The notes under the pieces were generated by a model, which had not been told where the DNA came from, did no database searches, and worked only from the letters and a program-made list of their open reading frames with translations. From IMG/VR virus record IMGVR_UViG_3300025674_000073, positions 1-46,844 of that record: 46,844 nucleotides of DNA. One strand, written 5' to 3'. A program made the translations under genes and the position numbers. Below, piece by piece: positions 1-46,844 of the stretch (within the stretch, counting starts at the first letter, position 1; every line of letters starts with the position of its first letter). The DNA comes from a virus.

Positions 1-309
1 AAATATGGTGCTTGGTATTTAGGACACGACGGACCAGAATACCTTATTGATGTTGAGTTTTTAAGACAAAAAGGATTGTGGTGTCACGCAAAAGAAATCA
101 GGTCGTTTTATCGTATGACGGAAGACCCAAACATACATTGTTTTGCACACGATACAGACTTTGCTGCACTAACATCAAAAGGTTATTTTTGGACAAGTTG
201 GTCTTATCAAATGACCAAGAAAAGTATTTGTGTTATGCCACCATTAGGAAAAGATGTTCCTAATTATGTGGCAGGAGTTTGTTCAGACTATATTGAGAGG
301 TATAAATGA
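1..309 (+). CDS. Partial hypothetical protein, 5' end outside the window
   Basis: The reading frame is open from base 1 and ends with TGA at 307-309, so only the last 102 residues are present. An in-frame TTG lies at 76, but the open frame upstream has similar composition, so the true start is probably before the window. The fragment is rich in Trp, Tyr and His. I do not recognise a family. Its stop overlaps the ATG of the next gene (ATGA at 306-309), so it belongs to the glycan operon and may be a glycosyltransferase C-terminus, but no motif proves this. Confidence 0.6.
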   Translation, partial: KYGAWYLGHDGPEYLIDVEFLRQKGLWCHAKEIRSFYRMTEDPNIHCFAHDTDFAALTSKGYFWTSWSYQMTKKSICVMPPLGKDVPNYVAGVCSDYIERYK

Positions 310-1124
310 AAGTAATTTTATGTGATGGTTGTAGTTGGACGGGTGGCCACGATATAGACCCAAAATTAGAAAAAAAAGGAATAACCAATGTTAATCATCC
401 AGATAATGACTCTTATAGATTACCAAAACTTTACCCATATAAATTGGGACAATTGTTTAATGTTGAAATCATTAACAATGGAGTAGCAGGAAGTTCTAAT
501 GACGGAATAGTTCGTAGAACTCTTAGAGAAGTAAAAAATTTATTATCAGAACATAGAGCAAGAGATATATATGTAGTGATTGGTTGGACTTCACCGGAAA
601 GAAAAGACTTTTTCTATCGTGGTGAAGACTACGGAGCATGGGATACTTTATATCCAGTTCAACGAGAATACCATCACCCAGATGATGATGTTCAGAAATT
701 TTGGGAAATATATGTTCAAAAGTATTGGAATGAAGAAGAGTATTTAGAAAGGTATTTACAACAGGTTATGTTTTTACATTTATTTTTAAAAGACCTTGGA
801 GTAAAACATTTGTTTTTTGATGCTTTTTATGAAACTCTACAAGAAAATTCTGAATCAAATTTATTAAACTCTATTGAGGTAGACGATGTTATAGCAGAAA
901 ATGGTTATGACAAAATGGGACACTATTATTTAATGAATTACTTTAACTCATTAAGACAAGATATATTTATGCCAATTTCGTTTAGAAACTTCTTACTTAA
1001 AAAAGATAGAATAAAGTTTGAAGAAAATATGTTTAATAAAAAAGATTATCACCCAACAGAAAAAGCACAACACCTTTGGGCAAAGAAATTAAGTTTAACT
1101 ATCAAGAGGCACATTAATGGATAA
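306..1124 (+). CDS. SGNH/GDSL-type hydrolase-like protein (paralog 1 of 7)
   Basis: This 272-residue protein starts with a beta strand followed by DGCSWTGG, where Ser10 sits in the place of the catalytic serine of SGNH hydrolase block I. A block II-like glycine and asparagine stretch (GVAGSSNDG, residues 59-67) follows. The usual GxND of block III is replaced by IGWTS (92-96). The C-terminal DYHPTEKAQH (247-256) resembles block V with the catalytic His249. SGNH enzymes cleave or transfer acyl esters, often on sugars; here O-acetyl addition to or removal from a surface glycan is the plausible role. It overlaps its upstream neighbour by 4 nt and the downstream gene by 8 nt. It could be inactive, because the oxyanion-hole Asn of block III is missing. 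Confidence 0.72.
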   Translation: MKVILCDGCSWTGGHDIDPKLEKKGITNVNHPDNDSYRLPKLYPYKLGQLFNVEIINNGVAGSSNDGIVRRTLREVKNLLSEHRARDIYVVIGWTSPERKDFFYRGEDYGAWDTLYPVQREYHHPDDDVQKFWEIYVQKYWNEEEYLERYLQQVMFLHLFLKDLGVKHLFFDAFYETLQENSESNLLNSIEVDDVIAENGYDKMGHYYLMNYFNSLRQDIFMPISFRNFLLKKDRIKFEENMFNKKDYHPTEKAQHLWAKKLSLTIKRHING

Positions 1125-1923
1125 CTTTCAATTATACGATGAAAACAAAAAAGGAACAATAATACTTTCACATTATCGTTCAGGTGGAACACAACTACTT
1201 TTAACTTTGACTGAAATGTTAAAATCTAATGGTATTAAAATATCTAATTTTAAAGAATTAAATTTTGACACTTTATCGGGAAAGTCATATAAAACTCAAA
1301 CCGAAGAAATGTTAAAGCACACAAACTATGCAACTATTTTACTAAATAACTCGTTGGTTATAAGTCATTTTTACAATCAAGGTTATTTTGATAAATTAAG
1401 TAAAAATTATAATCTTGTTATATTGGAACGAAAAGATAAACTAATGTCTTTACTTTCTTTACCAATATGGGAAGAACTAATAAATAAAGGATTGTTCCAT
1501 AAAGATTGGAAAACACCATTAGAGCAAACTCAAGATATGGTTGAGTTTCATAACTACTTGTTGAACCATAAACTTGATTGTATGAAATTACACTTGGGTT
1601 GGGAAAATGATATTTTTCAAAAAGGAAATAATGGTGAACCTAATTATTACTACTATTTAAATTACTTAATGAAAGCATATCAAGACGAACTTAATATGTT
1701 AAAAATACTAAAAGAAGAATATAAACTTCATACAATACACTACGAAGATTATGAGTTCATTCCTATGAATTTATCTAAGTATTATGAAAAATTTAGTGAA
1801 AGTAGTAAGAAAAAGGTTTTAGTAAATTCACAAAACAAAATACCATATATTCACAGAAACTTTATCGATTACTTTGATAACTATACTCAGAAAGTTTTGA
1901 GTGATTGGAACTTTGATGATTAA
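1117..1923 (+). CDS. Sulfotransferase-like P-loop protein
   Basis: The N-terminus of this 268-residue protein contains TIILSHYRSGGTQLL (residues 14-28), which looks like the 5'-phosphosulfate-binding loop of PAPS-dependent sulfotransferases. A second segment, ILERKDKLMSLLS (102-114), matches the Arg-x(n)-Ser pattern of the 3'-phosphate-binding motif. Such enzymes move sulfate from PAPS to hydroxyls on sugars. It lies between two SGNH-like genes and overlaps both neighbours, which fits decoration of a glycan. Family assignment rests on these two motifs only, and other P-loop kinases remain possible. Confidence 0.6.
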   Translation: MDNFQLYDENKKGTIILSHYRSGGTQLLLTLTEMLKSNGIKISNFKELNFDTLSGKSYKTQTEEMLKHTNYATILLNNSLVISHFYNQGYFDKLSKNYNLVILERKDKLMSLLSLPIWEELINKGLFHKDWKTPLEQTQDMVEFHNYLLNHKLDCMKLHLGWENDIFQKGNNGEPNYYYYLNYLMKAYQDELNMLKILKEEYKLHTIHYEDYEFIPMNLSKYYEKFSESSKKKVLVNSQNKIPYIHRNFIDYFDNYTQKVLSDWNFDD

Positions 1924-2536
1924 ATTAATCATATTTGATTTGGACGGAGTATTGGTTGATGCCAAAGAAATACATTACAACTCATTAAACCAAGCACTGA
2001 AAAATATAGATAAAAAATATGTTATCAATCGTGATGAACATTTATCCGAATATGACGGAAATCCTACGAGAACAAAACTAACTATGTTATCACAACAAAA
2101 AGGCTTACCTTATGAATTACACGATAAGGTTTGGGAAGATAAACAAAACTTAACAATACAAATGATTAATGATTTGGAAACAGACGAAAGATTAATATCA
2201 GTATTGGAAAGATTAGAAAAAGACGGATATACATTGTGTTGTGCAACTAATTCAGTTCGTCATAGTGCAATTGTCCAATTAACAAGACGAGGATTTATCG
2301 ACCATTTAGAATTTGTATTCACTAACCAAGATGTAGTGAATCCAAAACCCAATACAGAAATTTATTTAAGATGTATGATTAAAGCTGGAGTTAGTCCAAA
2401 AGAAACCATTATACTGGAAGATTCTGAATTAGGAAGAAAAGGAGCAAGAGAAACAGGTTCACCGGTGTTAGAAATAGAAGATTCATCAGATGTCACCTAT
2501 CGTAAGATACGAAAGTTTATTGAAAATGTCAAGTAA
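1916..2536 (+). CDS. HAD-superfamily phosphatase, beta-phosphoglucomutase-like
   Basis: I chose the ATG at 1916 (206 residues), which overlaps the upstream stop, over an upstream GTG at 1901, because translation then starts directly at the first beta strand. HAD motif I is FDLDGVLVD (Asp8 and Asp10). Motif II is the Thr/Ser in CCATNS, motif III is the Lys of NPKPN, and motif IV is ILEDSELGRKGA. A helical cap follows motif I, as in the beta-phosphoglucomutase and phosphoglycolate phosphatase branch. It probably dephosphorylates or isomerises a sugar phosphate for the glycan pathway. The exact substrate cannot be seen. Confidence 0.82.
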   Translation: MIKLIIFDLDGVLVDAKEIHYNSLNQALKNIDKKYVINRDEHLSEYDGNPTRTKLTMLSQQKGLPYELHDKVWEDKQNLTIQMINDLETDERLISVLERLEKDGYTLCCATNSVRHSAIVQLTRRGFIDHLEFVFTNQDVVNPKPNTEIYLRCMIKAGVSPKETIILEDSELGRKGARETGSPVLEIEDSSDVTYRKIRKFIENVK

Positions 2537-3224
2537 AAATTTATATATAAATGGTTGCAGTTTTACAGCAGGACACGAAATACAAGAGGGACTGACTTGG
2601 CCAGAACTTTTATCAAAAAAAATGAATTTAAACTTGATAAACCAAGCAGTAAACGGAAACTCTATGTCATCAATAATGTATAATTCAGTAAATCATTTAC
2701 AAAAATTAAATAGTGATGATACATTAGTGGTGATTGGACTTACTTGGGAATCCCGAACTATGTTACAATTTGATAAGTTTATAACCAACATTACTAATAG
2801 TGATTTAGTCGGTCGAAACTCACAGGTTAAGTTAAGCACTTGGAGAAGAGTATCATCACCATATACATTTGACCAAAATGAAATCAATCTTTTTAGTAAA
2901 AATTTAAATACAAGTAAATATAATAAATTATATAATTCTTTTGTTGATTTTTATCAAGTATTAGTTGAAAATGATAAAAACTTATCTAATAATCAAAACT
3001 TAATCTTAGAAACACAAATACTATTACTACAATCATTTTTAAATCAAAATGATTTTAATTATAGGTTTGTTAATTGGAATACATTGATTGATAGTTCAAA
3101 GTTTAAAAATGTTATTTCATTTGATAAGTCTTGGAAAGAAAAATTTATAGACGACACATCACACCCAACAGAAGAAGGTTGTGTAAATATATCGGAGGTT
3201 ATTTATGATAGCTTTAACAAATAA
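2526..3224 (+). CDS. SGNH/GDSL-type hydrolase-like protein (paralog 2 of 7)
   Basis: The best start is the ATG at 2526 (232 residues); an earlier in-frame start at 2490 would lie well inside the HAD gene. Block I is INGCSFTAGHE with Ser12. A NGNSMSS stretch occupies the block II position, and block III reads VVIGLTWESR instead of GxND. The C-terminal DDTSHPTEEG carries a textbook DxxH pair. The DxxH pair makes this one of the copies most likely to be catalytically active as an acyl esterase or acyltransferase. The downstream gene starts 20 nt before its stop. Confidence 0.75.
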   Translation: MSSKNLYINGCSFTAGHEIQEGLTWPELLSKKMNLNLINQAVNGNSMSSIMYNSVNHLQKLNSDDTLVVIGLTWESRTMLQFDKFITNITNSDLVGRNSQVKLSTWRRVSSPYTFDQNEINLFSKNLNTSKYNKLYNSFVDFYQVLVENDKNLSNNQNLILETQILLLQSFLNQNDFNYRFVNWNTLIDSSKFKNVISFDKSWKEKFIDDTSHPTEEGCVNISEVIYDSFNK

Positions 3225-4470
3225 TTTCAATCAGGTTAGTTTGCACGAACCAACCCAAGATGTTATCGAAAGATATAAACATATTCCAGAAATAAACGAA
3301 TTGGACAACCGTGGATTACCAATTTGTCGTCCATTATTTAGTCATTCAAGTTTACCAGATATTTTAAATTTAGAACTGACAAAAGAAAAAGACTTTGACT
3401 TTAATTCAGAATTTAGTTATTTTGTTCACGTTCATCATAATCAACCATTATGGGCAAAAAACTTAGATGTTATACCAAATAGGATATTAGAAGAAGTTAG
3501 AAAAGGAAATTGTAAATTAATTTTTGATAATACACTCGAAGGTAAATCTATTGAAGGAGAAGAGTTTTTAAATCCATTTTATCAAAGTATTGATAAATTA
3601 AAACTTCCAACAAAAAATATCTACTTCATTACAAATAATTTGATAGCAGAAAAAACACACCAAGAATATCATAGAGCAGATAAGATTAATGTTATATCGA
3701 TTATGTGGAATGTCTTTGATATACAACGACTAAAAGAATTGGGACATCTACCAAAAAAAGTTTCTGCTGAAATGGAACATAAATACAAGTCAGTAAATAT
3801 ATTCAAAATGAAACACTTTTTAAAAATTAATAGAACTAATCGTGATGAACGAGATATATTTATGTTGTTTTTAAATTTCGAAAGAATACTTGATAAGTGT
3901 TTGGTTAGTTTTCCAAATCTTTATAAAGACCAAAACTATCCAAGACAATTTTACAAATACACACAACAAGAAAACATTAATGATTTAAAATCAAAACTAC
4001 CATTTGATATTGATGATACAGATAAAACTAATCACGGACCAGCAGGAATAGGAGAAGGATTCTTTGACGCAGACTTACCATTTAACCCGATACACTATCG
4101 TAATTCATTTATCAGTATTGTTATGGGTGCCTTTCCATTTGACACAAACGGACATCATCTACATAGTTCTACTTTTAATCCTATGTATTGTGGACACCCG
4201 ATTATACAATTTGCACCATACAAATCATTAGAAACTATGAAACAATATGGATTTAAAACCTTCGATAAGTGGTGGGACGAAAGTTATGATGATGAACCAG
4301 ATGATTGGAAACGATTACAAATGGTTATGAACTTAGCTTTGGATTTAAGTGAATATGATGAAAGTAGTTTACTTTATATGTATAATGATATGAAAGAAAC
4401 TCTACAACACAACATTGATGTTATAGAAAACTATGATGTAAAAACAAATTTATACGATAGGATATTTTAA
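3205..4470 (+). CDS. Putative glycosyltransferase-like protein (FucT-like C-terminal region)
   Basis: This 421-residue protein starts inside the preceding gene with a good ribosome binding site (CGGAGG about 8 nt before the ATG). The N-terminal half is unfamiliar. The C-terminal third has the pattern of retaining-fold glycosyltransferases that end with a sugar-nucleotide site: a hydrophobic FISIVMGAFPF, then FNPMYCGHPIIQFAP and a Trp-rich KTFDKWWDESYDDEPDD. A similar 'G-x-P-I-I' turn followed by 'fdkwwDEsYD' is known from phage and bacterial polysaccharide loci. The enzyme class is inference, and the donor and acceptor are unknown. Confidence 0.5.
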   Translation: MIALTNNFNQVSLHEPTQDVIERYKHIPEINELDNRGLPICRPLFSHSSLPDILNLELTKEKDFDFNSEFSYFVHVHHNQPLWAKNLDVIPNRILEEVRKGNCKLIFDNTLEGKSIEGEEFLNPFYQSIDKLKLPTKNIYFITNNLIAEKTHQEYHRADKINVISIMWNVFDIQRLKELGHLPKKVSAEMEHKYKSVNIFKMKHFLKINRTNRDERDIFMLFLNFERILDKCLVSFPNLYKDQNYPRQFYKYTQQENINDLKSKLPFDIDDTDKTNHGPAGIGEGFFDADLPFNPIHYRNSFISIVMGAFPFDTNGHHLHSSTFNPMYCGHPIIQFAPYKSLETMKQYGFKTFDKWWDESYDDEPDDWKRLQMVMNLALDLSEYDESSLLYMYNDMKETLQHNIDVIENYDVKTNLYDRIF

Positions 4471-4853
4471 TGAACGAAACATATTACAACGGAAAGTATA
4501 ACACCATTACACCAGATATGGATTTAGTTAAAGAAGTATTTAGAATTAAAAAGCAAGAACTCGATAATGATGAAGTTTTTTCTGGTAATTTAATTCTTAA
4601 TAAAGAGTTTGATAATTTAGACACCGATAAAATCTTTTCATTACCATTAGATGAAAATACCATTTATGTTAATGATGTAAAGTATTCTGCCAATTGGAAA
4701 GAATGTGAAATAGATGATAGTATATTGTATTGTGGTTCATTTGTTTTATGGATAGTTGGAAACCAACACAGAACACCACAAAATTTATTTGGACAAATGA
4801 GACAACATAGAATAAAAGTAAAAAACATATGGGAGGCATTAAATGAATTATGA
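4470..4853 (+). CDS. Hypothetical protein, 127 residues
   Basis: This is a real gene by position: its ATG overlaps the upstream TAA by one base and its own end overlaps the next gene by 11 nt. The protein is acidic in its first half and ends with a basic, Gln- and His-containing stretch (GNQHRTPQNLFGQMRQHRIK). There is no signal peptide or membrane segment. I do not recognise a family. Sitting between a putative glycosyltransferase and an SGNH-like protein, it presumably serves the same pathway. Confidence 0.55.
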   Translation: MNETYYNGKYNTITPDMDLVKEVFRIKKQELDNDEVFSGNLILNKEFDNLDTDKIFSLPLDENTIYVNDVKYSANWKECEIDDSILYCGSFVLWIVGNQHRTPQNLFGQMRQHRIKVKNIWEALNEL

Positions 4854-5616
4854 TGTAGTGGTAAACTTTGGTTGTAGTTTTATGAACGGGGATAGAGTTC
4901 GTGATGAAAATGGAGTAAGTTTACAATCAGAAGTTGTAGCATCAAAATTACTATCAGATAAATTAAATTGTGATTTTGTTAATTTAGCAAAAACCGGAGC
5001 AGCAAATGATACAATTTTTAGAAGACTTTATAGGTGGGTAGAGTCAAATACTGCATATAAAAATCCATTGATGATTATAGGTTTATCTGGAACAGCAAGA
5101 TTTTCTTATTTTAGTGAACATATGAATAGATTTTATAACCTACACCCAGCACAGATAAATTCTTATGATGATAAATCATTAGAAGTAATGAATGAAAGAG
5201 TAACTAATAACTTTGAAAAACCAAACGTTTTAAGAAATTGGATAGAATATTATTACAAGTGGTTTTATAGTGATGAACATAATGATAAAAAACTTCAACA
5301 AGAAGTTATGTTTTTACATCATTATTTGAAAGGTAATAATTGTGATTACAGATTACACAATTCTTTACAGGATAGTTTAGGTGATATTAAATCAAAAATA
5401 AATTATATTTCTTTTCTGGATAATGATTATACAGAAGAGGATTGTTGGTATGGATATTTACATTGGCAAGTATACAATGTTGATAAAGAAGATTTTAGTG
5501 ATAATGTGAGATTTAGAAGAAATCAACCACCTTGGGGAAAAAGATTTTGCGATGGACACCCTTCACCAAACGCAAACAAGGAATTATTTGATAGAATATA
5601 TGAGAGTTTAAAATGA
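4843..5616 (+). CDS. SGNH/GDSL-type hydrolase-like protein (paralog 3 of 7)
   Basis: The 257-residue product begins with a strand leading to NFGCSFMNGD, with Ser12 as the block I nucleophile. Block II-like KTGAANDTIFRR and block III-like MIIGLSGTARF follow. The C-terminal CDGHPSPNANKELF carries the block V histidine, with Asp two residues ahead instead of three. Its layout matches the other SGNH paralogs in this cluster, especially those at 306 and 12098. It probably acts on acyl groups of a glycan. The overlap with both neighbours suggests translational coupling. Confidence 0.72.
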   Translation: MNYDVVVNFGCSFMNGDRVRDENGVSLQSEVVASKLLSDKLNCDFVNLAKTGAANDTIFRRLYRWVESNTAYKNPLMIIGLSGTARFSYFSEHMNRFYNLHPAQINSYDDKSLEVMNERVTNNFEKPNVLRNWIEYYYKWFYSDEHNDKKLQQEVMFLHHYLKGNNCDYRLHNSLQDSLGDIKSKINYISFLDNDYTEEDCWYGYLHWQVYNVDKEDFSDNVRFRRNQPPWGKRFCDGHPSPNANKELFDRIYESLK

Positions 5617-6404
5617 AAATAGCAATTTGTATGAGTGGACAACTTCGTCAATGGGAAATGGCAAAAGAAAATCAAAAATGGTTTTGGTCATCAGGCCCAA
5701 ATGAACAGGTAGATTACTTTATTCACACTTGGGATTATAGTGGAGATAGAAAAGGAGTATCTCAACCATATGAGTGGAGAGATATTTCACAAGAAGAATT
5801 TGATAAAGTAGTGGAGTGGTATCAACCAAAAGGTTATGTATTTGATGATAAAAAGCAAGAGTTTTTTTATCAACACGACCATTGGAGTAGTTTGTTTTAT
5901 AGTATGGCACAATCTATAATGTTGAAACGAGAATATGAAATAGAAAACAATATAGAATATGATGTTGTTATCAAGTCAAGACCAGATGTAGTGTTTGACC
6001 CGAAGTATCACTTTAGTCCAGAACATTTAGAAAATAATTTACTCTACTCTACACACGGAGGAATTATGGAGCACGAGTTTGGTATGTATAATGTAAACGA
6101 TTGTGTTTTTTATGGAAATTCTTACACTATGGATTTAGTGTCTCAAATGTATTCATATAGACAAAAAATGTTAGACGGAAGAAATATTATTAAAGATAAA
6201 TTATTTACAGGTTCAATGGGGCCTGGGGTTCTAATGCAAGAATATTTTAGAGAGTATGGAATAACACCACAATCCATTCAACCAAATCAATTTACTTTTA
6301 TAGAAACACTACTGAAATTAGGTTGTCCAGACGATTTACATCTAATGGAACATAACGATTTTCATAAAATGGAAAAATATTTTAGGGATTGGTATAAAAA
6401 GTGA
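5613..6404 (+). CDS. Putative glycosyltransferase, 'SGQLR/SRPD' family
   Basis: This 263-residue protein starts KIAICMSGQLRQW and carries VVIKSRPDVVFD at residues 118-129, where the SRPD segment occupies the position of a DxD-like metal or sugar-nucleotide motif. A paralog in the same operon (13679-14494) has the matching landmarks IAVCISGLIRFW and VITTRNDVVIP. Proteins of this type appear in phage and bacterial polysaccharide loci and are treated as glycosyltransferase-like. The donor sugar is not predictable. The start overlaps the upstream stop by 4 nt (ATGA). Confidence 0.55.
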   Translation: MKIAICMSGQLRQWEMAKENQKWFWSSGPNEQVDYFIHTWDYSGDRKGVSQPYEWRDISQEEFDKVVEWYQPKGYVFDDKKQEFFYQHDHWSSLFYSMAQSIMLKREYEIENNIEYDVVIKSRPDVVFDPKYHFSPEHLENNLLYSTHGGIMEHEFGMYNVNDCVFYGNSYTMDLVSQMYSYRQKMLDGRNIIKDKLFTGSMGPGVLMQEYFREYGITPQSIQPNQFTFIETLLKLGCPDDLHLMEHNDFHKMEKYFRDWYKK

Positions 6405-7261
6405 ATATAATTACAGGAGAAAAGTTTCAACAAATTTGTAATCACAATCTTAGCACAGAACTAATGATTAAGTTTGAGTATCATTCCGAAAAGTATATCA
6501 ATGTTAGAGAGTTTGATTTTGTAAACTTCGATAACAGAGAAATGGTTTTTATAAATAATAACTTATTTCACTTACTATCATTACAAAGAATAAATAAAAA
6601 ATCTGAGTTAAAAGAAGTTAATATGTTTGAGATATTATCACAATTTAAAAATCCATTTAATTTAATTTTACATAATAATGACTCGCCATTTACCGATGAT
6701 GATTTAATTTATTTTGATATACCGAATTGTAAAAAAATATACACACAGAATACAATGACATACGATAAAAGAGTTATTCCGATACCAATTGGTATTGCCA
6801 ATTCTTGTTGGAAATGGGGAGACTTATCAGTTTGGGAAAATGTAAAAATAAAAGATAAAAGAAATAATTTTGTATATTTTAACTTTCAAGTTGAAGGTGG
6901 ATGTAGAGACCAAAAAAGACCAGATTGTTATGAAAGTATTTCATCACAAGGAATCGAGTGGTTAGAAATGATACCATATAATGATTACATAGAAAACTTG
7001 TCTACTTATGAATTTAGTGTTTGTCCAGAAGGAAATGGAATTGATACACATAGGCTTTGGGAATCTCTTTACTTAAAAGTAATTCCTATCGTTGATAAAA
7101 ATCCTATGACAGAACATTTCTCAAAGTGGTTTCCTATGGTGTTGGTTGATGATTGGAAAACTTTTGATGTTAATGATGTGAAAGGAACTTATAATGATTA
7201 CAATTGGGAAAATTATTATTTATTAGACTTTGATAAATTTTGTAAAAAGGTAGGATTATGA
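6401..7261 (+). CDS. Exostosin/GT47-like glycosyltransferase
   Basis: The gene starts with GTG at 6401, overlapping the previous TGA by 4 nt. The 286-residue product has a C-terminal block YEFSVCPEGNGIDTHRLWES followed by LYLKVIPIV. This is characteristic of exostosin-like and related GT-B transferases, in which the Glu and His-Arg bind the nucleotide sugar. An upstream VIPIPIGIAN stretch fits the linker before the C-terminal Rossmann domain. It likely adds a sugar to the glycan built by this operon. Confidence 0.68.
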   Translation: MNIITGEKFQQICNHNLSTELMIKFEYHSEKYINVREFDFVNFDNREMVFINNNLFHLLSLQRINKKSELKEVNMFEILSQFKNPFNLILHNNDSPFTDDDLIYFDIPNCKKIYTQNTMTYDKRVIPIPIGIANSCWKWGDLSVWENVKIKDKRNNFVYFNFQVEGGCRDQKRPDCYESISSQGIEWLEMIPYNDYIENLSTYEFSVCPEGNGIDTHRLWESLYLKVIPIVDKNPMTEHFSKWFPMVLVDDWKTFDVNDVKGTYNDYNWENYYLLDFDKFCKKVGL

Positions 7262-8121
7262 AAAGAGTAATATCATTTGGAGATAGTTTTACAGCAGGAC
7301 TTGGAACTGACAAATCTTACGAAGAATCCCAATTAGGAAAACATCCAGATTGGGATAAGTGGACAGATAAAGAAAAAACAGAAGCAAGACAAAGAATGAA
7401 AAAATTTAGAGATGAAAATTCATTTACTAAGTTTTTTGCCGACAATTATAATGTTTCTTATATTAATCGAGGTAATATCGGTTGTAGTAATAAGGTTATT
7501 CTTGATTCCATTTTTCAGTTCGACTATAACAATGGATTTCAAGAAGGGGACTTTGTTTTAATCGGATTTACATCATCTTTACGAGATAATGCAACATTTG
7601 TCCCAAGTATTATTAGTGAAAATGTTATGGCAGACATTTCTTGGAGTGTTAAAGAAATGACTAACTTAACAATGGGTTCAACAAAAATTGTATGGAAAGA
7701 CAAAGATAATAAGTCTAATCAATTATATGAAGATTTCTACCAACAATATGTTAAAGACTTTTTATTAAATGTTTATGATGAAAAGTATTATGATATTTAC
7801 AATTTAAATTTAGTTCATATGATACAAAGTTTTCTTAAATATAGAAAGGTAAATTACATAATGTTTGATGCCTTTGAACCTATGTTTAGAAATGAAATAC
7901 CAAAGCAAATTGATACAACATATTATTGGGAAATTGGTAAAAAAAATATATGGTCTTACTTGTGGGATTTTAATGATGAAACATTATATGAAACAGATGA
8001 GGTTTATTTTACCGTTGATAATGATAGAAATGAAAATGTTCACAAACACCCGAGTCGTAAAGGACACGAGTTATTTACAAAGGAGTTAATAAAGTTTTAT
8101 GAAAGTGTATATAGGATTTGA
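7258..8121 (+). CDS. SGNH/GDSL-type hydrolase-like protein (paralog 4 of 7)
   Basis: This is the copy closest to a canonical GDSL enzyme at the N-terminus: VISFGDSFTAGLG with Ser10. An insertion of charged helical residues follows (about residues 20-60), making it the longest paralog at 287 residues. The block II region is RGNIGCSNKV and block III reads LIGFTSSLRD. The C-terminal NVHKHPSRKGHELF keeps the His-Pro pair but lacks an obvious Asp of DxxH. It overlaps the next gene by 23 nt. The role is probably acyl transfer or hydrolysis on a sugar. Confidence 0.75.
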   Translation: MKRVISFGDSFTAGLGTDKSYEESQLGKHPDWDKWTDKEKTEARQRMKKFRDENSFTKFFADNYNVSYINRGNIGCSNKVILDSIFQFDYNNGFQEGDFVLIGFTSSLRDNATFVPSIISENVMADISWSVKEMTNLTMGSTKIVWKDKDNKSNQLYEDFYQQYVKDFLLNVYDEKYYDIYNLNLVHMIQSFLKYRKVNYIMFDAFEPMFRNEIPKQIDTTYYWEIGKKNIWSYLWDFNDETLYETDEVYFTVDNDRNENVHKHPSRKGHELFTKELIKFYESVYRI

Positions 8122-8785
8122 TAGTAGACAAAGTTTTATAGAGAAGTTTGACAAAGTGGTTAATGCCCCATATGAGGTTTGTGAATATTCAATCAAAAAA
8201 CACAATCCACACATAGAAGTAGAACCAATCATATTGAGTGAGTTAGTTGATAGAGGTTGTTATTACAGAGATGTAGACCCATTAGCATCAACAGAATTTA
8301 CTTATAGTAGATTTTTAGTTCCATTTTTAAACGACTACAAAGGGATAGCAGTATTTTGTGATTCAGACTTTTTATGGAATTGTAATGTTGAGGAGTTATT
8401 AGAATTTTATGATGATACTGATGCGGTGTCTTGTGTTCAACACGACTACACACCAAACACCACTACAAAAATGGACGGACTACAACAAACAACATATCCG
8501 AGAAAAAACTGGTCAAGTTTGATGATGTTTAATTGTGAACATCCAGATACACAAAAATTATCAGTAGAGGTAGTCAATACTGAAAGTCCAAAATATTTAC
8601 ATAGAATGTCTTGGGCAAGTTCTATTGGAAGTATTCCTTTGACTTACAATTACTTAGAAGGGGACTACAAATATATGGAAAATCCAAAAGTAGTTCACTT
8701 TACAAATGGTGGTCCTTGGCACGAAACTTGGGAAGGAGATTATGGAGACGATTGGATAAAGGTTTACAATGAAATCAAGGGTTAG
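8099..8785 (+). CDS. GT8-like glycosyltransferase
   Basis: The 228-residue product starts MKVYIGFDSR and contains FTYSRFLVPFL followed by IAVFCDSDFLW, where Asp88-Ser-Asp90 is a clear DxD metal-binding motif of GT-A glycosyltransferases. A late VHFTNGGPWHETW matches the His-bearing end motif seen in GT8-type enzymes. It should transfer a hexose or related sugar from a nucleotide donor with a divalent metal. It lacks a membrane anchor. It begins inside the preceding SGNH gene, pointing to coupled translation. Confidence 0.72.
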   Translation: MKVYIGFDSRQSFIEKFDKVVNAPYEVCEYSIKKHNPHIEVEPIILSELVDRGCYYRDVDPLASTEFTYSRFLVPFLNDYKGIAVFCDSDFLWNCNVEELLEFYDDTDAVSCVQHDYTPNTTTKMDGLQQTTYPRKNWSSLMMFNCEHPDTQKLSVEVVNTESPKYLHRMSWASSIGSIPLTYNYLEGDYKYMENPKVVHFTNGGPWHETWEGDYGDDWIKVYNEIKG

Positions 8786-9587
8786 ATATTGGTTTGATAC
8801 TTTTAAACATTTAAAGTCTTTTGATATTATTCCATATCAAGATGTTGTTGATTTATATTTAAAAAATCAGTCTTTACTGGAAGAAAATAAATTTGAGAAA
8901 CTTGGTGGTGATAATGAACGACCAATCAATTCAGACATAGAAAAAGTAGACAATAAAGGATTTTGGGGAGGTTATTCACCAAGATATTATAACATCGACC
9001 CACACGGAAATAAACTTACACAAGCAAAAGCAGATGTGGTTTCTATGGATATGAAGGGGTTGGGAAAAACTTGGACACACTTTGTTTATTTAGAAATTCC
9101 ATTTGAATTATTTAACAATCATCAGGTGTCAGTTTTTTCTAATGACAACATTGAACCATATCGAGAGTTTTTAAACGACATAGATAAGACAGACCTTTCC
9201 AAAGAGAAAGTTGACACACTAATACAAGAATATGACAAAAAGTATCCGGAAACAAGTTATATGAACACAATGTTTAGAAGTTATCAAACAAAAGATTGGA
9301 GCAAAGATTTAGAAGTTTCTCAGTATATTACTTTAAAACAGAATGGAATTATATATCCAATATGTTATAATTCATCAAAATATGCCTTTCTTAGAGGAAG
9401 TCATAGGTCATTTTTTTTAGCACATACAAAAAGTGATGTTCCTATATTTTTACAATGTCCTATGTTAAATGGAAAAATACCAAAGGGAGAGTGGGAAGTT
9501 AAGTTTGAAAAACACTTTGACAAAACAATAATAATGAAAGTAAATTTAAGAGAAAAATATTTAAAATTTTACAAAGAGGTTTTATGA
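8769..9587 (+). CDS. ParB/Srx-like-fold protein of the glycan cluster (paralog A)
   Basis: I see no catalytic glycan enzyme here. The C-terminal part of this 272-residue protein (about 186-230) reads NGIIYPICYNSSKYAFLRGSHR and then VPIFLQCP. This resembles the ParB/sulfiredoxin core, where 'nG..yPi......y.l..G.HR..aa......iP..l' surrounds a GxxR nucleotide-binding motif. A relative at 10228-11088 shares both a (D/E)(Y/F)DKKYP helix end and the G(S/T)HR block, with a cytidylyltransferase gene between them. ParB-fold domains bind CTP or ATP, so a nucleotide-dependent role is possible. The fold call is inference from motif spacing. Confidence 0.45.
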   Translation: MKSRVRYWFDTFKHLKSFDIIPYQDVVDLYLKNQSLLEENKFEKLGGDNERPINSDIEKVDNKGFWGGYSPRYYNIDPHGNKLTQAKADVVSMDMKGLGKTWTHFVYLEIPFELFNNHQVSVFSNDNIEPYREFLNDIDKTDLSKEKVDTLIQEYDKKYPETSYMNTMFRSYQTKDWSKDLEVSQYITLKQNGIIYPICYNSSKYAFLRGSHRSFFLAHTKSDVPIFLQCPMLNGKIPKGEWEVKFEKHFDKTIIMKVNLREKYLKFYKEVL

Positions 9588-10237
9588 AAAAAATAGCCGG
9601 AATTATACACGCAAGAAAAACAAGCACAAGGTGTCCTAATAAACATTTACGACCATTAGGAGATACTACTTTGATTGATATTGCTTTGGAAAAATTAAGT
9701 AAATTAGAGTTAGATGAAAAGTATTTAGCAGTATATGACCAAGAATTAAAAGACAAAGTAATTGATGGTGTGAAAATCTTACGTAGAAAATATGATTCGG
9801 TTGCACCTGGAAACGCACCACATAACATTATGTATAAACATTTAGAAAATGTTAAATCAGATTACATAGTAAATTTAAATCCGTGTCAACCATTTTTAAA
9901 AGTTGATAAATTACAACAAATCATTACAATGTTTAAATACTCAACACTCGACAGTATGATTACGGTAAAAAAAGAAAGAAACTTTTTTTGGGACAAAGAT
10001 GAAACTCCTATAAACTTTAAACAAAATGACAGGTTGTCAACAACATCAGGACCTTGGGTTTACTCGGCAACACATTCATTGGTATTTTATAAAAAACAAT
10101 ATATGTTAGATAACTGGGAATTGTTTCCAAATGAAAAAGAAAATCCAAAACCATTTATTGTGGATTGGTCAGAACAAGAGTTAATAGATGTTGATACGGA
10201 AACAGATTTTAAATTGGTGGAGTCATTATGGAAGTGA
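9584..10237 (+). CDS. neuA: Acylneuraminate cytidylyltransferase-like (NeuA/PseF family)
   Basis: The 217-residue product opens with IAGIIHARKTSTRCPNKHL, the family signature 'I.aR..S.R.p.K', in which the Arg and Lys bind CTP. Next come LGDTTLIDIALEKL and, later, NLNPCQPFL, the place of the usual 'qp.sP.l' segment. NeuA-type enzymes activate nonulosonic acids such as sialic, pseudaminic or legionaminic acid as CMP-sugars. A NeuB-like synthase is encoded in the same operon (19356-20165), which supports this function. The substrate cannot be told, and a KdsB- or SpsF-like activity is an alternative. Confidence 0.75.
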   Translation: MKKIAGIIHARKTSTRCPNKHLRPLGDTTLIDIALEKLSKLELDEKYLAVYDQELKDKVIDGVKILRRKYDSVAPGNAPHNIMYKHLENVKSDYIVNLNPCQPFLKVDKLQQIITMFKYSTLDSMITVKKERNFFWDKDETPINFKQNDRLSTTSGPWVYSATHSLVFYKKQYMLDNWELFPNEKENPKPFIVDWSEQELIDVDTETDFKLVESLWK

Positions 10238-11088
10238 AATATTGGAAACCACACTTTTCAGATTTAAAAGAATTTGATATGATTTCTTTACACGAATTAT
10301 TATATCGGGTTGATGCTACTTTAAAAGAATTTGAAGAATATAAAGTAGGTTCATTAATAAAATACGAAGAGAAATATAAAGACATACCGGAAATGAAAGA
10401 TTTATATGATAAATTTAACAAAGATAATTCTGAACACCAAGTATGTTTTTGGCCAGAAGGTCAACCACTATTTAGAAAAAAATATACAAGCAAATTAATA
10501 GGTTCTACATCAAATTATCAAGTTAGAGATTTAGCAGTAAAATCGCCATTTGAACATTTAGATTTGTATCATCACCACTATAAAAGAATTTTGAATAATA
10601 GTATTGAACCTAACTATTTATATATAAGTATTCCTAATCAAATTATAGTTGATTATATGGAAAAAACAAATAATGGTTGGGATATGGAAATTCCAAGAAA
10701 GTTTATCAGCCAAATAAACGATTGGAATGATTTAAATGAAATAGAAACAAAAATAGATGAGTTTGATAAAAAGTATCCAAATTGGAATCACGACTTTCCA
10801 ATCTTGGGTTTTAGAAGTGTTTTACAAAATGGGTTATTGTTTCCAAATACATCATTTCACTTATGGGCCTTTTTAGTTGCAGGAACACATAGATTATTTA
10901 TGTGTGGAATGAGTGGTAATGACTATCCAATGTTTTTACAAATACCAAGAGGACAAAAACAATTTACCTTAGAGTCTGGAAAACAAATTTTTAAAAACAA
11001 TACTCATTTAATAATGAACATAGACTTAGACAAAAAACAATACGAATTGTTTTTAGATGACAAAAAAATAGGAGAAGTGAAGGTATGA
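10228..11088 (+). CDS. ParB/Srx-like-fold protein of the glycan cluster (paralog B)
   Basis: This 286-residue protein overlaps the cytidylyltransferase gene by 10 nt. Residues 174-185 (IDEFDKKYP region) and 193-240 (GFRSVLQNGLLFP, then FLVAGTHRLF and YPMFLQIP) align by eye with the protein encoded at 8769-9587. The GTHR motif sits where ParB/sulfiredoxin proteins carry their GxxR nucleotide-binding motif. The N-terminal 150 residues are not recognisable. It may be a scaffold or nucleotide sensor of the glycan pathway; no enzymatic activity is shown by the sequence. Confidence 0.45.
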   Translation: MEVKYWKPHFSDLKEFDMISLHELLYRVDATLKEFEEYKVGSLIKYEEKYKDIPEMKDLYDKFNKDNSEHQVCFWPEGQPLFRKKYTSKLIGSTSNYQVRDLAVKSPFEHLDLYHHHYKRILNNSIEPNYLYISIPNQIIVDYMEKTNNGWDMEIPRKFISQINDWNDLNEIETKIDEFDKKYPNWNHDFPILGFRSVLQNGLLFPNTSFHLWAFLVAGTHRLFMCGMSGNDYPMFLQIPRGQKQFTLESGKQIFKNNTHLIMNIDLDKKQYELFLDDKKIGEVKV

Positions 11089-11396
11089 AGTATGTCATAG
11101 ATATAGACGGAACTATATGTAAAGAAGAAGGTAAGGTAATCGGTCGAGAACCTTATTTGGATAGAATCGCAAAAATAAACAAACTATACGACGAAGGACA
11201 CACAATAGTTTTCTATACTGCTCGTGGATTAAAGAGTGGTAGAGGAGAAAAACATTATCGTCCAATTACAGAACAACAATTAAAAGAATGGGGAGTAAAA
11301 TATCACGAGTTGTGTTTCAAAGGACACAACGGAGATTACTTCATAGATGATAGAGGAATAAACGCAGGAGACTTTTTCAATGAAACAAAAGTGTAA
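11085..11396 (+). CDS. Small HAD phosphatase, capsule-biosynthesis type
   Basis: The protein has 103 residues and a minimal HAD core. Motif I is YVIDIDGTIC (Asp6 and Asp8), motif II is the Thr in VFYTARG, and the C-terminal YFIDDRGINAGDF carries the two acidic residues of motif IV. There is no cap domain. Close relatives occur next to sugar nucleotidyltransferases in capsule loci and in phages. Here it directly precedes, and overlaps by 17 nt, a nucleotidyltransferase gene, so dephosphorylation of a sugar phosphate before or after activation is likely. Confidence 0.78.
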   Translation: MKYVIDIDGTICKEEGKVIGREPYLDRIAKINKLYDEGHTIVFYTARGLKSGRGEKHYRPITEQQLKEWGVKYHELCFKGHNGDYFIDDRGINAGDFFNETKV

Positions 11397-12111
11397 TATA
11401 TTGATACCAATGGCAGGTCGTGGTTCACGATTTGAAGAGCAAGGATATACGGACAAAAAACCATTTATTGATGTAAATGGAAAGCCAATGATACACAGAG
11501 TGATAAAAAACTTAGGTATGGAGTTTGACAAAGAATATATGTTTATATTGATTTGTTTACAGGAAGACTTTGACAAATACGATTTTACAGAATTTGAAAA
11601 AGTTATCGGTCATAATTCTTATGATGTCGTAATATTAGATGATGTCACAGAAGGAGCTGCACAAACCATATTACAAGCAAAAGATTTAATCAATGATGAT
11701 ACACCATTGATGACTATGAACTCAGACCAATTAGTAGATTGGGATATAGAAAGATTGTTTGAAATGTGTGAACAATTTGACGGAGTAATTCCTTGTTTTT
11801 ACGGAGAAGGAAATGCTTGGAGTTATGCCAGAACACTCGATAATGGATATGTCCAAGAGGTAGCAGAAAAGAAACAAATATCAAAGTATGCAACAGCAGG
11901 ATATTATTATTGGAAAAAAGGTAGTGATTTTGTAAAGTATGCAGAACAAATGATTCACGATAATAGTAGAACCAACGGAGAGTTCTATGTAGCACCAGTT
12001 TATAATTGGGCAGTTCGTGACGGAAAACGAGTAGGAGTGTTTATGGTGGATAAATGTTATTCATTAGGAACACCAGAAGACTTACAGGAATATTTGAGTG
12101 GACAAGATTAA
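11380..12111 (+). CDS. Sugar-1-phosphate nucleotidyltransferase (NTP_transferase family)
   Basis: The 243-residue product opens with ILIPMAGRGSRFEEQGY and KPFIDVNGKPMIHRVI, the nucleotide-binding loop and following Lys of the glucose-1-phosphate uridylyl/thymidylyltransferase family. MNSDQLVDWD (about residues 110-119) holds the metal-binding Asp. It should couple a sugar phosphate, or a related small phosphate, to a nucleotide, giving an activated donor for the glycosyltransferases. It ends inside the next SGNH gene (14-nt overlap). The nucleotide preference is not visible. Confidence 0.82.
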   Translation: MKQKCNILIPMAGRGSRFEEQGYTDKKPFIDVNGKPMIHRVIKNLGMEFDKEYMFILICLQEDFDKYDFTEFEKVIGHNSYDVVILDDVTEGAAQTILQAKDLINDDTPLMTMNSDQLVDWDIERLFEMCEQFDGVIPCFYGEGNAWSYARTLDNGYVQEVAEKKQISKYATAGYYYWKKGSDFVKYAEQMIHDNSRTNGEFYVAPVYNWAVRDGKRVGVFMVDKCYSLGTPEDLQEYLSGQD

Positions 12112-12751
12112 GTATGTAGTTACAAGTGGTTGTAGCTTTTCTGCAGGACAAAATATGTCAGAAGACCCAAGTGATATTAGAAAATATAGATTTTCTAAAA
12201 TTTTAGCTGATGGACTCGAAGCACAAGATATAAATTTAGCAAAAGGTGGTGGTTCCAATGATAGAGCATTTAGAAAAATTTATCAATGGATACAAGAAAA
12301 TCCTAACAAAGTAAAACATACTTTATTCTTAGTTGGGTTTACTTATTTGCATAGAAAAGATTTATACTTTGATTATAAAAAAGAATGGATTGGTTATAGT
12401 AATTTAGGAGACTTTGAACTAAATCACTTTTATAAAGATGTTGACAAAAAAATGATAAAAACTTGGAATGATACCGAATATGGTTATTTTTACAATGATG
12501 ATATAGAAGAAGAAAAACTATTTATGAAAGCAGATTTACTACAAACTTACATAAAAAGTTTAAATTCTAATATTATTTATTTTTATGCACTTCCCTTATC
12601 AAATAACCTTGATAAAAGGTTAAATTGGTATAAACCAGGTGGATACAACAATTGGAGGGAATATATAAATACATATCGTTACTTAGACGGTCATCCAAGT
12701 AAACAAGACCATATAAAACTTGGAAAGGATTTAATTAAAACTTATGGCTAA
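12098..12751 (+). CDS. SGNH/GDSL-type hydrolase-like protein (paralog 5 of 7)
   Basis: It starts with GTG at 12098, because no in-frame ATG precedes the first strand. The 217-residue protein is the shortest SGNH paralog. Block I is VVTSGCSFSAGQN with Ser13, block II is KGGGSNDRAFRK, block III is FLVGFTYLHR, and block V is LDGHPSKQDH with the catalytic His preceded by Asp at -2. The SNDRAFRKIYQW segment closely parallels ANDTIFRRLYRW in the protein encoded at 4843, so these two copies probably share a recent ancestor. Confidence 0.73.
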   Translation: MDKIKYVVTSGCSFSAGQNMSEDPSDIRKYRFSKILADGLEAQDINLAKGGGSNDRAFRKIYQWIQENPNKVKHTLFLVGFTYLHRKDLYFDYKKEWIGYSNLGDFELNHFYKDVDKKMIKTWNDTEYGYFYNDDIEEEKLFMKADLLQTYIKSLNSNIIYFYALPLSNNLDKRLNWYKPGGYNNWREYINTYRYLDGHPSKQDHIKLGKDLIKTYG

Positions 12752-13679
12752 ACCAATAACATACGCATATTTAGAAACAACCAATTATTGCAACTTAGAT
12801 TGTAGTTTTTGTAATAGAACTGATGTAATCGGTCCACTCAAACATATGTCATTAGAAAATTGGGGTAAGTTATTAGACGGAATAAAACACCACCCAATCC
12901 AAGAGGCAAAACTTATGGGTATGGGTGAACCATTTCTACACCCACAATTTGATGAAGTGTGTCGTATGTTTAAAGAAGTGTTTCCAGATTGTAAAGTAGT
13001 AGTGGCAACGAATTGTCAATATGATATCACACCAGGTAAAAAACTTCGTAAAGTATTTGAGAATTCATTACAATATATTGATATGTTGTATTTTTCAATT
13101 GACGGATATGAAGAGAATTACGAACGAGATAGAGCACCTGCAAAATGGAGTAAGTTGATAAAGTTTTTAGATAATTCGAGAGAAGTTGATAGACAAGGTT
13201 GTGATATTGTTGTTAATTATGTAGTAAATGCATATAATGTAGATGACATCATAAAGATAGATGAACTTAGAGTAAATTATGATTTGGGTCAATTGAGATT
13301 AAACATCGCACAAATTTGGGATGAAGGTAAAAGCATTAAAGACGACATAGCAACATCAGGTTATACTCAACACCAATTAGATTATTTAAAAGAAAATTGG
13401 AGTGGTAAAATTATGGGCAAATCCAAGTGGGATTACAACGATTGTTTTTGGGTAAACAATGCATTATACACTACCGTAGAGGGTAATGTAAAAATGTGTT
13501 GCTTGAACACAGGAGCTAAACCATTTGGAAATTTATTCGTTAACTCAATCGATGAAATCAGACAAATGACAGACTACCAAAATGTTAAAAGGGGTTGTAA
13601 TACAAACAATCCAACTTCACATTGTAATAATTGTTCTTATAAAGAATTATCACCAATGTTAAAGTATTTAGGAGTATAA
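12744..13679 (+). CDS. Radical SAM/SPASM-domain enzyme
   Basis: The 311-residue product carries the radical SAM signature NYCNLDCSFCN with Cys16, Cys20 and Cys23, which hold the 4Fe-4S cluster that cleaves S-adenosylmethionine. GMGEPFLHP is the GGE-like SAM-binding motif. The C-terminal end has further cysteines (MCCLNTG, then CNTNN and CNNCSY), typical of SPASM auxiliary clusters. Such enzymes modify peptides or sugars by radical chemistry, for example epimerisation, dehydration or C-methylation. In this operon a sugar substrate is the simplest reading. It overlaps the next gene by one base. Confidence 0.85.
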   Translation: MAKPITYAYLETTNYCNLDCSFCNRTDVIGPLKHMSLENWGKLLDGIKHHPIQEAKLMGMGEPFLHPQFDEVCRMFKEVFPDCKVVVATNCQYDITPGKKLRKVFENSLQYIDMLYFSIDGYEENYERDRAPAKWSKLIKFLDNSREVDRQGCDIVVNYVVNAYNVDDIIKIDELRVNYDLGQLRLNIAQIWDEGKSIKDDIATSGYTQHQLDYLKENWSGKIMGKSKWDYNDCFWVNNALYTTVEGNVKMCCLNTGAKPFGNLFVNSIDEIRQMTDYQNVKRGCNTNNPTSHCNNCSYKELSPMLKYLGV

Positions 13680-14494
13680 TGAAAAGAATAGCAGTTTGTA
13701 TATCAGGTTTAATTAGGTTTTGGGAAGAAACCTACCCATTATATCAACATTGGAATAACTTATTTGATGATGTAGAGTTTGTTTTTTACATTGCTACTTG
13801 GAAAAGAGATGATGCTTGGTATGATAAAACCAGAACTGCTGAAGGTATAATTAAAGATATAGACTTTACTAAATATAAATTTGTAAACTATTGGACTAAA
13901 TTAGACGATACTAAGGTTTATCATAGAAATAGTAAACCATCAAGTTTACCATATATGGCTTATGCAATAAAACACGTCCATAAACTTAGAAATGAATCGG
14001 GAGAAAAATTTGATGGTGTCATAACAACACGAAATGATGTAGTCATTCCATATACAACAATCAGAGATTGTGTTAGATTGGTTAGAAATAAACCTCACCA
14101 CTTTACTGATAATGCTTTTTTTAATGCCCCAGCTTTAAAAAGTTTTTCTAACCAAAGTAGATTAATTTTAGAAAGAGATTATTTTCATTTTGGGACTGAA
14201 AAGTCAATGGATAAGTTTTCAGAAATGTATGATAGTTATAAAAGTAATGAACTAATAGAAAAAACTAATCACTATGCACCAGCCGAACACTTGTTTAATA
14301 AAAATCTTATGGTTATAAAAATGGGTGCTATACCAAAACTTATAAAAGAAAAATCAAATCCGTTTATGAAAAAAGGTTGGCCCACACCATCTATATTGAG
14401 AAAAATTTATCAAGAAGAAGGAATTGAGTATATGTTTGGAGATTGGAATACAATAGATAAACGATTCTATACTGAATGGGATAATACAGAATGA
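13679..14494 (+). CDS. Putative glycosyltransferase, 'SGQLR/SRPD' family (second copy)
   Basis: This 271-residue product is a paralog of the protein at 5613-6404. It begins RIAVCISGLIRFWEE and has FDGVITTRNDVVIP (residues 111-124) where the first copy has SRPD. The TRND segment is a candidate substrate or metal site. Both copies have a similar length and a Trp/Tyr-rich N-terminal third. It likely transfers a sugar, with donor unknown. The start overlaps the upstream radical SAM stop, and the end overlaps the methyltransferase gene by 4 nt. Confidence 0.55.
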   Translation: MKRIAVCISGLIRFWEETYPLYQHWNNLFDDVEFVFYIATWKRDDAWYDKTRTAEGIIKDIDFTKYKFVNYWTKLDDTKVYHRNSKPSSLPYMAYAIKHVHKLRNESGEKFDGVITTRNDVVIPYTTIRDCVRLVRNKPHHFTDNAFFNAPALKSFSNQSRLILERDYFHFGTEKSMDKFSEMYDSYKSNELIEKTNHYAPAEHLFNKNLMVIKMGAIPKLIKEKSNPFMKKGWPTPSILRKIYQEEGIEYMFGDWNTIDKRFYTEWDNTE

Positions 14495-15006
14495 AATTAA
14501 TATCAGAAGAATATAAAAAAATACTACAACAAGTTCATCAAACTGATAAATGGGGTCGTGTAGCAAAAAGTCAATCTTCAAGTATAAAAAAATTGTTAGA
14601 TGAATATAATATAAAAAGACTATTAGACTATGGTTCGGGTTGGGGTGGATTAAAAGATAGTTTACCAAGTGATTATGAAGTTATTGAGTATGAACCAGGT
14701 ATAGAAGAAAAAAGTCAATCACCAGAACCAGAAAAGTTTGTAGTGTGTATAGATGTTTTAGAACACATTGAACCCGAATATATTGAAAATGTTTTAGATG
14801 ATTTACAAAGAGTAGTTTTGGATAAAGGATTTTTCACTATATCTTGTAGAGAAGCAGTTAGAAGATTACCAAATGGTAAAAACGCACACTTAATTGTTAA
14901 ACCGCATACTTGGTGGAAAGATAAACTGGAATTAAGATTTAATATTCTTACATATGAATATAGTGATTCTTCGGAACAATGTCAAGTATTTTTGGAGAAA
15001 AAATGA
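14491..15006 (+). CDS. SAM-dependent methyltransferase (class I)
   Basis: The 171-residue protein has motif I LLDYGSGWGGL (residues 44-54), which binds S-adenosylmethionine, and the acidic end of strand 2 in IEYEPG. Post-motif CIDVLEHIEPEYI matches the 'DvlEHi' signature of methyltransferases acting on small molecules or sugars. A late WWKDKLELRF fits the C-terminal strands. It may O- or N-methylate a sugar of the glycan. It is shorter than most family members but looks complete. Confidence 0.8.
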   Translation: MKLISEEYKKILQQVHQTDKWGRVAKSQSSSIKKLLDEYNIKRLLDYGSGWGGLKDSLPSDYEVIEYEPGIEEKSQSPEPEKFVVCIDVLEHIEPEYIENVLDDLQRVVLDKGFFTISCREAVRRLPNGKNAHLIVKPHTWWKDKLELRFNILTYEYSDSSEQCQVFLEKK

Positions 15007-15782
15007 AAAAAACATTAATAGGAGTGGGGTGTTCACATACACAAGGTTGTGCGATAGAAAAAAACGGAAAACTGTTATCCCAACAATTAAAAGATTTATA
15101 TAATAGAGAAGAAGTTTCACCAGAATGGATTACTGAAAACTTTTCTTGGATAGGATGCTTGGGTAATTTACTAAATGTTGATGAAAAAATAAACTTTGGA
15201 TTTGGTGGTAGGGGAGTCGAACAATGTATTAGGGCTCTTAAAAATTACTCATATAAAAAAGTTGATTTATCCAATCACTTAATTATATTTCAAATTCCAT
15301 CATTAGATAGAGTTGAAATATTAAATTCTTATAATGACAAATTTGTTTTAACAGAGAGTATAAAATATTTACATAAAAATCAAAGACAAGACTTTTTTGA
15401 AAACTACTACGATACAAACTACTATCAATATAAATTTATAAATGAGTTATACTTTTTACAAAATTATTTGCAAAGTTTAGGTGCAAAAATATACTTTTTC
15501 GATTTATTCACACCAATTAGATTAAAAGATATTAAACATTATTCTAAAGAAGTAGTGGATACACTTCACAATAATTTAAATTGGTCATTAGAATTGAATA
15601 AAAATATAGAATTAGATGAATTAATAAGTAGTCTTAATTTACTAAAACTGAGTGATAACCCAAACTTAGTAAGACTATCTCAAGAAAATCTTTTAGATGA
15701 TAATCATTTATCTGAAACAGGGAATAGAAATTTAGCAAAATCAATTTATAAAGAGATAAAAAATGAAACCACATTTACATAA
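15003..15782 (+). CDS. SGNH/GDSL-type hydrolase-like protein (paralog 6 of 7)
   Basis: I prefer the ATG at 15003 (259 residues) over one at 14979, because it forms the usual ATGA junction with the methyltransferase gene and has TTGGAG about 7 nt upstream. Block I is IGVGCSHTQGC (Ser11). Block II is GFGGRGVEQC, with Gln in place of the common Asn. Block III is replaced by IFQIPSLDR, which deviates from the IG(W/L/F)(T/S) of the other copies. Block V LDDNHLSETGN is a proper DxxH. This is the most diverged paralog and may have a different substrate. Confidence 0.68.
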   Translation: MKKTLIGVGCSHTQGCAIEKNGKLLSQQLKDLYNREEVSPEWITENFSWIGCLGNLLNVDEKINFGFGGRGVEQCIRALKNYSYKKVDLSNHLIIFQIPSLDRVEILNSYNDKFVLTESIKYLHKNQRQDFFENYYDTNYYQYKFINELYFLQNYLQSLGAKIYFFDLFTPIRLKDIKHYSKEVVDTLHNNLNWSLELNKNIELDELISSLNLLKLSDNPNLVRLSQENLLDDNHLSETGNRNLAKSIYKEIKNETTFT

Positions 15783-16815
15783 AGTAAAAAGAATATTTGA
15801 CTACACGGATAAATCTGAATATGATTTTATTTTAAATCAATCAGAACGCTCACAACCAATTCCACACTCTTATTATACAAAATTTTTAAGAAGTTTAAAA
15901 CAAGAGGATTTTGCATATTATCCCAATACAAAAAACTTTAAAGAAAAAATATGTGATTTTTATAATGTAAAACCAGAAAACTTATTTTTAAGTGATGGTT
16001 CTGATGTCGGTATCAAGTCTATATTTGAAACCTTCACAACTTGTGGCAATATCGTTACATCAGAACCGTCCTTTCCTATGTATGGAGTTTACGCATCATT
16101 ATATAAGTGTCCATATAGAGGAATACACTACGACAAAGATACAAGACAATTATCAGTAGAACATATGTTAAAGTTCGTTGATGATGAAACTGATTTGATT
16201 ATATTGGCAAACCCAAATAGTCCAATCGGAGATTACAAAACCATAGACGAAATTAAACCTTTATTAGATACAGGTATTCCGGTATTGATTGATGAAGCGT
16301 ATATAGAGTTTTTAGATACAGAAGATTTATATTATGATAGTTTTATCAAGTATATTGATGAGTATCCAAATCTAATCGTAACAAGAACATTTTCCAAAGC
16401 ATTTGGTGCAGCAGGTTGTAGAGTCGGTATGACTTTTTCTAATCCACACTACATAGAAAATATTTCCAAGTTTAGACAAATGTATGAGATATCAGGTGTA
16501 TCTATGAAGTATTGTGAGTTTTTAATCGATAACTTTCATTTAGTTGATATCTATACACAAGAAGTTATTGAAGAACGAAAAAAAGTCTTGACATTGATGA
16601 AAAATTTTAGTATATTAAATAGTGAGGCAAATTGGATACATTTCAATACTTACGATGATAATCTAAAAACAAAACAAATTCTCGATAAACACAAAGTATT
16701 AGTTAAGTATTGTAAAATACACCCATACGGAGAACGAGATAATTGGTGTCGTATGACAATTCAACCAGGACTTTCAGAACAACAATTTTTTAAGGACTTG
16801 TTAAATGTTGTCTAA
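15763..16815 (+). CDS. Aminotransferase class I/II, HisC-like (PLP-dependent)
   Basis: The 350-residue protein shows the fold-type I aminotransferase landmarks: LSDGSDVGIKSIF (PLP phosphate region), ILANPNSPIGDY (149-158), VLIDEAYIEF (174-183), TRTFSKAFGAAGCRVG with Lys212 as the PLP Schiff-base lysine, and a C-terminal Arg in CRMTI. Its length equals that of histidinol-phosphate aminotransferases. A histidine biosynthesis role is unlikely in this context. Conversion of a keto intermediate into an amino sugar or amino alcohol phosphate for the glycan is more plausible. Confidence 0.82.
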   Translation: MKPHLHKVKRIFDYTDKSEYDFILNQSERSQPIPHSYYTKFLRSLKQEDFAYYPNTKNFKEKICDFYNVKPENLFLSDGSDVGIKSIFETFTTCGNIVTSEPSFPMYGVYASLYKCPYRGIHYDKDTRQLSVEHMLKFVDDETDLIILANPNSPIGDYKTIDEIKPLLDTGIPVLIDEAYIEFLDTEDLYYDSFIKYIDEYPNLIVTRTFSKAFGAAGCRVGMTFSNPHYIENISKFRQMYEISGVSMKYCEFLIDNFHLVDIYTQEVIEERKKVLTLMKNFSILNSEANWIHFNTYDDNLKTKQILDKHKVLVKYCKIHPYGERDNWCRMTIQPGLSEQQFFKDLLNVV

Positions 16816-18031
16816 TATACCAGGTAATAAAGAATATGTAGACTACTTTTTTAAAAATCACAAGTTGTTTTTTTGTGATAATTTACCTTGGCAATTTTAT
16901 AATTTAGAAAATTCAAAAAGATTTAACTCAACTAACTTGGAAGTTAGATTGGACTATTTATTTTCCAAACAAGGTTTTTTTAACAGAATGGATATTGAAA
17001 ATAATTTTCCAGAACACTTTGATGAATATGCTGACTATTCTTATAATTTTAAAAATAAAAGATACATAAGTCAAGAACTAATTTCAAATGGATTTAACAA
17101 CCCAACCCATACAAGTTTTAAAAATAACTCAAATGATATAGTTATTGATTTTGATAATCCTACAAGTGTTTATAAAAAAACTTCTATTGTTACGCATCCT
17201 GGAAACACCAGATTTTATTCTTCTACATTTTTACAAAAAAATTTAAATAAGTGTTTTATTTATGTTAATAAAAAATATTACTATGACGGAATGTTCAAGA
17301 CCCAATTAAAAGAAATAAAAACAATTGAAGAAGCATTTTCTTATTGGAAACCGGTTGAAAATGTAAAACCTGAAAATCGTAGATATGACTTTGTTCATAT
17401 TAAAGTTTTAGAAAGTGATAATGAAGACACTTTTATGGGTTCCAAAAGACACTTAATTACAGATTGTAGTATTTTAAAGTTGTGGAAACTATTAGATAAT
17501 TCAAAAGTAAATGATATTACAATTAGAGGTGTGAATTATTTAGATACTTTACAATATATGTCCAGAGTTAATGAGTCTGGTAAAGAATTAGCAAATATAA
17601 TATTTGAAAAAAACCTAACTATTTACACAAATTCAAATAAAGATTTAAAAAAATACTTTTTAAATGTAAGAAATGGTCTAATAAAAAGTGCAAAAAACTT
17701 TTTACTTAATTATAAAAAGTTAAATAAAGACTTTGTTTTTGATAAAGTGGACAAATTTGATTTTGATGTTGTGGTGGTAGATAAAAAACCAAACAACATA
17801 TCAGAACTAAATGGTAATAAAGGATTTGCTATTTGGATTGACAAAGATATGGTAGAAAAAACCAATAGAGAGATTTTTGAGTTTTTATGTTTTACGCGAA
17901 GAGATGTAAAATTAGCAGAAACAAAAGACGGAAAAATATCAGTAGTGAATTGTCGTGATATTAATTCCAACATAAAATGGGTAATACACGAAGAATTTTT
18001 AAAATGTGGGGTAAATACAGATGAAAGATAG
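16805..18031 (+). CDS. Hypothetical protein with HPGNTR motif (possible ParB/Srx-like fold)
   Basis: This 408-residue protein is not recognisable as a whole. Residues 91-154 hold an ELISNGFNNP stretch and later SIVTHPGNTRFY followed by NKCFIYVNK. That order resembles the ParB/sulfiredoxin pattern of 'nG..nP.....hPG.tR.......iyv', as in the two shorter proteins at 8769 and 10228. The C-terminal half has several Lys- and Asn-rich segments and no membrane helix. It lies between an aminotransferase and a dehydrogenase, overlapping both, so it is part of the same pathway. The fold call is tentative. Confidence 0.42.
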   Translation: MLSNIPGNKEYVDYFFKNHKLFFCDNLPWQFYNLENSKRFNSTNLEVRLDYLFSKQGFFNRMDIENNFPEHFDEYADYSYNFKNKRYISQELISNGFNNPTHTSFKNNSNDIVIDFDNPTSVYKKTSIVTHPGNTRFYSSTFLQKNLNKCFIYVNKKYYYDGMFKTQLKEIKTIEEAFSYWKPVENVKPENRRYDFVHIKVLESDNEDTFMGSKRHLITDCSILKLWKLLDNSKVNDITIRGVNYLDTLQYMSRVNESGKELANIIFEKNLTIYTNSNKDLKKYFLNVRNGLIKSAKNFLLNYKKLNKDFVFDKVDKFDFDVVVVDKKPNNISELNGNKGFAIWIDKDMVEKTNREIFEFLCFTRRDVKLAETKDGKISVVNCRDINSNIKWVIHEEFLKCGVNTDER

Positions 18032-18845
18032 AATATTATTTATAACACCAGTAAAACATTTAGCAGAATTTTATAGTTATGCTTTACAAAACTATGAAGT
18101 GTTGGAATTAATAGAACCAACATATCAAGATGTTAAAATACAATTACCAAATTTTGATATATTATTTTGTGCACCCAATCATCAAACATTTGTTATTGAT
18201 GAAGACTTAATCAAAGACTCAAATGTAAAATCTATATTGTCACCGTCAACAGGACTCAATCACATCAATGTTGATTCGGTTCCAATTGTATCGGTAAAGA
18301 ACGATAAGGTTTTAAATGATGTTTGGTCAACAGCAGAACACACTTTATATCTAATATTATCAATAGTTAGAGGAAAACACGAACTACACGACAAAACATT
18401 AGGTATCATTGGATATGGAAGACTTGGCAAAATGGTAGAACAATTATGTAGACCATTGTTTAAAAAAATCATATCAGTAGATAAAGGTGATAGTCTTGAT
18501 AAATTATACAATGAAAGTGATGTAGTTTCACTTCATATGGATTACAATCCTACAACAGAATATATGATTGACAACGAATTCCTAAGTCATTTTAAAAAGA
18601 ACATTTACTTAATCAACACAGCAAGAGGTGAGATTGTAAATGAACAAGATATAAAACACTTACTATCAGTCGGTAGAATCAAAGGATATGCTACTGATGT
18701 ATTGCAAACAGAATACAATGAACAAAAGTCAGTATTTTATGGAGTGGATTATGTAATCACTACACCACACATTGCGGGAACATCAATAGAAGCACAAGAA
18801 AAAACATACAAAAGGGTATTGGAGAAATATGAAAACACTAAATAA
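18021..18845 (+). CDS. D-isomer-specific 2-hydroxyacid dehydrogenase (PHGDH-like)
   Basis: The 274-residue product has STGLNHINVDS in the place of the family's substrate-binding STGxxxID, then LGIIGYGRLGKMV (128-140) as the Rossmann GxGxxG. VVSLHMDYNPTT, INTARGEIVNE and TTPHIAGTS carry the helix, Arg/Glu and catalytic His positions. This family oxidises or reduces D-2-hydroxyacids with NAD(H). It is shorter than 3-phosphoglycerate dehydrogenase and lacks a regulatory ACT domain. With the neighbouring HisC-like aminotransferase, it could make an amino compound from a hydroxyacid. Confidence 0.82.
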   Translation: MKDRILFITPVKHLAEFYSYALQNYEVLELIEPTYQDVKIQLPNFDILFCAPNHQTFVIDEDLIKDSNVKSILSPSTGLNHINVDSVPIVSVKNDKVLNDVWSTAEHTLYLILSIVRGKHELHDKTLGIIGYGRLGKMVEQLCRPLFKKIISVDKGDSLDKLYNESDVVSLHMDYNPTTEYMIDNEFLSHFKKNIYLINTARGEIVNEQDIKHLLSVGRIKGYATDVLQTEYNEQKSVFYGVDYVITTPHIAGTSIEAQEKTYKRVLEKYENTK

Positions 18846-19359
18846 CTTTTTAGAAACAACAGAATATAAATGGATAGAAAAAATGTTTGTTAGTGGAGGT
18901 AAATATCTTAGTGCACTTAACTACATTGTAGAACACCAACCAAAAGTTATCGTGGAATATGGTGGTGGACAAAGCACACTTATGATAACAGAACTTGTTA
19001 ATTATTTGGACTATGGTGGTAAGGTAATCGCTTATGAAAGTGATGAATATTGGTATAACCAACACATAGAAAGTGGTTGGAATAAACATAACAATATAAA
19101 ACTTGTCAATATTGAGCAGGTAGATATTGGTGTTAGATATATTCACCCGATAGAAGATGTTCAAGGAGTTGATTTTGTAATATTAGACGGGCCTGATTTA
19201 AGAAAGTTTACACCATATCCACACACAACATATAATTTGAAAGACATTGTTGACTACATAGGACAAGAAATTCCTTATTTTATTGACGGAAGGACTGGAA
19301 CAAGGAACTTTTACAAACATTTAGGTTATACCACAGATATAGGAGATAGAAAATTATGA
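18829..19359 (+). CDS. Methyltransferase-like Rossmann protein
   Basis: The protein has 176 residues. VIVEYGGGQSTLMI (40-53) resembles SAM-binding motif I, followed by KVIAYESDEYW, whose acidic residue ends strand 2. DFVILDGPD fits motif II of small class I methyltransferases. A late PYFIDGRTGTRNFY is unusual and may form part of the substrate site. It is likely a methyltransferase or a related nucleotide-binding enzyme of the glycan operon. The ATG has GGAG about 5 nt upstream, inside the previous gene. Confidence 0.6.
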   Translation: MKTLNNFLETTEYKWIEKMFVSGGKYLSALNYIVEHQPKVIVEYGGGQSTLMITELVNYLDYGGKVIAYESDEYWYNQHIESGWNKHNNIKLVNIEQVDIGVRYIHPIEDVQGVDFVILDGPDLRKFTPYPHTTYNLKDIVDYIGQEIPYFIDGRTGTRNFYKHLGYTTDIGDRKL

Positions 19360-20165
19360 AAATAATAACTGAACTATGTCAAAACCATAATGGAGATATC
19401 AACATCGTAAAAGATATGGTAGAACAATCTAAACTTAGTGGTGCGGACATTTGTAAAATACAATCCATTAAAGCAGATTCATTAACCAACAGAAGTGAAT
19501 ATGAATCATTCAGAACCTATCAATCTGAATACGATAGATTTAAAGAATTAGAATTAAGTTATGATGATGAAAAGAAATTTATAGACTTTTGCGGACAAGA
19601 CATAATACCAATGACCACAATCTTTTCCACTACTGATTATGATTATTATAATTCATTAGGATACGATTATTTAAAACTTAGTGGATATTCTATGGAAGCA
19701 TTTGACTATGGACTAAAATTAGATAAGTTTAATTTTAAACACTTGGTATTCTCAACATCAAGTTTAACTTTAGACGAAATCAAACAATGTATTGATAATT
19801 TACAAGGAGTTGATTTTACAATATTACATTGTGTTTGTTTGTATCCAACACCATTTGAAAAAGTAAATTTATCATCAATAGAACTTTTAAAAACTTTACA
19901 CGATAACATTGGACTTAGTGACCACTCAAATAATTTATTAATTAGTAAACAAGCAATACTACAAGGTATTGATATGTTGGAAAAACACTTTACCATTTTA
20001 AACAAAGAAAAAACAAGAGACGGACAAGTTTCTATTAATCCACAAGAATTACGAGAATTAAATCAGTTTAGAAAATATTCTCGTGAACAACAATTCAGAA
20101 TATTAAATACATTTAACGATAAACAAAAATTTAATCACAAATATTATAGAGGTAGATTTAAATGA
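19356..20165 (+). CDS. neuB: NeuB-like nonulosonate synthase without C-terminal antifreeze-like domain
   Basis: NeuB enzymes condense phosphoenolpyruvate with a six-carbon sugar to give nonulosonic acids. The TIM-barrel landmarks are present: ITELCQNHNGD (Glu6), CKIQSIKADSL, YLKLSGYSM, STSSLTLDEI, LHCVCLYPTP with VNLSSIELL, IGLSDHSN, and MLEKHFTILNKEKTRDGQVS. The protein ends at 269 residues shortly after the barrel, so the roughly 60-residue SAF/antifreeze-like domain of canonical NeuB (about 340 residues) is missing. The NeuA-like gene at 9584 complements it. The product could be sialic-, pseudaminic- or legionaminic-like. Confidence 0.82.
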   Translation: MKIITELCQNHNGDINIVKDMVEQSKLSGADICKIQSIKADSLTNRSEYESFRTYQSEYDRFKELELSYDDEKKFIDFCGQDIIPMTTIFSTTDYDYYNSLGYDYLKLSGYSMEAFDYGLKLDKFNFKHLVFSTSSLTLDEIKQCIDNLQGVDFTILHCVCLYPTPFEKVNLSSIELLKTLHDNIGLSDHSNNLLISKQAILQGIDMLEKHFTILNKEKTRDGQVSINPQELRELNQFRKYSREQQFRILNTFNDKQKFNHKYYRGRFK

Positions 20166-20890
20166 TATTACTTTGTAATGGAGATAGTTGGACACAAGGT
20201 GATTCACCAGCACAAACACCAAATTGGAACGCAAAACCAAATTTAGATTGGTATAATATTATACCTGACTTTGGAGAACATTGTAACTTTCATCCAGATA
20301 GGGTATTATATAAGTTTTACGATAGTGATATATGGCCAAAAGTATTAGGAAAAAAACTTGGAGTAGAAACTTGGAATTGTGGTAGGTTGGGTGCAAGTAA
20401 TGATAAAATCATTAGAACTACAATTAATTCTATTGAGTATTTAGAATCATTAGGTAAAACAGATATATTTGTTGTGATTGGTTTGACCAGTATAAATCGA
20501 TATAGTAATTTAGAATTAAACTATTCATATGAAGAATTGAGAATTGAAAGTGATAATATTAATCCAGTATTGGTTCAAAAGAATTTAGTAAATTTAATCA
20601 ATATTCAGAACTATTTATCTATGAAAGGTTATGATTATTTAATATTTAATGCGTTTGATACTCTAATGGAAGATGATTTTAAGTCTTTACCATTGTATCA
20701 ATATATTGATTTTGACAAAATTTACAACAATGATTTAACGGCACACTTTAGAAATTATATAGATAATAAATTTAATACTATGTGGCATGTAAACGGAAAA
20801 CACTACCAAGCAGCACACCCAACAGATTTTTCTCACATAGAGTGGGGTAATGAATTACATAAATACATTAAGGAGAACTATAATGTTTAA
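20162..20890 (+). CDS. SGNH/GDSL-type hydrolase-like protein (paralog 7 of 7)
   Basis: The last gene of the glycan train encodes 242 residues. Block I is LLCNGDSWTQGD with Ser9, and block II is GRLGASNDKIIRTTI, very like SNDGIVRRTL of the first paralog at 306. Block III reads VVIGLTSINRY. The C-terminal AAHPTDFSHIEWG keeps the His-Pro but has Gln-Ala where DxxH would place Asp. The start codon overlaps the NeuB stop (ATGA). The role should match that of the other copies, acyl handling on the sugar, with uncertain activity. Confidence 0.72.
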   Translation: MILLCNGDSWTQGDSPAQTPNWNAKPNLDWYNIIPDFGEHCNFHPDRVLYKFYDSDIWPKVLGKKLGVETWNCGRLGASNDKIIRTTINSIEYLESLGKTDIFVVIGLTSINRYSNLELNYSYEELRIESDNINPVLVQKNLVNLINIQNYLSMKGYDYLIFNAFDTLMEDDFKSLPLYQYIDFDKIYNNDLTAHFRNYIDNKFNTMWHVNGKHYQAAHPTDFSHIEWGNELHKYIKENYNV

Positions 20891-20987
20891 GAAAATAAAA
20901 CAATGGTTTGTTAATTTTAAAAATAAAAGAAAATTAGCAAAAAAACTCAAAGAACTTCGCAAACGAGACCCGTTCATATATAAATAA
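20883..20987 (+). CDS. 34-residue basic protein, small conserved-looking ORF
   Basis: A short ORF starts at the ATG at 20883, preceded by AAGGAG at 20870-20875, and overlaps the end of the SGNH gene by 8 nt. The product begins MFKKIKQWFVNFKNKRK and ends RKRDPFIYK. It is rich in Lys and Arg, with an amphipathic N-terminal helix. I recall very similar tiny proteins ending in RDPFIY from marine T4-like phages, which supports it being real, but no function is known. The good ribosome binding site and the overlap favour translation. Confidence 0.6.
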   Translation: MFKKIKQWFVNFKNKRKLAKKLKELRKRDPFIYK

Positions 20988-21033
20988 AACTTCTAAATCT
21001 TATATTTATAGTTGTATACAAATATAAATTTTT
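20979..21033 (+). promoter_or_regulatory. Candidate promoter region between glycan operon and region 2
   Basis: TATAAATA at 20979-20986 equals the T4 late promoter consensus but overlaps the stop of the 34-residue ORF. ATATTTAT at 21002-21009 is the octamer found in most other gaps of this window and ends 33 nt before the ATG of the kinase gene at 21043. The stretch also forms an AT-only inverted repeat, TTATATTT (21000-21007) with AAATATAA (21020-21027). One of these elements probably starts transcription of region 2; which one cannot be decided here. Confidence 0.4.
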
Positions 21034-21042
21034 AGGACTAAA

Positions 21043-21801
21043 ATGATTAAATTATCAGAATTACTACACGAAGGATACAGAGACCCAGGTATTTTCAAAG
21101 CAGTGTTCTTAGCAGGTGGGCCGGGTTCGGGTAAAACCTACATAGCAAAAGGATTGTTTGGAATACCAGAAAAGGTAAATGTATCTCAAAGTGGTTTAAA
21201 AATGGTCAATTCAGACAAAGAACTTAAATTTCTTCTAAACAAATACGGATTTGGAACAAATTTAGACGCATTACCAGATGAAGTGTTTTCAAATCTAACC
21301 AATCCATCAGACCCTAAATATAGTGGGTTAAGAACTTTCGCAAAAGACTTAACAGCAGAAAGAAGAAGATTATATCAGAACGGAAGACTCGGAATGATTA
21401 TTGACGGAACCGGTGATGATTATCAAAAAATTGCAAGAGAAAAGGCAGAATTAGAAGATATCGGATATGATTGTTATATGATATTTGTCAACACTACTTT
21501 AGAAGTAGCACTTGATAGAAATGAAAAAAGAGATAGAGTTTTACCAGAAAAAATCGTATCAGATTCTCACAAAGAAGTAAATAGAAATATTGGTGCATTT
21601 CAAGGACTATTTGGTTCTGGTAATTTTATGATTGTTGATAACAATCAATACAAAACAGAAGCAGAAGCAAAAAAAAGATTTAAGATGTTGGTTAAACAAG
21701 GATTGAGTAAATTTATAAAAGCACCAATCACAAGTAAAAAAGCTCAGTCTTGGATTAGAAAACAAAAAATATTAGATAAATCAAAAGGAAGGACAAAATA
21801 A
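21043..21801 (+). CDS. P-loop kinase (zeta-toxin/AAA-like) with capsid-targeting-like N-terminus
   Basis: The 252-residue protein has Walker A GGPGSGKT (residues 25-32) and an IIDGTGDD segment as the likely Walker B or substrate site. MIFVNTTLEVALDRNEKR follows, as in nucleoside- or zeta-type kinases. It should phosphorylate a small molecule or nucleotide. The first ten residues, MIKLSELLHE, match the peptide found on several other proteins in this window and end in LHE, a fit to the (I/L)xE cleavage rule of T4-type prohead protease. It may therefore be packaged. The gene follows an intergenic promoter candidate and abuts the endolysin gene. Confidence 0.7.
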   Translation: MIKLSELLHEGYRDPGIFKAVFLAGGPGSGKTYIAKGLFGIPEKVNVSQSGLKMVNSDKELKFLLNKYGFGTNLDALPDEVFSNLTNPSDPKYSGLRTFAKDLTAERRRLYQNGRLGMIIDGTGDDYQKIAREKAELEDIGYDCYMIFVNTTLEVALDRNEKRDRVLPEKIVSDSHKEVNRNIGAFQGLFGSGNFMIVDNNQYKTEAEAKKRFKMLVKQGLSKFIKAPITSKKAQSWIRKQKILDKSKGRTK

Positions 21802-22283
21802 TGTTAATATCATTTGATGAAATTATAGGAATAACTCTACACCACGAAGGTGGTTATGTTCACGACCCAAAAGATTTAGGTGGTGAAACAAACTTTGGTA
21901 TCGCAAAAAGATTTTATCCAGATGTAGATATAAAAAATCTTACAGAAGACGAAGCAAAGGAAATTTATAAAAGAGATTATTGGGATAGAAATAGAGTGGA
22001 AGAACTACCAGAACACCTTAGACATATATTCTTTGATATGTGTGTAAATCAAGGTAGAGGAACCGCAGTAAAGATTTTACAACGAGCTTGTGTCGCTAAA
22101 GGAGCAGACATCGCAATTGACGGAGGTATGGGGCCAGGCACTATGAATGCAATTGAAACCTACAAACCTTCAAACGATAGAGTTCGTTGTTATAGATTAA
22201 AGCATTACTATGATTTAGTAAATGCAAAACCAGAACAAGAAAGATTTTTGTTCGGGTGGTATAAACGAGCAATATCAATTTAG
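21801..22283 (+). CDS. Endolysin, GH108 N-acetylmuramidase type
   Basis: The 160-residue product starts with ITLHHEGGYVHDPKDLGGETNFGI, the GH108 signature in which Glu16 of HEGG is the catalytic residue. RDYWDRNRVEELP and IFFDMCVNQG follow, as in this family. The C-terminal third, IAIDGGMGPGTMNAI, resembles the small peptidoglycan-binding domain (PG_binding_3). It should cleave peptidoglycan glycan strands for host lysis. There is no signal peptide, so a holin is expected but not identified nearby. Its ATG overlaps the kinase stop codon. Confidence 0.85.
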   Translation: MLISFDEIIGITLHHEGGYVHDPKDLGGETNFGIAKRFYPDVDIKNLTEDEAKEIYKRDYWDRNRVEELPEHLRHIFFDMCVNQGRGTAVKILQRACVAKGADIAIDGGMGPGTMNAIETYKPSNDRVRCYRLKHYYDLVNAKPEQERFLFGWYKRAISI

Positions 22284-22293
22284 GAGAAAATAA

Positions 22294-22572
22294 ATGTCAA
22301 CACCAACACAAGGTAGTTTTGTAAATAGAACAAAAGCAATAGATAGACCTAATTCATTTACAGCAGCATATGAAGTAGCAGCATTAACAACTTATGAACC
22401 AACAGGTTCATTTAGAAATACAGCATTCTTGATTGAATCAGGAACTAATTATACTGCTTCATTATTAGAAGGTGGAGACTTGACAGCCGGATTAGTAACA
22501 GGCCAAGTTTACCACATAGCATTAAAGAAAGTTGTTAATGGTGCAGGAACAGTAATTAAATTATTAAAATAA
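22294..22572 (+). CDS. Small hypothetical protein, beta-rich, possibly structural
   Basis: The protein has 92 residues and is preceded by TTTAGGAGAAAATAA, a strong ribosome binding site. It is rich in Thr, Ala and Gly with alternating hydrophobic residues, and ends VVNGAGTVIKLLK, as expected for a small beta-sandwich virion protein. I do not recognise a family. A head-decoration or neck role is a guess from its composition and location. The next gene starts within its stop codon. Confidence 0.5.
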   Translation: MSTPTQGSFVNRTKAIDRPNSFTAAYEVAALTTYEPTGSFRNTAFLIESGTNYTASLLEGGDLTAGLVTGQVYHIALKKVVNGAGTVIKLLK

Positions 22573-22949
22573 TGAGTGAACAAATATCACAAATCATTAG
22601 AGAAGTCATCACAGAATTGATTGACGATAGTCGTTGTATTCATTGTGGTTCAATCACTAATGAAGACTTGAGAAAGTGGTTCGGTAAAGGTGGTGCCGGA
22701 GGAACAACCAAAGGTGGTTGGGACAGATATGGTTCTGACGGACAAAAGTTAGGTAAATGTGGAGACGGAAAAGAAGGTGGTGCTTATGCCGCTTGTTTAA
22801 GTGCCGAGAAAGCTCGTAAACTCGGACCAGACGGAAGAGCAGCATTTGTTCGTAGAAAACGAAGAGACCAAAAGAAAGCTGGTGATACCAAAAAAGGAAA
22901 ACAAAGAAGTAAAGGTAAAGCACCAGTAATGAGTAAAACAGGTGCATAA
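22572..22949 (+). CDS. Basic Gly/Lys-rich protein with Cys residues
   Basis: This 125-residue protein starts MSEQISQIIREVITEL, an amphipathic helix ending in ITE that fits the (I/L)xE rule discussed for capsid-targeted proteins. A CIHCG pair follows at about residue 22. The rest is Gly- and Lys-rich, with WFGKGGAGGTTKGGWDRYG, CGDGKEGGAYAACLS and a C-terminal RKRRDQKK stretch that would bind nucleic acid. Similar Lys-rich modules occur in marine phage proteins, but I cannot name the family. DNA binding inside the capsid is a reasonable guess. Confidence 0.5.
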   Translation: MSEQISQIIREVITELIDDSRCIHCGSITNEDLRKWFGKGGAGGTTKGGWDRYGSDGQKLGKCGDGKEGGAYAACLSAEKARKLGPDGRAAFVRRKRRDQKKAGDTKKGKQRSKGKAPVMSKTGA

Positions 22950-23362
22950 TGTTAAATAAACCGAATTACATTAGAAATGTAGCACCAGTTCCGGCAAACC
23001 AAAAAGACGGAGAACACCAATACTATAATCCAGAAGTGGAAGAAGGTTGGTCAGACAAATATAAAAAAAGTATTGATTGCAATAATCCAAAAGGATTTAG
23101 TCAAAAAGCACATTGTGTAGGACGAAAAAAGAGGGAGACAATAATGAACTTAAAATCATTAGTAAAAGAAACCATTAAAGAAGTAATGACAGAAAGAAAA
23201 TTAAATATGTTTTTTGAAGAAAACACACCAACAAACCCATCAAAGTGGTCTTATTATAAATCACAGGCAAAGAAAAAGTTTGATGTATATCCAAGTGCTT
23301 ATGCAAATGCTTGGGCATCAAAACAATATAAAGCAGCCGGTGGTAGTTGGAAAAAAGGATAG
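22949..23362 (+). CDS. Small modular basic protein with possible internal start
   Basis: The 137-residue frame has an N-terminal part ending SIDCNNPKGFSQKAHCVGRKKR, with two cysteines, and a C-terminal module KWSYYKSQAKKKFDVYPSAYANAWASK rich in aromatic and basic residues. An in-frame ATG at 23144 has GAGGGAG 6-12 nt upstream and would give a 72-residue protein starting MNLKSLVKETIKE, another capsid-targeting-like peptide. Two products from one gene are therefore possible. Both ends look like nucleic-acid-binding modules of phage internal proteins. The function is unknown. Confidence 0.5.
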   Translation: MLNKPNYIRNVAPVPANQKDGEHQYYNPEVEEGWSDKYKKSIDCNNPKGFSQKAHCVGRKKRETIMNLKSLVKETIKEVMTERKLNMFFEENTPTNPSKWSYYKSQAKKKFDVYPSAYANAWASKQYKAAGGSWKKG

Positions 23363-23366
23363 AACT

Positions 23367-23798
23367 ATGAAAGAAGCCAGAGGAAGTTGTTGGGTAGGAT
23401 ATCAACAAGTCGGTATGAAAGACAAAAATGGAAAGAAAGTTCCTAATTGTGTAAAAGAAACCACAGAATTATTTTATGAAGAAAACGGAAAAGGTTATGG
23501 ATACACTTTTGAGTATTTAAGACTACCAGAAGACATCAATGAAGCAGAATATCAAGGTCGTAAAGTTAAACTTGGTAAAATTATGCAAGGTGATGCTAAA
23601 AAGTTTAAAGTTTATGTAAAGAATCCAAAAGGAAATGTAGTCAAGGTAAACTTTGGACAAGGTGGAGATGCTAAAGGTGGAACAATGAGAATCAGAAAAT
23701 CTAATCCAGAAGCAAGGAAATCTTTTAGAGCAAGACACAATTGTGATAATCCAGGCCCACGTCACAAAGCAAGATATTGGGCGTGTAGAACTTGGTAG
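23367..23798 (+). CDS. Basic hypothetical protein with Cys/His/Arg-rich C-terminus
   Basis: I use the ATG at 23367 (143 residues), because the longer frame back to 23214 lies inside the preceding gene. The protein begins MKEARGSCWVGYQQVGMKDKNGKKVPNCVKE. Its C-terminal half reads KVYVKNPKGNVVKVNFGQGG, then RKSNPEARKSFRARHNCDNPGPR, and ends YWACRTW. The PEARKSFRARHNC block recurs in marine phage proteins and looks like a compact Cys/Arg nucleic-acid-binding unit. The INE of LPEDINEAEY is another possible gp21 cut site. Function not known. Confidence 0.5.
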   Translation: MKEARGSCWVGYQQVGMKDKNGKKVPNCVKETTELFYEENGKGYGYTFEYLRLPEDINEAEYQGRKVKLGKIMQGDAKKFKVYVKNPKGNVVKVNFGQGGDAKGGTMRIRKSNPEARKSFRARHNCDNPGPRHKARYWACRTW

Positions 23799-23805
23799 GA
23801 GTAAT

Positions 23806-26769
23806 ATGAAATCTAAACTAACAGAATGGTTAGTTAAACCTTTATTAAATGAAGCACCAGATTTAGACATTAAAGTCGGTGATGACATTTTAATGGGTAG
23901 GTTTAAAAACAAACGAGTAAAAGTTAAGTCAATTGAATTTAATGAAAAAGGAGATTTACTTATCAATGGTCGTCCTGCGTTAAAATTTAGAAAAGTCAAA
24001 AACGACAAAACATTATTACCGAGTAAAACTACAAACAAACCATCAGCAGAACCAGATTCAGATAGAAAAGGTATTGATGATGAATATCCACATCACAAAA
24101 CAGAAAGTTTCTTTGGATTGGGAGCAGGAGACATTCCTTCACCAAGTCGTAAAGCAGTCAAGAAAAACAAAACCGATAAATTATCAGGATATAAGAAAAT
24201 TGATGAAAGAGCAAAACAAGCAGTAGTTCGTGGAAAACTACACAAAAATATTACAGGATTTAATCTTACTTACAAAGGTAAAAAATATAAAGAAATAGAT
24301 TTTGAAGCGAGAAAAATAGATAATAAAACAGAACTCGTTACTTTAAGAATATTAAATCCAAAAAAATTATTTGGACAAGATTTAAAAGTTAAATTTAGAA
24401 CTATTTCTCGTGGCCCATTTATGAAAACCGATACGAGTAAAAAAGTAAACGAACAAAAAGAAATTAAAAAAGTAATCGCAATATATCCAGGTCGTTTTCA
24501 ACCTTTTGGACCACACCACAAAAAAGTATTTGAAGCATTAAAAAGTAAGTTTGGAGAAGTATACATCACAACATCAGATATACAAAGACCACCAAGACAC
24601 CCAATGAACTTTAATGAAAAAGTTAAACATATGGTTAAAATGGGAATACCAAAGAATCGTATCGTGAAAGAAAAAGTTCCTTATGTGGCAAATAACTTAT
24701 TGAAGAAATTCAACAAAGACACCACAGCAGTAGTTTATGTGTTTGGTGCAAAAGATGCTGGTAGATTAAAAGGTGGAACCAAGAAATCAGGTGGTAAAAC
24801 TTATTACCAAGACTTCAAGAAAAGTATCAATGATTTAAAAGGATTTGAAGAACACGGATACATTTATGAAGCACCATTTGTTAAAGTTAGTGGTATATCA
24901 AGCGGAACAGAAATTCGTAATCTATTAGGTAGTCCTAAAATAGATGATAAAAAAAGAGAACAAATATTCAAAAAAACATTTGGATACTTTGATAAGTCTA
25001 CATATGAAATGATGACTTCCAGATTTAAAAAGTTGTTTGAATTTTATCAACAACCACAAGTAAAAAAACTTATGAAAGAAGCAAGTGCTTTTGGAAACAC
25101 ATTTAATGCAGCAATAATGTCAGACGAGGGTATGTATGATTTCTTCGGTAGTTTATCAGATTATTACAGAATATCACCAGAACACGCAGAAGTTATTGGA
25201 TATGAATTAATTGATTTCCCAGTAAGAGATTCAGAAGATATGATGTTTACCATTATGGCAGATGAGTATGAAAAAGACCGTACCAAAACCGTAACACACG
25301 GAAGAACAATCAATCAAAATAGAAAAAATACAGAATCAGTAGATAATCCATTTCCACGATATAAAGAACGAATGAGAAAAACATTAGGTGGTCTTGGATT
25401 TGAAATAATTAAATACTTCGGTGAAGAGTCATTTACCAAGATGAAAGAATCACCAATACTGAAAAAATCAGATGTATTCAAGGGTGTTGACCATATTAAG
25501 AAAGTTCAAGAAGGATTTATGAAAGATGTTGAATTATTAATAGAGGGTGGAGCGTATGGACATATGAATCATCCATTTGATGATAATAATTTGACGTTTT
25601 CAGATTTGAAGAACATAATTATTAATGGGTTAGAAGGAAAGTTAAATCGTGAAGATAGAGTTTCTGAAAAACTTGATGGACAAAACTTGATGGTGAGTTG
25701 GGTAGACGGAAAGTTAAAAGCAGCCCGAAACAAAGGTCATTTGAAAAATGGCGGTAAAACTGCACCAACAACAGCAGGTATCGCTAATATGTTTAGTGGT
25801 AGAGGTGATATTAAAAAAGCATTCGTTGGTGCGATGAGAGATTTAGAAAAAGCAATTGGTAGTTTATCCAATGCACAAAAAACAAAAATATTTGGTAATG
25901 GAACCAAATGGATGAATTTAGAGGTTATATATCCACAAACAGCAAATGTAATTGATTACGACATAGCAGAAATAGTATTTCACGGAACATTAGAATATGA
26001 TAAAACCGGTAGACAAATAGGATACTCAAAAGAATCTGCTCGTATGTTAGAAGGTATGATTAGACAAGTAAATCAAAATATACAAAAAACATTTAAGATT
26101 GGTAAACCAAACTTTTTAAAATTAGATAAAGTTCAAGACTTTGGTAAAAAGAAAAACTTATATTTAAATAAATTAAAAAAATTACAATCACAATATGGAT
26201 TAAAAGATACAGATAGATTAGGCCAGTATCACGAATCATTTTGGAAAGAATATATTTTTAATGCAGCAAAACAATTTAAAGTTTCGTTAAAACCAAATGA
26301 ATTAGTAAACTTAACAAATCGTTGGGCATACTTTGATAAGTCTTACAAAATTCCACAAATGAGAAAAGACTTTAAAGACAGACCAGAATTTTTAAATTGG
26401 ATATTAGATACCGATAAATTAAATCATTTAAAAATGTTTAAAGACAATATTAAACCATTTGAAGTATTGTTCTTCCAAGTCGGTGCAGAAATATTGAAAA
26501 ACGCAACAGGATTTTTAGCAGTATCACCTAAACAAGCAGTATCAAAAATCAGACAAGATATGTTGACTGCTTTGGTTCAATTACAAAAAGGTGAGAATGT
26601 AGAAACATTAGATAAATTAAGAGTACAATTAGAAAAATTTGACGCTATCGGGGGAACATCAGCAATTGTTCCGAGTGAGGGATTAGTGTTTAAGTATAAA
26701 GGTAATTTATACAAGTTCACGGGGGTTTTTGCTCCAATCAATCAAATACTCGGTAGTTTAAGATTTTAG
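23806..26769 (+). CDS. Cytidylyltransferase-like plus polynucleotide-ligase-like fusion protein
   Basis: From the ATG at 23806 (ribosome binding site TAGGAG) the product has 987 residues. Residues 1-16 end in PLLNE, like the capsid-targeting peptides nearby. Residues 223-375 form a nucleotidyltransferase domain: IAIYPGRFQPFGPHHKKV is the GxFxPxHxGH-type motif, and SGISSGTEIRNLL (362-374) is the ISSTxIR motif of NMN adenylyltransferase and relatives. Residues 581-987 look like an adenylating ligase: motif I EKLDGQN (Lys622), NLEVIYP (Glu706, motif III region), motif IV SEGLVFK (957-963) and YKFTG as motif V. The candidate (I/L/V)xE cuts KVNE (213-216) and LLIE (577-580) fall exactly before the two domains. 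A virion-packaged NAD- or nucleic-acid-processing enzyme is plausible. Confidence 0.75.
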   Translation: MKSKLTEWLVKPLLNEAPDLDIKVGDDILMGRFKNKRVKVKSIEFNEKGDLLINGRPALKFRKVKNDKTLLPSKTTNKPSAEPDSDRKGIDDEYPHHKTESFFGLGAGDIPSPSRKAVKKNKTDKLSGYKKIDERAKQAVVRGKLHKNITGFNLTYKGKKYKEIDFEARKIDNKTELVTLRILNPKKLFGQDLKVKFRTISRGPFMKTDTSKKVNEQKEIKKVIAIYPGRFQPFGPHHKKVFEALKSKFGEVYITTSDIQRPPRHPMNFNEKVKHMVKMGIPKNRIVKEKVPYVANNLLKKFNKDTTAVVYVFGAKDAGRLKGGTKKSGGKTYYQDFKKSINDLKGFEEHGYIYEAPFVKVSGISSGTEIRNLLGSPKIDDKKREQIFKKTFGYFDKSTYEMMTSRFKKLFEFYQQPQVKKLMKEASAFGNTFNAAIMSDEGMYDFFGSLSDYYRISPEHAEVIGYELIDFPVRDSEDMMFTIMADEYEKDRTKTVTHGRTINQNRKNTESVDNPFPRYKERMRKTLGGLGFEIIKYFGEESFTKMKESPILKKSDVFKGVDHIKKVQEGFMKDVELLIEGGAYGHMNHPFDDNNLTFSDLKNIIINGLEGKLNREDRVSEKLDGQNLMVSWVDGKLKAARNKGHLKNGGKTAPTTAGIANMFSGRGDIKKAFVGAMRDLEKAIGSLSNAQKTKIFGNGTKWMNLEVIYPQTANVIDYDIAEIVFHGTLEYDKTGRQIGYSKESARMLEGMIRQVNQNIQKTFKIGKPNFLKLDKVQDFGKKKNLYLNKLKKLQSQYGLKDTDRLGQYHESFWKEYIFNAAKQFKVSLKPNELVNLTNRWAYFDKSYKIPQMRKDFKDRPEFLNWILDTDKLNHLKMFKDNIKPFEVLFFQVGAEILKNATGFLAVSPKQAVSKIRQDMLTALVQLQKGENVETLDKLRVQLEKFDAIGGTSAIVPSEGLVFKYKGNLYKFTGVFAPINQILGSLRF

Positions 26770-26777
26770 GAGAAAAA

Positions 26778-27347
26778 ATGGCAGGTTATTCAAAAGAAAC
26801 CAAAAGACAAAATAAAGCATTATCAGATTTGATGTCTGGTAAAACCTATGAAAAAGATTACACACAAGTAGGATACGAAGGTAAGAAAGAAAACCTTGGT
26901 GGTAAAACCAGAAAATCAGAATTAACAGATATAATGGCATCAGTAAGAATGCCTTGGTTTTGTCCTAAGTGTGATAAAGCAATGAAGAAAAAACTTGATA
27001 ATAAGTTTTGGAGAACACAAGGACATTGTTTTGATTGTCAAATAGAATTAGAAAATAAACTTAGACTTGAAGGTACTTATCAAAATTATGCAAAAACCAA
27101 GGTATTGGAAAATCAAAAAGCATATTTAAAAGATTTAGAACAAAGTATTGATGACTTTGAAAAAACAGACGGAAAGCAAGAGTGGTTTAATCAAGTAGGT
27201 GTCAACACCCCAGAATTAGAAGCTGAAAAGTGGGAAATGGGTGAAAAAGAATTTGAGAAAACTATATCAGAAGCAAGAGATTTCATACGAGAAAAAAGAG
27301 AACTCGTAGAAAAAGCAGAAAAACAACTACAAGGAGAAACTGAGTAA
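26778..27347 (+). CDS. Zinc-ribbon and coiled-coil hypothetical protein
   Basis: The 189-residue product has a CPKC pair in RMPWFCPKCDKAMKKK and a second pair, CFDC, in GHCFDCQIE, making a four-cysteine zinc ribbon at about residues 56-86. The C-terminal half (about 105-189) is a highly charged helix, likely a coiled coil. The gene is preceded by TTTTAGGAGAAAAA, a strong ribosome binding site. It lies two genes upstream of the membrane protein and terminase, roughly where T4 keeps its small terminase gene, but I see no small-terminase signature. It may bind DNA. Confidence 0.55.
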   Translation: MAGYSKETKRQNKALSDLMSGKTYEKDYTQVGYEGKKENLGGKTRKSELTDIMASVRMPWFCPKCDKAMKKKLDNKFWRTQGHCFDCQIELENKLRLEGTYQNYAKTKVLENQKAYLKDLEQSIDDFEKTDGKQEWFNQVGVNTPELEAEKWEMGEKEFEKTISEARDFIREKRELVEKAEKQLQGETE

Positions 27348-27628
27348 TGAACTTTATTCAAATGATACTAAACCTATTCTTTGGTGGAAATAAAAAACAA
27401 GAAGTCAAAGAATTGGACAAAGCAATTAAACAAAAAGACCAAGAAGTTAAAGAACTTGAAAAAGAAGTTGAAGTTCTTGAGTCAAAGAAAAAAGTAAATA
27501 AAAAAGAAGTAGCTAAATTAAAAAGAAAAGTCACTACTACTAAAAAACAATTAGAAAAAGCATCAGAAGCAGTAAAAACAGACGATGCCGATGAAGCAGT
27601 GAAATTTTTAAAGAAGTTTAGTAAATAA
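27347..27628 (+). CDS. Small coiled-coil protein with hydrophobic N-terminus
   Basis: The 93-residue protein starts MNFIQMILNLFFGGNKK, a hydrophobic helix long enough to touch but probably not span a membrane. It then continues as one long Lys/Glu heptad-rich coiled coil (KELDKAIKQKDQEVKELEKEV and on to residue 80). It starts on the stop codon of the zinc-ribbon gene. Peripheral membrane attachment or a small-terminase-like oligomeric ring are both possible, and nothing in the sequence decides between them. Confidence 0.5.
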   Translation: MNFIQMILNLFFGGNKKQEVKELDKAIKQKDQEVKELEKEVEVLESKKKVNKKEVAKLKRKVTTTKKQLEKASEAVKTDDADEAVKFLKKFSK

Positions 27629-27645
27629 ACTATATATTTATATAT

Positions 27646-28056
27646 ATGAGATATTTTATTTACATACTATTAATGGGAGCTTTATTCTCACAAGACATAG
27701 TCGGAGATGACCCTATAATCATTGAAGAACCTAAAACTTATACTTTTACAGAAGAAGAAGTATTAGGATTCACCAACACAATTAAAGAACTTGAATTAAA
27801 AGATAGTTTAAATGTTTCGTTGGTAATGGATTTAGAGGAACAAGTCAAACTTTATGAAGAAAATTCATATATAGATTCTATGTTGATATCGAATAAAACT
27901 ACCCAATTAAATCTACTAAAAGACACCAACAAACTACTTGAACAAAAAGTAAAACTCGTTCAACCTAAATGGTATGAAAATAAATGGTTATACTTTACAT
28001 ATGGAGTAGTGTTGACTGCTACATCAGTTAAATTAGCAGGTCAAATAGTAGACTAA
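27646..28056 (+). CDS. Membrane protein with signal-like N-terminus and C-terminal helix
   Basis: The 136-residue product begins MRYFIYILLMGALFSQD, a signal-peptide-like or membrane-anchor segment. An acidic, helical central part (about 35-105) probably forms a coiled coil. Near the end, WLYFTYGVVLTATSVKLAGQIV is a candidate transmembrane helix. This layout resembles phage holins, spanins or envelope-associated proteins; no lysis-gene signature confirms it. Its ATG directly follows an AT-only stretch (27629-27645) holding the ATATTTAT octamer and has no recognisable ribosome binding site. It overlaps the terminase start by one base. Confidence 0.5.
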   Translation: MRYFIYILLMGALFSQDIVGDDPIIIEEPKTYTFTEEEVLGFTNTIKELELKDSLNVSLVMDLEEQVKLYEENSYIDSMLISNKTTQLNLLKDTNKLLEQKVKLVQPKWYENKWLYFTYGVVLTATSVKLAGQIVD

Positions 28057-29624
28057 TGGCAGAACAAATTAAAGAAGTAATCAAACAACAATATATTCAA
28101 TGTGCAACTGACCCTGCATATTTTATGAAAAAGTATTGTATGATACAACACCCAATACGAGGTAAAATACCTTTTGACTTGTATGATTTTCAGGAAAAAT
28201 CTATCAACGAGTTTCAAGAACATCGTATGAATATTATTTTGAAAGCTCGTCAGTTGGGTATATCAACGATTACTGCTGGATACGCTTTATGGATGATGAC
28301 CTTTCACCAAGATAAAAACATCTTGGTTATTGCTACGAAACAAGAAGTAGCAAAAAACTTGGTTACGAAAGTTCGTGTTATGCACTCAAATCTACCAAGT
28401 TGGTTAAAACAACCTTGTGTGGAAGACAACAAATTAAATTTGAGATATCGTAATGGTTCTCAGATTAAAGCAGTGTCTTCTTCTGGTGAAGGTGCTCGTT
28501 CTGAGGCATTGTCATTATTGATTTTGGACGAGGCAGCATTTATTGACAAAATCGACACTATATGGACAGCAGCACAATCCACTTTAACCACAGGTGGACA
28601 ATGTATTGCATTATCAACACCTAATGGTGTGGGTAATTGGTTTCATAAAACTTGGGTGGATGCCGAAGAGGGTCGTGGTATGTTTAATCCGATTAAATTG
28701 CATTGGACGGTACACCCAGATAGAAATGAAGATTGGAGAAAAGAACAAGACACATTACTTGGCCCAACTGGGGCAGCACAAGAGTGTGATTGTGACTTCT
28801 TGACTTCCGGTACTGGTGTGGTTGACGCAGTTTTATTAGAACAAATTAGAAAAAGAGATTGTTCAGAACCAGTAGAGAAAAGAGGTATTGATAGTAATTG
28901 TTGGATTTGGGAACCACCAAATTATTCAAAAGATTATATTGTGTGTGCTGATGTCGGTAGAGGAGATTCAGCAGACTATTCTGCTTTTCACGTGATTGAG
29001 TTGGAAACCTTAACACAAGTAGCAGAATACAAAGGTCGTATCAATACAAAAGATTTTGGTAATATGTTGGTTAGTGTAGCAACAGAATACAATGATGCTT
29101 TACTAATTATTGAAAACAACAATATTGGTTGGGCAACAATCCAACAAGTAATAGATAGGGATTATCCTAATTTATTTTACACAAGTAAAGACTTACAATA
29201 TGTTGATGTTCAACACCAAATGAACAACAAAATCAACAGACAAGAAAGAAATATGGTTGCTGGTTTTTCAACGACTTCTAAGACCAGACCACTAATTATT
29301 AGTAAGTTAGAAGAATTTTTTAGAGAGGATAGTGTGATAGTTCGTTCTAATCGTTTGATTGATGAACTATTGACTTTCGTCTATATAAATAATAGAGCAG
29401 AAGCAATGACCGGATACAATGATGATTTGGTTATGTCTTTTGCTATTGGACTTTGGGTTCGTGATACTGCATTAAGACTACGAACACAAGGTGTAGAACT
29501 AACAAAGAAAACTCTCAGTCGTATGATGGACAACGAGGGTTTATACACACCTAACGATAATAAAAACGATAGTTGGGAGTGGGACACAGGAAAAGAAAAA
29601 GAGTCATTAGATTGGCTCTTGTAA
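28056..29624 (+). CDS. 17: Terminase large subunit, gp17-like DNA-packaging motor
   Basis: The 522-residue protein has the adenine-binding/Q region in LYDFQEKSI, and IILKARQLGIST, a variant Walker A in which the usual GK(S/T) lysine is Ile and the Lys precedes the Arg. Walker B is LSLLILDEAAF, and ALSTPNG is the coupling motif. The C-terminal RNase H-like nuclease shows VCADVGRGDSADYS (first Asp), LIIENNNIGWA and YNDDLVMS, the acidic triad of headful-packaging terminases. It cuts concatemeric DNA and pumps it into the prohead through the portal encoded next. The length is below T4 gp17 (610), mainly at the N-terminus. Confidence 0.93.
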   Translation: MAEQIKEVIKQQYIQCATDPAYFMKKYCMIQHPIRGKIPFDLYDFQEKSINEFQEHRMNIILKARQLGISTITAGYALWMMTFHQDKNILVIATKQEVAKNLVTKVRVMHSNLPSWLKQPCVEDNKLNLRYRNGSQIKAVSSSGEGARSEALSLLILDEAAFIDKIDTIWTAAQSTLTTGGQCIALSTPNGVGNWFHKTWVDAEEGRGMFNPIKLHWTVHPDRNEDWRKEQDTLLGPTGAAQECDCDFLTSGTGVVDAVLLEQIRKRDCSEPVEKRGIDSNCWIWEPPNYSKDYIVCADVGRGDSADYSAFHVIELETLTQVAEYKGRINTKDFGNMLVSVATEYNDALLIIENNNIGWATIQQVIDRDYPNLFYTSKDLQYVDVQHQMNNKINRQERNMVAGFSTTSKTRPLIISKLEEFFREDSVIVRSNRLIDELLTFVYINNRAEAMTGYNDDLVMSFAIGLWVRDTALRLRTQGVELTKKTLSRMMDNEGLYTPNDNKNDSWEWDTGKEKESLDWLL

Positions 29625-29636
29625 AGTGAGGATATT

Positions 29637-31508
29637 ATGGCAGATACAACATTATTTGGAAGATTACAACGATTATTCAGTACAAATGTAATTGTTCGTA
29701 ATGTCGGCGGTAAAAAATTAAAAATCGCCGATACAGACCAAGTTCAGAAACAAGTTAAATCACATTTAGTTGATAGATATACAAAACTACACAACAACTT
29801 AGATTTAGTTGGAACAGGTTATTCAACCGTACATCAAATAATGGCAGCAAGATTAGCATTATTTAAAGATTATGAATCAATGGATTCAGACCCAATCATT
29901 TCATCAGCATTGGACATTTATTCAGATGAATCCACAATGAAAGGTGAATATGGTCAAGTCATTACGATTAAATCAGAAAATGAAAACATTAAAGAAATTC
30001 TACATAATTTGTTTTACGACATTATGAATGTTGAATTTAATTTATGGCCTTGGGTTCGTAATATGGTTAAGTATGGAGACTTCTTTTTACACTTAGATAT
30101 TAATGAAAAGTATGGTATTACTAATGTAGTTCCGTTATCACCTTATGAAGTCGTAAGAGCAGAGGGAGAAGACCCAGAAAATCCTTACTATACTAAGTTC
30201 TACTTAGAATCAATTGAGGGAGCAAACCAACAATTCGGACAAAGAGCAAAGAATGGTAAAAAAATAGAATTTGAAAACTTTCAAATCGCACACTTCCGTT
30301 TAGCAAACGATAGTAATTTCTTACCTTACGGAAAGTCTATGATTGAATCTACAAGAAAGATTTGGAAACAATTAACACTTATGGAAGACGCTATGTTGAT
30401 TCACAGAATTATGAGAGCACCTTCCAAAAGAGTATTCAAGATTGATATTGGTAATATACCACCAGCAGAAGTTGACAATTATATGCAAAGAATTATCAAC
30501 AAAATGAAGAAAACACCATTTATAGACGAGTCCACAGGTGAGTATAATTTAAAATACAATATACAAAACCTAACAGAAGACTTCTTTATGCCAGTTCGTG
30601 GTGGAGATTCCGGAACTGAAATAAATGAATTGGGTGGTATTGATTATGATTCAACCGAAGACATTGAATATTTGAAAAACAAATTATTAGCATCACTAAG
30701 AGTACCGAAAGCATTCTTAGGATTTGATGAAAATGTCGGTGGTAAAGCAACCTTAGCAGCAGAAGATGTAAGATTTGCAAGAACCATTGAAAGAATACAA
30801 AGAATTATTATATCCGAGTTAACAAAAATCGCAGTTGTTCACTTGTATTCACAAGGATACACAGATGCCGACTTAGTAAACTTTGAATTAGATTTAGCAA
30901 GTCCTTCAACAATGTATGAACAAGAAAAGATAGAATTGTTGGGACAGAAAGTCACATTAGCTCGTGATATGATTAGTGATAAAATCCTACCAACAAATTG
31001 GGTGTATGATAATGTTTTTAATTTCTCTTCTGACGAGAAGATAGAAATTGAAAATCAAATCATTGAAGACCAAAAACAGAAATTCAGACACTCACAAATT
31101 GAAATGGAAGGTAATGACCCACAACAATCCGGTGAATCAGTTGGAACACCAAGTGATATGCAATCACCAGGATTATTTGGTGGTCAACAAGACCAACAAC
31201 CACAAGAAGATGATTCAGTCGCAGGTTCTATCTTTGACCCGTTTTCAGATGAAGAAGATGATAGACCAGAAGATGAACAAGGTGGTCGTCCACAAGAAAT
31301 GAACAAACCATTCAAAGATAGTGGAGCAAGAGGTCGTGACCCGTTAGGGAAACAAACAAAAAATCGTAGACCATTAGCATTAGCACATTACGATGCTTTG
31401 AAAAAAACTATGGGTAAAAAGTCAAAAAGCATAATACAAGAAACTAATCAAGTAGATGAATTAGAGAAAGAATATAATGAATATAAAGAGGAAAATGGGG
31501 ATAATTAA
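29637..31508 (+). CDS. 20: Portal protein, gp20-like
   Basis: The 623-residue product lies directly after the terminase and has the T4-superfamily portal layout. The clip and wing segments contain SDPIISSALDIYSDEST and EFNLWPWVRNMVKYGDFFLHLD; ENFQIAHFRLANDSNFLPYGKSMIE follows, and the core has LLASLRVPKAFLGFDE and GKATLAAEDVRFARTIERIQ. The C-terminal 120 residues are low-complexity Gln, Asp, Gly and Pro and probably disordered. Portal forms the dodecameric DNA entry ring and nucleates the prohead. The size is above T4 gp20 (524), with the excess at the C-terminus. Confidence 0.92.
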   Translation: MADTTLFGRLQRLFSTNVIVRNVGGKKLKIADTDQVQKQVKSHLVDRYTKLHNNLDLVGTGYSTVHQIMAARLALFKDYESMDSDPIISSALDIYSDESTMKGEYGQVITIKSENENIKEILHNLFYDIMNVEFNLWPWVRNMVKYGDFFLHLDINEKYGITNVVPLSPYEVVRAEGEDPENPYYTKFYLESIEGANQQFGQRAKNGKKIEFENFQIAHFRLANDSNFLPYGKSMIESTRKIWKQLTLMEDAMLIHRIMRAPSKRVFKIDIGNIPPAEVDNYMQRIINKMKKTPFIDESTGEYNLKYNIQNLTEDFFMPVRGGDSGTEINELGGIDYDSTEDIEYLKNKLLASLRVPKAFLGFDENVGGKATLAAEDVRFARTIERIQRIIISELTKIAVVHLYSQGYTDADLVNFELDLASPSTMYEQEKIELLGQKVTLARDMISDKILPTNWVYDNVFNFSSDEKIEIENQIIEDQKQKFRHSQIEMEGNDPQQSGESVGTPSDMQSPGLFGGQQDQQPQEDDSVAGSIFDPFSDEEDDRPEDEQGGRPQEMNKPFKDSGARGRDPLGKQTKNRRPLALAHYDALKKTMGKKSKSIIQETNQVDELEKEYNEYKEENGDN

Positions 31509-31529
31509 TACCGATTTCTTGAAAGTTTT

Positions 31530-31548
31530 ATATTTATTATTGATAAAA
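31530..31548 (+). promoter_or_regulatory. Candidate late promoter, copy shared with 44438-44456
   Basis: The gap between the portal gene and the next gene contains the 19-nt string ATATTTATTATTGATAAAA. The identical string occurs at 44438-44456, also between two genes. In both places it begins 44 or 46 nt before the following ATG. The fixed spacing and intergenic position suggest a promoter. The leading ATATTTAT also occurs in other gaps. No experimental support exists in the sequence. Confidence 0.5.
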
Positions 31549-31573
31549 AACACAAAAATACTTTGGAGCTCAA

Positions 31574-32446
31574 ATGTCTTATGTTAAACATAATAAGATA
31601 AAGAATACAGGAATTCTTTATGAACTTTTATCTCGTCAAATCACGGTAGATGTGATAAATGACAAGAAAGAAGCTAAATCAGTTAAAATGTTTAAAGAAT
31701 TTTTTAACAAAAATACTGAATTAGGTAAAGAATATGAATTATATTCAATCTTATTGAATAAAAAATACAAAAACTTGACTCACGCATCATCTTTATTAGA
31801 AGCGGTAGTCAAAAGTCGAAGAAAATTGTCAAATCGTCGTTTGGCAAATGAAAAATACAATTTAATTAAAACAATTAAAGAGAATTACGATATAAAAGAA
31901 TTCTTCAATACCAGAATACCAAACTTTAAAGTGTTGGCATCAGTATATCGTGTTTTTCAAACAGAAACCGGCAAAGAAGACTTTGGGCCAGTCCAAAAAA
32001 CTGATTCATCAATCACTATAACTGAACATATTACTCAATCTAAACAAACAAGAGTAAAAAAACAGAATTTAAGTGAATATTCAACACAAGACAAAGATTT
32101 AAGGTTGTTAAGTTATCAATTATTAGTAGATAAGTTTAATAAAAAGTATAAATCTCTTGATGAAAGTCAAAAAAACTTGTTGAAACAATATATCAACAAT
32201 GTATCTAATACAAATTCATTAAAAGAGTTTATCGATACTGAAGTAATTAAAATTAAAAAAGCTCTGAAGTCATTACTTCCAAAAGTGAACGATAAAATTA
32301 CTAAAATTAAATTATCAGAAGCGATTGACTACACAGACACCGCTACAAAAGGTAAAGTCGTGAAAGATAAACACGTGGTTGCATTGATGAGATATTATGA
32401 ATTAATTAAGGAAATCAAAAATGTCCAAACACGACAAAATAGCTAA
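31574..32446 (+). CDS. Hypothetical head-module protein between portal and protease
   Basis: The protein has 290 residues and is preceded by TTTGGAG. It is predominantly helical and basic, with an N-terminal NTGILYELLSRQITVDV stretch and a C-terminal ITKIKLSEAIDYTD. I recognise no domain. In T4 the genes between portal and protease (67 and 68) encode small prohead-core proteins, so a core or assembly role is possible by position. The LSE of KLSEAIDYTD could be a protease site. It overlaps the next gene by 26 nt. Confidence 0.55.
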   Translation: MSYVKHNKIKNTGILYELLSRQITVDVINDKKEAKSVKMFKEFFNKNTELGKEYELYSILLNKKYKNLTHASSLLEAVVKSRRKLSNRRLANEKYNLIKTIKENYDIKEFFNTRIPNFKVLASVYRVFQTETGKEDFGPVQKTDSSITITEHITQSKQTRVKKQNLSEYSTQDKDLRLLSYQLLVDKFNKKYKSLDESQKNLLKQYINNVSNTNSLKEFIDTEVIKIKKALKSLLPKVNDKITKIKLSEAIDYTDTATKGKVVKDKHVVALMRYYELIKEIKNVQTRQNS

Positions 32447-33635
32447 GTTAAAAGAATACATTAAGAACTTCGTCATCAAAGAATTAGAAAAAGACGAAGA
32501 ACTTGAAGAAGTTTCTACAACTGCTACGGCAGGTATCGACGGAACCGGAACAGGTCATTACGATACACCACACGCATTCTCAAGTGGTTCAGCAGTTGGA
32601 CACAAAAGTCCAGAAGTCGGTGGATATAAAAAAGTAAATGAAGCAATCACCGGTTCAAACAGAAAAGAATTACTAAAAATCGGTAAAGAAATAAAAGATA
32701 ATTTATTTAGAATCAATCCAGCTCTTAAAAAAGTAAGTGATGATAGACTTTTAATTAGAGGTATTGCAAATACATTTATGTTTATGAGATATACACCAGA
32801 TAATGTAAATTATCAAAACTATAAAAAATACTTTCCAAAAAACTTTAAGAGTTCATCAGTTCAAAAATTAGCAAATATATTACAAAGTGAAAAAGATACC
32901 GTTAGAAAAACATTTTTTAAACAAATTGTTAAAGAATCAATAAACGAAGGTTATGGTGAAATGATGGACGAACTTGAAAAAATATATAGACCAACAGGTG
33001 CACCACCAATTGCAAAAGAAGCATTAAAAGATTTAGCAGACGAATATGATATCGGTAGAGTATTATATGCAGCAAGAACAAACAAAAAATCATTTATGGA
33101 AGTTATGGATATGAAAATAGACCAACTTCAATCTCAATATGTAAATAAAAAACATATCAATACTATCAAACGAGGTAAAAAATTAAGAGAAGGTAAGAAA
33201 AGATTTAAAGTTGGACATAACATAGGTAAAGCTAAATATGTAATCTCTTTCCACGACGGAAAATCAAAACATAAAGATGGTAGTGATTTCTTTGGTATAG
33301 AAACTTTCAGAAACCAAAAAGAATTTGAAAAAGGTAAAAATGATTTAAGAAAAAAAGGATATATTGAAGAATCAATAGGTGAATCAATAAACGAAGGTCG
33401 TTATCACGATTGGAGAAATGACGAATCAATGACACCAAAACAAAAAATCGGTGTATCGGTTCGTGAAGTTCGTGACGCATTAAACGAATTAGACAAAAGA
33501 ATTAAAATGAATTTAAGATTAAAAACAGAATTAAATGTTGATTCCAGAAGTTATTGGAAAAACACACACAAGGCACTTAACAAAATATCTGAAAGATTAG
33601 TTAAGTTAGCAAACAAAGTAGGAAGTATGAAATAA
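32421..33635 (+). CDS. Modular head-module protein with internal gp21-like cleavage motifs
   Basis: The 404-residue product starts with a basic and acidic helix, then STTATAGIDGTGTGHYDTP, a linker type familiar from marine phage proteins. Candidate (I/L/V)xE sites end at residues 74 (KKVNE before AITG), 176 (KESINE before GYGE) and 325 (GESINE before GRYH). They divide the protein into four segments of roughly 70 to 150 residues. The segment around 244-317 is a compact Lys-rich module with ISFHDGKSKHKDGSDFFGI. It may be a precursor processed in the prohead. No enzyme motif is visible. Confidence 0.55.
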   Translation: MSKHDKIAKLKEYIKNFVIKELEKDEELEEVSTTATAGIDGTGTGHYDTPHAFSSGSAVGHKSPEVGGYKKVNEAITGSNRKELLKIGKEIKDNLFRINPALKKVSDDRLLIRGIANTFMFMRYTPDNVNYQNYKKYFPKNFKSSSVQKLANILQSEKDTVRKTFFKQIVKESINEGYGEMMDELEKIYRPTGAPPIAKEALKDLADEYDIGRVLYAARTNKKSFMEVMDMKIDQLQSQYVNKKHINTIKRGKKLREGKKRFKVGHNIGKAKYVISFHDGKSKHKDGSDFFGIETFRNQKEFEKGKNDLRKKGYIEESIGESINEGRYHDWRNDESMTPKQKIGVSVREVRDALNELDKRIKMNLRLKTELNVDSRSYWKNTHKALNKISERLVKLANKVGSMK

Positions 33636-34258
33636 TGAAACAAGTTATCGTAGACTATATACCATTTGAAATATCGCCACAACAAATAAATGAGGCGATG
33701 AAAGAAAACAACGGAAAGTTAGTTGTTAAAGGTGTATTACAAAGAGCAGAAGCAAAAAACCAAAACGGACGAGTATATCCAAGAGAAATATTGGTTCGTG
33801 AATCTAAAAAATACGATGAAAATTTTGTAAAACAAAAAAGAGCACTTGGTGAATTAGACCACCCAGATAGTTCGGTTGTTAATTTACAAAATGTTTCTCA
33901 CAATGTAACTGAAATGCATTTTGAAGGTGATAACTTGGTTGGAACTTGTGAAATCTTAACAACACCAAGTGGTAATATATTACGAGAACTATTTAAGAAT
34001 GGTATCAAATTAGGTATCAGTTCACGAGGATTGGGTAGTGTCGAAGTAGTTAGAGAATCTAATGGAGACACCGTTTCAAAAGTAGGAGATGACTTTGAAC
34101 TTATCGCTTTTGATTTTGTTTCCAATCCATCAACTCACGGAGCATTCTTATATCCAGAAAAAATGAATGAATCCGTAGACCACACTCAAACAGGTAGAAC
34201 TTGTGGAGATTATTGTAAAGCAGAAGATATCATTAACCATATCATAAGGGGTGAATAA
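33635..34258 (+). CDS. 21: Prohead protease, gp21-like
   Basis: The 207-residue protein shows the herpesvirus-assemblin-like serine protease landmarks of T4 gp21: QNGRVYPREIL near the N-terminus, RALGELDHPDSS with catalytic His76, and LGISSRGLGSV with catalytic Ser at 129 or 130. AFDFVSNPSTHGA follows near the end. It matures the prohead by cutting core and capsid proteins, in T4 after (I/L)xE. Its own QQINEAM at 17-22 contains INE and could be self-cleaved. It sits among proteins rich in such motifs. Confidence 0.92.
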   Translation: MKQVIVDYIPFEISPQQINEAMKENNGKLVVKGVLQRAEAKNQNGRVYPREILVRESKKYDENFVKQKRALGELDHPDSSVVNLQNVSHNVTEMHFEGDNLVGTCEILTTPSGNILRELFKNGIKLGISSRGLGSVEVVRESNGDTVSKVGDDFELIAFDFVSNPSTHGAFLYPEKMNESVDHTQTGRTCGDYCKAEDIINHIIRGE

Positions 34259-34464
34259 TGGCATTAGAAGATTTAAAATCAAATTTAAGTATTGGGGCAG
34301 GTGAACCAAAATCCAGTCCAAGAGGTAGACACGAAAAATCACCAGTTAATATTCCAACTATTGACAATTTAGCCGGTGAAGGAATAGGTGGATTAGAACA
34401 ATCTAAAACACCAAGTGTTCCAAAGTATACCAACGCTGGATTAGCAAATAGTAAAAAGGCATAA
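34258..34464 (+). CDS. Small hypothetical protein, Pro/Gly/Ser-rich
   Basis: The protein has 68 residues and starts at the stop codon of the protease gene. It reads MALEDLKSNLSIGAGEPKSS and then a flexible Pro- and Lys-rich stretch, with IPTIDNLAGEGIGGLEQSK in the middle. It is probably unstructured on its own and may be a small virion or core component. No family is recognised. Translation is supported by the tight junctions on both sides. Confidence 0.5.
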   Translation: MALEDLKSNLSIGAGEPKSSPRGRHEKSPVNIPTIDNLAGEGIGGLEQSKTPSVPKYTNAGLANSKKA

Positions 34465-34465
34465 T

Positions 34466-34861
34466 ATGGATTTAAGAGAATTATCAAAAATAACAACACG
34501 ATACACTAATCGTTTAGATGAAGCAATGAAAATGAAAGGTGTTAATGGTAAAATGGTTGAAGTTCCAAGTGAATACGGAAGAATAATGAGTGGAATCGAT
34601 AGATTGATGTCAAAATTCAATCCACGAGGAATTATGTTTGGATATCAAAGATATCACAAACTAAAACCAAATGATGAATATAGTGGTTCAATTATTTTAA
34701 AAAATCCATTATCTAAAAAAGATATTGATGTTGTTATGAAACATCTTAAAAGTGCAGGTAGTTCATTAGGAGTTAAATTTGAAAAAATTACATTTAATCC
34801 AGATAGAAATGAACCATTTGTTGAATTTAGAGTAGACGAAGATAGTTTAATAGCTAGATAG
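34466..34861 (+). CDS. Hypothetical head-module protein, 131 residues
   Basis: It starts MDLRELSKITTRYTNRLDEAMKM, a helix in which LDE at residues 17-19 fits the (I/L)xE rule. A compact alpha/beta region follows with FNPRGIMFGYQRYHKLKP and NEPFVEFRVDEDS. I do not recognise the family. The position between protease and scaffold genes, with a targeting-like N-terminus, suggests an internal virion protein. It starts two nt after the preceding stop and ends three nt before the next start. Confidence 0.5.
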   Translation: MDLRELSKITTRYTNRLDEAMKMKGVNGKMVEVPSEYGRIMSGIDRLMSKFNPRGIMFGYQRYHKLKPNDEYSGSIILKNPLSKKDIDVVMKHLKSAGSSLGVKFEKITFNPDRNEPFVEFRVDEDSLIAR

Positions 34862-34864
34862 ACA

Positions 34865-37237
34865 ATGCCAGCACTTAGTAAAAAACAACAAAAATTTATG
34901 GGGATTGTAAGGTCAATCCAAAAAGGTGAACAACCAGCGTCCAAGTTTTCCAAAGACGCACAAGATGTCGCCAAAGATATGAAGAAAAAAGATGTGAAGA
35001 AATTCGCATCAACCAAACACAAAGGACTACCGATGAAAAAAGAAGTTCTGAATAAACTGAAAGAAATGATTAAACAAGAATTATCAGAATACACTTACGG
35101 AACAGGTGATGTCGTTAAAGATGTTAATCCAAGTTGTCCACATTATGGTGCTATGGGTAAAGTAAAATCCGTAAATCCAAGAAGTGTTGTGTTTGTAGTG
35201 ATGAATAAAGGTAAGAACTTTAAACCAGGTATGGAGTTGGAAAAATCACACGACCAAATGAAAAAAATGAATGAAAACAAAGTATATAAAGTAGGTGATA
35301 CCATTAGTTTACTTTCTTTTGATAGAAGAAATAGAGGTAAAGCAAAAGTAAAAAGTGTTGCCAAATCAAGACCTAATAAATTTGGTATAAAAAATCATTA
35401 TGTTACTGATAAAGGAATATTTACAGATATGGAAGTAGAGGGAACAGAAGCATTCAAATTAAGATTTAAAGGTAATACAGAAAAACAAGTTATGAAAGCT
35501 ATGCAATCACCAGGTTCAGCCATAACTCGTGAATCAGTAAACGAAATGTCAGACAAAACTAAAAAGATTATCAACAAATTAGGTAAAAAAGAAAAAGAAA
35601 TGTTTATCGATATGGTTGATATGTTGGGATTTGACCAAGTAATGGCAGATTACAAAAGAGATAAGAAAGCATTTAAACAAGCATTAAAAGATATGAGTGA
35701 ATCAGTAATTCAAGAAAGAAATGACGAAATTCAAACTGGTAAAGAATATACAAAACTTTGGTTACAATCAATAAACTTGATAATCAAACAAGCCAATAGT
35801 TTAAAAGGTCAATTAGCAAAACATCCGGTTAAAAGAGACTTGAACAAACTAAAAGCAGTTGAAACTTTATTTAAAAAGTTTATCAAACCAGCAGTAGAAC
35901 GAGAGGGTAAAGATAATAGACATTACGCACCTAACCAAACAGAATTAAAAAAATACTTATCAGATTCAAAATTTAAAATCGCTATAAGAATTTTAAAACA
36001 AACACTTAAGCCAGCTAATGGTTATGATGAAAACTCTTTTTATTATTTAGGTGATAAAGAGAAAAAATTACTTGAAAAGATGAGTAAAGTTTTATATGGT
36101 ATTGAAACTAAATTAGACAATACAAATTTAGAAAATGTTAATGAATCAATGAGTCCATCACAATTAAAAAAGATGAGAGATGATTTTGAAAAGACAGGTG
36201 AATTACCACCACATTTAAAAAAGTTTGTAAAAGATGTAAATGTACTGAAAAAGAAACATAAAGTTAAAAATATAGTAGTTCCAGGTTTAGAGTGGATGTC
36301 AGATATGAAAGAATCAGTAAATGAAGCAAGTGTATCACAAGTTCGTTCAACTATATCAAGAGTTAAAAAACAACTAATGAAAAAATGGGATAAAAAAGGT
36401 GGATATGAAAACTTTGGTCAAAAAGAACTTCGTAATTTAAAAAGTAAGTTTAAAGAAAATCCTTATGGTAGTCCAGAAGAAAGACAGATTTCACAGATGT
36501 TAAGTGCATTTAATAATTGGGCTATGAATTATAGTGGTGATATGAGAGAATCAGTAAATGAAGACGGACACACAGATGTCGCATCATCAAAAAGAAAAGT
36601 AATGATTATGGTTGATGATTCAAATAAACTTCTAAACAAACTAAACGGAATGAACAAAGAAGATTCATTACCAAGTTGGTGGACAGACAAGATTACTTTA
36701 TCACAAAAGTATTTAGAAAAAGCAACCAATTATTTATTGAATCCAGTTGAATCAGTAAATGAAGATGTATACGCCATCGTGGATAAATTCAACCAAAAGA
36801 AACAAGACTATGACCAAGTTTACTTCAAAGACAATAACTTAAATATAGTTAAGAAACATATGAAGAAGATGGGTAAAAAATATGGTAAGATGAATCTTAT
36901 CAGAGTAAAGACCAATGGTAAAATGAGTTTGGTAGAAGCAATGTCTAAATCACAAGCATCAGAATTACTAAAACAATTAGGTGGTAATAAATTTATCTCA
37001 ATGACTGGTGCAAAAAACTTAAGTTTTAGTGGATTGGGACTAACAATGCAAATTGGTAAAAATTCAAAAGGTGTAACACACGTTAGATTTCAATTATCAT
37101 CTAAAGATTTATATGATATAACTTTCTATTCAATAAGAGGAAGTAATGTAAAAACTAAATCAAAAGAAAAGGGAGTTTATGTTGACCAATTAGGTAAGAT
37201 ATTCAAAAAGAATACAGGTTTGAACGTTAGATTATAA
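34865..37237 (+). CDS. Modular polyprotein: DUF3008-like N-terminus plus ESVNE-separated segments
   Basis: The 790-residue product begins MPALSKKQQKFMGIVRSIQKG and continues with DMKKKDVKKFASTKHKGLP, matching the small DUF3008 domain (residues 1-56). QELSE (71-75) ends a basic helix. After that, short motifs recur: RESVNE (222-227), NVNES (424-428), KESVNE (482-487), RESVNE (561-566) and ESVNE (629-633), with SVIQE (280-284) as a variant. The segments between them differ in sequence. If the motifs are gp21 sites, the protein is a precursor of six or more capsid-internal polypeptides. It lies downstream of the protease and shares strand and spacing with its neighbours. The segment functions are unknown. 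Confidence 0.65.
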   Translation: MPALSKKQQKFMGIVRSIQKGEQPASKFSKDAQDVAKDMKKKDVKKFASTKHKGLPMKKEVLNKLKEMIKQELSEYTYGTGDVVKDVNPSCPHYGAMGKVKSVNPRSVVFVVMNKGKNFKPGMELEKSHDQMKKMNENKVYKVGDTISLLSFDRRNRGKAKVKSVAKSRPNKFGIKNHYVTDKGIFTDMEVEGTEAFKLRFKGNTEKQVMKAMQSPGSAITRESVNEMSDKTKKIINKLGKKEKEMFIDMVDMLGFDQVMADYKRDKKAFKQALKDMSESVIQERNDEIQTGKEYTKLWLQSINLIIKQANSLKGQLAKHPVKRDLNKLKAVETLFKKFIKPAVEREGKDNRHYAPNQTELKKYLSDSKFKIAIRILKQTLKPANGYDENSFYYLGDKEKKLLEKMSKVLYGIETKLDNTNLENVNESMSPSQLKKMRDDFEKTGELPPHLKKFVKDVNVLKKKHKVKNIVVPGLEWMSDMKESVNEASVSQVRSTISRVKKQLMKKWDKKGGYENFGQKELRNLKSKFKENPYGSPEERQISQMLSAFNNWAMNYSGDMRESVNEDGHTDVASSKRKVMIMVDDSNKLLNKLNGMNKEDSLPSWWTDKITLSQKYLEKATNYLLNPVESVNEDVYAIVDKFNQKKQDYDQVYFKDNNLNIVKKHMKKMGKKYGKMNLIRVKTNGKMSLVEAMSKSQASELLKQLGGNKFISMTGAKNLSFSGLGLTMQIGKNSKGVTHVRFQLSSKDLYDITFYSIRGSNVKTKSKEKGVYVDQLGKIFKKNTGLNVRL

Positions 37238-37247
37238 GGAATACAAA

Positions 37248-37682
37248 ATGACATTATCAAAAAAACAAATAATGGAAATGAACAAAAAGTGGAAAGACTT
37301 CCGTTTAACAGAAGAAATGAAAATTTTCCCAGCTGGAGCACAACACGGATTTGATTTAACAGATTTCAAACCAGGTGGATTTAAAAAGTTTTTAAAGGCA
37401 CTAAGTATTCCAATGATTGCAAAAGGTTCATCAACAGGAGTAAGTTGGTCAGACGGAAAAAGTTTTTATTGGAGAAACAAAGATATTATCATCATCACAG
37501 GTAATAATCCAATCACAGGACAATACCGAGATGAAGGAAGAAGAAAACCAGAAAAGAATTACGCATCATATGTGGGTATTGAAACAAAAAACCCAGACGA
37601 TATGGACAATGTGATTAAATTATTTAAACAAAACACTTCTTATCGTAAAGGTGAATCAAAAGGTAGAAGGAGCTTTATATAA
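37248..37682 (+). CDS. Hypothetical protein with LTE near the N-terminus
   Basis: The protein has 144 residues. The first 24 residues, MTLSKKQIMEMNKKWKDFRLTEE, form a helix that contains LTE and may be a targeting peptide. The remainder is a globular alpha/beta domain with GVSWSDGKSFYWRNKDIIIITGNNP and a Lys/Arg-rich end. No family is recognised. An AAGGA ribosome binding site lies 9 nt ahead of the start. The stop overlaps the next gene's start by one base. Confidence 0.52.
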   Translation: MTLSKKQIMEMNKKWKDFRLTEEMKIFPAGAQHGFDLTDFKPGGFKKFLKALSIPMIAKGSSTGVSWSDGKSFYWRNKDIIIITGNNPITGQYRDEGRRKPEKNYASYVGIETKNPDDMDNVIKLFKQNTSYRKGESKGRRSFI

Positions 37683-38752
37683 TGATTAAATTAAAAGATA
37701 TATTAAATGAAAATAAAGTTAAACCTAAAACTCTAATAACTGAAAAGTTTGCAGCAGGTAAACTTAGAGCATTATCAAACCATTGGCAAGGATTGGAAAC
37801 ACAATTCTTTATGTGGGGAGCAAAACTTGGTGTTGAATGGGACAAAATCACAGATAGTGAAATAGAAACCAACGCAAAACCAAAGAAAAAAGGTATTGAA
37901 ATTGCTTATGTTGACAAAGATGTTACAGTTCCGACCAAAGGTAAAAAAGGATATTGGTCAAGTGATAACTTTAAATTAAGAAAATTTACCGCAGTATTGG
38001 TATTGAAAGACGGAAAGCCAATGTGGTGGACACACGACTACGAACCAGCAACAAGAGTTCAAACCGTAACAGGTAAAAGACTAACGAGTGGTGGATATAG
38101 TAAAGGTAGAGTTGCAACCGTAGATGCTGGACCAAGAGATTTACCTTATCCAAGAAGAAATAAAACTTTCGGTATTAGTGAATTAGGATACCAATCATTA
38201 TCATCAGTAATGAAAATACCAGGAATTAAATTTCATCACATCAATTTAGATGAAGACCAACCTTATATGGGTGCTGGTGTAAAACGACAAATGAGACAAG
38301 CAGCTCAATTCGGTGCAAGTAAATTTACTACTGATGATGAATTTAGAAGAATTAACCAATCTTATTTTGATGAAATGTTAAAGAAAAGACTTAACGACCC
38401 TAAGAAATTAGCAGAAAAAGTTAAGAAAGCAGCAAACTTTTGTCAAGAAATTATTGACGCAGCACTTGGTGGTAAAAAAGCAACGGGTAAGGTTAAAAAG
38501 ATTATTGACGGATTCCAATCCAATAGAAGAACCGCTACTCAAGAATCAGATGCTTACGCATTAGCATCAGCAGTAGGTGATGACTTAAGTCAATTATATA
38601 GATACTATGGATATTACTTAGGTGCATTAGAACAAGAAAAACAAGACAAAATAGATTACGGAACAGCAGACTTTTCCAGAAGTGAAGTTGAAGGATATGC
38701 AAAAGATGTTCAAAGATATACACTTGGTATTATGTCAGGAAATTTTAGATAA
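37682..38752 (+). CDS. Hypothetical 356-residue protein with capsid-targeting-like N-terminus
   Basis: It begins MIKLKDILNE, followed by a second candidate site, LITE, at residues 18-21. The body has a beta-rich part (IAYVDKDVTVPTKGKKGYW and AVLVLKDGKPMWWTHDYEP), then a helical part after about residue 200 with a LYRYYGYYLGALEQEKQDK segment. I do not recognise a family. The size and context suggest an internal virion protein delivered with the DNA, or a prohead-core component. Confidence 0.55.
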   Translation: MIKLKDILNENKVKPKTLITEKFAAGKLRALSNHWQGLETQFFMWGAKLGVEWDKITDSEIETNAKPKKKGIEIAYVDKDVTVPTKGKKGYWSSDNFKLRKFTAVLVLKDGKPMWWTHDYEPATRVQTVTGKRLTSGGYSKGRVATVDAGPRDLPYPRRNKTFGISELGYQSLSSVMKIPGIKFHHINLDEDQPYMGAGVKRQMRQAAQFGASKFTTDDEFRRINQSYFDEMLKKRLNDPKKLAEKVKKAANFCQEIIDAALGGKKATGKVKKIIDGFQSNRRTATQESDAYALASAVGDDLSQLYRYYGYYLGALEQEKQDKIDYGTADFSRSEVEGYAKDVQRYTLGIMSGNFR

Positions 38753-39303
38753 TGATTAAACTAACAGAATTAGTAAATGAATCGTTTAAACCAAAGTTTA
38801 GGGATACTGAAAAGTTAGCAAAAATAATTGGTAGAAAAATAGATGATGTTGCTAAGTTTCTAAAAAAATATGAAATTCACGCAGACGATTTATTAGATGT
38901 ATTAGATTCTGGTTCTTCAAGTCAAAGAAGACGATACTCAATGGCTATATTAGCAGCTATGAAAGGTAATCGTAGAGCATTAAAAGACTTAGACAATTTA
39001 TTAGGATTTTTACCAGAACAAAAATTTAACGAAAGAACAACAGGATTTACGGATTCAGGTAGAGGATATCAAAACAAAGAAACTCAAATCCAATCAGTAA
39101 ACGCAGTAAAAGACGCAAGTAAAAAAGTCGGTAAATTACAACAAAATGTTGTTGGACAATTTATTAAAGATATTAAACAAAATAAATACGATGCTATGGA
39201 TTTGGTTCGTTCAGTCAAAACCACACCATTGGGGGACGCATCAATTAGTAAAAAAGAATTCTTTCTTAGTTTGTTTGATTTGATTAAAAAACGAACAAGA
39301 TAA
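38752..39303 (+). CDS. Hypothetical protein with capsid-targeting-like N-terminus, 183 residues
   Basis: The N-terminus MIKLTELVNES repeats the MIKLxxLLxE peptide with VNE as the possible cut. A central helical region follows with DDLLDVLDSGSSSQRRRYSMAIL and a later SVNAVKDASKKVGKLQQNVVGQF. It is basic overall and has no membrane helix. The first base of its ATG overlaps the previous stop. The last bases of its stop belong to the ATATTTAT candidate promoter for the next gene. The function is unknown; an internal virion protein is most likely. Confidence 0.52.
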   Translation: MIKLTELVNESFKPKFRDTEKLAKIIGRKIDDVAKFLKKYEIHADDLLDVLDSGSSSQRRRYSMAILAAMKGNRRALKDLDNLLGFLPEQKFNERTTGFTDSGRGYQNKETQIQSVNAVKDASKKVGKLQQNVVGQFIKDIKQNKYDAMDLVRSVKTTPLGDASISKKEFFLSLFDLIKKRTR

Positions 39304-39310
39304 TATTTAT
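39303..39310 (+). promoter_or_regulatory. Candidate promoter octamer ATATTTAT before 39331 gene
   Basis: The 27-nt gap holds ATATTTAT, then ACAAGGAG (39313-39320), a strong ribosome binding site, before the ATG at 39331. The octamer starts on the last base of the previous stop codon. It matches the element in the other gaps, but in an AT-rich genome a single octamer is weak evidence. If transcription starts here, the 5' leader would be very short. Confidence 0.3.
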
Positions 39311-39330
39311 ATACAAGGAGAACATATAAA

Positions 39331-39975
39331 ATGGCAAAACTAAAAAAATTAATCAAAGAAAACTTCTCAGTAGTCGGTGGGGTAGTTTCAACACCAGCAA
39401 TTAATGCGGGATATGGTTCTTTATCACAAATCGTTAAAGAAAAATATGGTGAATCATCAAACAACCCAAAAGTATCATCAGAACAAGTATCTGAAGCATT
39501 AAGAAATTATAATAAATTAGGGGAAACTCTTTATCAACAACAATCTTTAAAAGAAACTGCTAAATCTTTATCACAAATCGCAGAAATGGCAGCATCTCAT
39601 ACATTACAAGAAACAGAAGATTGGTTTGATAAAGTTACGGTTTCTCGTAATATGAAAGAATTAACCAACCACTCAAAAGCATTCTCAAAAATAGCAGAAG
39701 AAGCATCATCCGTTCAACAAAGATTAGCAGGACTATATGAAGATATGGGTATGATTTTAAATCGTTATTATGACATACCAGAAGGTGAAGAAAAAGATAA
39801 AGAAGAATACGGAAGTGGAACAATTGAAGAAGGTGATTACGAAGAATTCTTCCAATCAGCAATGAAAAAATATGGAATCTCTTCACCAGATGAATTAGAA
39901 TCAGATGAAAAGAAGAAAGAATTCTTCAATTATGTAGACAAAAACTACAAAGCAAAATCAGAAGGTAAAATATAA
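39331..39975 (+). CDS. Hypothetical 214-residue helical protein with targeting-like N-terminus
   Basis: It starts MAKLKKLIKENFS with IKE as the candidate cut, followed by a helical protein rich in Ser, Glu and Lys. SQIAEMAASHTLQETEDW, SKIAEEASSVQQRLAGLY and an acidic stretch IPEGEEKDKEEYG are the clearest segments. The order resembles prohead-core or internal head proteins. No catalytic motif is visible. The strong ribosome binding site suggests high expression. Confidence 0.55.
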   Translation: MAKLKKLIKENFSVVGGVVSTPAINAGYGSLSQIVKEKYGESSNNPKVSSEQVSEALRNYNKLGETLYQQQSLKETAKSLSQIAEMAASHTLQETEDWFDKVTVSRNMKELTNHSKAFSKIAEEASSVQQRLAGLYEDMGMILNRYYDIPEGEEKDKEEYGSGTIEEGDYEEFFQSAMKKYGISSPDELESDEKKKEFFNYVDKNYKAKSEGKI

Positions 39976-40316
39976 TGAAACTTAAAAAACTATTAAACGA
40001 AAACCTTTGGAACGAAAGAAAGTTTGGTCAGTCATTACCAACACTTGAAGACACTACCAAAGCATACAAGTTAAAAAAAGAAGAAGAAGTTAAAGAACCA
40101 GTAAAAGAAGTTTCCTATTCATTCAGCACTACTGATAAAAGAGAACAGATTTCACCTATGGGATATAACTTGTTAAGAAAAGATGTAATAACATTAAAAG
40201 ATGCGGTAAAGTATTTAGAAAGGTCAGTTAAAAAACAACACCAAGCAGATACTCACCACGACTTAATATATTTACTAACCAGAGCACACGAAGCTTACAA
40301 AAATTCAAAAAAATGA
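39975..40316 (+). CDS. Small basic protein with LLNE targeting-like N-terminus
   Basis: The protein has 113 residues and starts MKLKKLLNENLWNERK. The LNE at 7-9 is a clean (I/L)xE site. It is basic and helical and ends RAHEAYKNSKK. A long helix around KDAVKYLERSVKKQHQADTHHD is likely. It overlaps both neighbours by 1 to 4 nt. No family is recognised. It is probably an internal virion protein whose N-terminal peptide is removed during maturation. Confidence 0.52.
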   Translation: MKLKKLLNENLWNERKFGQSLPTLEDTTKAYKLKKEEEVKEPVKEVSYSFSTTDKREQISPMGYNLLRKDVITLKDAVKYLERSVKKQHQADTHHDLIYLLTRAHEAYKNSKK

Positions 40317-40471
40317 TTAAATTACAATCACTATTAACTGAAAACAATTCATCAATTAAGAACAAAATCATTAAACACATACAAGCTATGGTAAAATATA
40401 GTGATAGACTCGGTAGTGATGAAATTGATGATTTAAAAGAATTGTTAAGATTAGTTTCAAAAATAAGATAA
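40313..40471 (+). CDS. 52-residue protein with MIKLQSLLTE N-terminus
   Basis: A short frame starts at 40313, overlapping the previous TGA by 4 nt (ATGA), and ends with TAA at 40469-40471. The product MIKLQSLLTENNSS continues as a small amphipathic helical protein ending LLRLVSKIR. The first ten residues are the same targeting-like peptide seen on the genes at 21043, 37682 and 38752, ending in LTE. That likeness and the tight junction make it a real gene despite its size. It would be mostly signal plus about 42 mature residues. Confidence 0.6.
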   Translation: MIKLQSLLTENNSSIKNKIIKHIQAMVKYSDRLGSDEIDDLKELLRLVSKIR

Positions 40472-40487
40472 AGAAAGAGAGTAAAGG

Positions 40488-40688
40488 TTGTTAAAAGTAC
40501 AGATTCGTAAAGGTCAATCAGTAGACAAAGCACTTAAAATATTCAAACGAAAAGTCAAAGATTCAGGTATGATGTTTGAATTGAAAGAGCGTTCTTTTTA
40601 TAAAAAGCCATCGGCAATCAAAAGAGAACAAAAAAATAAAACAAAACTACGAGCCAAATACGAAAAATTAAAAAATCAAGAAGATTAA
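40488..40688 (+). CDS. rpsU: Ribosomal protein bS21, phage-encoded
   Basis: The 66-residue product, from a TTG start, reads LKVQIRKGQSVDKALKIFKR, KVKDSG, then LKERSFYKKPS and a Lys/Arg-rich helical tail. This follows bacterial bS21 closely: 'ikV..ge..d.AlrrFKrk....G...elrrRefYekPs..rk'. bS21 sits on the small subunit near the anti-Shine-Dalgarno end of 16S rRNA and helps mRNA binding. Phage copies of bS21 are known from marine viruses. Here it is the last gene before a terminator and just upstream of the scaffold-capsid operon, so a role in favouring phage late mRNAs is possible. The weak ribosome binding site and TTG start suggest modest expression. Confidence 0.9.
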   Translation: MLKVQIRKGQSVDKALKIFKRKVKDSGMMFELKERSFYKKPSAIKREQKNKTKLRAKYEKLKNQED

Positions 40689-40717
40689 AAAAATACACAC
40701 TTTGTATGTGTTTTTTT
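40687..40717 (+). terminator. Intrinsic terminator after bS21
   Basis: AAAAAATACACAC and GTATGTGTTTTTTT can pair across a TTT loop, giving a stem of about eleven pairs with one mismatch and one wobble, ending in seven T residues. It lies immediately after the bS21 stop and before the candidate promoter at 40728. It would end the transcript of the protease-to-bS21 group. Confidence 0.72.
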
Positions 40718-40727
40718 AGGTTTTGTT

Positions 40728-40735
40728 ATATTTAT
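40728..40735 (+). promoter_or_regulatory. Candidate promoter of scaffold-capsid operon
   Basis: TTATATTTATAATTA follows directly after the terminator and 110 nt before the scaffold ATG, the place where a promoter is needed for the two genes that must be the most strongly expressed. It contains the ATATTTAT octamer seen in the other gaps. The long untranslated leader after it carries two symmetrical elements, listed separately. Confidence 0.5.
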
Positions 40736-40750
40736 AATTACGAAACTAAA

Positions 40751-40808
40751 TACACTATGTACATTCGTACAATCATATAGTGTAAATCAATTAAACTATA
40801 TTATAGTT
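40751..40808 (+). promoter_or_regulatory. Leader with inverted repeat and palindrome ahead of scaffold gene
   Basis: TACACTAT (40751-40758) and ATAGTGTA (40777-40784) form an 8-bp inverted repeat; inside it GTAC (40759-40762) and GTAC (40767-40770) can pair as an alternative. Ten bases later AACTATA-T-TATAGTT (40794-40808) is a perfect 15-nt palindrome. Both precede AACGGAGATTATAAAATG, the ribosome binding site and start. They could be mRNA stabilising hairpins, an operator, or part of a promoter. No known regulator site is recognised. Confidence 0.45.
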
Positions 40809-40845
40809 CCAAATAACTATACTGAATCCAAACGGAGATTATAAA

Positions 40846-41976
40846 ATGGATGATTTACTAAGAGAAGCTATTGCTGATGCTAAAGCAGTTAGAGAAACTG
40901 CATTAGAGAACGCAAAAATAGCACTTGAAGAAGCATTCACACCACGTTTGCAATCAATGTTGTCAAAGAAAATCCAAGCAGAAATGGAAGATTCTGAAGA
41001 CGGTGAAGAAGTAGAAGAAATGGAAGCACCAGAAGAAGAAGAAATGGAAGCTGAAGAAGGTATGCACGGAGATGCGGAAGAAATGGAAGACGCAGAAGAA
41101 ATGAGAGATGCGGAAGAAATGGAAGACGAAGAAGAAGGTGTACACGAGGAAGAAATGGAAGACGAAGAAGAAGGTGAGATGAGAGAAGAGGAAGAGGAAG
41201 AAGAAGACGAAGTTTCTGAAGAAGAAGAAATAGAAGACGAAGACGACCTTGACCTTGAATCAGTTCTTGCTGAATTAGAAGCAGACCTTACTGAAGAAGA
41301 AGACGCAGATGAAGAAGAAAAAGTTGACGAAGTCGAAGATAAAGACGAAGAAGAAAAAGTTGACGAAAACGATGTATCATCAGAAATCGGCTCAGGAGAC
41401 AACAAAGTGAAACCAGAAGCAAATGACTCATCTAAAACAGGTGCACAAGGCCCAGAAGGTGAAGGTTCTGATAAAGAATCAGGTAAAGAAGACGACAACT
41501 TAGAAGTTGTTGACGATTTAGTTGAATCAGAAGACCTTGACTTAGACGAAGTCTTAAAAGCACTTACAGAAGAAGAAGATGCTGAAGAAGAAGCAGACAA
41601 AGTTGAAGAGCTTCAAGCTGAACTAAAAGAAACAAGAGAAGTAGTTCAGTTTATGAGAGATAAATTAAACGAAGTTAATCTTTTGAACGCTAAATTATTG
41701 TTCTCAAACAAACTATTTAGAGCATACGGATTGAACAACAACCAAAAATTAAAAGTTGTTGAAACTTTTGACAGAACTAAAAACTTAAGAGAAGTTAAAT
41801 TGGTTTACGCTACATTAGCAGAATCATTTAAAAAACCTTCTAAACCTATAAGTGAGTCAGTTTCTAAAGGTTCAAGTTCAAAACCAGTTGCTTCTACAAA
41901 ACCTGCAAAACAGGAAGTATTGTCAGAGGGAGCAGAAATGAAAGCAAGATTCAAAAAATTAGCAAACATACTTTAA
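40846..41976 (+). CDS. 22: Prohead core scaffolding protein, gp22-like
   Basis: The 376-residue protein starts with a helix MDDLLREAIADAKAVRETALENAKI. A very acidic, low-complexity region (about 46-250) follows, built of Glu, Asp and Met repeats such as AEEMEDAEEMRDAEEM. The C-terminal globular part has ELQAELKETREVVQFMRDKL, then LNAKLLFSNKLFRAYGL and VVETFDRTKNLREVKLVYATLAES, which matches gp22-type core proteins of marine T4-like phages. The scaffold is degraded by the prohead protease during maturation; LSE near the C-terminus and ITE-like sites support this. It sits immediately before the capsid gene, as in T4. Confidence 0.85.
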   Translation: MDDLLREAIADAKAVRETALENAKIALEEAFTPRLQSMLSKKIQAEMEDSEDGEEVEEMEAPEEEEMEAEEGMHGDAEEMEDAEEMRDAEEMEDEEEGVHEEEMEDEEEGEMREEEEEEEDEVSEEEEIEDEDDLDLESVLAELEADLTEEEDADEEEKVDEVEDKDEEEKVDENDVSSEIGSGDNKVKPEANDSSKTGAQGPEGEGSDKESGKEDDNLEVVDDLVESEDLDLDEVLKALTEEEDAEEEADKVEELQAELKETREVVQFMRDKLNEVNLLNAKLLFSNKLFRAYGLNNNQKLKVVETFDRTKNLREVKLVYATLAESFKKPSKPISESVSKGSSSKPVASTKPAKQEVLSEGAEMKARFKKLANIL

Positions 41977-41995
41977 TAGTTAGGAGACTAAAAAA

Positions 41996-43645
41996 ATGAG
42001 TAAATTAAACGGAATTGAAAAGTTGATGGACGGATATAATCCACAAAGACAACTTTTAGAACAAACTCGTCAGTTAGTCGATAAATGGGAACCAACTGGT
42101 CTATTAGAAGGTCTTGAAGATGAAACTAAAGTTCACGGAATGGCAGTTCTTCTTGAAAACCAAGCAGGTCAGTTAATCCAAGAGGCTTCCGTAACAGGTG
42201 GTCAAAACGCAGAAGAGTGGAGCGGTGTAGCTTTACCATTAGTTCGTAGAATTTTTGGTGAGTTAGCAGCACAAGACTTTGTTAGTGTTCAACCTATGAA
42301 CCTACCATCAGGTCTTATCTTCTACCTTGACTTCAAATACGGAACAGCACAAACAAACCTACACACAGAAAACTCAGATGTATATGGTAATACATCAGGT
42401 TCAAATGTAGACGCATCAGGCGGTCTATATGGTGCAGGTAAGTTTGGATATTCGATTAATGATGTAAACACTGCAGCATTAACTTTAAGTGATACAATCG
42501 GCGCAAGTAACTTTACAACAGGTTCAGTTTCTTGGGAAGATGTTGATTTTGAACCATCACTATCAGAATCAGTAGCACTTGGTAATGCAGCAGACGATGG
42601 ATTAGTAAAAATTAATGTTTCTACTACATCTATGACTAACCCAGACACAGATGGTGTTAGAGCATTTGCACTTTCAGGTTCAGCGGGAGAATTCGATGAA
42701 TACTTCCCTGCATACACAAGTGTAAGTGGAACAACTATTTCTTTCATCGCAAAGAAATCAGTAGCAACAGCACCATTAACAGCATCAGTTGCTTACCACA
42801 AACAACCAGCAACAGATTACAGCAGAACAGACTTTGAAGCAACAGCTGCACAAGTCGATGCTAACCCAGAAACAGATATCGACATTCCAGAATTAGATAT
42901 CGCATTAAAGAGTATTCCAATCATTGCGAAAACTCGTAAGTTAAAAGCAGTCTGGACTCCAGAACTTGCACAAGACTTAAATGCATATCATTCAGTTGAC
43001 GCAGAAGCAGAATTAACATCTCTACTTTCTGAGTACATTTCTATGGAAATTGACTTAGAAATTCTTGATATGTTGATGAACAACGCTTCAGCAAAAACAG
43101 AAAGATGGAGTGCGAGACCAGGATATGAATATGATTCAGCAACATCATTGTTTGCACAATCATCAGGTGAATCAAATGCATACACTAAAGGTACTTGGTT
43201 CCAAACACTTGGAAACAAAATCCAAAGCGTAAGTAATGCAATTCATCAGAAAACACTAAGAGGTGGAGCAAACTTCATCGTTGTTTCTCCAGAAACAGCT
43301 ACAATCTTAGAGTCAATTCCTGGATATGCTACATCAGCAGACGGTGACGCAACAACAAACCAGTTTGCTATGGGTGTTCAAAAAGTAGGTGCAATTAACA
43401 ACAGATACACAGTTTATAAGAACCCTTACATGCTTGAAAACCAAATCTTAGTTGGTTTTAGAGGTGCTAACTTCTTAGAAACAGGTGCGGTTTACGCTCC
43501 ATATGTACCGTTAATTATGACACCGCTTGTATACGACCCTAAAAACTTTACACCACGTAAAGGGGTAATGACAAGATACGCGAAGAAGATGGTAAGGCCT
43601 GAGTTCTACGGTAAAGTCATAGTAGCAGATGTAAATTATGTTTAA
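41996..43645 (+). CDS. 23: Major capsid protein, gp23-like
   Basis: The 549-residue product has the T4 gp23 layout. The N-terminal 63 residues end GQLIQE before ASVTGGQ, an (I/L)xE cleavage site at nearly the same position as in T4 (after Glu65). The HK97-fold core follows with VALPLVRRIFGELAAQDFVSVQPMNLPSG. Later conserved parts are IPIIAKTRKLKAVWTPELAQDLNAYHSVDAEAEL, FIVVSPETATILESIPGY and the end PYVPLIMTPLVYDPKNFTPRKGVMTRYAKK. A Ser/Thr/Gly-rich stretch at about 120-260 is variable. The ribosome binding site is TTAGGAG. A strong terminator follows. Confidence 0.95.
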   Translation: MSKLNGIEKLMDGYNPQRQLLEQTRQLVDKWEPTGLLEGLEDETKVHGMAVLLENQAGQLIQEASVTGGQNAEEWSGVALPLVRRIFGELAAQDFVSVQPMNLPSGLIFYLDFKYGTAQTNLHTENSDVYGNTSGSNVDASGGLYGAGKFGYSINDVNTAALTLSDTIGASNFTTGSVSWEDVDFEPSLSESVALGNAADDGLVKINVSTTSMTNPDTDGVRAFALSGSAGEFDEYFPAYTSVSGTTISFIAKKSVATAPLTASVAYHKQPATDYSRTDFEATAAQVDANPETDIDIPELDIALKSIPIIAKTRKLKAVWTPELAQDLNAYHSVDAEAELTSLLSEYISMEIDLEILDMLMNNASAKTERWSARPGYEYDSATSLFAQSSGESNAYTKGTWFQTLGNKIQSVSNAIHQKTLRGGANFIVVSPETATILESIPGYATSADGDATTNQFAMGVQKVGAINNRYTVYKNPYMLENQILVGFRGANFLETGAVYAPYVPLIMTPLVYDPKNFTPRKGVMTRYAKKMVRPEFYGKVIVADVNYV

Positions 43646-43686
43646 TGGAAATTAACTAATTAATTTTAGATAGTTAACATTACTAA

Positions 43687-43719
43687 TTGACAAATAAGAG
43701 GTTAATTTGACAAATAAGA
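43687..43719 (+). repeat. Tandem 13-bp direct repeat before the terminator
   Basis: TTGACAAATAAGA occurs at 43687-43699 and again at 43707-43719, a 20-bp period, in the gap after the capsid gene. The second copy runs into the terminator stem. TTGACA resembles a sigma70 -35 box, but no matching -10 box is found at the proper distance. It could be a protein-binding site or a remnant of duplication linked with arrival of the homing endonuclease gene. Confidence 0.6.
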
Positions 43720-43750
43720 AAAACCCCCGATTTCGGTCGGGGGTTTTTTC
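43718..43750 (+). terminator. Strong intrinsic terminator after the major capsid gene
   Basis: CCCCCGA (43724-43730) pairs with TCGGGGG (43737-43743) around a TTTCGG loop, extended by A-tract/T-tract pairing and ending in six T residues. It is the most GC-rich hairpin in this AT-rich window. It should end the scaffold-capsid transcript and insulate it from the endonuclease gene. Confidence 0.93.
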
Positions 43751-43839
43751 ATACCTATATTATTATTTCCTTTAACCAATTATTACACTATAATATAAAA
43801 AAAATATTTGTAAAAGTCAAGTATTTTTTCAGTTTTCTT

Positions 43840-43847
43840 ATATTTAT
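43840..43847 (+). promoter_or_regulatory. Candidate promoter of the homing endonuclease gene
   Basis: CTTATATTTATTTC contains the ATATTTAT octamer. It lies after the strong terminator and 16 nt before the endonuclease ATG, with AAGGGGAG (43852-43859) as ribosome binding site. The 43750-43839 stretch before it is a plain AT-rich spacer in which I see no gene. The close distance would leave an extremely short leader. Confidence 0.4.
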
Positions 43848-43863
43848 TTCTAAGGGGAGTTTT

Positions 43864-44433
43864 ATGGAAACACATATTATATATAAAATAACAAGTCCGA
43901 GTGGAAAATCATATATCGGAAGAACAAATGACTTCGATAGGAGAATGAGGGAACATAAGTCATCTGCCAAAAATAAACCACAATTCACATTACATAAAGC
44001 GATAAACAAATATGGTTGGGATAATTTGGTTATAGAGAAGATTGGTGAAACAACTGATGTTGATACTGCTATTATTATGGAAGAAACATTAATCCAAAAG
44101 CACGATAGTGTAGGAAATGGATATAACGATACATATGGTGGTGGTGGACATAGTTTATGGAAAGATAACCCAGAATTATTAAGTAAGATGAAAGACTCAC
44201 TTAAAGAAGCATATAAAAATGGGTATGTAAATCCTATGACAGGTAAAAAACACTCAGACGAAACAATTCAAAAACAAAAACAAAAAGCAAAAGGTCGTTT
44301 TTCGTTACCTTGGTATATTGATAGAAATGGTAAAAAAGAAGGTACAAGATTGTATGAAGAACGAAGACAATTTCTAAAAAACAGAAATTTGAAAAAAGAT
44401 AAATACGGACGATTTATTTCTAAAACTTCTTAA
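43864..44433 (+). CDS. GIY-YIG homing endonuclease with NUMOD3-type motif
   Basis: The 189-residue protein opens HIIYKITSPSGKSYIGRTNDFDRRMREHK. This is the GIY-YIG nuclease motif (here IIY and YIG) with the catalytic Arg in the following helix and a later Glu in MEETLIQKHD as metal ligand. GYNDTYGGGG is typical of phage members. NPMTGKKHSDETIQKQKQKAKG is a NUMOD3-like DNA-binding repeat, followed by a basic C-terminus. T4 Seg and related enzymes are free-standing genes of this type. It has its own terminator, promoter candidate and ribosome binding site, and its target is probably near the capsid gene of related phages. Confidence 0.92.
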   Translation: METHIIYKITSPSGKSYIGRTNDFDRRMREHKSSAKNKPQFTLHKAINKYGWDNLVIEKIGETTDVDTAIIMEETLIQKHDSVGNGYNDTYGGGGHSLWKDNPELLSKMKDSLKEAYKNGYVNPMTGKKHSDETIQKQKQKAKGRFSLPWYIDRNGKKEGTRLYEERRQFLKNRNLKKDKYGRFISKTS

Positions 44434-44437
44434 ACTG

Positions 44438-44456
44438 ATATTTATTATTGATAAAA
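44438..44456 (+). promoter_or_regulatory. Candidate late promoter, copy shared with 31530-31548
   Basis: ATATTTATTATTGATAAAA lies just after the endonuclease stop and 46 nt before the ATG at 44484; the identical 19-mer precedes the gene at 31574 by 44 nt. The bases on either side differ, so it is not simply a longer duplication. A promoter recognised by a phage or host factor fits the spacing. The ribosome binding site between it and the ATG is AAGGA. Confidence 0.5.
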
Positions 44457-44483
44457 TACATTTCATAAAATAAGGATTTTTCT

Positions 44484-44894
44484 ATGGCAGCAGGAATATA
44501 CAATTTCAGAATCGAACAAGGGGCAACCACAGATTTTGAAATAGTTTACAAAGATTCAAACGGAACACCAGTTGATTTAACAGGTTATACCGCAAGAATG
44601 GATTTAAGACAAGAAGCAGGAGCATCAACATCATATTTAACTTTATCATCAAGCCTTGGCCCGTGTGGAACAGGATTGAATATGAGTGGTTCAGGTGGAT
44701 TATCCGCATCAAAACCATTAACATCAGGTAGTATTGGAATATACATTAGTCATACTTCTTCAAGTGCATTAAATTTTACAGACGCTTTTTATGATTTAGA
44801 AGTAGTGTCTGGTAGTGGTAATTGTGCCGTAGTGACAAGATTAATACAAGGAAAAGTAACTTTATCTAAAGAAATCACAACAGGCAGTTATTAG
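44484..44894 (+). CDS. Small beta-rich virion protein (tail/fibre-associated)
   Basis: The 136-residue product begins IYNFRIEQGATTDFEIVYKDSNGTPVDLTGYTARMDLRQ. This resembles the N-terminal beta-sandwich shared by phage baseplate or fibre-associated proteins of the BppU type ('i.qG.tf.....d..g.p.dltg.t......r'). The rest is Ser-, Gly- and Thr-rich with FYDLEVVSGSGN and a closing ITTGSY. It likely sits at the base of the fibre encoded by the following gene, 10 nt downstream. The exact position in the virion cannot be told. Confidence 0.6.
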   Translation: MAAGIYNFRIEQGATTDFEIVYKDSNGTPVDLTGYTARMDLRQEAGASTSYLTLSSSLGPCGTGLNMSGSGGLSASKPLTSGSIGIYISHTSSSALNFTDAFYDLEVVSGSGNCAVVTRLIQGKVTLSKEITTGSY

Positions 44895-44904
44895 GAGTTT
44901 TTAA

Positions 44905-46844
44905 ATGGCCATAACCATTAAACCAGATTCACCACTCAATGTAACCACAACCGAAGATAATAAAACGATTCAAATTAATAAATCTGATAATTCGGTAAAT
45001 CTTACTACGGAAACAACATCAGTTGTTAGTGTTACTGCTCGAGGACCACAAGGTCAAAAAGGAGATACAGGTGAAGCCGGTGCACAAGGTGTACAAGGTA
45101 TAAGTGCATTTAGTGGTAGTGCAGAAAGTTCTTCTATATCGACAAGATTAACCACAGTAGAATCAGAACTCGGTAATACTTTAATCAGTAGTAGTGCTCA
45201 AATCGCATCAGACATTAGTGGTTCTTTTACAAATTTAAGTAGTTCTTTATCGATTCGTTTAACCACGGACGAAACCAACATTACAAATTTACAAACCGAT
45301 AGTGGAAGTTTTTCAACAAGACTAACAACAGCAGAACAAGAATTAGAAAATACATTAGTCAGTAGTTCCGCTGCAATTGACCACGACCAAACTACTAATT
45401 TTGTTGCAAATGAACATATAGACCATTCATCAGTTACATTGACCGCCGGAGATGGTTTATCGGGTGGTGGTGATATCACCACTAATAGAAGTTTTGCAGT
45501 TGATGCTACGGTATTAAGAACAACCGGTAATAATGTTATTAGTTCATCTGCTCAGATTTCATCTGATATATCTGGTTCTTTTACAAATTTAAGTAGTTCT
45601 TTATCTACAAGACTAACTACTGATGAAACCAATATTACAAATTTACAAACAGATAGTGGAAGTTTCTCAACCAGAATCACAACAGAAGAAACAAATGTAG
45701 ATAATTTACAAACCGATAGTGGTAGTATATCTACAAGATTAACCACATTGGAGGGAATTGATTTTATATCAAGTTCTGCTCAAATATCATCAGATATATC
45801 TGGTTCATTTACAGAAGCAAGTGCGAGTTTTTCAACAAGAATCACAACCGCAGAAACTGAATTAGAAAATACTTTAATCAGTAGTAGTGCACAAGTTGAT
45901 TTATCACAAGCAACTGGAACTGCAGCAAATGCAACAAATGCAGTAAATGCAGATAACATAGCATTGTCTTCCGACAATACAAACACCAATAGATATGTTC
46001 CGTTTACATCAACGGCAGACGGAGATGGTGAATTACGAACTGATGCTGGACTTCTATATAATCCAAACACCAACACTATAACAACCACTACTTTTAATGG
46101 TGATTTATCAGGTAATGCAACCACAGCTACAAATGTAGCATTTAGTGGAATCACCGGTAAACCTACTTTACTTAGTGGCTCGGCACAAATCGCATCAGAC
46201 ATTAGTGGTTCTTTTGTTCAACCAAGTTCAAGTTTTTCAACTCGTGTAACAACCTTAGAAACTGACTTGTCTACGGAACAAACTAATATTGATAATTTAC
46301 AAACTGATAGTGGTAGTTTTTCAACTCGTATCACTAATGCAGAAACTGAATTATCCAACACACTAATAAGTTCTTCTGCACAAATCGCATCCGATATATC
46401 AGGTAGTTTTGTTCAACCAAGTTCAAGTTTTTCAACTCGTGTAACAACTTTAGAGGGAATACCATTTATATCAAGTTCAGCACAAATTGCATCTGATATT
46501 AGTGGTTCATTCACTGCCGGAACAGGTGTAACAATATCATCTGGTGAGATTTCAATCGGACAAGATGTCGGTACAACTGCAAATGTAGATTTCGGAAGTG
46601 TAACGACAACCGGTAATGTAAGTGTTGGTGGTAATTTAGATGTTTCAGGAACAACTACATCAATAGACTCCGCAACTCTAAATATCGGAGATAAAAACAT
46701 TACAATCGGTAGTGGTAGCACAACTTCCGTTCAATTAGATGGAGGTGGTATAGATTTTGGTTTAGGTGGAACCATAGCAAATCTAAGATATCAGCACTCA
46801 ACAACATCAATCACATCAAGTGTAGATTTTAGAGCACCAAATTT
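44905..46844 (+). CDS. Repetitive fibre-like structural protein, 3' end outside the window
   Basis: The frame is open from the ATG at 44905 to the last base (646 codons). It is preceded by TTAGGAG. Residues 47-65 are collagen-like Gly-x-y triplets. The following region repeats units built of STRLTT(D/A/V)E, NLQTDSGSFSTR and SSSAQIASDISGSF; the SSSAQ-type element starts near residues 93, 213, 288, 324, 423, 487 and 522. Between them lies a GDGLSGGGDITTNRSF beta segment. The late part is Thr/Gly-rich, like fibre shaft domains. Such proteins form trimeric fibres or whiskers that contact the host. The receptor-binding C-terminus and any chaperone domain are not in the window. Confidence 0.82.
   Translation, partial: MAITIKPDSPLNVTTTEDNKTIQINKSDNSVNLTTETTSVVSVTARGPQGQKGDTGEAGAQGVQGISAFSGSAESSSISTRLTTVESELGNTLISSSAQIASDISGSFTNLSSSLSIRLTTDETNITNLQTDSGSFSTRLTTAEQELENTLVSSSAAIDHDQTTNFVANEHIDHSSVTLTAGDGLSGGGDITTNRSFAVDATVLRTTGNNVISSSAQISSDISGSFTNLSSSLSTRLTTDETNITNLQTDSGSFSTRITTEETNVDNLQTDSGSISTRLTTLEGIDFISSSAQISSDISGSFTEASASFSTRITTAETELENTLISSSAQVDLSQATGTAANATNAVNADNIALSSDNTNTNRYVPFTSTADGDGELRTDAGLLYNPNTNTITTTTFNGDLSGNATTATNVAFSGITGKPTLLSGSAQIASDISGSFVQPSSSFSTRVTTLETDLSTEQTNIDNLQTDSGSFSTRITNAETELSNTLISSSAQIASDISGSFVQPSSSFSTRVTTLEGIPFISSSAQIASDISGSFTAGTGVTISSGEISIGQDVGTTANVDFGSVTTTGNVSVGGNLDVSGTTTSIDSATLNIGDKNITIGSGSTTSVQLDGGGIDFGLGGTIANLRYQHSTTSITSSVDFRAPN

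Follow-up and report, generated by a model that had tools for sequence, protein, structure and literature searches.

A gene block beside the lysis and head genes of a marine T4-related phage as a possible cassette of a swappable glycan island

The first 20,890 nucleotides of the window, by which we mean the whole 46,844-nucleotide stretch of phage DNA analyzed here, are filled by a block of overlapping genes, many of them of glycan-enzyme type. Our preferred reading, to which we give a probability of about 45%, is that certain T4-related phages, a marine lineage, have a swappable glycan island at a fixed position, that this block represents one of its cassettes, and that a nonulosonate-like glycan would be built in the cytosol and then placed on the tail fibers.

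ORF calling gave 28 ORFs, from o01 (starting at base 1, its 5' end truncated by the window edge) to o28 (ending at base 20890), all on the + strand, with consecutive ORFs overlapping by at least 1 base at 27/27 junctions. After a gap of 152 bases comes the kinase-like o29 (start 21043), followed on the same strand by the endolysin o30 (21801) and by genes for the large terminase subunit, TerL (28056), the portal (29637), the head protease (33635), and the major head protein (41996). A sequence-only reading of this DNA had described a continuous overlapping train linked to same-strand head genes, and the train does lead on into genes for lysis and for a head of T4 type. The features are as follows.

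o01, 1..309, +: short protein, 5' truncated; weak likeness to glycerophosphodiester phosphodiesterases
o02, 306..1124, +: predicted SGNH-fold protein (DUF6071); PF19547 1.7e-17, AF2 model
o03, 1117..1923, +: no family
o04, 1916..2536, +: HAD-family hydrolase of the type of sugar-phosphate phosphatases or mutases; PF13419 3e-27
o05, 2526..3224, +: SGNH/DUF6071 paralogue; Pfam 5.7e-05, island profile 8.2e-45
o06, 3205..4470, +: conserved island family, without Pfam or PDB match
o07, 4470..4853, +: small protein, no assigned function by Pfam scan
o08, 4843..5616, +: SGNH/DUF6071 paralogue; Pfam 2.6e-05, island profile
o09, 5613..6404, +: GT-A-fold glycosyltransferase-like; AF2 model and Foldseek
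o10, 6401..7261, +: weak GT47 exostosin-like match; PF03016 3.7e-04, under cutoff
o11, 7258..8121, +: SGNH/DUF6071 paralogue; Pfam 0.0024, island profile 9.7e-63
o12, 8099..8785, +: GT8-like by eye; phrog_28018 4e-51 (a PHROG without assigned function)
o13, 8769..9587, +: o15 paralogue (alignment A5); ParB-like motif by eye
o14, 9584..10237, +: cytidylyltransferase (KdsB/NeuA type); PF02348 3.4e-11, co-occurs with NeuB
o15, 10228..11088, +: o13 paralogue by alignment
o16, 11085..11396, +: small HAD phosphatase (capsule phosphatase type); TIGR01689 3.9e-06 (under cutoff), phrog_1238 2.3e-23
o17, 11380..12111, +: sugar-1-phosphate nucleotidyltransferase-like; PF00483 8.5e-10, PDB 4evw 6.6e-18
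o18, 12098..12751, +: SGNH/DUF6071 paralogue; PF19547 4.5e-07
o19, 12744..13679, +: radical SAM/SPASM enzyme; PF04055 1.4e-15, PF13186 1.1e-06
o20, 13679..14494, +: GT-A-like, o09 family; phrog_13607 1.4e-09, alignment A3
o21, 14491..15006, +: methyltransferase-like; phrog_24759 8.7e-20
o22, 15003..15782, +: divergent SGNH paralogue; no Pfam match, island SGNH profile (o22 itself a member) 5.6e-52
o23, 15763..16815, +: PLP enzyme, HisC/CobD-like; PF00155 1.7e-40, TIGR01141 1.1e-59 (under cutoff)
o24, 16805..18031, +: no assigned function; confined to NeuB-bearing islands
o25, 18021..18845, +: D-2-hydroxyacid dehydrogenase; PF02826 1.9e-34
o26, 18829..19359, +: methyltransferase-like by eye, without family match
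o27, 19356..20165, +: NeuB-like synthase without C-terminal SAF domain; PF03102 1.6e-39, PDB 8h2c 1e-17
o28, 20162..20890, +: SGNH/DUF6071 paralogue; PF19547 1.6e-10
o29, 21043..21801, +: P-loop kinase-like (zeta-toxin/AAA_33); bounds the variable slot on its downstream side; PF06414 7.1e-09
o30, 21801..22283, +: endolysin (GH108 and peptidoglycan binding); PF05838 1.2e-26
Terminase large subunit, 28056..29624, +: phrog_2 9.7e-49
Major head protein, 41996..43645, +: gp23 type; phrog_138 1.2e-73

At the E values listed, Pfam recovered most of the enzyme families named earlier: NeuB (o27), the NeuA-like CTP_transf_3 (o14), NTP_transferase (o17), HAD_2 (o04), Aminotran_1_2 (o23), 2-Hacid_dh_C (o25), and Radical_SAM with SPASM (o19). 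Two assignments need qualifying. The "sulfotransferase-like" o03 had no Pfam or PHROG match, but sulfotransferase domains are present in the orthologous island of contig G001; of the two supposed methyltransferases, o21 matched a methyltransferase PHROG (under the Pfam cutoff), but o26 matched nothing. A full-length homologue of o01 (L195:2694-3122) had its best PDB match at E 0.07.

Sequence comparison supports a nonulosonate-like module in the window. By Pfam, o27 is a NeuB-family PEP-condensing synthase, and in alignment it retains both histidines that line up with the 8h2c motifs GLSDHS and EKHF, a pair that we take to bind metal in NeuB-type synthases. It is 269 amino acids (aa) long versus about 350 aa for most matched PDB synthases, the SAF/antifreeze domain of typical NeuB proteins was absent at E 0.01 by Pfam, and o27 scored below the equivalog cutoffs for NeuB (148.6 bits versus 399.65) and PseI (126.8 versus 340.25). 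The Pfam match places o14 among CMP-sugar synthetases; we propose that it activates the NeuB product with CMP. NeuB and o14 occurred together in 7/7 o14-bearing contigs; one further contig, the eighth with NeuB, is fragmentary and begins inside o26, and o14 was missing from the other 15/23 contigs. Pfam gave no match in o01 to o28 for the hexose precursor steps (a NeuC epimerase, or dehydratase plus aminotransferase plus hydrolase), where the window lacks whatever precedes base 1, the full G001 island was family-scanned in part, and supply by the host is possible. The idea of a 28-gene nonulosonate pathway is supported as to the module and too narrow as to the block, NeuB and o14 being confined to one cassette type.

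The commonest family in the block, a new finding that was absent from the sequence-only reading, is SGNH/DUF6071, with seven divergent paralogues (o02, o05, o08, o11, o18, o22, and o28). The AF2 model of o02 (pLDDT 86.8) superimposed on Escherichia coli TesA with a Z score of 15.0 and rmsd of 3.0 over 172 aligned residues, and Foldseek matched it to 4rsh at 1.7e-07; as modeled, the DUF6071 island proteins have an SGNH fold. The Ser of block I and the His of block V were each present in 36/36 sequences of alignment A2, and o22 also keeps the catalytic Ser and His. The block III Asn (GxND) was not found: the column that we assigned to block III by reading the alignment held T in 21, S in 11, P in 3, and A in 1 of the 36, and an Arg four residues past this putative column was present in 36/36. 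We propose that these proteins act as O-acyl transferases or esterases. The o09 model (pLDDT 73) is GT-A-like in fold, with Foldseek matches to BoGT6a (9.5e-06), glycogenin, and LgtC.

The contig is not chimeric, because the same island junction recurs in independent assemblies and because G001 carries counterparts of o01 to o28 in the same order. Pairwise dN/dS was 0.034 to 0.26 for the island gene pairs computed; the values do not exceed 0.26, and therefore the genes are intact and not decayed. The two findings that, according to the earlier reading, would have undone it, a chimera and pseudogenes in relatives, were thus not encountered. Cassette genes have also recombined between phages, which is new: between contig G1242 and the window, dS was 0.26 for o17 versus 1.7, 1.15, and 1.15 for the backbone genes o30, o39, and o40.

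Relatives differ in the slot that precedes the o29 kinase: some have structural genes there, and others a glycan island of 28 to 44 kb and 31 to 52 genes, also a new finding. We compared 43 loci anchored on o29 that include 4 kb or more of upstream sequence, an island being defined by at least 5 hits to glycan-island proteins; 19/43 had an island, 21 had none, and 3 were intermediate. The largest upstream ORF was at least 730 aa in 20/21 island-free loci versus at most 648 aa in the 19 island loci. Eight islands are full length (G001, G1237 to G1242, and G1244), running from an S74-chaperone fiber to o29 or o30, and their division into a constant arm and swappable cassettes is likewise new. 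The arm common to all eight comprises the S74 tail fiber, Hint-domain proteins, GT7 glycosyltransferases, and a methyltransferase; the Hint-domain proteins alternate with glycosyltransferase, methyltransferase, and at least two GT7 genes, one of which has a LamG lectin domain. Weak similarity and position hint that the Hint proteins could be virion proteins. The arm lies outside the window, and its presence near this phage's fiber is expected from the relatives. The cassettes are of NeuB type or of epimerase/RmlC type. By profile, the o06 family was present in 12/12 islands (1 to 5 copies each), and the NeuB-cassette genes were absent from 6/12 large islands (G004 and G1237 to G1241); G1237 to G1241 carry epimerase/RmlC/TPP-enzyme genes in their place.

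Cyanophages (S-SM2 and P-SSM2) and pelagimyophages were already known to carry large glycan islands, and the claim that the block far exceeds the usual size in T4-like phages fails for the marine ones: S-SM2 carries an unbroken run of about 25 sugar genes, overlapping and all on one strand as here, and P-SSM2 and S-SSM7 have large lipopolysaccharide (LPS) clusters (PMC3037559). The o17 and o09 families are common to the cyanophage LPS clusters (S-SM2, P-SSM2, S-SSM7, and B23) and the islands here; 18 of the 19 o17-family records are Synechococcus phages. However, the cyanophage clusters are described as lying near hli, phoH, and tRNA genes (PMC3037559), the sugar genes did not adjoin head genes in the stretches examined of B23 and S-SM2, and the cyanophage stretches tested held no SGNH, o06, or o13 members. 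The host recognition cluster (HRC) of pelagimyophages is, like the islands here, a large hypervariable island in the structural region with tail fibers and many glycosyltransferases; its authors read it as modifying the host O-chain (PMC7029224). The HRC averages 44.6 kb and lies between vrlC and gp14; the islands here span 28 to 44 kb from the S74 fiber to the kinase/endolysin genes, upstream of TerL. Neither an expansion of SGNH genes nor cassettes of the radical SAM/NeuB or RmlC type find mention in the portion of PMC7029224 drawn on. The nearest named major head proteins are those of Microcystis phage Mel-JY01 (57%), Flavobacterium phage immuto (53%), and Rhodothermus phage RM378 (38%), and the annotations of Mel-JY01 and immuto show no glycan island upstream of TerL. 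Bacterial O-antigen and capsule loci share the fixed position, constant flanks, exchangeable central cassettes, and mosaic gene identity; unlike them, the islands lie in phage genomes, lack multi-pass membrane proteins, and are rich in SGNH genes.

This last absence is new: at least two membrane-like segments were predicted in 0/490 island proteins (44 loci) versus 49/668 proteins in cellular NeuB neighborhoods, and hence a conventional flippase or polymerase is absent from the island proteins tested. Pfam found no flippase or polymerase gene in the window, so that these steps, like the NeuC-type epimerase listed with them as missing, did not turn up. The S-SM2 sugar cluster likewise has no multi-pass membrane protein in 25 ORFs. 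If the host provided both the lipid carrier and the export route, making the glycan would equally need no phage membrane proteins.

The main rival is that the enzymes rebuild or extend host LPS or capsule through the host's carrier lipid and export, blocking superinfection by competitors or adsorption to debris. This is the usual published reading of the cyanophage and pelagimyophage islands (PMC7029224, PMC3037559), and we regard it as a serious contender with the odds somewhat against it. The closest cellular NeuB relatives (about 31 to 39% identity in most of 54 loci) sit in sugar loci of archaea and of marine bacteria (SAR11, SAR116, Prochlorococcus, and others), next to 2-hydroxyacid dehydrogenase-like (14/54) and cytidylyltransferase-like (8/54) genes. 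However, the SGNH, o06, and o13/o15 families were absent from the 718 proteins of these neighborhoods, Hint-domain proteins are interspersed through the constant arm, the proteins tested include no multi-pass membrane protein, and the same-strand slot between tail-fiber and lysis/head genes suggests late expression. Gene linkage somewhat favors decoration of the virion. That both are served, by a host-like sugar on the fibers (mimicry) or by activated sugars used for virion and host, is improbable in our view, although NeuB, the cytidylyltransferase, and the dehydrogenase resemble cellular loci and the arm is coupled to the fiber. Neutral "stuffer" DNA for headful packaging, a possibility raised for cyanophage LPS clusters (Sullivan et al. 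2010, PMC3037559), is very hard to reconcile with the dN/dS range above, intact overlapping frames, and gene order kept in distant relatives. Equally unlikely is modification of phage DNA bases by the radical SAM, PLP, P-loop kinase, and nucleotidyltransferase genes, the first three of which lie near one another, since NeuB, the cytidylyltransferase, several glycosyltransferases, the relatives' RmlC/epimerase cassettes, and the fiber linkage indicate glycans.

In the preferred reading, virion glycosylation, soluble island enzymes would make activated sugars inside the infected cell. We infer that o27 would form a nonulosonate-like acid by condensing PEP with a sugar, that o14 would activate this acid with CTP, and that o17, o19, o23, and the HAD phosphatases would supply a second nucleotide-activated unit, probably amino-modified. 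Glycosyltransferases o09, o20, and probably o10 and o12 would join the sugars, and methyltransferases and SGNH proteins would edit the product. The acceptor would most likely be the phage's own tail fibers and neighboring virion proteins, in the cytosol, as soluble enzymes O-glycosylate bacterial flagellin; each phage would then have its own type of surface glycan. The precursor steps missing from the window and the lack of a SAF domain in o27 weigh against this reading. Mycobacteriophage virion glycosylation reportedly uses one or few glycosyltransferases, unlike the dozens of genes and the putative de novo synthesis of sugars here. Mycobacteriophages are known to O-glycosylate their virions with genes of their own (Freeman 2023, cited in PMC11652166), which is the function that we propose here. 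In the FlmG/NeuB system of Caulobacter, flagellin is O-glycosylated with nonulosonates in the cytosol, with soluble NeuB-type synthesis and glycosylation before export (PMC7591256). The Pfam results for the window held no FlmG- or Maf-type match. More tentatively, the island could be a "serotype" locus, in which the constant fiber-linked arm provides the tail fiber with a glycan stem and exchangeable cassettes of nonulosonate, radical-SAM amino-sugar, and dTDP-sugar/TPP-enzyme types, each with its own SGNH acyl enzymes, build the variable outer sugars.

Pfam family DUF6071, previously uncharacterized, gains a structural identity from the models, as an SGNH fold expanded in these islands. The sugar clusters of marine T4-like phages have been known for more than 10 years with no agreed function, host remodeling, mimicry, and stuffer DNA all having been suggested. 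Because of its constant fiber-linked arm, exchangeable cassettes, lack of export genes, and fixed slot, the layout offers a testable alternative, self-glycosylation of tail fibers with phage-made sugars. If this is true, these phages would coat their receptor-binding apparatus with a complex glycan made from central metabolites and diversified by recombination as O-antigens are, and there would be phage glycan serotypes with recombination dynamics of their own.

The window comes from IMG/VR as a virus record, and its bases 1-20890 hold 28 genes (o01 to o28), all on the + strand and with every pair of neighbors overlapping. Pfam domains found within this train are NeuB, CTP_transf_3, NTP_transferase, HAD_2, Aminotran_1_2, 2-Hacid_dh, and Radical_SAM/SPASM. 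The sequence-only reading had described a continuous overlapping one-strand train with NeuB-like, NeuA-like, HAD, aminotransferase, dehydrogenase, and radical SAM genes, and on this ORF calling and Pfam agree; its sulfotransferase-like assignment of o03 was not upheld, as family matches were absent. Against PDB sequences, o06 and o13/o15 had no match (a single hit, to a dynein light chain at E 0.1, was considered accidental).

Features of the window
1-20890, + strand: glycan gene train, o01 to o28
Next 152 bases: gap after o28
Beyond the gap: P-loop kinase-like gene o29, endolysin gene o30, then T4-type packaging and head genes
23803-26769: o35, a large protein upstream of TerL with NMNAT-like nucleotidyltransferase and KxDG ligase-like motifs by eye; its positional counterpart in Flavobacterium phage immuto is annotated as NMN adenylyltransferase, and in relatives it has 1000 to 1700 aa and is apparently joined to o29 in some
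43864-44433: o55, a GIY-YIG homing-endonuclease-like ORF by eye, adjoining the major head gene

A search with the NeuB-like protein (o27) gave two near-identical contigs, G001 and G002. Most of o01 to o28 have a collinear counterpart in G001, at 24 to 76% identity; the differences are replacements, additions, and swaps of genes (in its listing o12, o18, and o21 have no counterpart, and o20 and o19 are exchanged). Beyond this cassette lie GT7, radical-SAM, methyltransferase, and Hint-domain genes and a 2892-aa fiber bearing an S74 chaperone domain. With o29 as the anchor, we obtained 80 loci. Of these, 43 had 4 kb or more of upstream sequence, and the slot counts are confined to them, with the near-identical contigs L161/L163 and L168/L169 counted twice: 19 had an island, 21 had none, and 3 were intermediate. 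The largest upstream ORF had at least 730 aa in 20 of the 21 island-free loci and at most 648 aa in island loci. In the island-free loci inspected by eye, the slot held mainly structural-type proteins (collagen-like, LamG-like, and large repetitive ORFs). One of these loci differed: in its slot upstream of o29 (L174:5448-7491), several ORFs instead had prepilin-like N termini. At L118/L119 (contig G1238) a 542-aa ORF that is GroEL-like by eye stands at the island's downstream edge next to o29. That the window's contig is a chimera, a concern raised from the sequence alone, is ruled out, because the junction between island and head genes recurs in independent contigs.

Eight contigs cover the whole island, from fiber to lysis genes, in 28.1 to 43.8 kb and 31 to 52 genes (43 or 44 in G001, according to the cut), and the island genes were on a single strand in all seven contigs counted for strand. 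From the fiber end, the recurring order is S74 fiber, a Hint-domain or related protein, c46 (GT-like by eye, with no Pfam match), c31 (Hint-domain), one or two methyltransferases, c44 (weakly GT2-like), at least two GT7 proteins, a LamG lectin domain being present in one, and finally a large radical-SAM protein. In G1240, the methyltransferase and c44 were absent from their usual place in this constant arm; in G1243 the arm was present and no S74 fiber was detected on the record, which was therefore excluded from the eight. The cassette beyond the arm was of three types.

Cassettes beyond the constant arm
NeuB type: G001, G1244
Radical-SAM/HisC type without NeuB: G1242, G1243
Epimerase/RmlC/TPP-enzyme type: G1237 to G1241, some of them also carrying PhyH or carbamoyltransferase genes (Pfam on representatives)

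The window itself holds the cassette portion only; by orthology, the constant arm should lie in its missing upstream part.

The cytidylyltransferase gene o14 and NeuB occurred together in 7 of 23 contigs, many of them partial, and o14 never occurred without NeuB; NeuB was found in one further contig, which starts inside o26. The radical SAM gene o19 was in 16 of the 23, 13 of them with the HisC-like gene o23 above the threshold used, NeuB-free contigs included. Because these co-occurrence patterns differ, the cassette splits into two modules, o14/o24-o27 and o17/o19/o23. Synonymous divergence shows exchange of cassette genes between phages, since dS at island genes was far below that of the same contig's backbone. 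Between G1242 (L182) and the window, dS was 0.26 at o17 (nucleotidyltransferase-like) versus 1.69, 1.15, and 1.15 at o30, o39, and o40; for L188 it was 0.21 at o16 versus 0.79 and 0.71 at o29 and o30, and 0.75 at o39 of the same contig (L109). Gene decay, the other concern raised earlier, is rejected: dN/dS was at most 0.26 in all island pairs computed, which counts against both decay and stuffer DNA, with pairs picked at ≥60% identity over 70% of length (a bias to conserved genes) and several contigs present under two locus names.

The sequence-only reading did not include the largest protein family of the islands, as ranked by family counts for which identical proteins had been merged (610 to 522) and certain near-duplicate contigs omitted. 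In the window it comprises seven divergent paralogues (o02, o05, o08, o11, o18, o22, and o28), of which six match Pfam DUF6071, three of these above the cutoff, and o22 is reached by the island profile only. An AlphaFold model of o02 (mean pLDDT, 86.8; alignment of 36 sequences) matched SGNH hydrolases, with Z 15.0 and rmsd 3.0 Å over 172 residues to Escherichia coli TesA; carbohydrate esterases ranked lower on the VIA list, and the Foldseek list included PatB, a peptidoglycan O-acetyltransferase. The block I Ser and block V His were present in 36/36 sequences and the block II Gly in 33/36, and an invariant Arg lies four residues past the block III position. The model thus predicts an SGNH fold, with an incomplete standard catalytic set because other residues stand in place of the block III Asn (Thr in 21, Ser in 11, Pro in 3, and Ala in 1 of 36). 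By profile search, with profiles that include the window's own proteins and match their own members by construction, the family was in 12/12 large islands at 1 to 7 copies each (51 in total). The profile found none among 718 proteins around cellular NeuB genes or among the sugar-stretch ORFs of S-SM2 (25) and B23 (14), and DUF6071 gave a weak match in 1 of 297 Pelagibacteraceae genomes and none over the cutoff. The gene directly after an SGNH gene was a glycosyltransferase or a member of the o06 family in 14 cases versus 8.8 expected (P = 0.036), and a member of the o06 family in 8 versus 3.1 expected (P = 0.007); four tests of this kind were run in all, on islands that are related, so we give these two little weight. 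A second frequent family, to which o09 and o20 belong, had a model (pLDDT, 73) matching GT-A glycosyltransferases, best BoGT6a. Content, order, conservation, exchange, and linkage of the islands are observed, as are, in models, the folds of the SGNH and GT-A families.

The closest cellular NeuB relatives, at 54 loci in SAR11, SAR116, Prochlorococcus, Patescibacteria, archaea, Bacteroidota, and others, had mostly about 31 to 39% identity (about 26% in two and 44% in one partial) and were mostly about 320 aa versus 270 aa for the phage protein. Beside them were o25-like 2-hydroxyacid dehydrogenase genes (14/54) and o14-like cytidylyltransferase genes (8/54), so the trio of NeuB, dehydrogenase, and cytidylyltransferase is a cellular module too. 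Profile search of these neighborhoods found none of the SGNH, o09, o06, and o13 families.

By head protein, the named relatives are Microcystis phage Mel-JY01 (57%), an uncultured 484-kb phage (57%), Flavobacterium phage immuto (53%), and Rhodothermus phage RM378 (38%). As annotated, the stretches upstream of TerL in Mel-JY01 and immuto have no such sugar cluster. The 484-kb phage (LR756508.1), which also has a NeuB at 25% and a Hint protein at 27% identity, all at distant places, is possibly a jumbo relative of the window's lineage. TerL searches at E up to 1e-20 matched 2 of 397 Pelagibacteraceae genomes; a 3.1-kb contig of one such genome (G219:C12, locus L257) has a TerL at 57 to 59% identity, a possible hint of the host. 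At E up to 1e-50, a Flavobacteriaceae sample gave 1 match in 397 genomes (34%), the order that includes a Prochlorococcus genome gave 1 in 299 (33%), and the order that includes a SAR116 genome gave none in 136. Shine-Dalgarno use is strong (36/55 window gene starts versus 153/2000 random positions), unlike that in the related phage immuto (0/47), which makes a Bacteroidota host unlikely.

Passages in the literature describe large sugar clusters in the marine T4-like phages P-SSM2 and S-SSM7 (PMC3037559) and a hypervariable host recognition cluster in pelagimyophages (PMC7029224), and the sequence record of cyanophage S-SM2 has a large sugar cluster. Using tblastn against 50,697 phage records, we found 19 matches for o17 and 3 for o09, nearly all in Synechococcus phages, and none for o02, o06, o19, or a constant-arm GT7. 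Among the open-access papers searched, none appeared to describe a phage NeuB island and none was on DUF6071. As far as we searched, the new elements are the lineage, the expansion of SGNH proteins, a constant arm linked to the fiber and combined with exchange of cassettes, and the comparison of one slot with its counterpart in relatives that have no island.

What we infer is which sugar is made, what each enzyme acts on, which acceptor receives the glycan, and what the phage gains. At most, the product would be nonulosonate-like, because o27 falls far below the NeuB/PseI equivalog cutoffs, the SAF domain is absent, and the precursor pathway was not found. By a Kyte-Doolittle threshold, no protein had two or more membrane segments among the window's 28 or among 490 island proteins (100 to 700 aa, 44 loci), of which 8 had one segment; the 25 sugar-cluster ORFs of S-SM2 likewise had none with two or more. 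At the 54 cellular loci, 49/668 proteins had at least two segments, and 28 loci had a protein with at least four. Such a lack would be predicted for an acceptor encountered in the cytosol, and it fits a virion-protein acceptor and a host lipid-linked precursor alike. Remodeling of the host envelope is close to the tail-fiber reading, and we regard it as a tentative alternative. Modification of phage nucleic acid finds little support. The best reading, to which we give a probability of about 45%, is that the island is a soluble, fiber-linked glycan factory that would decorate the phage's own tail fibers.

Follow-up and report, generated by a model that had tools for sequence, protein, structure and literature searches.

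Bacteriophage T4 carries internal proteins (IPI-III and Alt) that enter the prohead with an N-terminal capsid-targeting sequence (CTS), a leader of about 10 residues that ends in hydrophobic-x-Glu and is cleaved by gp21 at L/I-x-E. The internal proteins are injected and inhibit type IV restriction (PMC12373910). The cargo genes are variable, and each yields one mature protein. The T4 core proteins gp22, gp67 and gp68 contain several [LI]xE sites each; gp21 cuts each of them into multiple fragments (PMC9026906), which are mostly expelled from the head. In phages phiKZ and SPN3US, a gp21-family protease (gp175/gp245) cuts many head substrates after x-x-Glu, and ejection with the DNA occurs; the motif is S/A-x-E or A-x-E with removal of propeptides, and the portions of these reports available to us do not describe module strings. 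Polyvalent proteins are multidomain mosaics that are predicted to be injected with the DNA (Iyer et al. 2017, PMC5512222); their domain sets are different and their processing is ascribed to built-in peptidase domains rather than to a prohead protease. The cytidylyltransferase T4-GC190 of cyanophage S-SM1 was detected by mass spectrometry in purified virions (PMC3037559).

The window analysed here is the whole of IMG/VR virus record IMGVR_UViG_3300025674_000073 (positions 1 to 46,844; 46,844 nucleotides). The phage, which is marine and T4-like, probably encodes an enlarged T4-type delivery system, in which prohead-targeted cargo polyproteins are predicted to be cut by the head protease (Table 1). 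No DNA-level relatives were found among isolates, and the phage S21 gene, used as a host indicator, gave distant Firmicutes matches only, which are uninformative on the host.

Table 1. Head genes, leader-bearing genes and modules in the window (a slash marks the predicted cut)
Feature	Position	Strand	Evidence or remark
P-loop kinase (zeta-toxin/AAA_33 type)	21043..21801	+	PF06414 7e-9, PF13671 5e-6; leader MIKLSELLHE/G, 21043-21072
Internal start in ORF 22949-23362: leader MNLKSLVKETIKEVMTE/R and DUF5872-like module	23144..23362	+	Gene start in G006; fused in L230
Leader MKSKLTEWLVKPLLNE/A of nucleotidyltransferase-ligase polyprotein	23806..23853	+	Sequence; leader-swap pairs
SH3/KOW-like + second domain module, residues 17-216	23854..24453	+	Ends KKVNE/
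Cytidylyltransferase/NMNAT-like nucleotidyltransferase module, residues 217-425	24454..25080	+	PF01467 8.6e-5; phrog_395 5.8e-7; ends LMKE/
Module, no fold assigned, residues 426-580	25081..25545	+	Ends LLIE/
RNA-ligase-like domain module, 407 residues	25546..26766	+	KLDG, LEV, EGLVFK invariant or nearly so
Polyprotein A, between portal and protease	32421..33635	+	Leader, then modules a1-a5
Modules a1-a5	32511-32642, 32643-32948, 32949-33191, 33192-33383, 33396-33632	+	
gp21-type prohead protease (S77)	33635..34258	+	PF03420 1e-27; phrog_207 5e-51; alignment with T4 gp21
131-aa protein	34466..34861	+	Second leader type, MDLRELSKITTRYTNRLDE/
Polyprotein B, ten modules b1-b10	34865..37237	+	
Modules b1-b5	34865-35089 (DUF3008), 35090-35275, 35276-35545, 35546-35701, 35717-36145	+	
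Modules b6-b10	36146-36325, 36326-36562, 36563-36763, 36764-36937, 36938-37234	+	
144-aa protein	37248..37682	+	Leader ends WKDFRLTE/
356-aa cargo candidate	37682..38752	+	Leader MIKLKDILNE/N, 37682-37711
Two-module protein c1+c2	38752..39303	+	Leader MIKLTELVNE/S
214-aa protein	39331..39975	+	Leader MAKLKKLIKE/N
Two-module protein d1+d2	39975..40316	+	Leader MKLKKLLNE/N
52-aa protein	40313..40471	+	Leader MIKLQSLLTE/NNSS
Scaffold (gp22-like) protein	40846..41976	+	Adjoins major capsid protein, acidic composition; PHROG match weak
Major capsid protein gp23	41996..43645	+	PF07068 1e-79

Leader peptides, head protease and capsid protein

The earlier note proposed that a set of proteins carries capsid-targeting-like N-termini with gp21-type cut sites, and the peptides that it listed for the genes at 21043, 23806, 37682, 38752, 39331, 39975 and 40313 and for the internal ATG at 23144 are all present at these starts. 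The gene at 22572 was also listed, and the VITE ending of its leader is present too, but relatives do not support it as a member; its leader is acidic rather than K-rich, and in two homologues there is no site at the corresponding position. The putative leaders share an MIKLxxLLxE-type consensus, which differs from that of the T4 internal proteins. As in a T4-type CTS, they are short, N-terminal and end in [LI]xE, with V also allowed in this phage, and they are exchangeable among otherwise unrelated proteins. The second leader type (131-aa protein) is also found on other bodies in related loci L041 and L006. Against the delivery reading, module b1, which opens polyprotein B, is without an MIKL-type leader.

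A single leader pattern matched 6 of 63 window genes, or 7 of 64 when the short gene at 40313 was included, compared with 3 of 300 internal Met positions (binomial P ~4e-6); the frequency is about 10% of genes against about 1% at internal Met. With the window and five relatives pooled, the pattern is found on 28 of the 235 genes that lie no more than 21 kb from the major capsid protein gene and on 6 of 314 elsewhere (P 2e-6). None of the 28 genes of the glycan cluster upstream of 20890 carries the pattern (Fisher P 0.003). Among relatives, the kinase gene retains its leader although the letters vary, the leader of the gene at 39331 is conserved, the internal start at 23144 is a gene start in G006 (MSLKSLVKEVIAEE), and most relatives listed have a similar RL[NTQ]E ending in the leader of the 144-aa protein. 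K-rich starts are common in AT-rich phages, and a motif this short has a background of about 1%, so that the N-termini might be alike by chance; the roughly tenfold enrichment, the clustering near head genes, the absence from the glycan cluster and the conservation in relatives make this very improbable.

The cognate protease is encoded in the same phage. It belongs to family S77, and the His and Ser regions (GELxHP and GxSSRGxGS) are conserved in all five aligned proteases including T4 gp21; it also contains sites of its own (INE20 and MNE179). The IQE that the earlier note placed at residues 61-63 of the major capsid protein is present, with a predicted cut at QLIQE63/ASVTG (Glu codon 42182-42184), and in an alignment of five phages E63 shares the column of the T4 E65 cut.

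Predicted polyproteins and their module borders

Modular polyproteins, a larger feature than the individual leaders, were absent from the earlier note. The genes at 32421, 34865, 23806 and 38752 encode mosaics whose modules are 50-200 residues long (407 for the ligase module), with [ILV]xE between them, often as ESVNE, although chance alone gives a match to this short motif about once in 50-60 residues in this phage. The earlier note expected ten or more proteins; the predicted set is larger, with about 12 genes that would yield some 30 pieces, since several of the genes encode polyproteins.

Across 249 related loci, 20 window modules form 44 different multi-module orders, change genes and alternate between stand-alone forms with a leader and fused forms. 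For example, in L077 and L069 homologues of the gene at 37682 are fused and its leader has become a linker within the protein, c1 is located within polyprotein B in L140 and L042, and L025 has the 52-aa module joined to d1 (EPIVE/NNSSLKAK). In the polyprotein at 23806, relatives carry the kinase inserted between the halves of the SH3/KOW-like module, and inserts at query residues ~552-556 and 565-577, just upstream of the end of the following unassigned module.

Interior homology breakpoints (n = 686) were compared with random positions using an asymmetric window and control motifs; a fixed window of +/-2, which gave a weaker signal with alignments taking in the shared linker, was replaced. 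The motif [ILVM]xE was found at 61% of breakpoints and at 21% of random positions, and [ILVM]NE at 21.6% and 5.0%, respectively, whereas [ILVM]xK, xD and xN were not enriched. Upstream of the kinase module, the context is completely different from one relative to another, yet [ILVM]xE stands before the module in 62 of 62 distinct sequences (20 gene leaders and 42 other contexts); for the ligase module this holds in 64 of 64. Among 50 distinct kinase junctions, P1 is Glu without exception and P3 is confined to L, I, V or M, whereas P2 and P4-P10 are variable (entropy 2.0-3.2 bits). The site lies in the same alignment column in 82 stand-alone/fused pairs, but is absent at some borders (present in 13 of 23 for c2 and 7 of 12 for b6). 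An AF2 model of polyprotein B partly supports the view that the sites separate distinct modules, with 8 of 10 sites at most 2 residues from segments of pLDDT < 50 (circular-shift P 0.011). The model was built on fragment alignments, and a drop in confidence near borders can arise from these alone.

A 15-bp linker, GAATCAGTAAATGAA (ESVNE), is conserved, and shuffling probably proceeds in part through it. The site pattern could partly reflect recombination seams, since the linker DNA is conserved beyond its amino acids (Val is GTA in 54 of 54; Ser is TCC in 16 of 76 against a 4% background). It is nevertheless improbable that the borders are seams or flexible linkers only, in uncut multidomain proteins of the virion or the cell, given that stand-alone leaders differ in other residues while P3 remains L/I/V and P1 remains E, that the maturation site of the major capsid protein obeys the same rule, and that Glu-ending motifs alone are enriched. 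The targeting and cut-site reading is well supported by the S77 protease, the column of the capsid protein site, the conservation confined to P3 and P1, and a virion homologue that has a leader.

Enzyme modules and their relatives

The kinase and the nucleotidyltransferase-ligase, which the earlier note had included among the packaged proteins, do belong to the predicted set. The virion homologue is S-SM1 T4-GC190, which begins MKKFSAFLNE/A, a leader of the same type, and falls in the same PHROG as the window nucleotidyltransferase module (phrog_395 at 6e-129 and 6e-7, respectively). It is the nearest experimental support, though an indirect match to this phage. In S-SM1, a ligase-like gene (KWDG) adjoins the cytidylyltransferase and phrog_455 spans both, but S-SM1 has two short genes where this phage has a single string of four or more modules. 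The RNA-ligase-like motifs (KxDG, EG(L/V) and the motif V Lys) are conserved in 39 sequences. The top Foldseek matches of this module were T4 Rnl1 and Rnl2 at non-significant E values of 0.4-2.3, and Pfam RNA_ligase scored 0.06, below the cut-off.

PDB sequence searches with the polyprotein at 23806, the kinase and the ligase profile gave no matches. Among single polyprotein B modules searched against Pfam and PHROG, b1 (DUF3008) and b10 (phrog_9437) were matched and the others were at chance level; comparison of the polyprotein model with viral folds recognised the DUF3008 part and gave nothing significant. Pfam scans found neither a built-in peptidase nor the typical domain set of polyvalent proteins. 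Similar sequences occur in named phages. In Flavobacterium phage vB_FspM_immuto_2-6A (immuto; host Flavobacterium sp. LMO8), gp079 and gp088 are candidate polyproteins, gp079 with putative sites SVNE/GRVL, SLNE/DDYL and MMNE/NEID, and gp080, gp094 and gp095 are CTS-type genes; Microcystis phage Mel-JY01 has the leader MGKLINILLSE/L. An ART-like identity of the Mel-JY01 leader proteins at 60276 and 62056 was rejected, Pfam and PHROG giving no support. A literature search for virion proteomics of immuto or Mel-JY01 found none.

Proposed delivery of cargo modules

Polyprotein A lies between the portal and gp21 genes and polyprotein B between gp21 and gp22, the places of the T4 core proteins, whose multiple cuts yield debris, and the modules are Lys-rich and mostly helical. 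These polyproteins could therefore be core proteins that are cut so that the core leaves the head, with no injected cargo. This explanation is possible but unlikely. Modules are also found as genes of their own that start with a capsid-targeting leader, and they show rapid turnover and a folded appearance (b5 pLDDT ~95). The kinase, nucleotidyltransferase and ligase have family matches or catalytic motifs, and cyanophage virions retain a related cytidylyltransferase (PMC3037559). The borders here separate interchangeable modules, some with enzyme motifs, in contrast to the T4 core fragments. Some modules may still belong to the core and be fragmented and expelled, rather than being cargo.

For the set as a whole, the leaders, the sites, the protease, the shuffling of modules and the persistence of the site in different contexts are observed, and from these we infer cutting, packaging in this phage, injection and function. 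A short leader peptide would bring about 12 gene products into the immature head, and a polyprotein whose module borders are all cut sites would deliver many small mature proteins by one targeting event; relatives shuffle, duplicate, fuse and split modules at the predicted cut sites, probably in part via the 15-bp linker. The kinase, nucleotidyltransferase and RNA-ligase-like modules are probably injected with the DNA, most plausibly as a set for repairing nucleic acids or nucleotides that is ready at once to counter fast host defences.

T4-type injected cargo has so far been found gene by gene. A cut site that marks borders makes cargo modules readable from sequence in hundreds of environmental phages and provides a long list of candidate proteins for early action, anti-defence and repair. 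If the proposal is true, this would be the first bacteriophage in the literature searched whose injected proteins are made as polyproteins for the maturation protease to cut, and the arrangement suggests how cargo modules spread. The chances are about even that uncultured T4-like phages of a widespread group build up their injected arsenal in a combinatorial way, exchanging small effector modules through a linker that serves both as a 15-bp recombination seam and as a head-protease site, so that any module entering the string would be targeted, released and injected without a gene or leader of its own.

Leaders, protease and predicted capsid cut site

The window, a 46.8-kb viral record, belongs to a T4-like phage. 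No close isolates were found by megablast; among isolates, its major capsid protein (MCP) is most similar to those of Microcystis phage Mel-JY01 (57% identity) and of Flavobacterium phage vB_FspM_immuto_2-6A (immuto; 53%). The comparison set comprised about 240 viral loci plus isolates; 80 of the loci were picked by protease identity (79-95%) and further loci via the kinase, ligase and 37682 proteins. The head region begins downstream of a glycan cluster. An ORF resembling GIY-YIG homing endonucleases lies immediately after the MCP gene, and locus L041 has one too; in T4, segD is placed directly after the MCP gene.

Features of the window (single positions are gene starts)
Feature	Position	Strand	Remarks
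Glycan/SGNH cluster	306-20890	+	About 27-28 consecutive genes of glycan/surface type: SGNH-like (GCSFTAG), glycosyltransferases, NeuB-like, aminotransferase, radical SAM, HAD, nucleotidyltransferases
Kinase	21043		Own gene
Lysozyme-like ORF	21801-22283		HHEGGYVHDPKDLGGETNFGI; kinase on one side, other cargo genes on the other
Nucleotidyltransferase-ligase polyprotein	23806
TerL	28056		Head region
Portal	29637		Head region
Gene A	32421		Modules a1-a5
S77 protease	33635		PF03420 1e-27; phrog_207 5e-51
Gene B	34865		Modules b1-b10
Cargo candidate, 356 aa	37682
Modules c1 and c2	38752
52-aa gene	40313		MIKLQSLLTE/NNSS
Ribosomal S21-like gene	40488-40685		Between cargo genes and scaffold; kept in relatives, annotated in Mel-JY01; nearest genome matches distant Firmicutes only
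Scaffold	40846		Head region
gp23 (MCP)	41996		PF07068 1e-79
GIY-YIG-like ORF	43864-44433

In T4, the protease gp21 is described as cleaving behind L/I-x-E, and a leader of about 10 residues is enough for targeting (PMC9026906). The window protease aligns with gp21, with GELxHP and GxSSRGxGS conserved. The earlier note proposed that many proteins here begin with such leaders, and every N-terminus that it quoted is present, as is the IQE of the MCP. In the alignment, MCP E63 (QLIQE/A; the slash marks a predicted cut after Glu) shares a column with Mel-JY01 QLISE/A, immuto QIVSE/A, S-SM1 QILTE/T and T4 SFLTE65/A.

One fixed leader pattern matched 6 of the 63 window genes versus 3 of 300 internal methionines (P about 4e-6 counting the 52-aa gene 40313). 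In the window and five relatives it occurred in 28/235 genes lying no more than 21 kb from the MCP versus 6/314 elsewhere (P 2e-6); two of these six (the kinase of relative G005, and 39757) still lie within the cargo region. Leaders on replication proteins would have spoken against the proposal; none of the recognised genes for polymerases, helicases or recombinases in the two isolates carried a MIKL-type leader. A looser pattern does give matches there, at the level of chance. Homologous Mel-JY01 proteins (60276-62718; L084 10276-12718), far from the MCP and not in the head region, carry MIKLKSLLQE/ or MIKLMSLVTE/ followed by ISDRVWH(L/V)T.

Virion evidence comes from cyanophage S-SM1, in whose purified virions a putative citidylyltransferase, T4-GC190, was detected (Sullivan et al. 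2010, PMC3037559). This protein is SSM1_190 (phrog_395, 6e-129), its N-terminus is MKKFSAFLNE/AERS, and the window nucleotidyltransferase module belongs to the same family (6e-7). SSM1_189 (KWDG motif) directly precedes it, and phrog_455 (764 positions) spans both, with the junction at the leader.

Module strings and predicted cut sites

Side-by-side comparison with relatives showed that genes A and B each consist of a row of modules with ESVNE, ESINE, KKVNE and similar sequences between them. When pieces cut at predicted sites were clustered, the same piece recurred in many contexts; 20 window modules used as queries gave 44 distinct multi-module orders in relatives (some from truncated ORFs). 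Modules b5 and b8 occur within gene A, and a2 and c1 within gene B, in relatives, and the 40313 protein is a fused module in L025 (EPIVE/NNSS). The 841-aa immuto protein gp079 is built in this way too: its linkers are MNE/SVNE/ and SLNE/, and it has two copies of a module resembling b8. The immuto scaffold gp067 (L083 25626-26867) contains a near-identical tandem duplication of a unit (GFEQWLDSVSAQMDKFG...) that lies between VNE/ and LAE/ sites. The L006 protein at 7621-8376 starts with the leader type of the 131-aa protein 34466-34861 (LKILSEISTRYGNRNINE) and ends with a copy of it (LKELSKITTRYNK), as if excised from a longer string.

Homology breakpoints were compared with cut sites in 1057 non-redundant proteins with 686 interior homology starts (positions -4 to +8; control, positions drawn at random from these proteins). 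[ILVM]xE lay near 61% of starts versus 21% of random positions, and [ILVM]NE near 21.6% versus 5.0%. Homology ends gave 43% versus 19%. [ILVM]xK, xD and xN were not enriched at the 686 starts; the reversed motif Ex[ILVM] was partially enriched because ESV belongs to the linker.

The window kinase (MIKLSELLHE/GYRDPG) has a gene of its own, but in many relatives it is fused, either within the nucleotidyltransferase-ligase polyprotein or following another domain. [ILVM]xE immediately precedes the kinase module in 62/62 distinct sequences (gene leader in 20, other contexts in 42) and the ligase module in 64/64. All of 50 distinct kinase junctions have E at P1 and one of L/I/V/M at P3, whereas P2 and P4-P10 vary (2.0-3.2 bits). 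Stand-alone and fused forms have the site in the same column in 82 of 285 comparisons, the remainder including families outside this system. In fusions L077 and L069, leaders recur as internal linkers.

The AF2 model of polyprotein B (pLDDT 64) has mostly helical modules and low-confidence valleys at 8/10 sites (P 0.011, circular shift), a weak support since the alignment was made from fragments. The ligase module (AF2 pLDDT 70) conserves KLDG, LEV and EGLVFK; its top PDB matches in a fold search, T4 Rnl1 and Rnl2, are not significant.

The 76 ESVNE/ESINE linker sites comprise 22 different 15-mers, the commonest being GAATCAGTAAATGAA (24). Val is encoded by GTA in 54/54 (background 42%) and Ser by TCC in 16/76 (background 4%); the linkers therefore appear to have been copied at the DNA level, consistent with homologous recombination in the linker as the route by which modules are exchanged.

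Bellamy gp171 of Synechococcus phage Bellamy (L285 1397-3001, 534 aa) adjoins a cytidyltransferase and seems to be a further mosaic of pieces bordered by sites. Segments of it match many places in 353 phage records, for the most part as dispersed fragments; shuffling of modules may thus be widespread among Kyanoviridae.

Proposed delivery with the DNA

No description of a phage cargo polyprotein of this kind was found in the open-licence literature searched. Most likely, as predicted for the window phage, leaders would attach to the prohead core, and the activated protease would then mature the MCP and cut leaders and linkers. Small modules would stay with the DNA, and the enzyme modules, at least, would reach the host at time zero. 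Less probably, what genes A and B encode may be core proteins of the prohead, their modules being fragments of the cut core. Together, the kinase, the RNA-ligase-like module and the nucleotidyltransferase point to a role in repairing cleaved tRNA or in restoring nucleotide cofactors. T4 repairs cleaved tRNA later, using Pnk and Rnl1. IP1-3 of T4 are injected and inhibit GmrSD (PMC12373910), and the small modules would therefore naturally be expected to act in anti-defence.
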